A stretch of 49,629 nt of DNA, taken from contig JAUIER010000023.1 of assembly GCA_030429765.1 (NCBI GenBank), positions 1 to 49,629 on the forward strand, given 5' to 3'. This DNA comes from a bacterium. GTDB lineage: Bacteria; Omnitrophota; Gorgyraeia; Zapsychrales; Zapsychraceae. A program made the position numbers and the translations under genes. The notes beneath the pieces are model-generated. The model was not told the DNA's origin, searched no databases, and was given only the letters and a program-made list of their open reading frames with translations. This document shows positions 1 to 49,629 of the stretch, one piece after another (position 1 is the first letter of the stretch; each line of letters opens with the position of its first letter).

Positions 1-2907
1 GCGCATCTCGCCTCGTTTACCTTCTTGAGCCGTCGCGATTTGTCCCTGCGCAATTCGGGCCGCCTCTTCAGACGAAATCTTACCATCTGCATAGCCGGGA
101 TATTCCAAGTCCTCGCGTACCGTGGGGATATTGGCTTCCATGCCGCCAATCCAGTGCACCGTGAAGGCTTGAAATAATAATTCCTTCTGCTCCGGTGTCA
201 AACCGGCAACCCGCATACGCTGACGATCTTTGATTTTCAATAATTGATCCTGAACCTCCAGTAATCGGACTGGTATAACATCATCTGATGTTCCAGCATT
301 ACGGAAATAGCCTTTCTTGATCAACTCGTCGATTTGACTGTCAGATAAATTAGTGAAGACCTGTAATTCGTCTCGGGCGATAATTCGTCCGGGTAAGTTT
401 ACGGCCTTGAGTACATCCCCTTCATAGTTGGCCATGAACGGAAAGCCCATATGCATTTGGGTAAAGTTTGGCGCGATCCAGTCCTTCACACCATACATCT
501 GCTGAACCACATCTGCGATGTAATCCCATCGCCCGGTGTTGAAACCGGCGAAGTTTTCGCCCAACGCCGCGCGAATCCCTTCGATCTCATACACTTCCTG
601 GATCTGTTCGATCAACACGGTTGTCTTAACTGTACCGCGTCGAAGGCCTAGTTCATCTTCGACGGCATTGATCACCTTCTTCAGCCATGCCGCTTCGGCC
701 GCTGTCTGGAGTTTAGGTGAATAAAGCTTAATGCTTGATCCCTGTCGACCCAAAGTCTGATAGACATTGGTCACATAAAAAACAATATCAGCAATCGTGG
801 CTGACACACCTTCGAGCTGTCCTTGTGAATTCAAGAACTTAAATTCGCGGGATTTCAAATGCGGACCGCGGTGACGGAACATCCGTTTGGTATCGACCTC
901 AAGTAACGCCCGTCGCCAGTCAAAACTTTCATCGTAGTAACCTTTGGCCACCATCTTCTTGAACGAACTTTCAGCGGCTTGCCAGAACAAATCGTGATAC
1001 GGATTATCTTCATTGTCCAGCGCGTCAAATGCAATGGCAATGGCCTGGATGTTATCCAGCGACATCGTGAATTTTGAACCCAGCGCGTCTTCACCGTCGA
1101 ACATCATCGTTTTGGCACCGGATAACAATTGATAGGCAATTGTCCCGAAATCCTTCTTGAGATTACTGGCCAGAAAATCATCTAATTCAATGCCTTTGTT
1201 TGGATCGAATTGCGGTGTCGGTTTGATCGTCGCCGGTCCGGTTAATTCACTGCGGCGGTCCAAGTAGTCTTCTTCAACGGGAGACGTGCGGAAATTTCCC
1301 GACCAGGCATCCTTCCACTGAATATCCGTTCCCTGAATATAATCCTCCGGATCAGGATAGGATAATTTTTCTCCCGTTCGCGCCCGTTCCAACCGCGAGC
1401 GGTTTCGCTCCATCATCAATTCATTGAGCGACTCGGTTAAACCCGCGACCCGCTGCAAAATCTGTAATGATCGATCGTTAACGATATATCCATGGGTATC
1501 TCTGAGACTGACACTTCCGGCTTGTTTGGCCGCCGGATTGGCACCAATGTAGAGATCCACCGGCTTAGCCGATAATTGCGCGGCATCGGCGAGAACTTGC
1601 CGGGCAGCGCTTCCTCGTTGAGCCACCTCGATGTCACTGACCAAACTTTGCTGTACGATACCTTCGATAATAGTCTGATTGGCCCCATTGTTTTCATACA
1701 GATCAACATTCAGCATGGCCAAATCTGTATCTTCCGCGATGGACTTCGCGCCTTCAATAATTTCAGGTGAGGCGAATCGAATACTTCGCGCGTCATAGGT
1801 TTCCGCTAACACGGCCCGGTCGATTTGCTCAAATCCGGCCCCGCCCGAAAAATATTGACGCGGCATCACCTTTTGAGTGGCCGGATCGTACTCTTCCTTA
1901 ATATAGTTGTAAACTCCCAGCTTGAAGGCCTTGAGATACTGATCGTAAATTTTCTGCTTAATAGCCGGATCATCCACATCGACCCCGGCAATCTTGTTTT
2001 GATTGACGTACACCTGACCCAATAGTGTTTCTTTGAGATTATTCTTAAACCATGTCGCCAGAATCATCGAATGAAAGACCTGACGAAGATTAGCGAAGGT
2101 CTCACCTTCATTGACTTCCTTCTCAATTTCAGGAATCAGCACGTCACGGATGATATCTGATACCAACGCCCCCTTGGCCCTGTCTTCGGGACCGACTTGA
2201 CGTTCGCCATGGGCGGACCGGCCGATCGATTCCTGCAACGCCAGATAATCCTGGGCCAACATGACCTTCAATTTACTGTTCACAACAAACGCTCGGCCTT
2301 CATGTTCATAGACCGCGGCCCGTTCAGGGACAATCCAAATTTTGTTAAAAGTATCGACGGGAATATCTGTGGTCCCAAATCGCTCGTATGCTTTTTCATG
2401 GACGCGCTTCCAGAATTTCTTTCCGAGTTCATCTTCGGGATACATGAGAGAGGCGGTAAGCTGTTTGAGCACGTAATCTTGAGCCAGTAGATCACGTCCC
2501 ATTTCAGTCATACCGAATGAATCTGTAATGATCTGATCTTTTTCGTATGGAGAAAGGTTGACCCAAAGATCAGATGAAGGCGTCGTTAATGTCGCCAAAA
2601 AATACTTGATGAGCCGGTCCGATTCCGCGCGCAATTGTGCCTCGTCCGGAGAGGTGTCCCCTTTGTGGACAAAGAAGGTGAAATTCAGTGGATTCTCGGG
2701 ATTGACCTGAATCCCCTTGAGAATCGTAGGCATAAAAATAGGTGTCTGGGAAACCATGACACCTGGTGCGGGTAAGTTCAGTACCTTCGGTAAGACCTGG
2801 GCACTGACATTCGGTGGCAAAACCGATGTAAATATAAATGTAAATGCGATAAATCCTGAGATGATCCTTTGACAGATTGTTGGCTCTTTGCGCGTAAAAC
2901 GTTTCAT
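1..2907 (-). CDS. Exported malate synthase-fold protein (3' part outside window)
   Basis: The frame is open from the ATG at 2907 to the left edge, giving 969 residues with no stop; GGAGG lies about 10 bases before the start. Residues 1-38 form a signal peptide (basic start, FIAFTFIFTSVLPP, likely cleavage after VSA). Residues about 55-370 match a region I recall from many Omnitrophota hypothetical proteins (for example WVNLSPYEK, TEMGRDLLAQDY, KKFWKRV). From about residue 460 it follows the malate synthase A fold: LDRRSELTGP, then FDGEDALGS (about 600), RHRGPH (about 680), VLIEQI (about 763), GRWDY (about 795) and GGMEANIP (about 920). The conserved Arg, and the Glu and Asp that bind Mg in known malate synthases, are present. 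About 80 extra residues precede GGMEANIP. An exported malate synthase is odd; substrate and activity are unknown. It could itself be a giant gene, since its end is not seen. Confidence 0.8.
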   Translation of the reverse strand, partial: MKRFTRKEPTICQRIISGFIAFTFIFTSVLPPNVSAQVLPKVLNLPAPGVMVSQTPIFMPTILKGIQVNPENPLNFTFFVHKGDTSPDEAQLRAESDRLIKYFLATLTTPSSDLWVNLSPYEKDQIITDSFGMTEMGRDLLAQDYVLKQLTASLMYPEDELGKKFWKRVHEKAYERFGTTDIPVDTFNKIWIVPERAAVYEHEGRAFVVNSKLKVMLAQDYLALQESIGRSAHGERQVGPEDRAKGALVSDIIRDVLIPEIEKEVNEGETFANLRQVFHSMILATWFKNNLKETLLGQVYVNQNKIAGVDVDDPAIKQKIYDQYLKAFKLGVYNYIKEEYDPATQKVMPRQYFSGGAGFEQIDRAVLAETYDARSIRFASPEIIEGAKSIAEDTDLAMLNVDLYENNGANQTIIEGIVQQSLVSDIEVAQRGSAARQVLADAAQLSAKPVDLYIGANPAAKQAGSVSLRDTHGYIVNDRSLQILQRVAGLTESLNELMMERNRSRLERARTGEKLSYPDPEDYIQGTDIQWKDAWSGNFRTSPVEEDYLDRRSELTGPATIKPTPQFDPNKGIELDDFLASNLKKDFGTIAYQLLSGAKTMMFDGEDALGSKFTMSLDNIQAIAIAFDALDNEDNPYHDLFWQAAESSFKKMVAKGYYDESFDWRRALLEVDTKRMFRHRGPHLKSREFKFLNSQGQLEGVSATIADIVFYVTNVYQTLGRQGSSIKLYSPKLQTAAEAAWLKKVINAVEDELGLRRGTVKTTVLIEQIQEVYEIEGIRAALGENFAGFNTGRWDYIADVVQQMYGVKDWIAPNFTQMHMGFPFMANYEGDVLKAVNLPGRIIARDELQVFTNLSDSQIDELIKKGYFRNAGTSDDVIPVRLLEVQDQLLKIKDRQRMRVAGLTPEQKELLFQAFTVHWIGGMEANIPTVREDLEYPGYADGKISSEEAARIAQGQIATAQEGKRGEMR

Positions 2908-2945
2908 GATTCTTCCCCTCCATATTAGGACAATTTGCGAATCAG

Positions 2946-2974
2946 ATTATATTCCACAAAATGTATATACAAAA
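2946..2974 (-). promoter_or_regulatory. Proximal promoter candidate for exported malate synthase-like gene
   Basis: On the minus strand TTTTGT, a 17-base spacer and a perfect TATAAT (2951-2946) stand about 40 bases before the ATG at 2907. The -10 is ideal and the -35 weak. It could be an alternative to the stronger-looking promoter at 3117-3145. Confidence 0.4.
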
Positions 2975-3116
2975 TCGCCGACGAGAAAATGACATGCAAA
3001 TGCGGTTCATCGCCTGCGGATGTTGAAAGTTTACACACTAAAGTTATGTTGGAATTTTACTTCTCTGAAGATTGGGGAATTTGATATGAAACTTCTCTAT
3101 ATTTAATAGATAATTA

Positions 3117-3145
3117 AGTATATTACAAACCACTGAATCTGTCAA
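3117..3145 (-). promoter_or_regulatory. Distal sigma-70-type promoter for exported malate synthase-like gene
   Basis: The minus strand reads TTGACA (3145-3140), 17 bases, TATACT (3122-3117): a consensus -35 and a near-consensus -10. Transcription would start near 3110 and leave a leader of about 200 bases before the ATG at 2907. Confidence 0.55.
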
Positions 3146-3150
3146 AAAGT

Positions 3151-3199
3151 ATTTAGTCCCAGGGGCTTTACGGCCAAATCGACGTTTTTTGCGATCTGC
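3151..3199 (-). promoter_or_regulatory. GEMM (c-di-GMP-I riboswitch)-like sequence, tentative
   Basis: The minus strand contains GTAAAGCCCCTGGGACTAAA preceded by CGCAAA and a short AAA/TTT stem. This recalls the GEMM core, in which a GGCAAAC strand and a small hairpin precede GACGCAAAGCC and a GGxCTAA end. The match is imperfect, and the best promoter (3117-3145) lies downstream of the element, so it would be transcribed only from a start further upstream. Confidence 0.2.
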
Positions 3200-3211
3200 C
3201 GGAATTTCGTA

Positions 3212-3240
3212 TTGCATTAACAAAAAGAGCGTGATATACT
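3212..3240 (+). promoter_or_regulatory. Promoter of tRNA-Pro
   Basis: TTGCAT (3212-3217), a 17-base spacer and TATACT (3235-3240) lie 45 bases before the tRNA 5' end, a fitting position for a short tRNA leader. Confidence 0.55.
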
Positions 3241-3285
3241 ACGTCAATTCTTGAGGCGAATCGGCCTCAAATCATCATATTTTGT

Positions 3286-3362
3286 CGGGGAGTGGCGCAG
3301 CTGGCTAGCGTACGTGCTTTGGGAGCATGGGGTCGCGGGTTCGAATCCCGCCTCCCCGACCA
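3286..3362 (+). tRNA. tRNA-Pro (anticodon TGG)
   Basis: A full cloverleaf can be drawn. The acceptor arm CGGGGAG (3286-3292) pairs with CTCCCCG (3352-3358). The anticodon stem CGTGC/GCATG (one G-T pair) closes the loop TTTGGGA with anticodon TGG at 3320-3322. The T-loop TTCGAAT is closed by GCGGG/CCCGC. The discriminator A at 3359 is followed by an encoded CCA (3360-3362). It reads proline CCN codons, mainly CCA. Confidence 0.97.
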
Positions 3363-3435
3363 TTTTTAGGGCAGTTTCTATGATATTTTCAAAAAATAGA
3401 GCCTGTCCTTTATTTTTGGGTTATAATGAGGCGCT

Positions 3436-6400
3436 ATGCGCAAGAAAATAATATTTATCTTGTTGTGCCTCATAATGTTAGGTACGATTGCCTATTTTTA
3501 TATCAATCGGATCTTCCTGCCGCAGCATGTCAAACACGTCGTTGAACAACGCCTGGCCGAGGCCACCCATCGTACCGCCTTAATAGAGAAGATCCGCTTT
3601 ACCTTCACCAAAGGAATCACGCTGGAGAACGTCATGCTCCGGGATTCCAATGACAATCAGATTTTTTGTCAGATCGATCAAGTCCATCTCAATCCCCTTA
3701 TTGCCCCATTTCTGAAGAATCAGACCATCGTGATCCCGACCATCACCTTTCAGAAACCTGTAATCCGGGTCACCCAGTACACCGATGGATCATTCAATTT
3801 CTCGGATATCAAGAGTGCCAAGCCGTCCGACGCCTCAATGAACCAACGCATATTTGTCAGACGGGTGAAGATCAACGGCGGATCAGTCGACTTTCTGACC
3901 CACAAAACACATCAGGACTTTTCCGAACGTTTTCGAAACATCAACGCATCTCTGGCCCTGTCGCTGGACCGTCATATTGACTACCGTATTGAGGCTGAAA
4001 TCCCCGAACAACAATCGCGTATAGGCCTATCGGGCAAATATCAGCCGGGCGCCGACCACATGACCACACGGATTGAATTGTCACGGATCAATATCCTCAA
4101 ATACCTCCCGCATCTGTATTCATCGTCCCGATGGACAATGTCCTCGGGTCAACTGACCAACGCGGATGTAATCCTGACCGTCAATGGTGCATCGTATCAA
4201 ATCACCGGACAGGCCTTTGCTGAAAATACACGTCTCCATCTGACCAACGGACAGACGTTACAAAGCGATATGCGTATGCTCAACTCTACCGTTACCATCC
4301 GGGATGGCCGAACCGAAATCAACGGTGAACTTCGCATGCCCAACGCGCTGCTGGAAGTTTCAACAACCCAGACTATTCGTGGAGATCTACAGGCCCAGAT
4401 TGACGAGTCTCATTGGTCGAATAGTGAGTGGACCATCAAAGGTAATATGAATCTCAACAACGCCTCGACAGATATCTCCGGGCAGTCACTGGCCCGGGCC
4501 CATATCGCGTCGCATGATATGACACTTACCTCCACCGGCGACAAGTTTTTTGGTCATGCTAATTTGAATCTCCGGGACGCCCAAATCCAGCTGTCGGATA
4601 AACGGCACTTTTCCGGAAACCTGGCGACCAAGAACACTTCCCTCCAATATGAAAATAAAAACTGGCAGATTAAAAGCCAGATCGACTTTAAAAAGCATCA
4701 GCTCAAATGGGACAACTACACACTGGCCGCGGACAAGGCCCACACAACCGGATTCAGTTATCGCTCACTCGAGGACAAACTCGAGATCGGCCTGCCCCTT
4801 GAGCTCAATTCGGCCGTGGTCACCCGCGCACAGGGAGGAAAATTTCAGGGATCCCCTGATATCAATCTAAGGCTTTCCCGTCCAATGGAAACTGATTCTC
4901 CCTGGACGGTGAACGGTCAAGTTGTGTTGAGCAACGGCTTGATCATGGGGCTTCCCCAAATCCAAACCGCGAGCAATTTGAAAGGAACGATCGACGTTTC
5001 TAACGATCAGCTTTCCACGGACGAATTAACATTCAACACGGAAAACACCAACATCGGATTATCTGGAAATGTTTCTCTAAGGGCCGCTGCACCGTCAGAA
5101 ATTCGGCTGGAGACTGCCAGTATCGAAATAGAACGCATCCGTAAGTTTCTACCCAAGACGCTGAAACGATATCCCTTTCAACTCAACGGCCGTACTGGAC
5201 TCAGTCTGTTGTATACCGGAGATCTCAACGATCTTTCCGCCGGATCGATAACGGTAAACGCCAATCTTAAAGAAGTCGATTTAAATTCTGAAAAGTTTCC
5301 CCATCCCGTTACCAAGATCAACGGACATATCAATTACCGCTCCAACAAAGTCATCTGGAACCATTTGCGCGGACGGTATCGGGATACCCCCTTTGAACTC
5401 AATGGCGAACTCAATGATTTTTCCCGTCCACGTATCACCACCACCGCCAGCGGACAAAACTTTGATGTCGTCAGTGAGATTGAATTGTTTCACAACATCA
5501 TCCGTCTGCCGATTCTCGATGTGAAGTACAACAACAGCACCTTCAGCGGAGATGCCGATATTTATTTATATGAAAGTGTTCCTCCGGACTTTCAGATCAA
5601 GGGTAAATCCAATGTTACCCTGTCCGATGCAGTAACTCTCCTGCCCAAATGGCATGACCGCTTGTTCGCGATGAATCCACGGGGACAGTTAAACGGGGAT
5701 GTCTTCTTCAAGGGAAAAACCGACGACTGGCTCAACTGGAGCCTGTCATTTGAGGGAAGATCCGAATCCTTGACGATATATAACCACAATCTGTCGAATA
5801 TCAAATTAAAATATCTGCAGCGGGACGGCAACATCAGCAAATTCGATGTCACAGCTGAGACCTATGGGGGAAAGATGAACTTCGCCTCGAGCGCCAATCT
5901 TGAATCGCGGGACACGCCGTTTGAAGCTGACTTGGGCTTGTTCCGCATTAATCTCGCCGACGTCGTGGCCAAGCAGAATCTTAAAGCCAAAAATCTGTCG
6001 GGGGCCCTGACCTTCAATCTCGATATCGGCGGATATCTTAAAGATAAGTCGAGTTGGAACGGCGCCGGAAATTTTGAAATCCGCGACGGTTACATCTGGC
6101 GCCTGAAGATTCTTGAAGGTCTATCAAGCTTTCTGCTGATTCCGGAATTCAAAAATACCATTTACACCGAAGCCAGCGGACAATTCTCCATCGGTGAACA
6201 AAAGATCCGAAGCAACGATCTAATCCTGGAAAGTCAGACAATGAAATTGATCGGACAGGGCTGGATAGGTTTCGACAGGACGATCTACTTTGATGTCACA
6301 CCCAAACTGAGCGAGATCGCGATGATTGAGTCCGACTCCATGAAAAAATGGACATCGGCGTTTCTATCGTCCAATATTAAATTGGTGCGGGTCACCGGCA

Positions 6401-6513
6401 GTCTCGACACGCCGACCTATAAGGCCCATGCGGCCTCTCCCCTCAAAATTCTTAAGGGTACAACGGGTGTAATCAAAGAAGGGATCGGCGGAATCCTGGG
6501 TGAGTTGTTCTAA
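3436..6513 (+). CDS. AsmA-family large envelope protein
   Basis: The protein has 1,025 residues with an N-terminal membrane anchor (about residues 5-24) followed by a long, beta-strand-rich body with the alternating hydrophobic pattern of the AsmA/TamB/YhdP superfamily. The stretch beginning IEKIRFTFTKGITLENVML is typical of the AsmA N-terminus. The last 250 residues resemble the AsmA C-terminal domain (GNFEIRDGYIWRLKILEG, then FSIGEQKIRSNDLILES). Members are anchored in the inner membrane, span the periplasm and are linked to lipid transport to the outer membrane; that role is inferred here. A TATAAT ends 8 bases before the ATG and the Shine-Dalgarno is weak, so the mRNA may be nearly leaderless. 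The stop overlaps the convergent rdgB stop by 4 bases. Confidence 0.85.
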   Translation: MRKKIIFILLCLIMLGTIAYFYINRIFLPQHVKHVVEQRLAEATHRTALIEKIRFTFTKGITLENVMLRDSNDNQIFCQIDQVHLNPLIAPFLKNQTIVIPTITFQKPVIRVTQYTDGSFNFSDIKSAKPSDASMNQRIFVRRVKINGGSVDFLTHKTHQDFSERFRNINASLALSLDRHIDYRIEAEIPEQQSRIGLSGKYQPGADHMTTRIELSRINILKYLPHLYSSSRWTMSSGQLTNADVILTVNGASYQITGQAFAENTRLHLTNGQTLQSDMRMLNSTVTIRDGRTEINGELRMPNALLEVSTTQTIRGDLQAQIDESHWSNSEWTIKGNMNLNNASTDISGQSLARAHIASHDMTLTSTGDKFFGHANLNLRDAQIQLSDKRHFSGNLATKNTSLQYENKNWQIKSQIDFKKHQLKWDNYTLAADKAHTTGFSYRSLEDKLEIGLPLELNSAVVTRAQGGKFQGSPDINLRLSRPMETDSPWTVNGQVVLSNGLIMGLPQIQTASNLKGTIDVSNDQLSTDELTFNTENTNIGLSGNVSLRAAAPSEIRLETASIEIERIRKFLPKTLKRYPFQLNGRTGLSLLYTGDLNDLSAGSITVNANLKEVDLNSEKFPHPVTKINGHINYRSNKVIWNHLRGRYRDTPFELNGELNDFSRPRITTTASGQNFDVVSEIELFHNIIRLPILDVKYNNSTFSGDADIYLYESVPPDFQIKGKSNVTLSDAVTLLPKWHDRLFAMNPRGQLNGDVFFKGKTDDWLNWSLSFEGRSESLTIYNHNLSNIKLKYLQRDGNISKFDVTAETYGGKMNFASSANLESRDTPFEADLGLFRINLADVVAKQNLKAKNLSGALTFNLDIGGYLKDKSSWNGAGNFEIRDGYIWRLKILEGLSSFLLIPEFKNTIYTEASGQFSIGEQKIRSNDLILESQTMKLIGQGWIGFDRTIYFDVTPKLSEIAMIESDSMKKWTSAFLSSNIKLVRVTGSLDTPTYKAHAASPLKILKGTTGVIKEGIGGILGELF

Positions 6514-7109
6514 TCCTTATAGTATTCAGCCAACTTTTGTTTGACCTGGGCCAATGCCTTGGACCGATGGCTGATTCGGGCCTTGATCGACGGGTCCAAT
6601 TCCCCAAATGTCTTGCCGTATTCAGGGATAATAAAATACGGATCGTACCCAAACCCATTGGTTCCGCGGGCCTCGGTCGCAATCTCCCCGCGACAATCAC
6701 CTTCGACAACGGCAATGGTTTGGCCGTCCTTGACCAACGCGATACAACTGCGATACCGCGCGCCGCGCCGCTCGGGTTCAACCCCTTCAAGTTCGCTCAA
6801 CAATTTTTCATTATTTCGCTCGTCGGTGGCGCCTTCCCCGCTATACCGGGCCGAGTAAATGCCCGGTGCATTGTCGAGAGCCTCAACTTCCAGGCCTGAA
6901 TCCTCTCCCATCGTAAGCTTCTGGGTGTACGCGGCGATGGTCACGGCCTTTTTTAGGGCGTTGGCCTCAAACGTATCTCCGTCTTCAATTACCTCAGGCG
7001 CGTCCGGATAATCCGCCAACGATGTGACATTGACATTGAGATCAGCTAATAATCCGCGTATTTCGCGAAGTTTTCCCTGATTTGTTGTCGCGACCACTAA
7101 TTCTTTCAT
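6510..7109 (-). CDS. rdgB: XTP/dITP diphosphatase (RdgB/HAM1 family)
   Basis: This 199-residue house-cleaning enzyme would hydrolyse dITP, XTP and other non-canonical purine nucleotides to monophosphates. Family motifs are visible: [13 protein letters not shown] at the N-terminus (nucleotide contact), [12 protein letters not shown], the [10 protein letters not shown] stretch and ISHRSKAL near the C-terminus. I start it at 7109: the ATG overlaps the rph stop as ATGA and GGAGG lies 4 bases before it; a longer reading from 7124 would lie upstream of that site. It is the last gene of the minus-strand run and is translationally coupled to rph, a pairing common in bacteria. Confidence 0.95.
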
Positions 7110-7822
7110 GCGGCCTCCAGGCATTGCTGTTGAATCTTAGTCAATTCACGGATTCCTTTATCTGCGATTTCAAGAAGTCCGTCCATCTGTGCCTTGGAAA
7201 ACGCCTTGCCCTCCGCCGTCCCCTGAACTTCGACAAAATCTCCTGAACCCAACATCACCACATTCATATCCATTTCCGCCCGCGAATCTTCGCGGTAATT
7301 CAAATCAAGAATCAGCGCGCCTTCATAAATCCCGACACTGATAGCCGCAACCGAATCGATCAACGGTATCGACGCGATCAGGTTTTCTGATTTAAGTTTC
7401 TGCAGAGCTAATACGAGGGCCACATAGCCGCCGGTGATTGACGCAGTCCGCGTACCGCCATCGGCCTGAATCACATCGCAGTCTATCTTGACCGTCCGTT
7501 CGCCGAGTTGTTCCATGTCCACCACCGCGCGTAGACTCCTTCCGATCAGCCGCTGAATCTCCAGCGTACGCCCGGCCGTCAGGGCCCTGTCCCGACGGAT
7601 GCGGGTGTTGGTTGAACGCGGCAACATGCCGTACTCGGCAGTCACCCATCCCTTGCCTGAATTCATCAGGAACGGCGGGACCGATTCCTCGACACTTGCC
7701 GTGCAAATTACCTTGGTCGCGCCGAACTCGATCAAACACGATCCTTCGGCATGACAGGTATAGTCTTTGGTTATCTTTACTTCCCGAAGCTGATCATTCG
7801 ACCGGCCGTCATGTCTCGACAT
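7106..7822 (-). CDS. rph: Ribonuclease PH
   Basis: The 238-residue protein is a phosphorolytic 3' exoribonuclease that trims tRNA precursor tails. The typical N-terminal RPDGR-like start ([15 protein letters not shown]), [14 protein letters not shown], the phosphate-binding region with [11 protein letters not shown] and [18 protein letters not shown] are all present, and the length matches the family. AAGGAG precedes the ATG by 5 bases. The stop overlaps rdgB as ATGA and only 15 bases separate it from queF upstream. Confidence 0.96.
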
Positions 7823-7837
7823 ACAAGCTCCTTTACC

Positions 7838-8233
7838 TTACGATTTATATTCCGCTTCGACCGTGGTCCCGATTCCCCCGCGCGGATTCATAATCACCTT
7901 GATCTTGACCCAATGCGGCTGACAGGCCGCCACAAAATCATCCATCAATTTATTCACCAAATGTTCATGAAAGATACCGACATCCCGATACTCGACGAGA
8001 TACAGCTTAAAAGACTTTAACTCCACACAGGATTTATGCGGACCGTACGAAATCAGAATCGTCGCGAAATCAGGCAGCCCCGTTTTGGGACAGATGCAGG
8101 TAAACTCCGGGATCTCCAAATCGACGGTATACGTCCGGTCACTGTACTTGTTTTCCCAGACCTCAATATCGGGTAATTTTAGATTTCTAATATTCTCCTG
8201 TAAATCTTCATATGAACTTTTTGGTGCTGACAT
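7838..8233 (-). CDS. queF: NADPH-dependent 7-cyano-7-deazaguanine reductase (short, QueF type I)
   Basis: QueF reduces the nitrile preQ0 to the aminomethyl compound preQ1, the last small-molecule step before insertion into tRNA. The 131-residue size and FTCICPKTGLPDFA, with the active-site Cys and Asp, fit the single-domain type. KSCVELKSFKLYL is the conserved substrate region and the protein ends in the usual NPRGGI stretch. I start at the ATG at 8233: GGAG stands 7 bases before it, whereas an in-frame TTG at 8239 nearly touches the GGAG. It sits with queE, queC and queD. Confidence 0.95.
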   Translation of the reverse strand: MSAPKSSYEDLQENIRNLKLPDIEVWENKYSDRTYTVDLEIPEFTCICPKTGLPDFATILISYGPHKSCVELKSFKLYLVEYRDVGIFHEHLVNKLMDDFVAACQPHWVKIKVIMNPRGGIGTTVEAEYKS

Positions 8234-8284
8234 ATTCAATCTCCATGGATTTGTATCGTTTTCATCGAGGACAAACTGAATCTT

Positions 8285-9001
8285 TTATCGGACCTTCATA
8301 ATCTTATGCATCTGCGGCAGAATCCGGACATTCCGCAAATGCTGAGATGCCGCTTCCTCCATCTCCTGGCAAAGGCCCATAACACCTTGCCCCAAATCGA
8401 ATGTGTTGGGTTGCAGGATAAACAGCGTATCGGGATCAACGGCCTGAACCATACGGACGGCTTCGTGAATGTCGGATATGTCTGTGTCCTTGGTGATCAC
8501 AGTCTTGATAAATATTTCCCGTTGATGCTCCCGGGCGACGGCCAGAAATTCTGCGTGCTCCGGCCAGTAGGGCCGACATTGAGTCGAGCTCGGTAATTTA
8601 ATGTCCATCGATATCACATCGACCACATCAATGACCTGACGGAGTTCGGCCGGACATATCCCATTGGTTTCCAGATGCACCGGAATCTTTTGGGACTGGA
8701 GTTTCTCGGCCAATGCCCGCAAAAACTCGGCCTGAAGCAGCGGCTCACCACCCGTCAAACTAACGGAATGACACCCCGGCCACAGGTCGATGATCCTCCC
8801 GTAAACTTCGTCGAGATCCATGGTCTGAAACCGCCGCGTCGTGTCTCCGATTGAATGCGGGGTATCACACCACACACAATGCATATTACACTCAAAAAAG
8901 CGCACAAAGACCTGTTTGACCCCGGCGTACTTTCCTTCACCCTGGATCGATTTAAAGAACTCAATCAGCCTGGCCTGTAATTTAGAATCCGTATCCGTCA
9001 T
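8285..9001 (-). CDS. queE: 7-carboxy-7-deazaguanine synthase (radical SAM)
   Basis: QueE rearranges 6-carboxy-tetrahydropterin to 7-carboxy-7-deazaguanine using a 4Fe-4S cluster and S-adenosylmethionine. The N-terminus has FKSIQGEGKYAG, followed by the cluster motif CNMHCVWC (Cx3Cx2C spacing), DTPHS, and SLTGGEPLLQ (the GGE motif that binds SAM). LETNG and SMDIKLPSS continue the family pattern. Length 238 residues. It lies 27 bases after queC and 51 bases before queF in the same operon. Confidence 0.95.
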   Translation of the reverse strand: MTDTDSKLQARLIEFFKSIQGEGKYAGVKQVFVRFFECNMHCVWCDTPHSIGDTTRRFQTMDLDEVYGRIIDLWPGCHSVSLTGGEPLLQAEFLRALAEKLQSQKIPVHLETNGICPAELRQVIDVVDVISMDIKLPSSTQCRPYWPEHAEFLAVAREHQREIFIKTVITKDTDISDIHEAVRMVQAVDPDTLFILQPNTFDLGQGVMGLCQEMEEAASQHLRNVRILPQMHKIMKVR

Positions 9002-9028
9002 AACTCGTCATCAAACCCTGAAAATGGA

Positions 9029-9694
9029 TCAACTCAACGCCGGATCTTCATATCCCGCGTCCTCAAATCCTTTGCTCCGTAACAAACAGCTGTCGCAATC
9101 CCCGCATGGTTTCTTAAGTCCCCGATAGCAGGACCATGTCATTTCATACGGCACACCCAATTTAAACCCGGCCTGGATAATCTGCGCCTTGGTTTTCTTA
9201 ATCAACGGCGCGTAGATCTTGATCGAATGACCTTCCACCCCCGCCTTCATTCCCTTGCGGGCCGCCGTCTGATAGGCCTTCATAAAATCCGGCCGGCAAT
9301 CCGGATAGCCGGAATAATCGATCGCGTTGGCGCCGATAAATACCGCCTCGGCCTTCACTGCTTCGGCATAGGACATCGCAAAACTCAAGAAGATGATATT
9401 GCGGGCGGGAACATAGGTCGATGGAATCTCATGCGGTTTAATTCGCTTTCTCGTCGGGATTTTCTGTTTTTTGTCCAGCAGTGAAGATCCCAGCCACGGC
9501 ATCCCAAAATGAACCACCTTGGCCTCGCACTTGGCCGCCCGCGCGATCCGCCGCGCGTGATCAATTTCACGACTATGACGCTGGCCATAATCAAAGATCA
9601 GTCCATACGGTTTAAAGCCTTGGTCTTTGGCCATATACAAAATCGTGGCCGAATCCAGGCCGCCGGATAACAGTACTATCGCCTTCTTACTCAT
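9029..9694 (-). CDS. queC: 7-cyano-7-deazaguanine synthase
   Basis: QueC converts the carboxyl group of 7-carboxy-7-deazaguanine to the nitrile of preQ0 with ATP and ammonia. The PP-loop motif LLSGGLDSAT is at residues 8-17. The C-terminal Cys cluster (TWSCYRG, then KPCGDCDSCLLR) binds zinc. The 221-residue length is normal. The start overlaps the end of queD by 8 bases, so the two are probably translationally coupled. Confidence 0.96.
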   Translation of the reverse strand: MSKKAIVLLSGGLDSATILYMAKDQGFKPYGLIFDYGQRHSREIDHARRIARAAKCEAKVVHFGMPWLGSSLLDKKQKIPTRKRIKPHEIPSTYVPARNIIFLSFAMSYAEAVKAEAVFIGANAIDYSGYPDCRPDFMKAYQTAARKGMKAGVEGHSIKIYAPLIKKTKAQIIQAGFKLGVPYEMTWSCYRGLKKPCGDCDSCLLRSKGFEDAGYEDPALS

Positions 9695-10049
9695 AATAAA
9701 TCGCGCTCGCCATTTCTGATTCCCACACTTGAACCTTGTACAGGGTCAGCGGTTTGACCTCAGGGCCATAGTGATCATAAATAAACTTGGCAATATTTTC
9801 GGCCGTGGGATTTACAGACTTGAAATACGTCAGATCATTGAGGCATTTATGATCGATCACTTCCAGAAACCCCTTAAACTGTTTTTTTAACAGCGCGAAA
9901 TCCTCCAGCATGCCCAGTTCATTCAGAGACTCTCCTCGCAGAAAAACTTCTATTTTCCAGGTATGTCCATGCATGTCTTTGCATTTGCCGGGATATCCGC
10001 GTAAAAAATGTGCCGAGGCAATATCGCCCTTGAGTGTTAATTCAAACAT
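9687..10049 (-). CDS. queD: 6-carboxy-5,6,7,8-tetrahydropterin synthase
   Basis: This 120-residue T-fold enzyme converts 7,8-dihydroneopterin triphosphate to 6-carboxy-tetrahydropterin, the first committed step of the 7-deazaguanine pathway. Zinc ligands appear as ASAHFLRGY and MHGHTW; the catalytic Cys is in PGKCKDMHGH. The conserved Glu lies near the C-terminus (VQVWES). It heads the que gene set; GTP cyclohydrolase I, which would supply the substrate, is not in the window. Confidence 0.95.
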   Translation of the reverse strand: MFELTLKGDIASAHFLRGYPGKCKDMHGHTWKIEVFLRGESLNELGMLEDFALLKKQFKGFLEVIDHKCLNDLTYFKSVNPTAENIAKFIYDHYGPEVKPLTLYKVQVWESEMASAIYYE

Positions 10050-10061
10050 AATCGTTTCCTC

Positions 10062-10850
10062 TTAAATACGTACAGCCTTGATTGACTGTCCCAAAAAATT
10101 TTGTGCGATCCTGCCGAATTCCTGCGGTTTGTCACTGACATAAAATTTATGCCGTCCCTGCCCGCGTGCGCGAGTCAGCTTTTTGTCATGCAGAATTCGC
10201 TGGACCCGCTGCGCTACTTCACGCGCCGAATCCACCAACAATACATCGCGCCCCATCGTCCGCTGAATCACGTCCCGCAACAGCGGATAATGCGTGCAGC
10301 CGAGAATAACGGTATCCACATCCGCCTGCTTCAGCTCTCCAAGATATCGACGGGCGATTTGTCGCGTGGCTGGATCATCAAACCAGCCTTCCTCGACCAG
10401 CGGTACAAACAAAGGACATGCCTTGGAAATAACCTCGGCCCGCTGGTTCCGCCGTTGTATATGCCGCGCATACTGTCCACTTTTTACCGTGGCTGACGTG
10501 GCAATCACTCCGATCCGGTTGTTACGGGTCTGCTCGGCTGCGGCTGACGCACCGGGCTCAATCACGCCGAGAATCGGAAGCTCATACTTCTTTTTCAGCG
10601 AGTTGATGGCGTAACTCGATGACGAATTGCAGGCCACCACAATCATCTTGACTTTACGGTTTAGTAGAATTTCCGTATTTTCATGCGAAAATTCAACGAT
10701 AGATTCTTTTGATTTTGTTCCGTACGGAACGCGTGCGGTATCGCCGTAATAGACGATGTGTTCGTGGGGCAACCGTTCAATTAATTCCTTAACGACCGTC
10801 AGTCCGCCTAAACCTGAATCGAATACTCCAATGGCCGAATTCGCATCCAT
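10062..10850 (-). CDS. murI: Glutamate racemase
   Basis: The 262-residue enzyme makes D-glutamate for peptidoglycan. GVFDSGLGGLTVVKEL opens the protein, and the two catalytic cysteines lie in VACNSSSS and ILGCTHYPLL. YYGDTARVPYGTKS is also characteristic. It starts 8 bases after the amidase stop and ends 12 bases before queD, placing cell-wall precursor synthesis next to a wall hydrolase. Confidence 0.95.
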   Translation of the reverse strand: MDANSAIGVFDSGLGGLTVVKELIERLPHEHIVYYGDTARVPYGTKSKESIVEFSHENTEILLNRKVKMIVVACNSSSSYAINSLKKKYELPILGVIEPGASAAAEQTRNNRIGVIATSATVKSGQYARHIQRRNQRAEVISKACPLFVPLVEEGWFDDPATRQIARRYLGELKQADVDTVILGCTHYPLLRDVIQRTMGRDVLLVDSAREVAQRVQRILHDKKLTRARGQGRHKFYVSDKPQEFGRIAQNFLGQSIKAVRI

Positions 10851-10858
10851 ATCATCCG

Positions 10859-12010
10859 CTATCGTTTTTTGTTGTAATCTAATAAACTCTTGGCAATACT
10901 CCGGGCAATCTTGTCGCGGTAGCTGGACGTCTTCAGCAACCGCTCTTCTTTGGGATTCGACAGAAACCCGACCTCGACGAGCACCGCGGGAATAAATGTA
11001 TTGCGAAGTACATAAAATCCCGCCTTCTTGGTTCCCCGATTGCGGGCTCTCAGTGAGCGCGACAGATCTCGTGTCAACTGCGCCGCCAAATAAAGTGATT
11101 CGCTCTGCTTGTTCTCCGTCATTAGCTGATCCACGATATCAGATACATGCGGATGATTCTTGGCGGACAAACTGGACATCAACACCGATCGATTGCTCTG
11201 CCGCTTTTCATCTTCCAACTCAGCACTATTCAAATGTCGCAATGAAAACACCTCGACACCCATCGCGCTGCGCTTGGGGCTTGAGTTTGCGTGAATACTT
11301 AAGAAGACATCTGCCTTGGTCCGGCTGGCCATCGCCGTCCGTTCATGCAGCGAGATAAATTCATCGTGCCCGCGGGTCATATGAACTTTGATCCCGTTCT
11401 GTTCGAGTATATCCTTGAGACGACGGGTGATGTCCATCACGACCTCTTTTTCATTGGTCCCGGACCGGCCGATCGCACCCGGGTCCTTGCCTCCATGGCC
11501 CGCGTCCAGAATGACCTCACGGATCCGGGATAATTTATAAGATCCTCGTCGAGGCGGTTCAGGATAGCGAATTCGTTCGGCCTTGGGCGTTTGTTTGACC
11601 TGAGTAACCACCGGTGTCGCATCCACCGGCTGCACCGGGACATCCACGTAAACGGGAACATCAACATAACTTTGAAAACGGTTGAGCACCTTGGTCTGAA
11701 ACTCCGGAGATACGACAATCGATCCGCCCTGCAGATGCACGGGCTCACGTAGAAGAATCTGTTCATCATTCAGCAAAACGATCGAACTGTCCATTAAGGC
11801 CGTGGCTGTCTGTCCGTCTTTGGTTAAAGTAATAACCTGTGTGATATCGTCCCAATCCATATGAATGTCATTTTGCCGACAAAGCTCTTTTAATGACTGG
11901 CCGTACAACGATCCCGGAAAAACCTGATCAGAAGGAACCGTGGCGCAGCCACTCAGCCACAAGGCCAGGATACATGAAAACAAACCGAACCGTAGTTTTT
12001 GATTCTTCAT
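10859..12010 (-). CDS. Lipoprotein N-acetylmuramoyl-L-alanine amidase (Amidase_3)
   Basis: The 383-residue protein starts with a lipoprotein signal, LWLSGC as the lipobox at about residues 17-22. Residues about 35-115 resemble the copper amine oxidase N-terminal-like fold often found in wall-associated proteins. A basic linker leads to the AmiC-type zinc amidase: LDAGHGGKDPGA (first His), EKEVVMDI (Glu), FLSIHANSS (second His) and VLVEVGFLSN (catalytic Glu). It would cut the lactyl-amide bond between MurNAc and the stem peptide, probably from a membrane-anchored position. It begins 2 bases after the secretin stop and is followed closely by murI. It lacks a recognisable LysM or SPOR domain. 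Confidence 0.9.
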   Translation of the reverse strand: MKNQKLRFGLFSCILALWLSGCATVPSDQVFPGSLYGQSLKELCRQNDIHMDWDDITQVITLTKDGQTATALMDSSIVLLNDEQILLREPVHLQGGSIVVSPEFQTKVLNRFQSYVDVPVYVDVPVQPVDATPVVTQVKQTPKAERIRYPEPPRRGSYKLSRIREVILDAGHGGKDPGAIGRSGTNEKEVVMDITRRLKDILEQNGIKVHMTRGHDEFISLHERTAMASRTKADVFLSIHANSSPKRSAMGVEVFSLRHLNSAELEDEKRQSNRSVLMSSLSAKNHPHVSDIVDQLMTENKQSESLYLAAQLTRDLSRSLRARNRGTKKAGFYVLRNTFIPAVLVEVGFLSNPKEERLLKTSSYRDKIARSIAKSLLDYNKKR

Positions 12011-12012
12011 AT

Positions 12013-13524
12013 TTAATTGTCCCCGTTTACATTGGAGTTATCGTTACCCGATACTGTCTTTGCCGTCACAAAGACAATGATCTCGGTCTTACGAATACTT
12101 TTTTTCTGATTACGAAAGGCGAATCCCAAAAATGGAATCTCGCTGAAAGGCACGTCACGGATCAATGGAATATCTCCGATCAACGGGATCTTGCGTTCGG
12201 TCCGCACCGTGACATTCTTGAAAAGCCCGCCGATGATGATGGTGGATCCATCAACGACGTCGATATTGGTTGTCTTCTCAGCTAAAGAAAACACTTCCGG
12301 TTTGATGTGAATCGAAATCTGATCATTTTGATATCCGAGCGGTTTGACATAAAAACGAAGGTCCTCTTCTTTGTCCTTGGTCTCCATGTTGGACTTCTGC
12401 TCCGATAGGTCTACGGCATCCAGGCCATTCACCGAGATCACCGCGATTTCTTCTTTGACCAGAGTACTCTCAAGATTATCAAGTTCGGAGATCTCGCCGA
12501 CGGTCTCTAGCGCCTCCAATAAAACCTCATAATCCTCGTCGGTGACCGTACCCAGACTGATGAACCCTTCTTTGCCTTCTATAGCATTTTTGAGACCGAG
12601 AAACTCCAGACTTGTAAAATCAGAGACAATCGCCTCCCAATCCACGCCCGAAGTGTGTTCGTCGTTTAGAATGATTTGGAGAATTTTGGCGGTGAGAAGG
12701 ATACGCTTTTCCGCCTGATCAAGCTCGGCGATGCGTTCACGAATATTTTGGATAACCGTTCGATTGTCGATAATAGTGATGGTGTTTTGTTCATTATCAA
12801 TTTCAATGTCGCCCTTATCGGGACTCAGCATGTCCTGAACATGATTAACGGCCTCGATAGGCCGGATGTGTTTGAGTTCGATGGTCTGACGGTCAATCGG
12901 CACATCCACTTTCTTAACGTACTTGTCCATCGCCGCGATCTGATCGGGCGTATCCATCAAAACAAACGTACGCGATTGCTCATTGTAGATGATCTTACCC
13001 GATTCACTTTTCATTTGATTGAGAACATCGAGAATCTCCAACGGATCGGCATGCAGTACCGGCACCATCTTGCTTTCCGTCTTTTGGGTAAATGGATAGC
13101 CGTAGCGTTCTTCGAATTCTGTCGCTGTCAGTACGCGGATAATGCCTGACTCTTCACTGTAAGCGAGGTCATTGGTATCCAGGATAATGCGCAGCGCGTC
13201 GCGCGCGTCGACATTCTTCAGGAATATAGAAACCTTTCCCAAGACATTCGGCCCGGTGATGATATTGAGACGTCCTTTTTCCGCGATGACTTCCAACACG
13301 GCATGGATGTCCTCGTTCTTAAACTCGAGCGTGTCGATGACAACATCCGGCTTCAACAATTGATCTTCCGCCGTGCGTTTCTCGACCCACTCCAGGGCCT
13401 CTTCGATGGCCGGATCAGACTCAAGCTCCTGCGCCATGGCATGGCTGCCGAACCATGATCCCATCAGCCAGACGGCGATCAGGCCGACGCGACAGGCTTC
13501 TCTTATATAGGCGTGTCTATACAT
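12013..13524 (-). CDS. Secretin-family outer-membrane protein (PilQ/GspD-like, short)
   Basis: The protein has 503 residues with a signal peptide ending near AMAQ (about residue 32). An STN-like domain (about 65-135: VLEVIAEKGRLNIITG) is followed by two secretin N-type repeats (about 150-270: VPVLHADPLEILDVLNQMK, then IELKHIRPIEAVNHVQDML). The secretin core starts near ILLTAKILQIIL, with VDGSTIIIGGLF and KIPLIGDIPLI close to the C-terminus. Secretins form outer-membrane rings for type IV pili or type II secretion. No pilus assembly ATPase or other gate component is adjacent, so the system it serves cannot be named. Its ATG lies inside the last codons of merR (8-base overlap). Confidence 0.88.
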   Translation of the reverse strand: MYRHAYIREACRVGLIAVWLMGSWFGSHAMAQELESDPAIEEALEWVEKRTAEDQLLKPDVVIDTLEFKNEDIHAVLEVIAEKGRLNIITGPNVLGKVSIFLKNVDARDALRIILDTNDLAYSEESGIIRVLTATEFEERYGYPFTQKTESKMVPVLHADPLEILDVLNQMKSESGKIIYNEQSRTFVLMDTPDQIAAMDKYVKKVDVPIDRQTIELKHIRPIEAVNHVQDMLSPDKGDIEIDNEQNTITIIDNRTVIQNIRERIAELDQAEKRILLTAKILQIILNDEHTSGVDWEAIVSDFTSLEFLGLKNAIEGKEGFISLGTVTDEDYEVLLEALETVGEISELDNLESTLVKEEIAVISVNGLDAVDLSEQKSNMETKDKEEDLRFYVKPLGYQNDQISIHIKPEVFSLAEKTTNIDVVDGSTIIIGGLFKNVTVRTERKIPLIGDIPLIRDVPFSEIPFLGFAFRNQKKSIRKTEIIVFVTAKTVSGNDNSNVNGDN

Positions 13525-13750
13525 TCTTTAACTCTAATTTTTCCTGGATTTGCTTGAGGGTTAAATTCTCTTTTTGAAGCTGACGGATCTCCTTAATCCG
13601 CTCGTATGTTGTATCATTGAAGTAACGGATATTGGTCTCCTTGGAACGGCCGATTTCTTTTAACAGCCCCATTCGCAAATAATACTTCAGGGTATGCGTC
13701 GAACACCCGCTGACTTTGGCCAAATCTTTCAATAAATAGATTGTCTGCAT
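13517..13750 (-). CDS. Small MerR-type HTH regulator
   Basis: The 77-residue protein has a MerR winged-helix fold: YLLKDLAKVSGCSTHTLKYY (recognition helix region), then MGLLKEIGR, RYFNDTTYERIKEIRQLQ and a short final helix. It lacks the long dimerisation helix and metal-binding cysteines of classical MerR proteins, so its signal is unknown. As first gene of the run with the secretin and amidase it may regulate its own operon through the palindrome at 13912-13927, but that is a guess. Confidence 0.85.
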   Translation of the reverse strand: MQTIYLLKDLAKVSGCSTHTLKYYLRMGLLKEIGRSKETNIRYFNDTTYERIKEIRQLQKENLTLKQIQEKLELKNV

Positions 13751-13791
13751 GAGTAAGGGTTAGGATCAAGGTCGTTGCGGATCAAGCCGAA

Positions 13792-13816
13792 TCGATGCAT
13801 AAATATTGGGCATCGA
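13792..13816 (-). promoter_or_regulatory. Inverted repeat in leader of merR operon
   Basis: TCGATGC (13792-13798) and GCATCGA (13810-13816) form 7-bp arms around an 11-base AT-rich loop, between the operon promoter and the merR start. It could form an RNA hairpin in the leader or be a protein site. No T-run follows, so it is not a terminator. Confidence 0.3.
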
Positions 13817-13876
13817 GTGTCTTTACCCATTGATTTTAAACAAGTTTTGAGCTATCCATGTGGGTAGTAGATCCCT

Positions 13877-13905
13877 ATTCTCATATATTTCACAATACCT
13901 GTCAA
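13877..13905 (-). promoter_or_regulatory. Promoter of the ten-gene merR-secretin-que operon
   Basis: The minus strand reads TTGACA (13905-13900), a 17-base spacer and GAGAAT (13882-13877). The -35 is perfect and the -10 matches 4 of 6. Transcription would give a leader of roughly 120 bases before merR. Confidence 0.45.
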
Positions 13906-13911
13906 GCGTTT

Positions 13912-13927
13912 TGTCCCCGCCGGGACA
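13912..13927. promoter_or_regulatory. Palindrome between divergent promoters (operator candidate)
   Basis: TGTCCC-CGCC-GGGACA is a 6-bp inverted repeat placed 6 bases upstream of both the minus-strand -35 (13900-13905) and the plus-strand -35 (13934-13939). The symmetric position suggests an operator for divergent control. On the plus strand it is followed by TTTTT, so it could alternatively be a small terminator, but no transcript is known to arrive from the left. Confidence 0.4.
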
Positions 13928-13933
13928 TTTTTC

Positions 13934-13962
13934 TGGACGCTATTCAGATAATCTGGTATAAA
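13934..13962 (+). promoter_or_regulatory. Promoter of the 127-residue membrane protein gene
   Basis: TGGACG (13934-13939), a 17-base spacer and TATAAA (13957-13962) lie about 45 bases before the ATG at 14006. The -35 matches 4 of 6 bases. Confidence 0.45.
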
Positions 13963-14005
13963 TTAAGAGTAGCTCGTTTCTTAACCGCTAACCGGGAAAA
14001 ACATC

Positions 14006-14389
14006 ATGATTGTTGCGCTTTGGATCACCCTCAGAATCGTATTTTTCGTAGCAGCGGCCTTTCTTGTCTTTTACTACCTCAAATCTCTTAAATCGGACGG
14101 ATTTTTCGACATCTTTAAGAACGGCTGGTTGTCCGCCCTGAAAGACTGCGGATTCCGCTTTTCCGATCAGAAGAATTACCCGATTGACGTCTATAAATGG
14201 ACCATCAATGAGCGCGATGATGTGTGCGAGGAATCGCTGGATCGGACCACCTGGCCGGCCATGGATATTGCCGACTGGATGAAAGAAGGTCTTCCCCGCT
14301 ATTCGGACGGGTCATCGCTGTGCGGACGCGATTGCCGCTGCAAACTCACCCGCTACAAAGTCCGTCGCTCCAAGCAATTCAAATCATAA
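14006..14389 (+). CDS. Small membrane protein with Cys-rich C-terminus
   Basis: The protein has 127 residues. Residues about 2-25 form one membrane helix (ITLRIVFFVAAAFLVFYYL); the rest is soluble. The C-terminal half contains DDVCEES, then WPAMDIADWMKEGLPRY and LCGRDCRCKLTR. The Cys arrangement ending in CRCKL recalls the C-terminal signature of phage head-morphogenesis (SPP1 gp7-like) proteins, but the similarity is short and could be a general metal-binding knuckle. No phage genes surround it. It is followed 35 bases later by a response regulator on the same strand. Function unknown. Confidence 0.65.
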   Translation: MIVALWITLRIVFFVAAAFLVFYYLKSLKSDGFFDIFKNGWLSALKDCGFRFSDQKNYPIDVYKWTINERDDVCEESLDRTTWPAMDIADWMKEGLPRYSDGSSLCGRDCRCKLTRYKVRRSKQFKS

Positions 14390-14424
14390 TTACGTCACAA
14401 CACCACCGGCCAACCGGTTAATCT

Positions 14425-14823
14425 ATGTGGAACATACTCATTGCTGATGACAATCAGGAAGATTCCGATCGACTCATCCAGGGGTTGGGATCCTGTGCCA
14501 CGTGTCAGGTCGTCCGTAATGGCAACGACGCCCTTGAACAGTATCGGCTATCCATTGAACAGGGTAAGTTTCTGGATTTTATTTTGCTGGATGTGCAGAT
14601 GCCGGGCAAGACAGGATTTGAAATCCTCAAAAGCATCCGTAAAATGGAAGACGCGTATGTGACCGAAAAGCAAAACCGCTCCAAGATCATCATGGTTACG
14701 ACATTCAAGGACGCGCTTATGGAGCACTACAATATGGGATGGGATGAATTTATTTCCAAGCCTATTGACCCCGCCATTCTCAAAACCCGCCTGACCGAAC
14801 TCGAAACCTCGCCGAGCCTTTAG
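14425..14823 (+). CDS. Single-domain response regulator (CheY-like)
   Basis: The 132-residue receiver domain carries the acidic pair IADDN (residues 8-9), the phosphoacceptor Asp56 in ILLDVQMPG, the Thr in IMVTTF and the Lys in FISKPID. There is no output domain and no histidine kinase nearby, so it may act through protein-protein contact. It probably shares a transcript with the small membrane protein before it. Its stop overlaps the stop of the convergent CPBP gene. Confidence 0.92.
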   Translation: MWNILIADDNQEDSDRLIQGLGSCATCQVVRNGNDALEQYRLSIEQGKFLDFILLDVQMPGKTGFEILKSIRKMEDAYVTEKQNRSKIIMVTTFKDALMEHYNMGWDEFISKPIDPAILKTRLTELETSPSL

Positions 14824-16181
14824 TATTCATAGTCCCTCAGATGATCGATAGCATCAATCCGTTCTTGCTGAATATCAAGAATACTCTGATCGGTGGTCAT
14901 GTCGGTAATCCGCTGTCGTAACTGCAATTCGGATTCGTACTGACCCAGCTGTTCATAGACCTCCGCCTTGGTGTCCAGGTACATGACATTGTCAGGCGAG
15001 AGTTCCAACGCCTGATCAATGATGGTCAGCGCTTCGTTGAGCTGCAGCCGCTCTTCGGCCATCAGCCATGCCAGTTCATTGTAGGCGTCGGCAAACTCGG
15101 GACGATCCTTGATACTTTGCCGAAGCAATTCCTGCTTGCGTTCCACACTGAGCGTGGCGCGACCGGCCTCATACTCGAAATAAGCGGGATTCCCGACGAC
15201 AAGAACTACAATAGGAATAATCGTCACACCGATGTTGTAGACATAGTGCATCACCACGCTGGCACGCGTGGTCCCGCTCCATACCCGGATCAGTGTCAAT
15301 CCGAAACCCACCAGCGAGACCATCAGGATCGCCATCCAGTCTCCCCAATACTGAGGCACATGTAAAACCGCAAAGGCCATCGCGATCGAGATAACCGCGG
15401 TCCGCAATCCCAGGACCTTTCGAATGATATGAAAGTAATACCCCCTGAACACGATCTCCTCGAACAGAGGCGCTACGATCAGTGCCAGCACAAAAAAGAT
15501 CATCAAAATCCACGACGTGTCCGCTGTCTGCAATGATTCGCTTAACGGCGTCGACGGATGCACATTTCGACGCAGGATAATCATCACCGAGCTTGCCGCG
15601 CACACAAGCCCCATAATCACCGGCAGCACGCTCGCCGTCCAGCGTGAGGCCGGGATTTGAAATCCCAGATTCTTCCAAAATCCTTTCGGTGAAAAACGCA
15701 TCGCCGACCGATATATCAGCCAGGCCGCTAATCCCGTCGAGAACACCGCCTCGGCCATAAGTTCATCGATCTCGGTTAATTCCCAACCCAGCATCATCCT
15801 GATCTTCTGAAACAGCATCGACCAGACGATGACCAGATAAAACCAAAATGTTAATGTCCGGCTGCCCTCAAACCATAAATGCCAACGCTCCACACGCTCA
15901 TCCGAATTGATGTACGGCTGAGGCCGGTCCGGGTCCAACGACAGCATTTCATGCCGCCGATGAAAAAAGATCGGACATACAAAAATTATCGTTACATATG
16001 AAAACCACTCGAACTCCGTGATCGGAAACAGGAGAGCAATCAGGCTCACCATCACAATGGCCAGAATCGAGCGTTTCTGCACCTGAAAGACATCCAGAAA
16101 CAATTCCCGATTGTACTTTTTCAGGAACACCGTATCGATGAGCAGGAATACCAGAAGGATTACAACTGAGAGAATATACAT
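14820..16181 (-). CDS. CPBP-family intramembrane metalloprotease with C-terminal TPR
   Basis: This is a polytopic protein of 453 residues. The CPBP (CAAX protease/bacteriocin-processing) motifs are EEIVFRG (EExxxR), FAVLH (FxxxH) and HYVYN (HxxxN), all predicted in membrane helices. The last 120 residues are TPR-like (AYNELAWLMAEE, ALELSPDNVMYLDTKAEVYE). CPBP enzymes cleave peptides near the membrane; the TPR could recruit a partner. I start at 16181, 2 bases after the rsmB-type stop; an ATG at 16241 would overlap that gene by 58 bases and add 20 polar residues before the first membrane helix. Confidence 0.85.
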   Translation of the reverse strand: MYILSVVILLVFLLIDTVFLKKYNRELFLDVFQVQKRSILAIVMVSLIALLFPITEFEWFSYVTIIFVCPIFFHRRHEMLSLDPDRPQPYINSDERVERWHLWFEGSRTLTFWFYLVIVWSMLFQKIRMMLGWELTEIDELMAEAVFSTGLAAWLIYRSAMRFSPKGFWKNLGFQIPASRWTASVLPVIMGLVCAASSVMIILRRNVHPSTPLSESLQTADTSWILMIFFVLALIVAPLFEEIVFRGYYFHIIRKVLGLRTAVISIAMAFAVLHVPQYWGDWMAILMVSLVGFGLTLIRVWSGTTRASVVMHYVYNIGVTIIPIVVLVVGNPAYFEYEAGRATLSVERKQELLRQSIKDRPEFADAYNELAWLMAEERLQLNEALTIIDQALELSPDNVMYLDTKAEVYEQLGQYESELQLRQRITDMTTDQSILDIQQERIDAIDHLRDYEY

Positions 16182-16183
16182 AT

Positions 16184-17119
16184 TTAAGTGGTCCGTTGAA
16201 ATAAGGCCATAAAAAATCCATCCATCCGCGTGGTCGGACAAATCCGCACCGACTGATTGACTTCGTCAGCCCATTGTTTGTTATTCCATTCGCTGACGCA
16301 TGGATAAGTTTCGATCGCGGCCGGCAGCCGGATTTCAAGTATTTTAAAATTCTCGTGCTTACGTAAAAACCAGTCGACCACCGCTTCATTTTCTTCCGGC
16401 GCAAAGGTACACGTTGAATAAAGCAGTCTTCCGGCCGGTGCCAGACAACGGGCCGCGTTCATGAGCAGCCCCTTTTGTTTCTTACGCATCTCCCGAATCT
16501 TTCTCACGCTCCAATACGCATAAGATTTGGGACGATCAACATGAAAACGCCCTTCACTGCTGCATGGCGCATCGACGAGAATTTGGTCGAACAGGCAGTC
16601 GACGCTGCGATAGCGGCGCGCGTCGATAAAGACCGGTTCGACAATATCCGCCTGCAGTAACTGGATCACGGATTTCAATTTATAAAATCTATTGCGGACA
16701 CTTTCCAGAGCGATGAGCCGTCCTTGATTCTGCATCAACGCGCACATCAAAGTTGTTTTACTGCCCGGCGCCGCGCAAAAATCTAATACCGTCTGTCCCG
16801 GTTGGGGATCAAGTACGATCGCCGCCAGCATACTGGACAGCGATTGCTGATAGATCAGCCCTTGGTCTTGTTTGTGCCGTAACCCTTCTATGCCTTCAGA
16901 CGTTTGACAAACAAAGGCGTCCGGATACCAATCCATCCACTCCAGATCAGCCAAAGACCGCAATTCATCTTTGATCGATTGATAATCCGGATGACACGCG
17001 TTCAATCGAAACGCCGGCGACCGATGCTCATCAAAGGTACTCAGTACCCGCGCTATGTCCCCCGCGGGAATGATCTCATGTAATCGTTCAACGAATCGTT
17101 CAGGTAGTTGCTTGTTCAT
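16184..17119 (-). CDS. RsmB/NOL1/NOP2-family RNA m5C methyltransferase
   Basis: The 311-residue protein has the Rossmann SAM site VLDFCAAPGSKTTLM, the motif IV cysteine in DAPCSSEGRF and the catalytic cysteine in YSTCTFAPEENE. It methylates cytosine in rRNA or tRNA; the exact target cannot be told. The N-terminal NusB-like domain of classical RsmB is absent, giving a compact version closer to RsmF or archaeal Nop2 types. Start 17119 lies 1 base after the upstream stop; a start at 17146 would overlap it. It is probably co-transcribed with both neighbours. Confidence 0.88.
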   Translation of the reverse strand: MNKQLPERFVERLHEIIPAGDIARVLSTFDEHRSPAFRLNACHPDYQSIKDELRSLADLEWMDWYPDAFVCQTSEGIEGLRHKQDQGLIYQQSLSSMLAAIVLDPQPGQTVLDFCAAPGSKTTLMCALMQNQGRLIALESVRNRFYKLKSVIQLLQADIVEPVFIDARRYRSVDCLFDQILVDAPCSSEGRFHVDRPKSYAYWSVRKIREMRKKQKGLLMNAARCLAPAGRLLYSTCTFAPEENEAVVDWFLRKHENFKILEIRLPAAIETYPCVSEWNNKQWADEVNQSVRICPTTRMDGFFMALFQRTT

Positions 17120-17120
17120 G

Positions 17121-18752
17121 TTAGCGAATGAGATCTTCAACATCATCGGGAATCGTCACGCCCCGCTTGAGCAGTTCTCTGAGATGATGATTGGATTTGT
17201 CTTCCTGCCGTGTCTTGGCAAAGTACACGGCCAGATATTTATGGGCCATTAAATGCCGCGGATTCAATTCCGTCGTCGTGGTCCACATCTGAACCGCCTT
17301 GTCATACTTATGCTGCTTACCGTAAAAAAGACCCAGATTATAATACACCGTATCATATCCGGGATTATTTATCACCTCATTTAAATACGCCCGCTCCGCC
17401 TTTTCCAACTCTCCCCGACGCTCGTAAATAAGACCAAGATTATTGTAAACCATGGATTCACGGGGATTGAGCCGCAGCGCCGCTAAAAACTCCTGCTCCG
17501 CTTCCTCAAATTTATGATCCAAGAAATACATCGCTCCCAGGTTTCGCCGCGCCAAGGGCGAATGTGGTGATGTCTGTACGGCATTGGTCCAGAAGGCGTA
17601 ATGCCCGCGGTAGTTCATCGAATAGCGCCAGCTGGTTGCGGCGAACACCCCTACCAACAACACGGCCCCGATTAAAGCCAGCGATGGGAATTTTTTTTCA
17701 AGACGCTGCAGGATCTTCAGCTCTATCAACAGGATCATGATACCGACGATGGGAATGTACAGTCGATACTCATGCTTGAGAAAACTGCCGACAAAGGACG
17801 GTAACAGGAACAGTAGAAACCAGATCAAACCAAACGCGATCCGGCCGTAGTCCTTTCGTCCCGGCCAGAACGTGATTCCGATCAATACCATCAAACAGAC
17901 CCATCCATAATTCAGGTTGATGTCCTCGAGCACCGGCAACACCGATAAATTGACCGGCCAGAATATTTTTCCGACATAACCGACAACCGCCGGCAAATTA
18001 TTCCACAGCGAGGAGACAACCACATCATCGGCCAGGTTGGATTTCTCAAGCAGGATCGCACGGCGTAGCAGCGCGTATCCTGCCCCGATCAAGATCCATA
18101 TCCCGGCGCCGAAGGTGATCGTCTTCCAGCCGAGCTTGCGTCGGTCATAGAGAAATACGTACGCGGCGCAAACCAGCGGCACCGCCACGGCCGTTTCTTT
18201 GGTCAGTAACGCCAAGATCCAGGCCAGTAAATGAAGGATAAACAAAACTCCATTGCGATACCTGAGCGCGCACACAAAACCGATCAGCGATAAGAACACA
18301 AACAAACCCAACAACGAATCCGTCCGCCCGGGAATCCAGACAACCGCTTGTGTCAAAACCGGATGAACGATGAAAACCGTGGCAAAAAACATCGAGATGG
18401 TTCTGTCATAGTCCAGACACCTCAACAAGGCGTACACGCATCCGCCGCACAATCCGTGCAGCAGGATATTAGTGATGTGATACATCGCGTAACCGTCGAG
18501 GGTAATCTGCGAATCCAGAATAAAGGTAAAGTAGATCATCGGACGGTAGAATAATCCGCCGAAAAGAATATCGGGTTTGGCAAAGACCTTAAATAGATTT
18601 TTATGGTCTTTGAGATACCAGATGTAGTCTTTAAGCCATACATTGTCATCGAGAAATGTTAGTTCAAAACCGATCGAACGGAGATACAATCCGAAAGCCA
18701 ACGCAATCAGTCCCGCCGTAAATAGTATGTCTTTATAAATCCCCTTTAACAT
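17121..18752 (-). CDS. Polytopic membrane protein with TPR domain (GT39/TMTC-like)
   Basis: The protein has 543 residues, about 10-11 membrane helices and then a C-terminal TPR array (about residues 400-530: RRNLGAMYFLDHKFEEAEQE, MVYNNLGLIYERRGELEKAE, YYNLGLFYGKQHKYDKAVQM). The first loop carries LTFLDDNVWLKDY, matching the acidic luminal loop of GT-C mannosyltransferases, and WIPGRTDSLLGLF is typical of the bacterial TPR/TMTC-like family. It could transfer sugars from a lipid carrier to proteins on the outer face of the inner membrane. The substrate is unknown. No clear Shine-Dalgarno is seen before the ATG. Confidence 0.82.
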   Translation of the reverse strand: MLKGIYKDILFTAGLIALAFGLYLRSIGFELTFLDDNVWLKDYIWYLKDHKNLFKVFAKPDILFGGLFYRPMIYFTFILDSQITLDGYAMYHITNILLHGLCGGCVYALLRCLDYDRTISMFFATVFIVHPVLTQAVVWIPGRTDSLLGLFVFLSLIGFVCALRYRNGVLFILHLLAWILALLTKETAVAVPLVCAAYVFLYDRRKLGWKTITFGAGIWILIGAGYALLRRAILLEKSNLADDVVVSSLWNNLPAVVGYVGKIFWPVNLSVLPVLEDINLNYGWVCLMVLIGITFWPGRKDYGRIAFGLIWFLLFLLPSFVGSFLKHEYRLYIPIVGIMILLIELKILQRLEKKFPSLALIGAVLLVGVFAATSWRYSMNYRGHYAFWTNAVQTSPHSPLARRNLGAMYFLDHKFEEAEQEFLAALRLNPRESMVYNNLGLIYERRGELEKAERAYLNEVINNPGYDTVYYNLGLFYGKQHKYDKAVQMWTTTTELNPRHLMAHKYLAVYFAKTRQEDKSNHHLRELLKRGVTIPDDVEDLIR

Positions 18753-18849
18753 GATTGGCTAAATCCCCGCAAATTCATGCGACAACAAACAGCTCTACCT
18801 ATTTCACATTCCGCCTGTGTTGTCTGAGGAAGACCGTTCATACAGTCGT

Positions 18850-19323
18850 TTAGATATTTTGGATAAGTTCAACGGTTTGATTGAGTTCCTGACAGAACTG
18901 CTGGATACGGTCCGAACCGATTTTGTGATCAAGGCGCTGCTCAAAATCACCAATAATCTGCCGGGATCGTTGGCACATGTCGAGGCCTTTGGGTGTGATC
19001 GATATCCGGCGGGACCGTTTGTCCTGCCCGACCGAAACGGCCAGCAGTTCATCGCGAACCAGCGGCTTGAGATTTCGGGTGATGGTGGTGCGGTCCGCGG
19101 CCATGGCTTGGGAGAGCTCGGTCACCGTCATCTGACCAATGGTGGCCAGTGAAAAAAGGATGGAAATCTGTCCGGCGGTCAGCCCGATCTCGCGAAACAT
19201 GTGATCATAGATCTGTGTGACACTGCGCGCCGCTTTGCGCAGATTAAAACAGATGCAGGGGCTTTGCCGAGCAAATTGCCGGATTTGTTCAGCGCGTTGA
19301 TAATCAGGTCCATTTGTTGTCAT
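18850..19323 (-). CDS. MarR-family transcriptional regulator
   Basis: The 157-residue winged-helix protein has LTAGQISILFSLATIG, the recognition helix LSQAMAADRTTITRNLKPL and the wing GQDKRSRRISITPKG, flanked by helices for dimerisation. I start at the ATG at 19323, with GAGG 6 bases upstream; the in-frame TTG six bases earlier sits against the GAGG. The ligand is unknown. It precedes the polytopic TPR gene by 97 bases and follows the pilin-like gene by 54 bases, all on the same strand. Confidence 0.9.
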   Translation of the reverse strand: MTTNGPDYQRAEQIRQFARQSPCICFNLRKAARSVTQIYDHMFREIGLTAGQISILFSLATIGQMTVTELSQAMAADRTTITRNLKPLVRDELLAVSVGQDKRSRRISITPKGLDMCQRSRQIIGDFEQRLDHKIGSDRIQQFCQELNQTVELIQNI

Positions 19324-19377
19324 ACACAACCTCTCAATACGAGTATATGCACCCTTCTGATAGATGTCAATTGCAAA

Positions 19378-19821
19378 TTAAAACGGGTCATATCCCATTT
19401 TTTGACAAATTCCCCCCGGACACGGCGTGCACACAATCGAACCGTTTTCCCGCAAATGCAACGTATAACCTCCGTCGGTGGCGGCCATCCGGGCCAGGGT
19501 ATTCACCGGAGAACCTCCACAACTGGCCGTACTTGCCGTGTAATTCGGCGTAAAATGACGCGGTGTGGGCACTTCTACATCCAGATCGACCAGACTGGCC
19601 GCGAACATGCTATTGTCAATCTGATAGTCCTTCTGAGCGATATAAACGGCCAGCAGAACCTCCGTGGCCTCCTGATTCTTTCCGCGTTTCATCAGGTTGG
19701 AAAAACTAGGAAACGTCAGGGCCGCCAGAGTGGCCAGCAGCAACAGCACAACGGAAATCTCCATGACACTGAACGCGTCCTGATTTTCCCGACCCCGTAT
19801 TCCCTTACAAAATGTCCACAT
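19378..19821 (-). CDS. Type IV pilin-like/pseudopilin protein
   Basis: The 147-residue protein has a 16-residue basic leader, then FSVMEISVVLLLLATLAALT with Glu at position +5, as expected for a class III signal. The residue before the cleavage site is Ala (DAFSVME) instead of the usual Gly. The C-terminal part has four cysteines (TASCGGS, IVCTPCPGG, ICQK) that may form disulfides. A TATAAT ends 6 bases before the ATG and no Shine-Dalgarno is evident, suggesting a leaderless message. The secretin at 12013-13524 is a possible partner, but the genes are not adjacent. Confidence 0.8.
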   Translation of the reverse strand: MWTFCKGIRGRENQDAFSVMEISVVLLLLATLAALTFPSFSNLMKRGKNQEATEVLLAVYIAQKDYQIDNSMFAASLVDLDVEVPTPRHFTPNYTASTASCGGSPVNTLARMAATDGGYTLHLRENGSIVCTPCPGGICQKMGYDPF

Positions 19822-19905
19822 GGCCTGATTATATCACAACAAATCCGGCGGTTTTAGTGAAACCCTAACTTTATGGATGAATCGTCATCGGCGAGAGTGA
19901 TTGAC

Positions 19906-19950
19906 GAAAAAGGACACCCCCGATATCCAAATGGGACTGAATATCGGGGG
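19906..19950 (-). terminator. Rho-independent terminator after the exported coiled-coil gene
   Basis: A perfect 10-bp inverted repeat (CCCCCGATAT at 19917-19926 with ATATCGGGGG at 19941-19950, 14-base loop) lies 18 bases past the stop of the gene at 19969. On the minus strand a T5 tract follows 5 bases after the stem, slightly later than ideal. Confidence 0.65.
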
Positions 19951-19968
19951 CTGTTGTAAAAGGAGATG

Positions 19969-21468
19969 CTACTTATGATGAACGCGCTTCGGTTGTCTTT
20001 GCAGGACTTGTACTTCGCGGACGACCGTGTTGAGTAGTTCTTCACGCTCTTCCAGCAACCGATCGATACGGTAACGCGATTCTTCCAGCTGGTTTTCAAG
20101 GCTGACAAGGTATGTCCCCTGCTCAGCTATTTTGCTGCTCTGCTCAATCAGCTGGTCTTGAGCGAGATCCAATTTACGCCGCAAAAATTCTGTGTAGCTG
20201 TTTTCTTCACTGACCAGAAACGGCTGATCGTCGACGTACTTGATCAGATTTCCGTACACCCGGTTCATTTCCTGATTTTCCCGGATCTGACCCAACAGTT
20301 CCAGCTCTGTTGTATTCAATTCCAGTGATGTCGCCAACAGCTCGTCCTTGGTATCCTCGAGCACCGCCTCACGCACTTGAAGATAGTCATCGAGCATCTG
20401 GATCAAACGGTCCTGATACGCGAACTGATCAAATAACAAACTATCGGTATCATCATTTAACAGGAGATGAAAATCCATTTCCTGCGTCGCCGAAATATTC
20501 AGGGCCGTCTGCAGATCATGATAGGCATCGCGGGCTGAGATGGTGTCTTCCATGAAAGAATAGTCATCCGCCTCCATCTGTAACTCGAGATCGACCGCAT
20601 CCGGCTGATACGCCAATGCATCAGGGGCCGGCGGCACGATCTCAGGCTCATAGACGATTCCGCTTTCCATGACGGTCTCGAGATTGTTCTCATCGACCGC
20701 GATCACCTCGATCACCTCCGCCAGGTTTTCACTGCCGGCGTTGGCGGCGTTTCCCTGACGAATAACAGCGACCGCGTTCTGAACAAATTCCTCGTCCGTG
20801 GACCCATAGTTTCTGGCCTTGACGATCGGCTGTTCTCTGGACAGGATCTCATCCATCAATTGATGATCGCTTTGAGAATAATCTTCGGTTGAATGCTCAC
20901 GGTTGGACCAGATATTTCGAGCCAGTTCCGTGAAGGTATCATCCGTAATATTGATCTGCGCATCCAGTTCACGCTGCTGCTGAATCCGCGGATTTTCCAC
21001 CTCCGTTAAATGAAACGGCTTCTTGGTTTGGATGACCTCCTGCTCCAATTTGTAGGCCTCCCTTAATAAGCGCGGAGACGGCTCTTCAATCTCCCGCTGG
21101 GAGTACTGCAATTGCTGTTCCAGCTGCGCCTTGTCATTCTGCAATTGGGCGATCTGGGCGCGATAACGGTTGACGGCCGAGTTTGAATGACTCTTTCGGC
21201 CGACCGCGGTTGGGGAATCGGCATAAATCCCTTCGTCCAATCCCAATAGTTTGAGTTGGCGACGGGCTTCCTGATTGTCGGGTTCAAGCATCAATGCCTT
21301 ACTGAATTCGTGAATGGCGGCGTCTTTGTCGCCTTTTTCCAGCTCACGAAGGCCGGTGTCCACTAATAGCTCAGCCATGGCGTTTGCCGCGACGGCCGGC
21401 TTAGCGGGAAATGCTGCGACCATTGTCAAAACAATGATCATCGAATAAATGGGGTTAATCTTTTTCAT
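19969..21468 (-). CDS. Exported TPR/coiled-coil protein of unknown function
   Basis: The protein has 499 residues with a signal peptide (hydrophobic to about residue 20, likely cut after PAVAA). One or two TPR units follow (GLRELEKGDKDAAIHEFSKA, ALMLEPDNQEARRQL). The remainder is acidic and helical with coiled-coil stretches (RYRAQIAQLQNDKAQLEQQL; LENQLEESRYRIDRLLEERE near the end). I do not recognise a family. Start at 21468 is supported by AGGAGG 7 bases upstream. Its start follows immediately after the stop of a 33-codon ORF, so its translation may depend on that ORF. A strong hairpin ends the transcript. Confidence 0.75.
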   Translation of the reverse strand: MKKINPIYSMIIVLTMVAAFPAKPAVAANAMAELLVDTGLRELEKGDKDAAIHEFSKALMLEPDNQEARRQLKLLGLDEGIYADSPTAVGRKSHSNSAVNRYRAQIAQLQNDKAQLEQQLQYSQREIEEPSPRLLREAYKLEQEVIQTKKPFHLTEVENPRIQQQRELDAQINITDDTFTELARNIWSNREHSTEDYSQSDHQLMDEILSREQPIVKARNYGSTDEEFVQNAVAVIRQGNAANAGSENLAEVIEVIAVDENNLETVMESGIVYEPEIVPPAPDALAYQPDAVDLELQMEADDYSFMEDTISARDAYHDLQTALNISATQEMDFHLLLNDDTDSLLFDQFAYQDRLIQMLDDYLQVREAVLEDTKDELLATSLELNTTELELLGQIRENQEMNRVYGNLIKYVDDQPFLVSEENSYTEFLRRKLDLAQDQLIEQSSKIAEQGTYLVSLENQLEESRYRIDRLLEEREELLNTVVREVQVLQRQPKRVHHK

Positions 21469-21469
21469 C

Positions 21470-21571
21470 TTATCTCCTCCTTTTACACGCGACATATTCC
21501 GGCTGCGGTTGTTGTTGAGCAGTCTTCAGGAGATAAATTAAAAAAAAGATAAGTACGGTTTGAATCATCAT
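21470..21571 (-). CDS. 33-residue hydrophobic micropeptide ORF coupled to downstream gene
   Basis: An ATG-ATG start (21571 and 21568) follows AAAAGGAGACA. The peptide begins MMIQTVLIFFLIYLLKTAQQ, one membrane helix, continues with a Gln/Pro-rich stretch and ends in KRRR. The stop TAA (21472-21470) is 1 base before the ATG of the 499-residue gene, and the last codons contain that gene's own AGGAGG. The arrangement suggests either a leader peptide controlling translation or a small membrane protein. Eight consecutive T residues in the coding strand could allow slippage. Confidence 0.5.
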   Translation of the reverse strand: MMIQTVLIFFLIYLLKTAQQQPQPEYVACKRRR

Positions 21572-21664
21572 TGTCTCCTTTTGTTGTCCTGCTCTCGCCA
21601 CGGTTCGACCATCAACCCTGCAATGCTGTTGGCCCAACCACCGAAAATTTGCGATTACTCCGGA

Positions 21665-21692
21665 AGTATAGCATTTGAGTAAACGTTGACAA
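21665..21692 (-). promoter_or_regulatory. Promoter of micropeptide and coiled-coil gene
   Basis: The minus strand reads TTGTCA (21692-21687), a 16-base spacer and TATACT (21670-21665), giving a leader of about 90 bases before the 33-codon ORF. Confidence 0.45.
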
Positions 21693-21709
21693 GGTCTCGG
21701 ACATCACTT

Positions 21710-21736
21710 TTTTCTCGTCGAGAAAACCCATGGGTT
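21710..21736. promoter_or_regulatory. Two overlapping palindromes (operator candidate)
   Basis: TTTTCTCG-T-CGAGAAAA (21710-21726) overlaps by two bases the perfect 12-bp palindrome AACCCATGGGTT (21725-21736). They lie just upstream of the -35 of the minus-strand promoter, where an activator or repressor dimer could bind. Confidence 0.35.
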
Positions 21737-21823
21737 AACTGTGGATTGCGTGGAAAAATCATTTCTCATAAACCGTTGTTTTAACAAATCTTTAGTCTCT
21801 GCTTAAATCAATTTCCACATATA

Positions 21824-21914
21824 AGCATATGCTCATTATAAATTTTTTTTATTTTTTTTGAAATATGGACCGGATCACGTGACACTGTCTACTCCATTAA
21901 TGAACATATGCTCA
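21824..21914. repeat. Pair of CATATGCTCA direct repeats
   Basis: CATATGCTCA occurs at 21826-21835 and 21905-21914, 79 bases apart. The first copy sits in the perfect palindrome AGCATATGCT (21824-21833). They lie between T-tract DNA and the mutS promoter and may be regulator sites; chance is not excluded in such AT-rich DNA. Confidence 0.25.
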
Positions 21915-22008
21915 ATAACGTTGTATATTTTTTTCAATTGGACATTTTAAAACCATATCCTGATTGCTTATCAACTTACAAAAATGTTCATAGCTGCATA
22001 TACAGTTA

Positions 22009-22037
22009 TTGCGTGGGCTGGTCATTTATGTTATAAA
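22009..22037 (+). promoter_or_regulatory. Promoter of mutS, probably leaderless
   Basis: TTGCGT (22009-22014), a 17-base spacer and TATAAA (22032-22037) end 8 bases before the mutS ATG. Transcription would begin at or next to the start codon, and no Shine-Dalgarno is present. Confidence 0.5.
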
Positions 22038-22045
22038 ATCAACCT

Positions 22046-24649
22046 ATGAGCCAATCACCCTCCCCTGCCGCAAAAAAAACCGATAACAATCCCGCATCGA
22101 CTCCGATGCTCAAGCAGTACCACGCCCTGAAGGCCAATCATCAGCATTGCATCCTGTTTTTCCGGCTGGGGGATTTCTATGAAATGTTTTATGAAGACGC
22201 CAAGATCGCCTCGCGCGTGCTCGACCTGGTGCTGACATCCCGCGGCAAGGGGGCGTCGCAACAGGTTCCGATGTGCGGTGTCCCGCATCACGCGGCCCAA
22301 AACTATATCGCCCGCCTTATTAAGGAAGGCTACAAGGTTGCCATCTGTGACCAGGTGGAAGATCCGGCCACGGCCAAGGGCATCGTGAAGCGTGATGTGA
22401 CACGTATTATCACCAAGGGCACCTATCTGGATGAGAGCGATAATGACACGCGCTATATCCTAGCGCTGGGCCCGCACGGCAAACGCATGGGCATGGCCTT
22501 TGTCGATCCGACCTCCGGAACGATCTATACCAATCAGTACAGCGCCGACCCCAAACATATGCTCGAACTGCTCTCGACCTTACCGGTCTTTGAATGCGTC
22601 TATCCGGAGGCCTATGAATCATCCGTTTTGGATTTGTTTGAACATCCCATCCTCAAATCGCGCCAAATCGTCTTAAGCCCTTTTGACGACTGGTGTTTCA
22701 ATCCGGATATGACCCGAAAATCACTATGTGAACATTTCGGGGTGCACAATCTGTCGGGTTTCGGCATTGATGATATTGCCCCGGCCGTCGCCAGTTGCGG
22801 GGCGCTGCTGGAATATCTCAAACAGATGAACAAGCAGCCGGTCAAACACGTCGACCGTATCACGTTGTATACCAATGAGAATTATTGCTACATCTCCCCT
22901 GCGGCGCATCGCGGTCTGGAACTGGACACGTTAATCCGTTCGGTCGACTATACACAAACGGCGCCGGGCAAACGGCTGTTCCGTAATTGGTACTATCATC
23001 CGCTGCGTTTGCGCGATCAAATTCATGAACGTCAAAACGCCGTCACCCTTTTGCGCGACAAAGCCACCACGCAGGAAGAGCTTAGATCGCTGCTGCAGAA
23101 AATCCCTGACGTCGAAAAGAATATCTCACGGCTCAGCTGCGGTTACATTCACGCCAAAGACTTGCTGGCTATTCGAAATACATTAGCCCTTTTGCCCGAC
23201 TTGAAAACTGTCGTTGATCCATTGTCCGAGAACAATCCTTTGTTTTCGATGACGGACCTTCCGGACCTTCGGGAATTTTTGTGCACGGTCGTCAATTCCG
23301 AGATCCCTTTATCCAAACCCGAAGGCCATATTGTAATGCCGGGTTATCACCCTGAGCTCGACGAGCTCCGCGGCATTCAGGACAATGGCCGTTCCTGGCT
23401 GAAGGATTATCAGGAGCGAGAGATCAAACGCACTGGCATCCCTTCGCTTAAGATCGGATTCAACAAGGTCTTCGGTTACTACCTCGAAGTCACCAAGACG
23501 CACATGAAAAATGTGCCTACGGATTATATCCGCAAACAAACCCTGGCCAATGCCGAACGCTATATCACGCCGGAGCTCAAAGAGTATGAAGAAAAAATAC
23601 TTACGGCCCAGGACAAGATCATCAAGATTGAAAATGAGATCGTGAAGGAGATTCGCCAGCGAATTCTGACCGAATCACTTGGCCTTCACGCCTTCTGTCA
23701 CAGCGTCGCTGTGATCGATTGTATCCTCTCGCTGACAACTCTTTCGCTCGCCCCCAATTACGTGTGTCCGACAATTACCGAAACATCTTTATTACAGATC
23801 AAGTCCGGCCGTCATCCGGTTGTTGAAAAAACCACCGTTGAAAATTTTATCGCAAATGACACTCTGCTGGACAGCGAGGACAACCAGCTGATCATCCTGA
23901 CCGGTCCCAACATGGCCGGTAAATCCACCTATATCCGTCAGACCGCCATCCTGGTGATCATGGCGCAGGTCGGCAGCTATCTGCCGGCGGAATCCGCCAC
24001 CATCGGTCTAGTCGACAAGATCTTTACCCGTATCGGCGCGCATGATGACATCAGCAAAGGACAATCCACCTTTATGGTTGAGATGAATGAAACCGCTGAT
24101 ATTCTCAACAATTTAACCGACCGCAGTCTGGTGATCCTGGATGAGATCGGACGCGGGACGTCGACGTATGATGGATTATCGCTGGCGTGGGCGCTCGCCG
24201 AACATCTGCAGACCACGAAAACCCGGACCTTATTTGCCACCCATTTTCATGAGCTCACCGCGCTGGCCGACAAATCAACCGGGGTCAAAAACTATAATGT
24301 GGCCGTGAAGGAATGGAAAGATGAGATCATCTTCATGCATAAAATTATCGAAGGCAGCAGTGATGACAGTTACGGCATTTATGTCGCGAAGCTGGCGGGG
24401 ATACCAGCCAACGTCATTGTCCGCGCCCGACAGATCCTTACCCAACTGGAACTCAACAAAGATCTCAAACAGGACCTGAAGACCAATTTCCAGTCGGAAG
24501 ATCAGCTGACGCTGTTTTCTCAATCCGCCGTGCCGGACCCGCAACTCACTGAACTGCGTGACGCGCTTGACCAAATCGACATCAATGCCCTGACGCCGAT
24601 CGAGGCGCTGAATCAATTAAACGCGCTGAAGAAAATCATTAACTCTTAG
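22046..24649 (+). CDS. mutS: DNA mismatch repair protein MutS
   Basis: The 867-residue protein detects mismatches and is full length for the family. The N-terminal mismatch-binding Phe-x-Glu is seen in LFFRLGDFYEMFYEDA (about residues 38-50). The connector, lever and clamp domains follow. The ATPase has Walker A GPNMAGKST, STFMVEMNE, Walker B VILDEIGRGTSTYDG and ATHFHELT. The C-terminus ends in a short helical dimer region. It lies 17 bases before mutL and is probably co-transcribed with it. Confidence 0.98.
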   Translation: MSQSPSPAAKKTDNNPASTPMLKQYHALKANHQHCILFFRLGDFYEMFYEDAKIASRVLDLVLTSRGKGASQQVPMCGVPHHAAQNYIARLIKEGYKVAICDQVEDPATAKGIVKRDVTRIITKGTYLDESDNDTRYILALGPHGKRMGMAFVDPTSGTIYTNQYSADPKHMLELLSTLPVFECVYPEAYESSVLDLFEHPILKSRQIVLSPFDDWCFNPDMTRKSLCEHFGVHNLSGFGIDDIAPAVASCGALLEYLKQMNKQPVKHVDRITLYTNENYCYISPAAHRGLELDTLIRSVDYTQTAPGKRLFRNWYYHPLRLRDQIHERQNAVTLLRDKATTQEELRSLLQKIPDVEKNISRLSCGYIHAKDLLAIRNTLALLPDLKTVVDPLSENNPLFSMTDLPDLREFLCTVVNSEIPLSKPEGHIVMPGYHPELDELRGIQDNGRSWLKDYQEREIKRTGIPSLKIGFNKVFGYYLEVTKTHMKNVPTDYIRKQTLANAERYITPELKEYEEKILTAQDKIIKIENEIVKEIRQRILTESLGLHAFCHSVAVIDCILSLTTLSLAPNYVCPTITETSLLQIKSGRHPVVEKTTVENFIANDTLLDSEDNQLIILTGPNMAGKSTYIRQTAILVIMAQVGSYLPAESATIGLVDKIFTRIGAHDDISKGQSTFMVEMNETADILNNLTDRSLVILDEIGRGTSTYDGLSLAWALAEHLQTTKTRTLFATHFHELTALADKSTGVKNYNVAVKEWKDEIIFMHKIIEGSSDDSYGIYVAKLAGIPANVIVRARQILTQLELNKDLKQDLKTNFQSEDQLTLFSQSAVPDPQLTELRDALDQIDINALTPIEALNQLNALKKIINS

Positions 24650-24666
24650 CCCGAGGAACCTTATCT

Positions 24667-26475
24667 ATGTCCAAAGTTCAAGTTCTCCCCGAAGAAATTG
24701 TTGCCAAGATCGCCGCCGGTGAAGTGATCGATCGTCCCGCCTCGGTCATCAAAGAGCTGATGGAAAACTCGATCGACGCCGGTTCAACCAGTATCGAACT
24801 CACCCTCAAGGATGCGGGCAAGGCGTTAATTGTCATTCGCGACGACGGGCATGGCATTGCCCAGGATGATCTGGAAACCATTTTTCAACGGCACGCCACC
24901 AGTAAGATCCATACCATCGAAGATCTTTTTGAAATCCATTCACTGGGATTCCGCGGCGAGGCCTTATACAGCGTGGCGGCTGTCTCCGACGTGATTGTGC
25001 GCAGCAAAACTGCTAATCAGACCGAAGGCTGGGAGATCCACACGCGCGGCGGCCGGACACAGGATATCAAGCCGTGCGCGTTCAATGAGCGTGGCACACA
25101 TATCGAGATCCGTGAATTGTTTTTCAATACACCGGCGCGTAAGAAATTCCTCAAAACCAATGCCAGTGAGTTTCATCAGGTGCTGAACATCTTTACACCA
25201 TACACCTTGCTGTATCCGAATATTAGTTTTAAACTCACGCATCAAGGCCGGGACATCCTGGATTTGGAGGCGACCGACAAGCTCGAAGAACGTATTGCCG
25301 ATGTCCTCAATCTAAAAACCGAGCATCTGTTATCCGCTCAGGACAATTTTCCGGAACAGGATCTCAAGATCCGGATGATTTTGGGAGACATCAACATCAA
25401 ACGCACACGGCGGGATATGCAATTCTGTTTCGTCAACAGCCGTCCGGTCTTTAATAAGAACATCAGCTATCACCTCAACCAGATCTACCGGTTGATCATG
25501 CCGCCGGAACAATTTCCATTCTTCAGCATCTATCTGGAATTACCGGCTGAAGATGTTGACGTGAATATTCATCCGACCAAAAAAGAAGTCAAGATCCGCA
25601 ATGAACGTGAAATCTGCACCTTACTGCGGCGTTTGTCAGAACAGACACTGATGTCGACGGGTAAGGTCAAACGCGTCGCACCCACAGAACCGTTTAAATC
25701 ACATGTCCGGCAGTCGCTCAACTACAACAGCGCGGCCACAACATTTGATCAAAAAGAAAGCGAGCCCGTCTTTGATTCCAAACCATCCTTTTCCGGTGAA
25801 GCCGCCAACAAGGATTACGCCTATCCGCGTTCAACACCGGTAGCGCCATCCGTGGCCGAATCTCCGCGCGAATTCTATATCCCGGAAAACCAGGTTTATC
25901 AGGATGATTCCCTACAATCCAAACTGGAAAAATCCCGTTACATCGGATCATTTATCCATAAATTTCTATTCTATGAATCCGGAACGAATTTGTTGATTGT
26001 CGATCAGCACGCGGCGGCCGAACGGGTTACCTATGAGAAAATTATCCGGCAGATGGAAAAAGGAAATGTGGAAGTGCAGCCCTTGTTAAGTCCAATTCTG
26101 GTGAATTTGTCGCCGCAGGAGCTCATCATCTATGAGGAAATTCAGGACGACTTCAACAAATTGGGTTTGGAAAGCTCTATGTTTGACCCGACAACTCTGG
26201 CGATACATTCGCAACCGGTATTGCTTAAGGATATCGAAACAACAGTCCGTCATTTACTGGCCGGTGAAAAAGTGACAACCAGAGATCATGATCAGATTGC
26301 CCGGCGTGCCTGCCGGTCGTCGATTATGTCGGGTGATAAGTTATCCGTGGAACAATGTGAGTTTTTGAAGGAAGAATTACTGCAGTGCCTGGATCCGTTG
26401 ACCTGTCCGCATGGCCGCCCCACTGTCATCGAAATGACCGAAGAGTTTCTGGATAAACAATTCCTGCGGACTTAA
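24667..26475 (+). CDS. mutL: DNA mismatch repair endonuclease MutL
   Basis: The 602-residue protein has the GHKL ATPase motifs KIAAGEVIDRPASVIKELME, DDGHGI, RHATSKI and LGFRGEAL at the N-terminus and a C-terminal dimerisation domain. DQHAAAERVTYE matches the endonuclease motif DQHA(x2)E(x4)E; ACRSSI and CPHGRPT supply the other metal-site motifs. This points to a MutL with its own nicking activity, as in bacteria without MutH. A GAGGA lies about 9 bases before the ATG. The stop is 7 bases from the stop of the convergent giant gene. Confidence 0.97.
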   Translation: MSKVQVLPEEIVAKIAAGEVIDRPASVIKELMENSIDAGSTSIELTLKDAGKALIVIRDDGHGIAQDDLETIFQRHATSKIHTIEDLFEIHSLGFRGEALYSVAAVSDVIVRSKTANQTEGWEIHTRGGRTQDIKPCAFNERGTHIEIRELFFNTPARKKFLKTNASEFHQVLNIFTPYTLLYPNISFKLTHQGRDILDLEATDKLEERIADVLNLKTEHLLSAQDNFPEQDLKIRMILGDINIKRTRRDMQFCFVNSRPVFNKNISYHLNQIYRLIMPPEQFPFFSIYLELPAEDVDVNIHPTKKEVKIRNEREICTLLRRLSEQTLMSTGKVKRVAPTEPFKSHVRQSLNYNSAATTFDQKESEPVFDSKPSFSGEAANKDYAYPRSTPVAPSVAESPREFYIPENQVYQDDSLQSKLEKSRYIGSFIHKFLFYESGTNLLIVDQHAAAERVTYEKIIRQMEKGNVEVQPLLSPILVNLSPQELIIYEEIQDDFNKLGLESSMFDPTTLAIHSQPVLLKDIETTVRHLLAGEKVTTRDHDQIARRACRSSIMSGDKLSVEQCEFLKEELLQCLDPLTCPHGRPTVIEMTEEFLDKQFLRT

Positions 26476-26482
26476 CCGCAAC

Positions 26483-29400
26483 CTACCGGCGTACATACCG
26501 CCAGGGATTCTGCATCAACCAGTTGCGTACAATCGGAATCCCGCGGATATCAATATACACTTCCTGCTGATACACCCGAATTTCGTCGACAAACACATCC
26601 GAAATTTCCATGTAGCGCAGCGGCCGCATCCGGTAGTATGTTTCCTCATACAAAACCTCATCCGGCTGAAGCTCAGGTGTAATCTCATCGAACAGACGCA
26701 CACCGCTCGGCCAAATACGCAGCGGAGACGTGTTGATGTTCGGCAGCGGAACAAATTGATCGAGGAACCTGAAGTCGTCCATTGGAATCGGCTCAACCGG
26801 CAGCATCTTCATCTCCTCAATCGGCATCGGTTCGGTATTGAGCTCCTCGATCATATCACGCATCACATCAAACACAATATCCCAGTCCGGATGACCGATG
26901 CGGTCCTGTCGATACATCTGCCACGGTAAATCCACATCATACGTAAACCTCAAGACAATCTCTTCTATATAGTTCGCATCACGTTCTCTGACCTTTCGAT
27001 CGTAGTAATCGCGGTAAAGCGCCACGCGCTCCGGCCGTGATTCATACAGTTCCGGCGAGGCCTGCGTGAGTGACAATTCATTTAGATCGACAATCGCGTT
27101 CAGCGGGACGTCGAGCGTCTTTTCAATCACCGGCACTTGACCGTCTACCGGCAGCCGTTCCTCAATCGGTGTCATTGGTTCCGGCGGCATGAACTGGGCC
27201 ATAAACTTCAAGCGCTTAAGGACGTATTCCAGATCCGGAATGGCCGTTAACGGGACATCGATTGATTTTTCGATTCTCTCGACGGTCTTGTCAATCTTAA
27301 TGATATCCGGAATCGGATTGATCGTGACATGCAGATTCTGCAGCCGCTCAAGATACATCTTACGTTCATCAATCCTTAGATCAGCAATCTGGAATTCAGG
27401 AAACTCGCGTTCAATTTTAAAACGGAACTCCTGCCACGCCTCACGTTGATCATACATAAATCGCTTCTTAATCTCATGAATGTAGCGCTGATCTCCTTTT
27501 AAAATCTTGCCTCGGTAGAAATCTTTCCAGGCGGCTACCCGACCGGAACCCGTATCATAAAGTTCCGGTACACCGCGCGTGAGTTCCAATTCTTTCGCGA
27601 GCAGGCTCACGGAATCAAATCCCTGAACTCGATCACCGGCATGAGCCGACGATAACATCATCGCCGCCTGGAACCGCTGACCTGCATCAAATTCTTGTCT
27701 TAGCTGATCCGTATCGACAATCGCGTTGATCGGAACATCCACCGATGGTCGAATGACCGGATGTGTTTGCGTTACCGGGTGTGGACGCGGCACTTCGGTG
27801 ACGGGATCCGGCGGAATAAACTGCGCGAGGAACTTTAAGCGTTTGAGTACGTAAGCCAAATCCGGTATGGCCGTAAGCGGAATATCGATGGTTTTCTCGA
27901 TCGGAGTAATAGTGGTATCCACGATCACCGGATCGGCGATCTGTGGCACAAAATCGGCCGCGATCGGGGCGTAATCGATCTGCAGCGACGTCTGGTCCGC
28001 CAGCTGTCGATCTGAAATCAATGTAACCGCCCGGGATTCCAACCGCGCGCCGTAGGCCTGCCATTCATTTCGCATGTCCATATCCACACGCATCGCGAGT
28101 TCATCAATATAGGACTGATCCCCTTCGGCAATCTTGCGTTCGTAGAATTCCTTCCAGACCGCCCGTCGGTCCGACGAAGTGTCAAACAATTCCGGCACCC
28201 CTCGGGTCAATGGCATCGTCCGCGCCATGATGTCTTCCGGCGTATCCAATTGATCTCGATCCCCTGACTGGGCCGACGCCACAATGCTGGCCGCTTGGAA
28301 TGCCTGCGCTTTTTCGGTGGATACCAATGGCCGTTCCAAGTCATCCGCATCGACGATCGCGTTGAGCGGCACGTCCAATTGGTGCACGACGGCATTCATA
28401 CTCGTGACCTCAACTTTGGCCATCGGGACTTCCTGAACCGGCTCAGGCGGGATAAACCGCGACAGGAATTTCAAACGTTTGAGGACGTATTCAAGATCCG
28501 GGATCGCCGTTAGCGGAATGTTGATTGATTTTTCTATGCGCGGCATGGTTGTGTCGACGATCACCGGATCGGCCACCCGTGTGTCCCGATCCGACGGCAT
28601 CAACTGCACCAGAAATTCTAATCGATCCAGCACCGAATCCAGATCCGGTATTGCAGTTAACGGTACATCTATCGTCTTCTCGATCTGAGCTAGCGATCCC
28701 GTCAAGGCCCGATCAAACGCATCTGAGTCTTTTGTCATTCGGTCAATAAATTCTGCGAGATTCCGGGAGCTCACAGGTTGATCTGTAACCGTTGATTTAA
28801 ATCGATCACCGTACGCAACTTCTATGGTTTCCCGGAAGCTCTGCCACTCCACTCGTGGATCACGTTTAAAGCGCTCTCCAATCTCTTGAATGAACATCGG
28901 GTCATTCGCCTCGATCTTGCCAACATAGAAATCTTTCCAACTCGCCACCCGCGTCTCGGTGGTGTCGTACAGCTCCGGCAATCCCCGAGTTAATGGCAGC
29001 TGCCGGGCCAGCTCGGCTTCGCGTGTTTCCGATACTGTTCGATCGCCCGATTGTGCCGAACTCACAATCGCGGCAGCCTGGAATGCAGATGATTTATCCG
29101 TGACAAACAACGGTCGTTCGAGCTCATTCATGTCCAAAATTGCATTCAACGGGATATCAAACCGATGAACCACCATGTCCATCATTGTCAACTCGATCCG
29201 TGTGATCGGTACTTCTGTCACGGGTTCCGGTGGCATAAACTGCGCGAGGAACTTTAACCGCTTGAGGACATAGTCCAGGTCCGGGATCGCCGTTAATGGA
29301 ATGCTGATCGTCTTTTCAATCACAGGCATACTTGTATCGACGATGACAGGGTCCGCAACACGGGTCACCGGCTCCGGCGGTATAAACCGCGCCAGGAATC

Positions 29401-32400
29401 TTAGCCTGTCGAGAACATAATCCAGATCCGGGATCGCCGTCAGCGGAACATCAATGAATTTGTCAATACGTTGGATGGATCCAACGAGTGAAAGGTTTGA
29501 TTCGTCTCCTCGCTCAATTAAGCGTTCCGTATAATCCATCAAGAACCGAGACATCAATTCTTGTTCATCATCGATAGATTCAAACTGATCGGCATAGTCC
29601 GCCACCATCTGATCTTTGAAATTTTGCCATTCCGGCCTTGCATCACGTTTAAATCGCTCTTGAATCTCCGCGACAAAGAGTTCATCATTCTCGATGATCT
29701 TCCGGGTATAAAATTCTTTCCAACTCGCCACGCGTCTTTCATCGGAATCGTACAGTTCCGGTAGACCCCGGGTCAATGGCAGCTCACGGGCCAACTCACC
29801 CGGATCGGAAGTTTGAACCTTGCGATCGCCTGGCTGGGCTGATGTGTAAAAGGCCGCCGCCTGGAATGCTTGATCCCGGTGGAACGTCAGCGAATCCGTC
29901 GGCTTATCCGCCTCCCTGTCATTTGATCCTGGTCCCGCCCGGGTCGGTAACAACTGGTCCAGATCCAGCACAGCATTCATCGGCACGTCGACCGTCGGCA
30001 TGATCGGTTCAGGTTTTGAGATGATCGGGATCGGAGATGTCTCATAATCAACACGTTCCAGCGGTTGATACTGAGCGAGGAAGCGCATTCGTTCCAGCAC
30101 ATATTCCAGCTCCGGAATCGCGGACAACGGCACATCGATAGACTTTTCAATTCGTTGCATAGTTTGTTCAATCGGCAACGGCATTGGCACCGGCGTCATC
30201 GGTTCCGGCGGTGTATAGCGAGATAACAATCGCAGTCGCTCCAGTACAAACTCAAGGTCTGGAATGGCCGTCAACGGAATGTTGATGGTCTTGTCCAGCG
30301 GTATGATCGTGGTGTCGATCAGTTGAACATCCGGCAAACGCGTCATCGGTTCCGGCGGCAGGAATTGCGCGAGGAATCGTAATCGTTCCAATACATATTC
30401 CAGATCCGGGATCGCTGTTAACGGAATATCGATCGTCTTGTCCACATCGATATCCGGGAAGATTATCGGCAGCGGCTGAATATCAAACCGGGTGATCTCA
30501 ACCGGGGTTGTCACATCGATGCGTTGAGGCGCTTCAATGATTCGACGCAATTGAGGAACGAGGTTCAGCGGTACACGAACCACATCGCCGACACGCTGTA
30601 TATCAACATCTAACGGAACAGGCAGCCCGAGGATATTCGCTCTGACGGCCATGATCGGTCGAATCTCAAATCGATTGACCGTCCCCTCTATGGTGCCATC
30701 AAATTGTTGCGGCACCGGCAGACGCACGAGCTCCGTAATCGGCGCGCCGGTAACACTGATCGGCAGCGGCGCATTGATCGTGATGTCAAAGTCATCCCGC
30801 ATCAGTTCGATCATGAAGATCGACGGCAATGGACGCAGGATCGGGGCCGGCGGACGTGTCGGCATAATCTTGATTTTTTCCGGGACAATAATCTTACGTT
30901 TTTCCAACTGCGGAATCTCATCAATGATACGGATCGGCGGATGGATCACGTCGAAGATATGGATCTTGTCAAACCGGTAGAGCTTGTCATCAATCAGGAA
31001 GATATACAGCTCCAGTCGATTGATGATGTTATTGATCTCGGCATTCACCTGATTAATGAAAATCTGGTACCGATATGGTTCGTCCTTGGCCTTCTTCACA
31101 TTCAAATCATATACAGGCGGTAATACGTGCGGCGGTACACCCGGTGTTTTGACATTCGGCTTGGCATGTGACGCCGGGTACTTGATATCGATACTAAACG
31201 GCTCTGGCCCTTCGACGGCCCCCATGACAACACCTCGAACGCTATCGCTGATATCAGCAACTTCTGGGAAGGCCATAAATTTAAGGAATCCATAACGCTC
31301 TTGATCTTCATCTTCATCGAGATCAGCCGGCGGAATGTAGAACGGTATCCAGAACCGGTACGGCGGCAGCGGTCGCGGGCCCTTCGGTCCAAGACGATAG
31401 AAGACGGTGTAGTTCAGATCATAGATCGGATCATCGCGCTTTTTCATCTTCTTCGGTTCAATCGGCTGTTGTAATCGACGTTCAAACTCACGCTCAACGC
31501 GCGGCGTCTCAAAGATGACCCGGAAGGCCGGATCGTATCGACGGTCCTCCCGATAGGTCTGCCATTCACGCCGTTGATCCATTTCAAATCGTCGCCGGAT
31601 CTGTTCAATATATTCCTGATCCCCGGACTTGACCTTCTTGTCGTAGAATTCGCGCCAGGCCGAAATTCGCTCCGGCGTTGTATCAGTCATTTCCGGCACA
31701 CCGCGTGTCAAATCTAGGGTCTTGGCGAGCATCGCCTTGTCATCCGTCCCGTTGATACTGTCACCGGTATACGTCGACGCATAGAACACCGCGCTGCGCT
31801 GTTGCTCACGTTGATGATACTGCTGATGCTCGTTTTCCTTCTGCACTGAATCGATAATGACCTGATATCCCACAAAGGCCTCTTCACGTTCCAGGATATC
31901 CGTGATCACCTCATGAATGGATGAAACCAACCGCATGAAATATTCAACCAGTTCATCAAGTAATGACGCGATGTCAAACCCGTATCTCAAGATCATATGC
32001 TCTGCCGTCTCAACATCCTCAACATGCCACTGATCCTGAGCTGTATATGGAACTTCCGGATGATCCACCATGACCAGCATTGGTGGAATCGGTAACGCCA
32101 ACCTTTCAACGACATCTGTCTGATAGGCAACCGTTTCTTGAACCGTTGGAAGCATTGTCGACGACAACGTTGATTCAACAAATACCACCTGCCACTCCGG
32201 TCGATCGCGCCGGCTTTCAAAATAATCCTGCCATGCGTCACGATGATCTCTGAGTCGGCGTTCCCGTAATTGCGCAATCATCGCCTGATCTCCCTGCAGA
32301 ACCTTTTGGTCATAGTATGTTCGCCATGCCGCAATGCGTTCATCATCTGTTTCAAAGGCTTCCGGTACACCGCGGGTCAGATCCAACTCCTTGGCCAATT

Positions 32401-35400
32401 GCGCGGTCGTATCCGCACCCGTGATGACATCACCCGTATTGGTTGAAGCATAGAAGACGGCACTGCGACGAAGTGTCGCGCCAACCTCCTCAACGGTGCG
32501 GTCCATGACTTGTTGATCCACAGCAGCCGATTGCTTTTGCATATCGCGCGCGTCCCTGATTTCGGCCCCGGTTCGAGACACCACAACCTGAGAGTGATCG
32601 GTCGTCTCGGTCCAGTCAATACGTTCAGAGATGTTAAACCACAAGGCGTCAAACAAGGCCCGCAGATAGCTGATCAAACGATCCAGTAATGATTCGAAAT
32701 AAATCCACTCATCCATCAATATGTAGACAACCGAGGTTTGCGAATGCGTTGGTCCGATATTCTCGACATCGATCGGGACTTCAACCGGCGGCATCAAGCC
32801 CGGTATTGGCGGCATTGGTGTGGCCAACAGTTCCATGTCAGCTGATTCAGACTGATACTGGACGGATCTGATTTCTGGCTGTTCTTCCACCTTAATCGGA
32901 TCGGATTCATCTTTCAGATCAACAGATTGATCTGACCTATCAATCGGTGTTCGCATCAAAGTGAAGACAACTTGCCACTCCGGACGATCCTGTCGGTCAG
33001 CCTTGAATTGCTGCCATTCGTCGCGCGGATCACGCTCGAACCGCTGAGCAATTTCCTGAATATAAGCCTGATCACCCTCGAGTACCTTCTTGTCATAGAA
33101 ATTACGCCATGCGGCGATACGTTCCTCATCGGATTCATATAGCTCTGGAACACCTTTAGTGAGCGTCAGCTCTTTAGCCAATTGCGCTTTATCGTCTGTA
33201 CCCAATGCGCTGTCACCCGTGTTTGTCGATGCGTAGAAGACGGCACTTCGCACCGGCACCGCATCCACCGTTTGAGTCACTACGGCGGCTTCCTCCGCCA
33301 ACTCGGATTGCCATTCATACGCAGGCGGATCAACGACCTGTTTGATACGCTCTTCCATCGCCCGATACATACCGATCTCACTCATGCGATCCAGAATAGA
33401 TGCGAACAGATTATTGAGATACTCAACCAAGCTATCGATCAATGACTGTCGAATATCAACCTTCACGACCTCTATGTATTCGGTGGCTTCCTGCGTATGA
33501 GTGAATCCATAGTCATGGATACCCAACGGCACTTCCGGCGCCGGAATCAATCCCGGTGTGGCCGGTTCCGGCATCGTCAGTAATTCGATGGTCGGTCGGG
33601 TCATCACGTCAGATCGAAGATCAATAACAACGGCATCAGGGGCACGTACCGCTGCAAGATCCCCGGCTGATGTTGTCATCAATTTGTTCATGCGCTCGAA
33701 TACCGACTGCCATGCCTCATCGGCCGCACGGTCCTGCTTGAGCTGCTGCCATGCCTCCCGCTGATCGAGCATAAATCGTTGGGCGAGCTCTTCAATATAC
33801 TCGGCCCGTCCCTCCTTGACCTTTTGATCATAGAAGTTACGCCATGCCGCGATCTGCTCATCGGTTGATTCAAACAATTCAGGCACGCCCTTGGTCAAGG
33901 CCAATTGTTTGGCCAGCATGGCCTTGTCATCTGAACCTATGGCGCTGTCACCCGTGTTTGTCGACGCATAGAACACGGCACTTCGTTTCGGCGGATCCGA
34001 CGCCACCTTCGGTGTGTCGTCAACGGTTACTGGAGTCATCACCGGCAGTGGTTGACGAAGAACGTCAAACGTCGGTTCAATGAGCTGCCTGATCTGCTCT
34101 TCGAGCGCGCGATAGCGGCCGATCTCGGCCATCCGATCGAGGATCGAATCAAACAATTGATCCAAATATTTCAACAGGCTATCGATCAGCAACTGTCGGA
34201 TATCGATCTTGACGATCTCAACATATTCCGCCGCTTCCTGGGTATGCGTCAGACCATAGTCATAAACACCCAATGGTACTTCCGGCAACGGCATCATTTC
34301 AACGATCATCGGCTGCGGAACGGCCAAGCTGACGTTGGACGGCCGCTCTACCATGACCGAGCTGATATCAATGACAACTGTCTCACCGATTTCTGCCACC
34401 GTACCATCAACCAAGGCGAATACCGCTTGCCATGCCGCATGATCGCGTCGGTCATTCATATAGGCCTGCCATTCTTCGCGTTGATCACGTTTGAACCGTT
34501 CTGCCAATTCAGCGATGTAACTCTCGGCCCCTTCTTCAACCTTCTTGTCGTAGAAGTTTCTCCATGCGGCCACGACATCTTCGGTTGATTCGTGTAGCTC
34601 AGGAACACCTTTCGTCAATGTCAATTCTTTGGCCAACTGTGCCTTGTCATCCGATCCCTGTTCGCTGTCACCTGTGTTTGTGGAAGCGTAGAATACGGCT
34701 CCGTTAACCGGTGCTTTATCATCTGATACGACTTCTTCAGTTGCTGCTTCAGGCATTAGATCGAAGACGATTGACCAGGCCTCATCTGCCATACGATCCT
34801 GTCGCAATTGCTGCCATGCGTCGCGTTGATCAACCTGGAATCGTTGGGCCAATTCTTTGACGTATCGCATGTCGCCGTCTTTGACCTTTTGATCGTAGAA
34901 GTCGCGGGCCGGCGTATCACGTTCATCCGCCGCTTCTGGCACATTACGTGTCAGCTTAAGTTCCTTGGCCAATTGCGCCGCGTCACTGTCGCCGATCTTA
35001 GAATCACCGGTTGTCGCTGATCCGATGAAGACCGATCCAACCGCCGCCGGTTTCTCGGCTGTTTCGACCGGTTTCACTTGTGAATCTGTCGCCAAGGCCG
35101 GTTCAGCCGCCGCGGTTTGTAAGGCTTGCTCCTGGATCGCGTTCGTGTTGTCTTCAACCGTTCGTACATCCAGAATTCCCAATGCCTTTCGGATGATTAC
35201 CTTCACGCGTCCCATGAATGATTTGTCATCAACCATGATCAGGTTAAGATCAATCTCGATGACTTCCTTGTCATCTTCTACCTCAACCTCTGGCAACATG
35301 AATGGAACATGAACCATCGGACGGATTGGAAGAATATTCAATTGCGCTTCCTGCGGCGGTGATACCGTGACAATACCTTGGTACGGTGTATTTGTCTGGA

Positions 35401-38400
35401 TGTATCGGATTGTTTCATATAGTGAAAGTTGAGCGTTGTCGCCTTCTTTCTCGTTATCGCCTAATAGGTTCAATTTGTGATCATCATCCGTTTCTTCGCC
35501 GGTGGCTTTCTCAGCGCCTGTGACATCTCCCGCCGGCGTGATATTTTCTTCCGCCTCAACAGCTGTTTCGTCGGCTTCACTTGTATAGTTGGCCGCGGCC
35601 ATTGTTCGGGTGTAGTCATCAAAGCTGATGCCGCTGACGCTCATGCGTTTTGTCTTACGATCGTATGTGACTTGTGATCGTTTGGCCAACGCGCGGATAC
35701 CCAATGACTTGATGTCTTTCTTATCACCTGTGACGGTTAGTGTTTCACCGGTGATGTCTCCATCTGCCATTCGTTTTCCTTGCATTGATAACTCGATACC
35801 TTCGTAATCCGCGGCATCCCGTAGTGTGATGCTGAATGATCCGTCACGTCCGATTACCGTTAATGCTCCGTCGATTGTGGCCAGCTTGACGCGTCCGTTG
35901 GCGTCACGTAGCTCGGCTGTTGTCATGTCGTATATCTCACCGCGGTAAACTGGTGTATCCCCAACAGTGATATCTTTGTCAACCTTCATGAACTCAACGT
36001 CACCCATTTCACCTGTTTCGATGTTGAAAGGTTGATGCGCTGTCATTTGAACTTCTTCAACGTCGCCTCGCTCTACTTCAACCGGCAATGTTCGGGCGAA
36101 TGTTGTATAAGCCTGGCCGGCTTCGTTGTACTCGAATGTCACGAATTCTGATCCCAGATGAATTCCTGTTGGACGGTCGCTATCGCCGTCAAATTCATAG
36201 GCCTTCTCGAGGGCCAACAATCGTTTCTGGATGGCGTATAATTCATTCATGGCCATGAAGTATGGCATTGATAATTTGGCGTCTGACATCGCGCGTTGGC
36301 TGACGGTGTCCATATCTCTCATATAGGCCGAGAATTCTCGGACCATTGTCTCGCGATCATCGGTGCTGTAGTAGCCGTCTTTGCTGATGAAGGCCATGTA
36401 GAATTCATATGCACCGGTTTCAGCGGCTTCAATCTCACTAAACAATCGGTTCACCGCATCGCGGTATTCCGCATCTGTCTCGTACCGTGCGTGGTTGTCT
36501 TCGTGGCGGATCACCGATTCGCGGTTATTCAGATCTTGTGAAATCACCGAGATACCCATTTCTTCTACTACAACGTATTCGCCGGCCGCGTTGGTGGTGA
36601 TGATGTTTTGCGCGATGAGGCTGTCGCGAACCGCCACTTCAACCGCTGATAACGTGACTCCGGCTGTACCTTCACGGTGAGCGTTGAAGCTGGCCACCAA
36701 GCTGCTTGTTGTATGGTTTTGACCATCGATCGTACCGATGTATGATCCCAGGATCTCATCTGTTACAACCTCGCCCATGTATCCGCTGGCTTCGCGGTAG
36801 ACTTCATGGCGGCCGAAGGCGGTAAACGCCAACATTCGGTTTCTGAAGTCGTATGTTAGTTTCGGCTCTGTCGCATGACGTAGGACACTAAATTCTGATC
36901 CTTCCACCAATCGATGGTTGATAACCTCATCAAGGCCGTTGAACTCAACCACATCTCGGCTGAGGTCTTGGGCTAATCGGTCTTCGAGGTTCATTGACAT
37001 TTGAGCGTATCGATCGGTTAGACCTGATAGGTGACGTCGTTCAAAGTCAGCCAATCCGTCATTGATACCCACTTCAATCGCGTCGATATCCCGAGAGGTG
37101 GCGAGTGCGACAAATACGCCTGTCTCGGCGTTAAGGATAAATCCGCGCTGGCTGACCGGGCTTTGGTACTGAACGTTGCCATCAGCCAATCGAGTGATTT
37201 CAAGGTTAGAATCGTTAAGGATATCCGCGACCAATCGACGTACGCCTGTGACATCCGCGGTGAAGTCAGTGTAGCTGGCGTGTCCGCTGACGGTTTCTAA
37301 TGCGAACATCAATTGTTGATCCAACTCGGTCATGTCTGTACCTGGCTGAATAGTCAGGTAAGGAGCCAAGAATTGTCGCAACGCGTCTTGTCGTGTATGG
37401 TACATCTCGAACTTGGCAGCGATGTCTGACAGGATACCGATCTTCTCGGCCGCGGCCACGCTGCGTTGCATTTTGTAAACGGTGAATTGTTCGTCTGTAA
37501 TGAGCGCGTCGTCCGCTAGTCCAAGCTGCTGTCGGATGATAACTTCATGCTCTGCCCGATTTTCTTCGGTTGGTAGATACTTACGCAATTGACCGATGTA
37601 CTCACCTGACTGAGTTGTCAACGTGACGCGGGCCAACTTGATGCGCTGTCCGCCTTCGTATGTTTCTGAATAGTCATCCTTGTCGTAGTCAACCGAGATG
37701 GTCGCGCGGACTGGATACGCTCGGCCTTGCTCTTGTGCCGCTAATGCCTCTAGGGCTGTCATATTTCGGCTCATGTCGCGGAAGGCGATGTTGCGTGCTC
37801 GAAGAGCAACCTTGATCGACTCTTTCATCAAGTGAGAATATTTCGCCCAGTCGCCTGTTCGATTAGCTTCGAGGGCCGCTCTAACCTTCTCAGTGAATTC
37901 GCGGTAGAAGTGAGCGCCTTGCTCTGATTCAGCACCTTCAAGGAAGTAAACCCCGACTTCCAGCCCGAAGAACTCAACGATGTTCCATGCCGTTCGGTCC
38001 GCCCCGCCTTCGTTGTACTGACCTGTCATCTTGAGGTGGTTATCTAAGGCGTGGAACATTTCGTGGATCAAGACACCGGCTTCAGGTGTGGTGATATCAG
38101 TCGTATCGTTGATGATCGTGCTGTAACCCAATGTCATAGTCGAGTTGTCGATGGCGTTTTGCGCCGCGCTTCCGCCTGATTTCTCGATTTCCGCATCGAT
38201 GACAACTTCTTCATTGTACTTGTCAGCCAGTTCCTTAACCTTAACCGCTAATGGATGTGTCGGTGCCTCAGTTTCAGTTGTGATGACCAATTGTCCCTGG
38301 GCATTGCGCGTGATGCTCAATTCATTGTTGCCCGTGCTCAAGAATGCTTCCATATTCGCGTTAAAGCGTTCAACCAAGGCTGTGCGGTCAGCCGCATCCG

Positions 38401-41400
38401 TTTTACGTAGCTCGCTTGAGATCGCTTCCATGATTTCTAATCGCTCTGTCTGAGCCTTGGCGACTGTCTCGAAAGCGTTAGCGGCCACGTAGACTTTATT
38501 GGCTCGAACTGTGTAATCTTTGCCTGCTTCTAGTCCTAGGCTTGTGAAGGCCTTAGAACCAAGCTCTTCAACGTTAATGACATAGTGTTTTGTATCCGTG
38601 TCGTAGGCGAAGACTTTTTCCTGATATGTCATACCAAGCTTGACTTCCTTGCCATCGCGGATTTCAACGATGGTGTATCCGTCTGTCTTGATTTGTGCAT
38701 CCGATGACAACATTTCGCCGTTGGCCAATTCAACTGGATGTCCGATTTCCAGCTTAGTGGCTTGTTTCACCGGCGCCTGATCCAGACCGTTAATCGAGTA
38801 GATGTCATGCGCCGCGGCGTATACATACTGGCTGTCTGTGTCAACTGAGCGTAGTTTCAGTGTCTTGGCCGTACGTCCGTGGATGTGATCCATAACAAAT
38901 CGTTGTGAAGGATCTACCTGGTAAAGGCTTTCCATCGTGATAACCAATTTCGCTCGTTTGCGTTCGCGAGGATCAACGATGTAAACGAATGTTTCTTCCT
39001 GATCATTGGTTTGTCGAACGATCTTGTCTCCCTGCTGGATGCGGACATCTTCAACACGGATAATCGTGTTCATGTTGACCGTGCTGTCGACAGCCTTGAT
39101 CTTCGCATCGTTCAGGTTATATAGAGTAGACGCTGTTACCGTGATCTGACCAAGCTCTTTGGAGATCGCGTTGAATTGTTCTTCGACACGGAATTGAAGA
39201 TCAGCTGTCATTTCAACCAACATACCTTCAAATTCGATGGCCAGTACTTGACCCTCGGCGTCTCGGTAGAGACGGTAGAAGCGGCCTTGTTCGCTGTGTT
39301 CTGTGACGATTGTACCGTCCGCGATTTCCAGATGACCGTAAAGTTCGTAATCTCCCACAACCTTGGATTCCACAAGCTCCATTTGTCCTGAGTAAAGTGA
39401 GACGCGGTAGCGGTCTTCTGTGGTGACCAATTGCTCAAGACCGTCTTGACCTTGAACCGGAACCGCTCGTTCGTAAACCAGATCAGCCGCCTCACCCATG
39501 TAGTTATCGAAGCTCATGAAGACCTTGCGTTTTTCAGCCAATGATGCGTCTTCGTCATATGGTCGTTGGTATTTCTTAGCCACATAAGTTTCAACCATCA
39601 TTCCGGCGGCCACACGCTCAACGCCCTGGTTGTAACCTTCGATGGTGTAGACTTTGTTGGTTCGGACATCCAGAACGTATCCTTCCGGAAGAACATCATA
39701 TTCTGTATCAATATCGGATGCGTACTGTCCAAGGGCGATTCCGCCTTGTCCAACTTCCGCAACGGTGATGTAGTGCGTGTACTCTCCAGATTGATCATCG
39801 CGTAGGTACTGAACGTATCCGCCCTGAACCGGTACGGTGATCGCCTCGGCGTCTGTTGTATTTTCTTTGGCCAATCGCTCAGGTGTGACTTCAGACGTGC
39901 TGATTCGGCGTTGGTTTTCAGCCCGTCGCGCAGCGACGCTTTGTTCGAATTGTCGGATACCTTCTGACAATTGCTCAAGAACCGCGTCACGCGAGACTTC
40001 CATAACCGAATCTAATCCTTGTCGGTTGGCCGCGCTGTTAAGATCGATCATCGCGTTTTCAACCAATTTCTCTAGTTCACGGTAAGCTTCGATGTATTCG
40101 CGAGAATTTGTTCCCTTCTTCGCCGCTCGCTCAAGGGCCGGTCCGATCTTGTTACGTAGTATGTCACGCTCTTGAGTGGTGAGAAGGACGTCTTCAGCTC
40201 GTAGTACGAGTACGTACTCTGTACCTTGCAGACGCTTGCTGGTGGCGAAAAACTCAGATGACTCGGTGAATAGGTTCATACGACCCGCAACCTGCTCGGC
40301 GTTGACGCGTGAGCGAAGTGAGTAATCCAGAACCATACCCGATTGACGCGGATACTTCGCGGCAGCCTCGATTGAGATACCTGTATCGAAGGCGGCTACG
40401 ACGATTACATTCTTCGATAATCGGCCTTTCTTCTGAAGAACTTCGATTTCGCCTAAGCTTTCGACGCGCTTGCCGTCAACGTATGTATAGTCAGAATCTT
40501 TCCAGTTTCGGCCGCTTTCGGTTTCTTCACGGATCTGGATGATCTGTACGTCTAGTTTCTCAAGAAGCTTGCTGTCGCGTAGGACTTCAGCGATTTCGCG
40601 GCGGAAGGCCGGTAGGTTCGAGTCTAACAACATCACGAATCCGTCTTCACCGCGTTCCGCGAAGATCTTCTCGACCATCTCACGGGCCCGTGTTGAAAGT
40701 GTTGATTCTGACAATAGATCCAACAGAATTCTGAACTTGATATCTCGTTCAAGACGCGGTGCTTTTTCGAGCTGAACGCTTCGTCCCATGAAGGCCATAG
40801 ATGATGCCGCGTCTGGGTTAGCCGTACCACCGATTGTCTTCTTACCTGCGTCAACGATATGCGCGCTTGTCGCTCGAACACTTGGTTTGTGGATTGTCAT
40901 TTGAGCGAATGTTTCAAGGGTGACAGTTCTGCCCTTGTCTGATGCTTCAAGTTCCATACGGAATTTCGCTCCAAGGATACTCAAGATCGCGCGGCTCTTT
41001 CCGTGGAAGCCTGACTTACTAGAGAAGACTCGGTCTTCTTGGCGCTGACCTAGACTTGTGTGATCCAGTGGTGTGATTGATAGATCACCGTTCTTGTCGA
41101 AGTCGATCTCGAACTTGCGTCGCGCGATGTCTTCCAAGGCTCCCGGAAGATCACGTAAGAACTCACGCATTTCATTGTCTTTGAACAATTCGCGCATGCG
41201 AGCCTGTCCTTCAGGTCCGATGCGTTCGTTGAAGCGTCGGTTGATTTCGCCTTCGACGTGGAAAACTTCACCCTTGGCATTAGTAACAAGTTCTCTGAAC
41301 TTGACAGCGAATCGTGAACCGTTACCCTGACCGTCAGGCGTGTTTTCGACTAACCGTTCAACACCGCGTTTGAAGTTACCTTCACCGATTTCCAACGCGA

Positions 41401-44400
41401 ACTTGACAACTTCTTCACCGTAGATTTCAGCGAATTCTTTTTCAGCTTTAAGGATTTCGATCAGATCCTTACGTCCTGATTCATTAACGAACTTGCGCCC
41501 GAATCCTTTAACCGTTCCCTGAATCAAGTCAGCCATAGTCGCGGCGATGTGGATCTCGTCCTTATTACCGTATAGATCTTTAAGCATATCCGCTTCTTGT
41601 CGGGCCGCTTCAGCCGCTTGATGCGCCTTGACCTTGTCGCCTGTTTCAGCCCGTACGCGGTCAAATGCTTCTTGTCCGGCCTTTTCACGCTCTAGGATAA
41701 TTTCCTGAACTTGCTTGTACGTCAATAGAACGTGACGCTTGTCACCTGATTCGATGTATTCACGGAAGGCCTTGGCATCGATTGAACCGCCTAGCTCTCC
41801 GTCACGTGTTGTCGGCCATACGAAGTATTCACCGAATTCTTTGTGCAGACGGATCAGAAGGTCAACTGTGTTTGAACTGGCGAATGATCGCATACCTTCA
41901 CGGCTCATTTCGACAAGCAGATGTTTCGCCATAACCGATTTACCACCACCGAACATCTTGACGATGACGATCAGGTTATCCGCCATATCACCCTTCACGG
42001 CCTCAGCTGATAGCTTGATGCGGAAGGCGTCATCGAATAGTTCTTCTCGTGTTCGGTACGCCCATCCTTCTTCGGTGAACAGCCGTGATAGCGTTCGCTC
42101 AGCCAGGTTCATTTCGCGGTCGGTACGTGGGATCAATGTGTAGAAGCCTTCTTCTGATTCCTTAACGATGTTGCGGTCTTTGAAGTTGTCGATCTTGACG
42201 ATTTCGCCGACTTCTCTGACGAAGGCTTCAACGTTGCTGGCCTCACGCAATAGTCGTGATCGGTATAGACGCCCTTCTTCAGTAATATCCATTCGGTCTT
42301 CGGCTTTTCCGTTGCGGATCGATCCATTAGAGATCGGTCGGGCCGGATTACCGCGAAGTTCTGATCTTAATCGCTCCAGCTTCTTGGCCGCTGAACGGAA
42401 GCTCAAGCGTTCTTTGAGTCGCTGGATCCATGTCTTCGACTTGATGATGTCAGATGACTGTTCTGATCTTGTGTTTTGTAGACCGTCAGCCGCGATGGCG
42501 CGTGTTCGTGCCGTTGTAGTGAATGTCTCCTTGAACAGCTGTACGATTTCGAAGGCAACCTTCTTCAATCCGCTGATCAACTCAAGTGAGCGGCGGACGT
42601 GTGGCGGTGCCCGTGTGACCATTGATGTCGATACTTCAGCTCCGTTCTCAAGTACATCCCGAACGATGCGGTGAGCGGCCATGGCCTCTTTTGTATTGCC
42701 AAGTTTGGCTCGAAGTTCAGCTGAAACGTTCAATCGGCCTTGTTCGATCAGCTCAAGCATGCGTGTGACGCGAAGCTCACGTAATTCGTGGAGTCGGCGC
42801 GTTCCGTCATGAACGAGAACGGTTACACGTTTACCGTTCACTACGTCTTTGTATCCAAGACCTTCACGTCCTAGGAACTTGACGGCCTGGCGATCGATGT
42901 ATTCGCGGATAATGAAATCTTTGCCTTCAGTAACTCGGGCTTTAACACCGGCTTGCTCTAACTCAGCTACGCGTCGGTTAACCGCGCGTCGTACTTGGCG
43001 GACACTTGAAATACGGCTTGTATCGGTCAATCGAGCCAAGACGCGGTTAACAAGGCTTAATAGCCATTCGTATAGACCGTCAACCGGTGGTTCAGGCGGT
43101 GTGCCGGCTCCGCCGCCTAGCGGAAGCGCACCAGAGTGTCCATAGACCGCAACCGGTGTTTCCAGGCTGCTGGCGTATACAGCCGCCGGAGCTCCCAAGA
43201 CCGCCTGGTCGGCGACCGGCTGACCCGCCGCTTTCATTCGGCGTAGAATGATCAAGCTGGTTAATCCAACGGCCATAGCCGCGATGATTCCGAAGACAGC
43301 GCCACGATCAGTTGTTTCCGATTCCCCAATCGTATTAACTTTAGTTTCTGTTTCTAATGAACGTGTGGCGCTGTCTCCAAGAACTGTAGCCGGTACCATT
43401 TGAGCAACCCAGATCAATGTTCCGGCAATAAGTGCTAGGCTCATAAGTTTTGTGTTACGGATGTATTTCCAGAAGCGTGACTTTCCAGATACATTTGAAG
43501 CCCGTAATTCTCCGGCGAAGAATCCAGCCGTATCGGTTTCGGCTGTCATATCCTTCTGGATACCCTTGGCAAATTGTGAAACAACCAGTCGGTAAAGGAT
43601 GATTGCCTGAATCAATTTGTTCTTATTAAGGAAGCTTGTATTCAAGACGACTTCATTACGTTCAACATCCGTTTTGAATAGGTATCCTTCTGAGAAGACA
43701 GATGATGCAGTCACATAGAATGTCATTTCTGCCGGCAATGCAAAGCTTGGCGGGCCGCGTCGGTATAGCTGGGCCATGACATCGTTTAATCGGGCCAGAA
43801 CGACTTCTGTTGAAGAATTGATTTGCTCAGGTTGTACCGCGACATATTGATCACCCACCAATTGTAATTTCAACTCACTGGTCAGATCATTGATGATTCG
43901 CTCAAATGTGATGTCGATGCTTTCTTCCTCTTCAGCCTGGACGTTAGCGCCCAACCATTTTCGTAGGTATCCGAAGAAGGCCACATTCAAGATCACATTG
44001 TGTTCCGCGTTGGCGATTTCCTGGAACTCAAGACCAAACTGTCGGGCGAAGACCCGGTTCGTTTGGGCGGTTGTGACTGAATCATCGGCTCCGACAGCTA
44101 CATAAGCCTTAATTCCATGGTCGGCCAGGTTGCGGCGGACAGCTGCCTTCTCTTCTATTTCAAGTGAAAGGTGTCGTTTCAACCATAGTGTTTCGAATCG
44201 TTGTCGGAGGCTGGTTTCTTCGATTGCCGCGTGCTCAATTAGCTTCTCATATGTATAAGAGCTGACTCGGATGAAGCGGACAAACTTACGGAATCCTAGT
44301 CCGCGGAAGAATGACTGAACTTTCACCATCCATGAATGCGGTAGACTGTCGAGAAGCATGATTCCCCAAATCATCCACTTCTGAACCTTAACTTCATCAT

Positions 44401-47400
44401 AAGGTAATGACGCGAATACGACTGTTCCGATATTGCTGATTGCCATTGGCGTAATATGACGTAGACGGCTTGATTGATAAGCGTATCGTTCGGTGAGAAG
44501 CGCCAACAGAATCTTTCCGCCGAATGAATGTGTCACAACATCAACTTTGTGTTTGGCTTCGACCGGTTGTTCTGGAACAACATTGATGTTAAGTCGGACA
44601 AGGAATCGACCGAAGCGTTGTTTCCAGCCCCGGGCTTCTTCGGCCCGCTCGGCCTTGACCGCGTTACCGTTTTGCGCGAAGTGATTGATCACCCAGCCGA
44701 GGAATTTCTCTGATCGGGCCACAAGGTGATTGATCTCAAGGATATTCTTAAGATCTACACGTTGTTCCAATGTCAATGGCTGTCCGGCGATCTCACCTGA
44801 GTTAAGGATTCCACGGATGATTCGGTCTGATCTCCAGTGCTGGATAATGATGATGGTTCGGTTTGGATACAGTCGTTTAAGCTCTTTCAGGTTGAATGTG
44901 ACGTGATCAACTACACCGTGAAGGAATAGGATCGGATCGCCGGCCGCTTTGTATACCTCAAAGTCATACGGCACGTTGATGCTGTTTTCGACATATGTAT
45001 CGTACTGTTCTTGTTCCGATTGAACTTCACGGCTGACAACAACGGTGTTGGCCTTGGCCCCGCGTTTCAAGAATGAGAATCTTGATCGATCTTCAAAGGC
45101 ACTAAGTACGGTTGAAAGCACTGTTCGGACACCTTCTGTTCCGGCCGTTGGAACTCGGATCACATCGGATGCCAAACCTTCGATCGTGTTGTCACCTACG
45201 ACAACCTTAGTCGCGTTTGGCAAGGCGTCGAACATTGGCGCGTCCAGCTGTCCTTCACCGATGATGAGGACGTCTTCTTCACTAATATCCAAGTGATCCA
45301 TTAGGTCTCGAACCGCGCCACCCTTATCCGTGCGTGAGATGTAGATCGCCATGTCTGAGGCGAATACATTTAGGGCTGCGTAGCGTGGATCCAATGCCAA
45401 TTGCAGACGGATCGCCGTGGCCGTTGCGTCGCGAACTTCTTGTGTGGTTCCGGTCATCCATACCTTCAATCGAAGCGTGCGGTCTTCGAACTGAACTTTT
45501 TCGATCTCTACAGCTGAGCTCAAGTTTTCATCCATTTCGCGGGCAATCGCGTATTGAGCTTCCAGAACGTCGATCAATTCAGCAATCTCGGCCGGATCGG
45601 CTGACAAGGTGTCGATGTAAACCGGTAGGCTCTCGACAATCTCACCACGTCGGTTGAATCGGTATCCGATGCCACCGTTGGCTGTGTAAACATACTGGAA
45701 GGCTCGTCCCGCGACCGACAGCTTGTCGCTGTATCGGGCCATTGTTGTATTGAGCCCTTTACCGGTGATAGCCGCGATGTTCACCCCGGCTTGTCGCAAT
45801 TGTTCAACCAGGCTGATGCTGGCGTCTTCGAATGCTGTTTCGTCTGAGGCCTGTCCGACAATTAGCGCATCGTTAACGTTTGTGATGATCAGCTTGAATC
45901 GTTGGCTAAGTGGAGCGAGTGTCACATTTGTAACTGGAGTGATTTCGGTGTCATGCTCAACAACCTTGACATTCGCTGCGTCAGCCGCTCGCCGTGCCGC
46001 GCGTTGGTTCCATAGTCTGAATCCGAGCCATCCGAAGATGCCTGCGACTAGGAGTCCGAATAGTATGGAGGCAGTGACAACGTTAGTTTCCGATTCCCCA
46101 ATCGTCATAACTTTAGTCTCTGTTAATGAACCTGCACTGCCTCCAAATGTTTGTGTTTCAGATACTTCTGGGACAACGTTGGCTTCAGTTAGTTCCGATT
46201 CCCCAATCGTCATAACTTTAGCTTCTGTTATTAATGAACGTCCAACGTTGCCCCGAGATTCAAATAGTTCTGCAGGGACAGCACCAGCAACTTCAGTTGT
46301 TTCCGATTCCCCAATCGTCATAACTTTAGTTTCTGTTAATGAACGTGCTGTGCTGTCCCCGAAGTCTTGAGCCTGAGTCGGTTCGGCTGTAAATAGCGTG
46401 GATACGATCACAAATACAAATGGTAAGATCGCTCCAAATATTCCTCTAAGCTGATCGATCAGCTTGGTCATTACGCTTCGACGTCCCGCTTGGGCAGCCG
46501 CGTCAAATGAATGCTCTACCGATTCGGCTAGATTTAGTCTTGAAAGTCGTTCGAAGATACGTTGCTCATTGGCACGAACAACTGAGTATGCCGGTTCAGT
46601 TTCTTTGTTCATATCACCGTCATACTCTGTAAATTCAACGTTGTATCGCTCTGCAAGGCTTCGTAGCAACCATTGCGCCACAACCAATCGACCTGTATCT
46701 TGATATGTATTTGGTCCTAATAAGCGTTGTGCCCGGGCAAGAATACGTAGTGGTGTTGTTTCAATATTGGTGGTGTTGAGGCGCTGTCCAAATACGGTTA
46801 CGCCACTTCCAAATGTGAGGTAGAAGTTCTTATCATGTGAATTATTGGCCGCTTCGAAGATATCCATTTCTTCGACTCCGTAGATGCCGGCAGATCCCAA
46901 CTCTTCACTCATCGCTTGTCCTTCGAATAATGACATAAGTGAGATGCCCAACTCAGATCCGATAGAGATGTTCTTCGTGACAACAAATACGTCAATGTCT
47001 TCACCGTATGGCATACGTGTTCCGGATGGGTAGCTTCCCCAGAACTCTACCAGACTTCCTCCAACAGTGATGTTGAGGATCTCAGCGTTCGGATATTTGC
47101 GCTCGATGAACTTCGGTAGATATTCTTGAATAACCCGAAGCGCCTTGAGTAATTTAACTCGTCTTTCGTCATCCGCTGAAGTACTGGTGTATGTATATGT
47201 TTCTGTCAACTGAGCAACCATTTCTTCGTATGTGTCAACACGTGGACCTTCCACATAGACATCGAAGCTGCTCATATCCTTCCAGACCGTGTTGGTCAGA
47301 TGTTGTTTTCTTAACTCGACAAACTCCAATGGATATTCAGGTGTATCCTGAGTTTCCATCAAGAATAGGAGTGATAGGGCCGGATCAGCATTGTTGTAGC

Positions 47401-49629
47401 TAGATACATATGTGCTGCCGTTGTAGATAAATCCGTTAAGGACATCTTCAGCCGCTTCGCTGACATACAATTGTCGATTAGCGATCAATTGTCGTAGTCG
47501 TTCGTATCGAACTTCGTCATTTGTCAACTTGTAGAAGCTTAGAACTTCCTTGACGAATTCCGGTGCCAACTTGTTGGAAACGGCCTCAAACTCTTCAAAC
47601 GCCTGGTCGCGAAGTTCTTGTACTTGGGTGCGGCCTTGTTCCGCCGTAATATTCGCGCGAAGCGCGAGTTTGCCAATCTTGCTGCCGGCTTGTTGTCGTA
47701 GCGCTCTGCGGATCATCCAGATTGCGGCTGCTGTGGTGGCCGCTACCGCTGCCCCAAGAACGATCACTGTACCGGCTGTTCCTAATACACTATTTAGAGA
47801 AGCGACAGCGGCCAGAACGAATGCCGGAACGATTGAGCTGTAAAGTTGCACTGAACCATTACTGTCACGTCGTGTTTCGAATCGATCCGCTTCGTATCCC
47901 TTATATCCTTCATCCAGATAGTTACGGATGGATTGAACGAATTGCTGATAGTAGGCTTCATTGGTGCCCTGGATGGCCGCCTCGAAGAATGCTCGCCATT
48001 CGTTTTCCGGAAGCGCGTCGCGGATACCATCGAAGATATAGTTTCGATTTTCCTTCGCGAAGCGGAAGTTCGAATCGAGAATATATGTCATGTAGGCTTC
48101 GAAATTGAAGTGATGAACAACACCGTCAAATGGTCGGATTTCGTTCAAGGCCCCTAGGTGATCTAGGTCGATGTGTGACCAGAATCCGCGGCTGCCGTTG
48201 GCTTTCAGCTTCCAGTTAATTGGACGGATATCAGATACCCATTGTTCACGATCAAGTGATAACCACATGGCCACTGACGATCGGATGACACGTCGCTGGG
48301 CGACGTCGCCTTGCTGACGTGTATGTGTAGCCTTGTATTCCTCAAGCGTTGGTCCAGCCTCAAATTCTACGATGTAGATCAAGACATTTTCGTTCTCGTG
48401 CTCAATCCAAGCGTGCTGACCAACATATGGGAACAATGGCGGCTTATTGGCATGTAGTTGTTTAGCCGCTTCCCAGATACGGGCTAGATGAGATTGGTTG
48501 AATACAACGTCTGAGCCTTTGTTTTGTCGCTCTTGAGCTGTACGTAAGACCTTGAAGATCACGACACGTTGAGCCAATGTTAATGGTTGTGAAGTAACAA
48601 GCTCTAGTTGATAAACGCGTTTGTGGTTTCCTCGTTCGCTGTAAAGTGTGACGCGAACTTCTTCAATCTTGTTAAGATCGATGTCACGGCGGTGGATATC
48701 GTAGTAAGACTGAACAAGCAATTCAGGCTGTTGTGCTACTGTCTTAAGGATCACCGCTCGGTCACGGCCTGTGATTTCGAATCCTTCAACCGCGCTTGTG
48801 AATGTAACGATTGACTCTGGCAATTGAGCTGGCTGATCTCCTTTAACAACATGTGCATCCAATCGGAAGCCTCGATTGGCGAAGGCTTCTCGTCCGATTT
48901 GATCGAAGATCATCTTGGCACGTTGTAGAAGCAGGCCGGCGCGCTCATTCTTACCGCTTTCATGGACCATGATTTGGTCGATCATCCAGTTGGCTTCTTC
49001 ACGTCCTAGGTTCAACGCTTCGCCTTCTAGGATAGATCGGAATGTTCCTTCGCCGCCGCTGATGTTCCAGATGATTGCTCCGTTACGGCTTGTGGCTACC
49101 GCGAACTCTGATCGATCTTCACCGAGGATGTCATTCACCGCTTCTAGCACATCAGCGATCCATTCGAATCCGTCAGCCACGTCCGTGAACTCGGCGGCTG
49201 CTGCGCGTTGACCTTGTGGTGTGATGTTGTGTGTTTCAACCCGGCCAGTGTCTGTGCTTGAACCTTGCGCGAAGCGCGCGATTGATTTTGCGATCATTCC
49301 AAGACCAAATACCGCTAATCCGATCACAAATAGTACTACAGGAGCGAAGCCGTAACCTCGAGTTTCCGATTCCCCAATCGTTCTAACTTTAGTTTCTGTG
49401 TTCAATGAACCGGCTTCGCCCCTGATATTAAGAGTAGTGTCAGAGACAGCACCAGCAACTTCAGTTGTTTCCGATTCCCCAATCGTCATAACTTTAGTTT
49501 CTGATAATGAACGTGCGATGCTGCCTCTGATAGCGTCGATTGATCCGCTGATCAATCTTGAAATGTTCTCGAAGACGACACTGTAACCTCGAGTTTCCGA
49601 TTCCCCAATCGTTCTAACTTTAGTTCCTG
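26483..49629 (-). CDS. Giant membrane-stapled multidomain protein (N-terminus outside window)
   Basis: One frame runs without a stop from the right edge (first full codon at 49627) to TAA at 26483, at least 7,714 residues. No start can be assigned: an in-frame TTG at 49555 has coding sequence of the same kind before it. In protein order: tag cluster and membrane helix, kinase-like segment (about 48,100-48,600), helix hairpin (47,700-47,840), nucleotidyltransferase-like motif (47,000), tagged hairpin (46,010-46,441), degenerate HAD-like domain (45,180-45,905), alpha/beta hydrolase (43,930-44,950), tagged hairpin (43,240-43,455), SecA/SF2-like ATPase (40,140-42,300), beta-rich segments with two HExxH motifs (38,058 and 36,498), an acidic linker (35,420-35,590) and interleaved repeats to the end. 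Very long ORFs are known in Omnitrophota. Function is unknown; attachment or host-directed roles have been suggested for other giants, but nothing here proves that. Confidence 0.93.
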   Translation of the reverse strand, partial: GTKVRTIGESETRGYSVVFENISRLISGSIDAIRGSIARSLSETKVMTIGESETTEVAGAVSDTTLNIRGEAGSLNTETKVRTIGESETRGYGFAPVVLFVIGLAVFGLGMIAKSIARFAQGSSTDTGRVETHNITPQGQRAAAAEFTDVADGFEWIADVLEAVNDILGEDRSEFAVATSRNGAIIWNISGGEGTFRSILEGEALNLGREEANWMIDQIMVHESGKNERAGLLLQRAKMIFDQIGREAFANRGFRLDAHVVKGDQPAQLPESIVTFTSAVEGFEITGRDRAVILKTVAQQPELLVQSYYDIHRRDIDLNKIEEVRVTLYSERGNHKRVYQLELVTSQPLTLAQRVVIFKVLRTAQERQNKGSDVVFNQSHLARIWEAAKQLHANKPPLFPYVGQHAWIEHENENVLIYIVEFEAGPTLEEYKATHTRQQGDVAQRRVIRSSVAMWLSLDREQWVSDIRPINWKLKANGSRGFWSHIDLDHLGALNEIRPFDGVVHHFNFEAYMTYILDSNFRFAKENRNYIFDGIRDALPENEWRAFFEAAIQGTNEAYYQQFVQSIRNYLDEGYKGYEADRFETRRDSNGSVQLYSSIVPAFVLAAVASLNSVLGTAGTVIVLGAAVAATTAAAIWMIRRALRQQAGSKIGKLALRANITAEQGRTQVQELRDQAFEEFEAVSNKLAPEFVKEVLSFYKLTNDEVRYERLRQLIANRQLYVSEAAEDVLNGFIYNGSTYVSSYNNADPALSLLFLMETQDTPEYPLEFVELRKQHLTNTVWKDMSSFDVYVEGPRVDTYEEMVAQLTETYTYTSTSADDERRVKLLKALRVIQEYLPKFIERKYPNAEILNITVGGSLVEFWGSYPSGTRMPYGEDIDVFVVTKNISIGSELGISLMSLFEGQAMSEELGSAGIYGVEEMDIFEAANNSHDKNFYLTFGSGVTVFGQRLNTTNIETTPLRILARAQRLLGPNTYQDTGRLVVAQWLLRSLAERYNVEFTEYDGDMNKETEPAYSVVRANEQRIFERLSRLNLAESVEHSFDAAAQAGRRSVMTKLIDQLRGIFGAILPFVFVIVSTLFTAEPTQAQDFGDSTARSLTETKVMTIGESETTEVAGAVPAELFESRGNVGRSLITEAKVMTIGESELTEANVVPEVSETQTFGGSAGSLTETKVMTIGESETNVVTASILFGLLVAGIFGWLGFRLWNQRAARRAADAANVKVVEHDTEITPVTNVTLAPLSQRFKLIITNVNDALIVGQASDETAFEDASISLVEQLRQAGVNIAAITGKGLNTTMARYSDKLSVAGRAFQYVYTANGGIGYRFNRRGEIVESLPVYIDTLSADPAEIAELIDVLEAQYAIAREMDENLSSAVEIEKVQFEDRTLRLKVWMTGTTQEVRDATATAIRLQLALDPRYAALNVFASDMAIYISRTDKGGAVRDLMDHLDISEEDVLIIGEGQLDAPMFDALPNATKVVVGDNTIEGLASDVIRVPTAGTEGVRTVLSTVLSAFEDRSRFSFLKRGAKANTVVVSREVQSEQEQYDTYVENSINVPYDFEVYKAAGDPILFLHGVVDHVTFNLKELKRLYPNRTIIIIQHWRSDRIIRGILNSGEIAGQPLTLEQRVDLKNILEINHLVARSEKFLGWVINHFAQNGNAVKAERAEEARGWKQRFGRFLVRLNINVVPEQPVEAKHKVDVVTHSFGGKILLALLTERYAYQSSRLRHITPMAISNIGTVVFASLPYDEVKVQKWMIWGIMLLDSLPHSWMVKVQSFFRGLGFRKFVRFIRVSSYTYEKLIEHAAIEETSLRQRFETLWLKRHLSLEIEEKAAVRRNLADHGIKAYVAVGADDSVTTAQTNRVFARQFGLEFQEIANAEHNVILNVAFFGYLRKWLGANVQAEEEESIDITFERIINDLTSELKLQLVGDQYVAVQPEQINSSTEVVLARLNDVMAQLYRRGPPSFALPAEMTFYVTASSVFSEGYLFKTDVERNEVVLNTSFLNKNKLIQAIILYRLVVSQFAKGIQKDMTAETDTAGFFAGELRASNVSGKSRFWKYIRNTKLMSLALIAGTLIWVAQMVPATVLGDSATRSLETETKVNTIGESETTDRGAVFGIIAAMAVGLTSLIILRRMKAAGQPVADQAVLGAPAAVYASSLETPVAVYGHSGALPLGGGAGTPPEPPVDGLYEWLLSLVNRVLARLTDTSRISSVRQVRRAVNRRVAELEQAGVKARVTEGKDFIIREYIDRQAVKFLGREGLGYKDVVNGKRVTVLVHDGTRRLHELRELRVTRMLELIEQGRLNVSAELRAKLGNTKEAMAAHRIVRDVLENGAEVSTSMVTRAPPHVRRSLELISGLKKVAFEIVQLFKETFTTTARTRAIAADGLQNTRSEQSSDIIKSKTWIQRLKERLSFRSAAKKLERLRSELRGNPARPISNGSIRNGKAEDRMDITEEGRLYRSRLLREASNVEAFVREVGEIVKIDNFKDRNIVKESEEGFYTLIPRTDREMNLAERTLSRLFTEEGWAYRTREELFDDAFRIKLSAEAVKGDMADNLIVIVKMFGGGKSVMAKHLLVEMSREGMRSFASSNTVDLLIRLHKEFGEYFVWPTTRDGELGGSIDAKAFREYIESGDKRHVLLTYKQVQEIILEREKAGQEAFDRVRAETGDKVKAHQAAEAARQEADMLKDLYGNKDEIHIAATMADLIQGTVKGFGRKFVNESGRKDLIEILKAEKEFAEIYGEEVVKFALEIGEGNFKRGVERLVENTPDGQGNGSRFAVKFRELVTNAKGEVFHVEGEINRRFNERIGPEGQARMRELFKDNEMREFLRDLPGALEDIARRKFEIDFDKNGDLSITPLDHTSLGQRQEDRVFSSKSGFHGKSRAILSILGAKFRMELEASDKGRTVTLETFAQMTIHKPSVRATSAHIVDAGKKTIGGTANPDAASSMAFMGRSVQLEKAPRLERDIKFRILLDLLSESTLSTRAREMVEKIFAERGEDGFVMLLDSNLPAFRREIAEVLRDSKLLEKLDVQIIQIREETESGRNWKDSDYTYVDGKRVESLGEIEVLQKKGRLSKNVIVVAAFDTGISIEAAAKYPRQSGMVLDYSLRSRVNAEQVAGRMNLFTESSEFFATSKRLQGTEYVLVLRAEDVLLTTQERDILRNKIGPALERAAKKGTNSREYIEAYRELEKLVENAMIDLNSAANRQGLDSVMEVSRDAVLEQLSEGIRQFEQSVAARRAENQRRISTSEVTPERLAKENTTDAEAITVPVQGGYVQYLRDDQSGEYTHYITVAEVGQGGIALGQYASDIDTEYDVLPEGYVLDVRTNKVYTIEGYNQGVERVAAGMMVETYVAKKYQRPYDEDASLAEKRKVFMSFDNYMGEAADLVYERAVPVQGQDGLEQLVTTEDRYRVSLYSGQMELVESKVVGDYELYGHLEIADGTIVTEHSEQGRFYRLYRDAEGQVLAIEFEGMLVEMTADLQFRVEEQFNAISKELGQITVTASTLYNLNDAKIKAVDSTVNMNTIIRVEDVRIQQGDKIVRQTNDQEETFVYIVDPRERKRAKLVITMESLYQVDPSQRFVMDHIHGRTAKTLKLRSVDTDSQYVYAAAHDIYSINGLDQAPVKQATKLEIGHPVELANGEMLSSDAQIKTDGYTIVEIRDGKEVKLGMTYQEKVFAYDTDTKHYVINVEELGSKAFTSLGLEAGKDYTVRANKVYVAANAFETVAKAQTERLEIMEAISSELRKTDAADRTALVERFNANMEAFLSTGNNELSITRNAQGQLVITTETEAPTHPLAVKVKELADKYNEEVVIDAEIEKSGGSAAQNAIDNSTMTLGYSTIINDTTDITTPEAGVLIHEMFHALDNHLKMTGQYNEGGADRTAWNIVEFFGLEVGVYFLEGAESEQGAHFYREFTEKVRAALEANRTGDWAKYSHLMKESIKVALRARNIAFRDMSRNMTALEALAAQEQGRAYPVRATISVDYDKDDYSETYEGGQRIKLARVTLTTQSGEYIGQLRKYLPTEENRAEHEVIIRQQLGLADDALITDEQFTVYKMQRSVAAAEKIGILSDIAAKFEMYHTRQDALRQFLAPYLTIQPGTDMTELDQQLMFALETVSGHASYTDFTADVTGVRRLVADILNDSNLEITRLADGNVQYQSPVSQRGFILNAETGVFVALATSRDIDAIEVGINDGLADFERRHLSGLTDRYAQMSMNLEDRLAQDLSRDVVEFNGLDEVINHRLVEGSEFSVLRHATEPKLTYDFRNRMLAFTAFGRHEVYREASGYMGEVVTDEILGSYIGTIDGQNHTTSSLVASFNAHREGTAGVTLSAVEVAVRDSLIAQNIITTNAAGEYVVVEEMGISVISQDLNNRESVIRHEDNHARYETDAEYRDAVNRLFSEIEAAETGAYEFYMAFISKDGYYSTDDRETMVREFSAYMRDMDTVSQRAMSDAKLSMPYFMAMNELYAIQKRLLALEKAYEFDGDSDRPTGIHLGSEFVTFEYNEAGQAYTTFARTLPVEVERGDVEEVQMTAHQPFNIETGEMGDVEFMKVDKDITVGDTPVYRGEIYDMTTAELRDANGRVKLATIDGALTVIGRDGSFSITLRDAADYEGIELSMQGKRMADGDITGETLTVTGDKKDIKSLGIRALAKRSQVTYDRKTKRMSVSGISFDDYTRTMAAANYTSEADETAVEAEENITPAGDVTGAEKATGEETDDDHKLNLLGDNEKEGDNAQLSLYETIRYIQTNTPYQGIVTVSPPQEAQLNILPIRPMVHVPFMLPEVEVEDDKEVIEIDLNLIMVDDKSFMGRVKVIIRKALGILDVRTVEDNTNAIQEQALQTAAAEPALATDSQVKPVETAEKPAAVGSVFIGSATTGDSKIGDSDAAQLAKELKLTRNVPEAADERDTPARDFYDQKVKDGDMRYVKELAQRFQVDQRDAWQQLRQDRMADEAWSIVFDLMPEAATEEVVSDDKAPVNGAVFYASTNTGDSEQGSDDKAQLAKELTLTKGVPELHESTEDVVAAWRNFYDKKVEEGAESYIAELAERFKRDQREEWQAYMNDRRDHAAWQAVFALVDGTVAEIGETVVIDISSVMVERPSNVSLAVPQPMIVEMMPLPEVPLGVYDYGLTHTQEAAEYVEIVKIDIRQLLIDSLLKYLDQLFDSILDRMAEIGRYRALEEQIRQLIEPTFDVLRQPLPVMTPVTVDDTPKVASDPPKRSAVFYASTNTGDSAIGSDDKAMLAKQLALTKGVPELFESTDEQIAAWRNFYDQKVKEGRAEYIEELAQRFMLDQREAWQQLKQDRAADEAWQSVFERMNKLMTTSAGDLAAVRAPDAVVIDLRSDVMTRPTIELLTMPEPATPGLIPAPEVPLGIHDYGFTHTQEATEYIEVVKVDIRQSLIDSLVEYLNNLFASILDRMSEIGMYRAMEERIKQVVDPPAYEWQSELAEEAAVVTQTVDAVPVRSAVFYASTNTGDSALGTDDKAQLAKELTLTKGVPELYESDEERIAAWRNFYDKKVLEGDQAYIQEIAQRFERDPRDEWQQFKADRQDRPEWQVVFTLMRTPIDRSDQSVDLKDESDPIKVEEQPEIRSVQYQSESADMELLATPMPPIPGLMPPVEVPIDVENIGPTHSQTSVVYILMDEWIYFESLLDRLISYLRALFDALWFNISERIDWTETTDHSQVVVSRTGAEIRDARDMQKQSAAVDQQVMDRTVEEVGATLRRSAVFYASTNTGDVITGADTTAQLAKELDLTRGVPEAFETDDERIAAWRTYYDQKVLQGDQAMIAQLRERRLRDHRDAWQDYFESRRDRPEWQVVFVESTLSSTMLPTVQETVAYQTDVVERLALPIPPMLVMVDHPEVPYTAQDQWHVEDVETAEHMILRYGFDIASLLDELVEYFMRLVSSIHEVITDILEREEAFVGYQVIIDSVQKENEHQQYHQREQQRSAVFYASTYTGDSINGTDDKAMLAKTLDLTRGVPEMTDTTPERISAWREFYDKKVKSGDQEYIEQIRRRFEMDQRREWQTYREDRRYDPAFRVIFETPRVEREFERRLQQPIEPKKMKKRDDPIYDLNYTVFYRLGPKGPRPLPPYRFWIPFYIPPADLDEDEDQERYGFLKFMAFPEVADISDSVRGVVMGAVEGPEPFSIDIKYPASHAKPNVKTPGVPPHVLPPVYDLNVKKAKDEPYRYQIFINQVNAEINNIINRLELYIFLIDDKLYRFDKIHIFDVIHPPIRIIDEIPQLEKRKIIVPEKIKIMPTRPPAPILRPLPSIFMIELMRDDFDITINAPLPISVTGAPITELVRLPVPQQFDGTIEGTVNRFEIRPIMAVRANILGLPVPLDVDIQRVGDVVRVPLNLVPQLRRIIEAPQRIDVTTPVEITRFDIQPLPIIFPDIDVDKTIDIPLTAIPDLEYVLERLRFLAQFLPPEPMTRLPDVQLIDTTIIPLDKTINIPLTAIPDLEFVLERLRLLSRYTPPEPMTPVPMPLPIEQTMQRIEKSIDVPLSAIPELEYVLERMRFLAQYQPLERVDYETSPIPIISKPEPIMPTVDVPMNAVLDLDQLLPTRAGPGSNDREADKPTDSLTFHRDQAFQAAAFYTSAQPGDRKVQTSDPGELARELPLTRGLPELYDSDERRVASWKEFYTRKIIENDELFVAEIQERFKRDARPEWQNFKDQMVADYADQFESIDDEQELMSRFLMDYTERLIERGDESNLSLVGSIQRIDKFIDVPLTAIPDLDYVLDRLRFLARFIPPEPVTRVADPVIVDTSMPVIEKTISIPLTAIPDLDYVLKRLKFLAQFMPPEPVTEVPITRIELTMMDMVVHRFDIPLNAILDMNELERPLFVTDKSSAFQAAAIVSSAQSGDRTVSETREAELARQLPLTRGLPELYDTTETRVASWKDFYVGKIEANDPMFIQEIGERFKRDPRVEWQSFRETIEVAYGDRFKSTVTDQPVSSRNLAEFIDRMTKDSDAFDRALTGSLAQIEKTIDVPLTAIPDLDSVLDRLEFLVQLMPSDRDTRVADPVIVDTTMPRIEKSINIPLTAIPDLEYVLKRLKFLSRFIPPEPVQEVPMAKVEVTSMNAVVHQLDVPLNAIVDADDLERPLVSTEKAQAFQAASIVASAQSGDRDQLDTPEDIMARTMPLTRGVPELFDTSSDRRAVWKEFYERKIAEGDQSYIDELAMRVDMDMRNEWQAYGARLESRAVTLISDRQLADQTSLQIDYAPIAADFVPQIADPVIVDTTITPIEKTIDIPLTAIPDLAYVLKRLKFLAQFIPPDPVTEVPRPHPVTQTHPVIRPSVDVPINAIVDTDQLRQEFDAGQRFQAAMMLSSAHAGDRVQGFDSVSLLAKELELTRGVPELYDTGSGRVAAWKDFYRGKILKGDQRYIHEIKKRFMYDQREAWQEFRFKIEREFPEFQIADLRIDERKMYLERLQNLHVTINPIPDIIKIDKTVERIEKSIDVPLTAIPDLEYVLKRLKFMAQFMPPEPMTPIEERLPVDGQVPVIEKTLDVPLNAIVDLNELSLTQASPELYESRPERVALYRDYYDRKVRERDANYIEEIVLRFTYDVDLPWQMYRQDRIGHPDWDIVFDVMRDMIEELNTEPMPIEEMKMLPVEPIPMDDFRFLDQFVPLPNINTSPLRIWPSGVRLFDEITPELQPDEVLYEETYYRMRPLRYMEISDVFVDEIRVYQQEVYIDIRGIPIVRNWLMQNPWRYVRR
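27075..30442 (-). repeat. Module C: nine copies of an IPLTAIPDL repeat plus short variants
   Basis: The unit of about 40 residues reads EKTIDIPLTAIPDLEYVL, RLKFLAQF and PPEPVTEVP. Full copies start near 30442, 30290, 30150, 29465, 29310, 28680, 28535, 27900 and 27270. Five shortened versions (DVPLNAIVD or close) stand immediately before module A copies 7-11. C and A alternate in a regular higher-order pattern. Confidence 0.8.
31885..34270 (-). repeat. Module B: four helical linker repeats between module A copies
   Basis: Copies near 34,270-34,090, 33,530-33,340, 32,770-32,610 and 32,050-31,885 share a proline-rich lead-in ending PEVPLGVYDYG or PEVPLGIHDYG, then THTQEA, IDIRQLLIDSLLKYL and FDSILDRMAEIG. 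The first two are close relatives and the last two much diverged. Confidence 0.75.
36270..36620 (-). other. HExxH metalloprotease-like motif 2 in giant protein
   Basis: VIRHEDNHARYET encodes HEDNH at 36505-36491. MVREFSAYMRD about 60 residues later could provide a glutamate ligand. The pattern is that of a zincin, but the motif alone is short. Confidence 0.4.
37900..38300 (-). other. HExxH metalloprotease-like motif 1 in giant protein
   Basis: LIHEMFHALDNHL encodes HEMFH at 38065-38051, in the setting of a zincin (hydrophobic residues before, helix after). A later EFFGLEVG could give the third ligand. It follows a beta-rich region of several hundred residues. Confidence 0.45.
40140..42300 (-). 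other. SecA/SF2-helicase-like ATPase region in giant protein
   Basis: VIVKMFGGGKSVMAKHLL (about 41,930-41,975) resembles the SecA/helicase Walker A. About 500 residues later IVVAAFDTGISIEAA and NAEQVAGRMNLF resemble the motif V and VI region (GRGTDI, QLRGRSGRQ). A convincing DEAD-type Walker B is not found. It may be a SecA relative that has lost or changed its chemistry. Confidence 0.5.
43314..43350 (-). repeat. Tag repeat, single copy
   Basis: A single copy encodes ETKVNTIGESET. It lies between two membrane helices (LMSLALIAGTLIWVAQMV and VFGIIAAMAVGLTSLIIL) and is preceded by GDSATRSLE, closely resembling GDSTARSLT before cluster 2. Confidence 0.88.
43930..44950 (-). other. Alpha/beta hydrolase domain in giant protein
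   Basis: DPILFLHGVVDHV supplies the oxyanion strand, VVTHSFGGKILLAL the nucleophile elbow with Ser, VGADDSVTT the acid and NAEHNVIL the His. All three triad residues are placed as expected. The long insert between the first strand and the nucleophile is helical and rich in basic residues. Confidence 0.72.
45180..45905 (-). other. Degenerate HAD (Cof-like) domain in giant protein
   Basis: The layout is that of Cof-type HAD hydrolases: an opening strand LIITNVNDALI where FDLDGTL is expected, AAITGKG for the ATGR motif, and IIGEGQLDAPMF for GDGxNDxxMF, followed by VVVGDN. Both catalytic Asp of motif I are Asn and the Asn of motif IV is Leu, so the domain is probably catalytically dead. Confidence 0.7.
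46086..46335 (-). repeat. Tag repeat cluster 2 (three ETKVMTIGESET copies)
   Basis: Copies lie at 46299-46335, 46192-46227 and 46086-46122, with a period of about 106 bases. They encode ETKVMTIGESET, EAKVMTIGESEL and ETKVMTIGESET. The cluster is bracketed by a hydrophobic stretch ending in an AxA-like site (FVFVIVSTLF, then TQAQ) and a second helix (ILFGLLVAGIFGWLGFRLW). The second copy differs in three codons. Confidence 0.9.
46985..47120 (-). other. Nucleotidyltransferase-like motif in giant protein
   Basis: VGGSLVEFWGSYPSG followed by YGEDIDVFVV matches the GS-x-DhD signature of the pol-beta/MNT nucleotidyltransferase fold, with both acidic metal ligands present. The helix before it (LLKALRVIQEYLPKFIERKY) also fits the fold. 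The substrate is unknown. Confidence 0.55.
48100..48600 (-). other. Kinase-like segment in giant protein
   Basis: The stretch contains a possible hinge (YIVEFEAGPTLEEY), DIRPINWKL in place of the catalytic loop, and HIDLDHLG in place of the metal-binding loop. The order and spacing recall aminoglycoside phosphotransferase/protein kinase folds. A clear phosphate-binding loop is not seen, so activity is doubtful. Confidence 0.35.
49362..49629 (-). repeat. Tag repeat cluster 1 (three ETKVxTIGESET copies)
   Basis: Copies of a 37-base element lie at 49593-49629, 49467-49503 and 49362-49398 and encode TKVRTIGESET, ETKVMTIGESET and ETKVRTIGESET. The sequence between the first and second differs from that between the second and third. 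The last copy is followed at once by a membrane helix (APVVLFVIGLAVFGLGMIA). The first copy touches the right edge, so further copies may lie outside. Confidence 0.9.

Follow-up and report, generated by a model that had tools for sequence, protein, structure and literature searches.

Malate synthase within a giant, predicted exported polyenzyme of Omnitrophota

The malate synthase gene and its continuation

The window is the whole stretch analysed, the 49,629 nt of contig JAUIER010000023.1 (C32; forward strand, 1–49,629) of assembly GCA_030429765.1, the source genome, referred to as G000; other G-numbers denote genomes and L-numbers loci. At its left end is a leftwards-reading open frame (2907..1, minus strand) of 969 aa that is open at the window edge and runs off the contig. 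Its features, from the N-terminus onwards, are:

2800..2907 (-): signal peptide, aa 1–36 (NVSA|Q), recognised by a hydrophobic segment and an A-x-A-like site
1840..2799 (-): N-module, aa 37–356, ending PRQYFSGG; conserved across the family, with no Pfam family
883..1497 (-): N-terminal part of malate synthase A, aa 471–675, with LTGPAT and FDGEDAL (weak colinear phmmer piece plus alignment)
403..882 (-): malate synthase TIM barrel, aa 676–835, with presumed catalytic Arg (FRHRG), Glu (LIEQ) and Asp (GRWDYI) (Pfam, phmmer and alignment)
154..390 (-): insert of ~75–80 residues, aa 840–918, absent from the homologue in G022 and from standalone malate synthases
1..153 (-): barrel continuation, WIGGMEANIP up to the end of the contig; the gene is taken up again at base 2 of contig C12 of G000 (L076:2-9901, +)

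A first-pass annotation of this DNA had described a signal peptide and an Omnitrophota-associated region followed by the core of malate synthase, and all three parts are borne out. The signal peptide has a basic start, a hydrophobic segment from aa 11 (KD 1.62) and an NVSA|Q site at aa 33–37, of which the A and Q are nearly invariant (≥90%) in the family alignment. The region that follows matches 52 of 55 genomes in a search of relatives, and the N-module profile matches 89 of 285 sampled Omnitrophota genomes, often in multiple copies. The core matches Pfam MS_TIM-barrel (PF01274) at aa 676–835 (E 4.8e-31; 108.1 bits against a cut-off of 26.4) and its closest solved structure is E. coli malate synthase A (3cuz, E 9.5e-23). 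Against the NCBIfam equivalog TIGR01344 the window fragment scores 104.3 bits and the C12 part 27.1, with the cut-off at 594.5. The insert noted earlier as ~80 residues before GGMEANIP is real: 82 residues lie between the flanking motifs, where the closest homologue (G022) has 11 and one standalone enzyme 6, and it is thus particular to the G000 protein among those compared.

The missing 3′ end, which the annotation had wanted recovered, is located at the start of contig C12. A same-genome domain search places the malate synthase C-terminal domain at a single position in G000, in the first bases of this contig, which opens in frame and continues for 3,299 residues to a stop codon. The C-terminal domain match (PF20659, C12:188-487) scores 28.2 bits against a cut-off of 23.1, a result that depends on the inferred contig join. 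The active-site Arg, Glu and Asp named by the annotation are present in the window frame and the C-terminal Asp it sought is on C12; in an alignment with seven standalone enzymes all four residues, which we take to be the catalytic ones, are present in G000. A structural model of the malate synthase in G022, the closest complete homologue (mean pLDDT 71.8), adopts the fold of malate synthase A, superposing on 3cux over 457 residues (Z 32.3, rmsd 4.9), which answers the fold question raised at the same time.

No overlap between the ends of C32 and C12 was reported, and the join is inferred because both pieces are colinear with the G022 homologue, a single uninterrupted frame of 2,140 residues. 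The joined G000 protein would contain ~4,270 residues (969 + 3,299) encoded in ~12.8 kb, in the order signal peptide, N-module and malate synthase A, followed by the further cargo enzymes and a C-module encoded on C12. That the two contigs are unrelated, or that such giants are chimeras made by mis-assembly, is scarcely credible in spite of the contig gap that splits the window protein, given that the two pieces align with G022, that malate synthase and isocitrate lyase lie on single uninterrupted frames in G022, G008 and G098, and that paralogues occur across many independent genomes.

Several other genes of the window were noted. A second giant open frame (26483-49627, -; 7,714 residues) runs off the window and includes a 7,690-residue ORF that has no cysteine and contains recurring stretches of the form AKELxLTRGVPEL...AWRxFYDxKV. 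Proteins that by eye resemble AsmA-like envelope proteins adjoin the giant genes on both contigs (window 3436-6513, +; L076:10194-11105, +). A row of queF-, queE-, queC- and queD-like genes of the queuosine pathway, likewise assigned by eye, lies at 7838-10049 (-).

Cargo enzymes and the module family

The part of the G000 giant encoded on C12 contains, after malate synthase, two class I fructose-bisphosphate aldolases, two TIM-like regions, isocitrate lyase and the C-module. The malate synthase core claimed by the first-pass annotation therefore stands, and the implied lone enzyme gives way to a polyenzyme, since all of these share one chain. The isocitrate lyase matches PF00463 and has both the KKCGH and SPSFNW motifs; its score against NCBIfam TIGR01346 (274.9 bits) falls one bit below the equivalog cut-off of 275.9. 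For class I aldolase (NF033379) the score is 455.7 bits against a cut-off of 250, this being a whole-protein score over two matched stretches, and both aldolases align with the aldolase active-site motifs, whose roles we assume from general knowledge. Neither TIM-like region is a complete barrel: the first keeps the His and Glu motifs and has no recognised N-terminal third, and the second is degenerate and has lost both motifs, so at least one cargo domain is probably dead. The idea that the first TIM-like region is circularly permuted was considered and rejected, in that the downstream stretch scored 24 against the N-terminus of a standalone TIM, a score equalled in 344 of 500 shuffles. No other copy of malate synthase, isocitrate lyase or class I aldolase was found in G000, and TIM has a separate, ordinary standalone copy (a 258-residue frame with 5 Cys). 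A 411-residue phosphoglycerate kinase (PGK) frame adjoins this standalone TIM.

The G000 giant belongs to the family by having an N-module at its start and a C-module (GGIDLN...GFxPVI...) at its end; the C-module also terminates paralogues and is present in 36 of 39 complete N-module frames. The end of the C-module (e.g. L076:9593-9799) is a hydrophobic stretch, GFxPVIINxxPxxNxPxLLGL, that appears membrane-like in a hydropathy scan. A structural model of a short member, L149 (mean pLDDT 67.3), gave no PDB match for the N-module fold by Foldseek (best E 0.2), and VIA-align 2 gave a maximum Z of 4.2 (rmsd 4.4, 87 residues), mostly to cargo. In the same model the C-module segment (~601–625) has a pLDDT of ~80–93 between low-confidence stretches, which suggests that it may pack on the N-module.

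A Pfam scan of 31 complete members (all 38 except L018, L042, L061, L065, L066, L068 and L071) gave a domain over cut-off in 19, leaving 12 with none. Soluble metabolic enzymes are present in about ten of the 31. The locus L041:7998-16970 of Candidatus Zapsychrus exili encodes 2,991 residues with two GAPDH domains, PGK, enolase and a weaker class II aldolase match; other cargoes include PEP synthase (L078), nicotinamidase-like domains with NAPRTase (L043) and an epimerase with URO-D (L038). The Ca. Zapsychrus exili genome also has a second, separate PGK, and the L041 polypeptide is apparently exported. Other members carry LysM, TPR, response-regulator, HATPase or GH26 domains and, together with the 12 members in which Pfam found no domain, indicate that metabolic enzymes are not the sole use of the frame.

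The pairing of malate synthase with isocitrate lyase recurs with differing order. Both enzymes occur in the G022 and G008 giants, and two distant giants that have no N-module combine malate synthase with PEPCK: that of G098 has isocitrate lyase, malate synthase, GTP-PEPCK and an amino-acid dehydrogenase, and that of G194, read without its N-terminus, has PEP synthase, PEPCK and malate synthase. In G089 an isocitrate lyase giant (L157:282-5492) and a malate synthase–aldolase giant (L108:3971-10015) are encoded by neighbouring genes. Neither an N-module nor an N-terminal helix over the hydropathy threshold was found in G098 or G089, and export of these giants is accordingly less well supported. 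The nearest relative, G001, retains the modules and isocitrate lyase, with no malate synthase similarity detected. A frame in G256 was dropped as a malate synthase giant, its match (E 3.1e-4) being below cut-off and the frame containing 12 Cys.

Cysteine depletion and active-site retention

A hydrophobic N-terminus over threshold and an A-x-A|Q/E-like site are each present in 35 of the 38 complete members, and the cargo of these 38 contains only 47 cysteines among 63,489 residues (0.074%). The G000 giant has 2 Cys in the 4,232 residues after its leader. Among window genes classified by eye, eleven of cytosol type have 64 Cys in 3,364 residues and four of envelope type have 6 in 2,419, leaving out a CPBP-like gene (2/473), one TPR gene (6/543) and the second giant (0/7,690); the G000 giant differs sharply from the cytosol-type set (Fisher p ~1e-20). 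All seven standalone malate synthases of the phylum contain 3–5 Cys each, and all seven standalone isocitrate lyases 2–3. Counting against the reading of these proteins as exported polyenzymes, 22 of the 38 members have a membrane-like hydrophobic segment in the cargo or C-module.

These data bear on an alternative in which the N-terminal helix stays uncleaved as an anchor, or goes unused, and the enzymes form a membrane-tethered metabolon in the cytosol. Such an arrangement would have its substrates at hand, and would account for the detection of isocitrate lyase, malate synthase and class I aldolase nowhere in G000 except in the giant and for the cytosol-type response-regulator and HATPase cargo of paralogues. 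It is nonetheless improbable, in that cysteine is nearly absent, unlike in the cytosol-type genes of the same window, the basic residues before the helix favour a cargo lying outside, and the A-x-A|Q/E-like site is so widespread. The near-total loss of cysteines likewise disfavours the incomplete export that the first-pass annotation had allowed for.

The few cysteines that persist include those with presumed catalytic roles (in KKCGH, SCTTN and the nicotinamidase and PEP synthase sites), which are kept in 13 of 13 cases: seven isocitrate lyases (G000, G001, G008, G022, G082, G089 and G098, all with KKCGH), two GAPDHs (SCTTN, 2/2), two nicotinamidase-type domains (2/2) and two PEP synthases (2/2). 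In G022, G008 and G098 the KKCGH cysteine is the sole one beyond the leader region, and in G000, G001 and G089 the motif reads CKKCGH. Not all the cysteines that remain are in such sites, there being also a third in L041, CxxC-like neighbours in L043 and L078, and a few in members such as L062, L048 and L070. GTP-PEPCK has lost its active-site (P-loop) Cys in G098 (SASGKTN), and this Cys cannot be present in G194, where the single Cys sits in the PEP synthase motif; it is not known to be essential to PEPCK, and with both cases counted retention is 13 of 15.

In each of the four giants aligned (G000, G022, G008 and G098) malate synthase retains its Arg, Glu and Asp. The C-terminal Asp is present in G000, G022 and G008 by alignment and in G098 and G194 by eye. 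Of the 262 malate synthase columns identical in the seven standalone enzymes, the giants retain 33–44% (per columns covered). A fold used only for binding, which the first-pass annotation had offered as one possibility, is disfavoured, since the catalytic residues persist while 56–67% of the invariant columns have changed. In isocitrate lyase SPSFNW is present in five of six aligned giants, and 42–46% of 236 columns, defined and counted in the same way, are kept.

A broader form of the binding idea is that the enzyme folds are inert or adhesive modules, captured housekeeping domains that display surfaces to other cells as surface-moonlighting glycolytic enzymes do. Malate synthase, GAPDH, enolase, PGK, aldolase and TIM are known to moonlight at cell surfaces, and one TIM copy of the G000 giant is degenerate. 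Giant ORFs of the phylum have also been proposed as adhesins in the available text of PMC10066038. We nevertheless regard this explanation as unlikely, on account of the catalytic cysteines retained against a 0.074% background, the conserved malate synthase active site and the recurrence of the malate synthase–isocitrate lyase pairing in different order. Moreover NAPRTase, PEP synthase, PEPCK and nicotinamidase are, to our knowledge, not usual adhesins.

Proposed role and known systems

Exported and catalytically maintained polyenzymes, with both export and activity predicted from sequence, fit these observations better than decayed scaffolds, and we hold this reading to be probable, with room for doubt. 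If domains were captured at random and then decayed, one would expect neither the loss of nearly all cysteines with the catalytic ones spared nor the repeated joining of same-pathway enzymes in different orders. The loss of cysteines with retention of catalytic ones also provides a simple and general test of whether an exported enzyme domain remains in use.

In the scheme we propose, the gene would give rise to a Sec-exported polyenzyme of ~4,270 residues, in which the N- and C-modules would form one folded cap, the cargo apparently being inserted between ...PRKYFSGG and GGIDLN...; this cap may shield the cargo, or anchor it, beyond the inner membrane. There malate synthase and isocitrate lyase would be active and convert isocitrate and acetyl-CoA to malate and succinate, and active aldolase domains would condense triose phosphates to fructose bisphosphate. 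The cell would in this way keep a second, extracytoplasmic glyoxylate-shunt and gluconeogenic set, and paralogues would carry other metabolic sets. Neither CoA esters nor sugar phosphates would be expected in the extracellular space, and the objection in the first-pass annotation that acetyl-CoA would be lacking there stands; the likeliest source of CoA and phosphorylated substrates would be leaked, scavenged or prey-derived cytosol.

We are moderately confident of catalysis outside the cytosol and only weakly confident of a prey or host target. A bolder and frankly speculative proposal is that Omnitrophota have, beyond their own cytoplasm, a second central metabolism in which many capped, cysteine-purged polyenzymes would convert the CoA esters, sugar phosphates and NAD precursors of released or invaded prey or host cytosol to compounds importable by the small predator, or would act inside a host cell. 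A use of prey or host cytosol is suggested by the dependence on hosts indicated by traits of some classes of the phylum and by their ATP/ADP translocase, as described in the available text of PMC10066038, and by the intron RNA of the predator Velamenicoccus found inside dead archaeal cells, according to that of PMC13153191. The giants of Omnitrophota are hard to interpret for want of annotated domains; the metabolic subset has assayable reactions, and its compartment and function are therefore directly testable.

The literature searched (bioRxiv and most subscription journals being outside its scope) contained no exported central-carbon polyenzyme and no paper linking Omnitrophota with malate synthase or moonlighting, and only apparently unrelated papers for Omnitrophica and isocitrate lyase. 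Giant or large proteins are mentioned with no such enzymes in the available text of PMC10066038, PMC12057145, PMC11573180 and PMC8542988.

The G000 giant shares with malate synthase A (AceB; PF01274 plus PF20659) the fold, the domain order and the catalytic Arg, Glu, Asp and Asp, and differs in that its copy is Cys-free, predicted to be exported and embedded in a giant chain, with the ~75–80-residue insert in the window copy. Nematodes and Euglena have a bifunctional isocitrate lyase–malate synthase, in which both glyoxylate-shunt enzymes are likewise on one polypeptide; the giants differ from it in their predicted export, their variable order, their N- and C-modules and the addition of aldolases, TIM-like regions or PEPCK. 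We know of no exported polyenzyme with successive steps of central carbon metabolism, and we regard the giants as a new kind of system. The extracellular gluconeogenic enzymes of yeast differ from the G000 giant in being separate proteins that are not known to have signal peptides or to form giant fusions. They are similarly enzymes of central metabolism outside the cytosol, located in the extracellular fraction or periplasm according to the available text of PMC3927832. Closest in origin are the Omnitrophota giant ORFs of more than 20 kb, which in the available text of PMC10066038 have few annotated domains (adhesins, discoidin, dockerin); they share with the G000 giant the phylum, the very long exported-type protein and an expected extracellular role, whereas the G000 gene, at ~12.8 kb, is shorter than 20 kb and carries conserved metabolic enzymes.

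Follow-up and report, generated by a model that had tools for sequence, protein, structure and literature searches.

An open reading frame of 7,714 codons as the C-terminal part of a very large modular gene in an Omnitrophota genome, with a predicted SecA-like ATPase module

To what kind of gene does an open reading frame belong that takes up 23,145 bases of a single contig and runs off its end? The frame lies in the window, by which we mean the whole analysed stretch of 49,629 nucleotides, and the window is the entire contig C32 of genome G000 (3.3 Mb in 34 contigs, 95% complete). The original prediction had assigned the DNA to the Omnitrophota and called giant ORFs an established trait of that phylum. 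The relative G015 is ‘Candidatus Omnitrophota bacterium isolate UBA10174’, and giant ORFs are documented in the accessible text of several papers (PMC10066038, PMC12057145, PMC11573180, PMC13104272), the first of which describes ORFs above 20 kb as common in the phylum. The window holds a single open frame of more than 20 kb in such a genome, and since giant ORFs have already been published for the Omnitrophota, its size alone is not new.

Reality and extent of the frame

On the minus strand, 7,714 sense codons (26486-49627) are followed by a single terminal stop at 26483, so that, as had been predicted, no in-frame stop occurs from 49627 to 26483. The remaining five frames of the same stretch contain 277-547 stops apiece, and an equally long open frame would arise by chance with a probability of about 10^-168 (GC 0.503, 0.049 stops per codon). 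Codon usage correlated with that of ordinary neighbour genes in 10/10 segments of the frame (r 0.51-0.73), versus r -0.30 to 0.20 for the shifted frames. Chance and codon usage both uphold the claim of a real gene, and we regard it as practically certain that the frame is one. The contig, which contains zero N, terminates at 49629 within the frame, its cut edge falling inside a tag repeat; the start of the gene therefore lies outside and is not recoverable from C32, and the full protein is longer than what is seen, also as predicted. What is seen is the 3' (C-terminal) portion of a single very large gene whose 5' end is cut. MutS and MutL genes (window 22046-26475), arranged head-to-tail, converge on the giant gene, the stop of MutL and that of the giant gene being 7 bases apart, and further off (window 10859-13524) a secretin gene adjoins an N-acetylmuramoyl-L-alanine amidase gene.

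The N-terminal head that is shared by related giants (described below) has a single match in genome G000, on contig C18, in a 9,757-codon frame that runs off its contig. The congener G001 has one frame of 16,007 codons in which tags (residues 9558-9805 and 13144-13213), segments resembling residues 7001-8505 of C18 (at 14245-14816) and a window-type tail with repeats and C-terminus (14880-16007) follow in this order. Because C18-like and window-like segments are carried there in one frame, C18 and C32 probably belong to a single gene; we hold this join, drawn through the sequence of the congener, with good confidence, and the joined gene would probably measure at least 17,471 codons. A comparison of contig ends found no exact overlap between C18 and C32. 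As C18 has a DExH module of its own (hhalign 97.7%, E 1.8e-12, 436 columns) as well as HExxH, joining would give a gene with two cassettes of this kind. Other candidate partners of the window were rejected, as the C1, C3, C12, C17 and C19 frames and the C6 and C13 ends have their matches among one another and not in the window, in a comparison that covered a subset of contig ends without C31 (1,384 codons at its start) and in which C15, C16, C17, C18, C19, C21 and C29 were wholly or partly masked. Further repetitive giant families also end at contig borders of this genome (C13/C1, C6/C3/C17 and C12/C19), as do GINWDD repeats in C34/C4, the likeness of which was judged by eye.

Modules along the frame

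The features of the frame are collected in Table 1.

Table 1. Coordinates in the window of the features recognised in the giant frame
Feature	Position	Strand	Remark
Open frame, 3' part of giant gene	26483..49627	-	7,714 sense codons + stop
Tag cluster 1, 3 x TKVxTIGESExT, at cut contig end	49349..49627	-	
Hydrophobic segment following tag cluster 1	49292..49348	-	
Two hydrophobic segments, residues 593-639	47711..47851	-	
Nucleotidyltransferase-like module (GGSxxEFW..SYP..RMPYGEDxD)	46508..47311	-	fold name by eye; without Pfam match
Signal-peptide-like hydrophobic segment preceding tag cluster 2	46385..46441	-	
Tag cluster 2, 3 tags, flanked by two hydrophobic segments	46088..46369	-	
Hydrophobic segment closing the hairpin of tag cluster 2	46025..46081	-	
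HAD-IIB-like module	45083..45910	-	degenerate motif I (by eye)
Alpha/beta-hydrolase-like module	43988..44980	-	Pfam Abhydrolase_1 E 0.014, under cut-off; triad by eye
Hydrophobic hairpin, one tag between arms	43244..43438	-	
Conserved core, residues 2235-4475	36203..42925	-	full-length alignment with G015 giant ORF
SecA-like DExH ATPase (GGGKS, DEIH, GTA, QxxGR), residues 2524-3255	39863..42058	-	
Putative zincin 1	37643..38395	-	HEMFH at 38051-38065
Putative zincin 2	36083..36835	-	HEDNH at 36491-36505
Tail repeats, 11 copies	26870..35038	-	
Tail-repeat copies 1-6	34763-35038, 34418-34702, 33698-33985, 32963-33250, 32180-32467, 31514-31798	-	
Tail-repeat copies 7-11	29579-29863, 28799-29080, 28022-28297, 27395-27670, 26870-27082	-	
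Second repeat, EKTIDVPLTAIPDLxYVLxRLxFL	27098..31330	-	interspersed with tail repeats
C-terminus	26483..26827	-	alignable with C-terminus of G001 giant frame

The combination of enzyme remnants, tags and repeats had been described as one not recognised, which does not hold for the core: it aligns over its full length with another giant, the ORF of G015, at 25.6% identity (E 7e-133). A 751-residue piece of the core matched in 3/37 related genomes, its own included, and the two non-self matches lie in frames of 8,429 (G015) and 35,884 codons, the latter uninterrupted on a single contig without N.

Within the core, the ATPase module was modelled with AlphaFold (pLDDT 79.3, pTM 0.81), and the predicted model has the SecA fold with domains beyond the two motor domains. 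When the model was compared with the PDB using Foldseek, ranks 1-19 were all SecA (best 1tf5, E 2.6e-9), the first non-SecA match being DinG (E 2.8e-6). In VIA, the model aligned with SecA over 502 residues (6itc, Z 16.3, rmsd 4.7) and 507 residues (3dl8, Z 15.5, rmsd 5.1); the top Z belonged to the DEAH helicase 6zm2 (17.6, 316 residues), and the helicases listed align over about 290-353 residues. An alignment of 13 sequences of the module has D167, E168, R593 and R609 invariant, and G39, K40, H170, T412, G413 and Q589 nearly so. The module thus has in common with SecA a predicted fold over about 500 residues together with DExH and Walker A motifs; it differs in being embedded in a giant chain, in its identity of only about 10-14% and in the lack of a profile match, and genome G000 also has an ordinary SecA of its own, on C5. 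Searches of Pfam, NCBIfam and PDB sequences assigned the module to no SecA or helicase family, except for ResIII in one row (E 3e-4), and SecA_DEAD matched 0/9 ATPase rows. A search of G000 with PF07517 found C5 and two weak places, on neither C32 nor C18, and hhalign of the module against the genome's own SecA gave a probability of 7.4% and an E of 0.005, though in register. Since sequence profiles miss SecA, we name the module SecA-like, not SecA: it may act like SecA, yet we do not class it as one, and it may have a helicase-like function instead.

Profile searches with the SecA-like module matched 9/81 genomes of the order and 15/384 of the phylum, or 18 genomes when combined, 17 of them other than G000. 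In 15 of these 17 the module lies in a frame of at least 6,000 codons. Among the matches are three weak ones with E 7e-5 to 5e-4 (G389, G124 and G279); that in G389 lies in a 2,814-codon frame filling its 8,445-base contig, and that in G279 (E 5e-4) in a frame of 251 codons.

The ATPase is followed by HExxH motifs, of which 25 frames (among them one that is partly masked and a few from other families) contain 38, against 3.6 expected by composition. From Walker A to the first HExxH the distance is 1,240-1,302 residues in the six frames in which both motifs were located (G000, G015, G036, G038, G039 and G041). Putative zincin 1 aligns in nine genomes and the region of putative zincin 2 in five. 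As the alignment rows were chosen for HExxH, only the remaining invariant residues are informative, and a glutamate 46 residues past HExxH is invariant in 9/9 rows of zincin 1. HExxH plus a downstream Glu is the pattern of gluzincin-type zinc metallopeptidases, to which the region may belong; the best fold match has an E of 0.8. Peptidase_M91 matched zincin 1 with E 5e-4, under its cut-off, and a fold search with its model (pLDDT 70.5) returned nothing at E under 0.8.

Upstream of the core, the HAD-IIB-like module was matched by Pfam Hydrolase_3 above its cut-off (E 8.5e-6) and by NCBIfam Cof under its cut-off (E 1.3e-7). The earlier description of the modules as enzyme remnants suits this one, whose motif-I aspartates are lost (by eye). 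It does not suit the nucleotidyltransferase-like module, which is 41-48% identical in G002, G019 and G071 and keeps its GGS...DxD motif in G002 and G071, the two distant relatives inspected; nor the alpha/beta-hydrolase-like module, which has a plausible triad (by eye) and gave no match in a PDB sequence search; nor the SecA-like ATPase, the catalytic motifs of which are kept across 13 diverged sequences. Residues 119-2062, upstream, had matches in 18 other genomes of 285, of which 10/18 are in frames of at least 6,000 codons and 8/18 in frames of 1,142-4,210 codons. A GGDEF-like stretch was seen by eye in the giant frame of G015 (C7).

The predicted tags and repeats are genuine, and both are found again in G001. 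Tag cluster 2 matches residues 9558-9768 of the G001 frame, and a tag search of G000 found nothing beyond C32 and a single weak place on C27. The G001 frame (on C67) also has TKVNDWGIG as a second tag, found in alternation with TKVxTIGESExT at about residues 9565-9740 and 7780-7800. The copies of the tail repeat are 36-70% identical to the first row (protein), and a tandem-repeat finder found no array. Of 285 phylum genomes, G000, G015 and G025 matched the tail repeats, all in giant frames; G001, absent from the matches of this draw, has three copies, and its C-terminus aligns with that of the window at 29% identity (119 columns, E 1e-4). The second repeat, about 25 residues long, was matched by the Plasmodium paralog model TIGR01519 above its cut-off (E 5.5e-10) and by LEH (E 2.1e-8); we rejected both matches, probably chance hits on a short amphipathic repeat.

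The C39 head and the giants of the phylum

Related frames whose 5' ends are intact have in common an unusually invariant N-terminal segment of signal-like character, RFxxW...FxPxQxSWAFxYN, in which R, F, W, A, F, P, Q, SWAF and YN do not vary, and after it a C39 peptidase domain. In an alignment of this head from 10 genomes, Peptidase_C39 was found in 10/10 rows, with NCG and EHF invariant. The head of C18, outside the window, matches PF03412 (E 6.2e-10, 39.5 bits, cut-off 22) and keeps the Cys and His of Peptidase C39, the double-glycine peptidase of bacteriocin exporters. The domain here differs in being part of a giant protein, where a signal-like segment precedes it, and Pfam reported no ABC transporter domain in the C18 frame.

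The head profile matches 192/384 phylum genomes at E <= 1e-3, a number that is not a count of giant heads, since many of the weaker ones are confined to the C39 part (positions ~100-254) and lie in frames of about 1,000-4,000 codons. The 30 best loci comprise 14 in frames of at least 7,000 codons, 13 in shorter ones that run off their contigs and three exceptions: G015, which has a scaffold gap, and G043 and G009, whose head-bearing frames end inside contigs after 2,265 and 772 codons. Head-bearing frames among those listed reach 57,756, 42,913, 39,957 and 39,687 codons. Within the order, the head matches once per genome in 35/35 matching genomes. Head and SecA-like module share one N-free frame in nine genomes (G007, G018, G021, G036, G038, G039, G041, G046 and G051), and the window frame has a SecA-like module followed by HExxH, one of the two traits by which we define the C39-head giants, the other being the head itself. 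We consider it highly probable that the window gene belongs to this phylum-wide family of modular giants, which, as far as alignments go, would be an alignable and searchable family taking in at least part of the Omnitrophota giants.

A giant ORF of 39,678 aa has been described in ‘Ca. Velamenicoccus archaeovorus’ LiM (Seymour et al. 2023, PMC10066038), and G153, one contig of 1,974,201 bases with a 39,687-codon frame, is very probably this organism. Its giant matches the head profile (E 6.7e-29), the N-terminus showing the shared signal-like motif along with a C39-like domain, and HExxH motifs are present. It is, however, less similar to the window gene, and its DExH module is weak (79%, E 1.7e-5) and limited to the ATP-binding part. 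The window tail repeat was not found by pattern in the G153 frame, about one third of which was masked. According to PMC10066038, Omnitrophota giants show little conservation, carry few annotated domains and are unclear in function, and peptides of one giant ORF were 3-fold up in host-attached cells. The giants of West-Roberts et al. 2023, as rendered in citing papers, share with ours the size class, the phylum and a suggested role in predation. In the literature on Omnitrophota giants, no title or start of an abstract mentions either a head of the C39 type or a SecA-like module, which is weak evidence of absence, as the search was thin on preprints and most subscription papers.

Proposed function and alternatives

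The product is likely an envelope or predation machine. By the positive-inside rule, applied by eye, the tags would lie outside and the enzyme modules inside, and the head, judged from its sequence, would argue for export. For V. archaeovorus, an open contact between its cytoplasm and that of the prey has been reported, and the authors infer that molecules are transferred (PMC13153191). Taken with this, topology and head are most economically explained by a contact or delivery protein that is assisted by a motor. The head would send the chain into the envelope via Sec, and membrane hairpins would keep it there with the tags outside, while the repeat tail would bind or anchor. On contact with another cell, the ATPase would spend ATP on moving polypeptide through a membrane channel, be it modules of the giant itself or partners of it. 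Cleavage of the giant or its target would fall to the C39 and HExxH domains, and the interchangeable enzyme modules would be the payload. All steps past the kept ATPase motifs are inferred. We are evenly divided on whether the frame is the C-terminal part of a very large modular envelope protein that works by this mechanism, which is our best explanation overall, and the motor-driven delivery step is tentative and, to us, doubtful. Export of the entire chain by the head would place the ATPase in surroundings poor in ATP, unless its site of action is the prey or it remains inside; the narrow reach of the SecA-like profile (only 15/384 genomes, one in a 251-codon frame) also counts against our explanation. 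Polymorphic toxin systems combine a conserved delivery N-terminus with a variable C-terminal toxin and an immunity gene; here a conserved head and variable modules were seen and no immunity gene was recognised, the 3' neighbours being MutL and MutS.

The chain might instead be a polyprotein that the C39 or HExxH domains or signal peptidase split into proteins of ordinary size once it has been translated, the hydrophobic segments being signal peptides or membrane stops. The C39 head and HExxH regions would suit this, as would the signal-like segment ending in TQAQ that precedes tag cluster 2, and processing of giants is suggested by West-Roberts et al., according to the accessible text of PMC13104272. 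Nevertheless, strict A-x-A after positive-before segments was not significantly enriched (13/54 versus 8/65 in the opposite orientation, p 0.15), and by scan several long frames have one (G041) or zero (G045, G047 and G052) hydrophobic segments, so we regard such cutting as rather improbable. We give similarly low credence to a mainly structural surface coat or adhesin with enzyme-like modules as degenerate binding domains. The repeat tail and the dead-looking HAD motif point that way, and coat and adhesion roles are proposed for other Omnitrophota giants in the available part of PMC10066038, but the DE of the ATPase is invariant in 13/13 rows, its Walker A lysine is nearly invariant and HExxH is far more frequent than expected.

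That the modules were captured through stop loss, the whole decaying or passively fused and free of selection, is very unlikely. Module order and content do vary strongly between relatives, and the upstream modules lack wide conservation; against this stand 7,714 codons without a stop and with a uniform codon signature, a core kept in frame at 25.6% identity across its whole length, and the single head match in each of the 35 matching genomes of the order. Least credible of all is an assembly artefact, in which a collapsed repeat joins separate genes. C32 does end in a tag repeat, several other G000 contigs end in long repetitive frames and the copy number of the tail repeat could be wrong, yet the repeat copies have diverged (36-70% identity to the first row), the contig has zero N, and similar uninterrupted frames of up to 35,884 codons, on one contig without N, exist in other genomes.

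Returning to the motor-assisted contact protein, its boldest form, in which a giant contact protein of predatory or epibiotic Omnitrophota would work as a single-chain ATP-driven delivery machine with its own SecA-type motor, proteases and exchangeable enzymes, strikes us as unlikely. Nevertheless, half the genomes sampled match a conserved head and a SecA-like motor precedes HExxH at a near-fixed distance, which makes at least part of the giants testable module by module, and if the motor does move protein, this would be secretion in which the motor belongs to the cargo.
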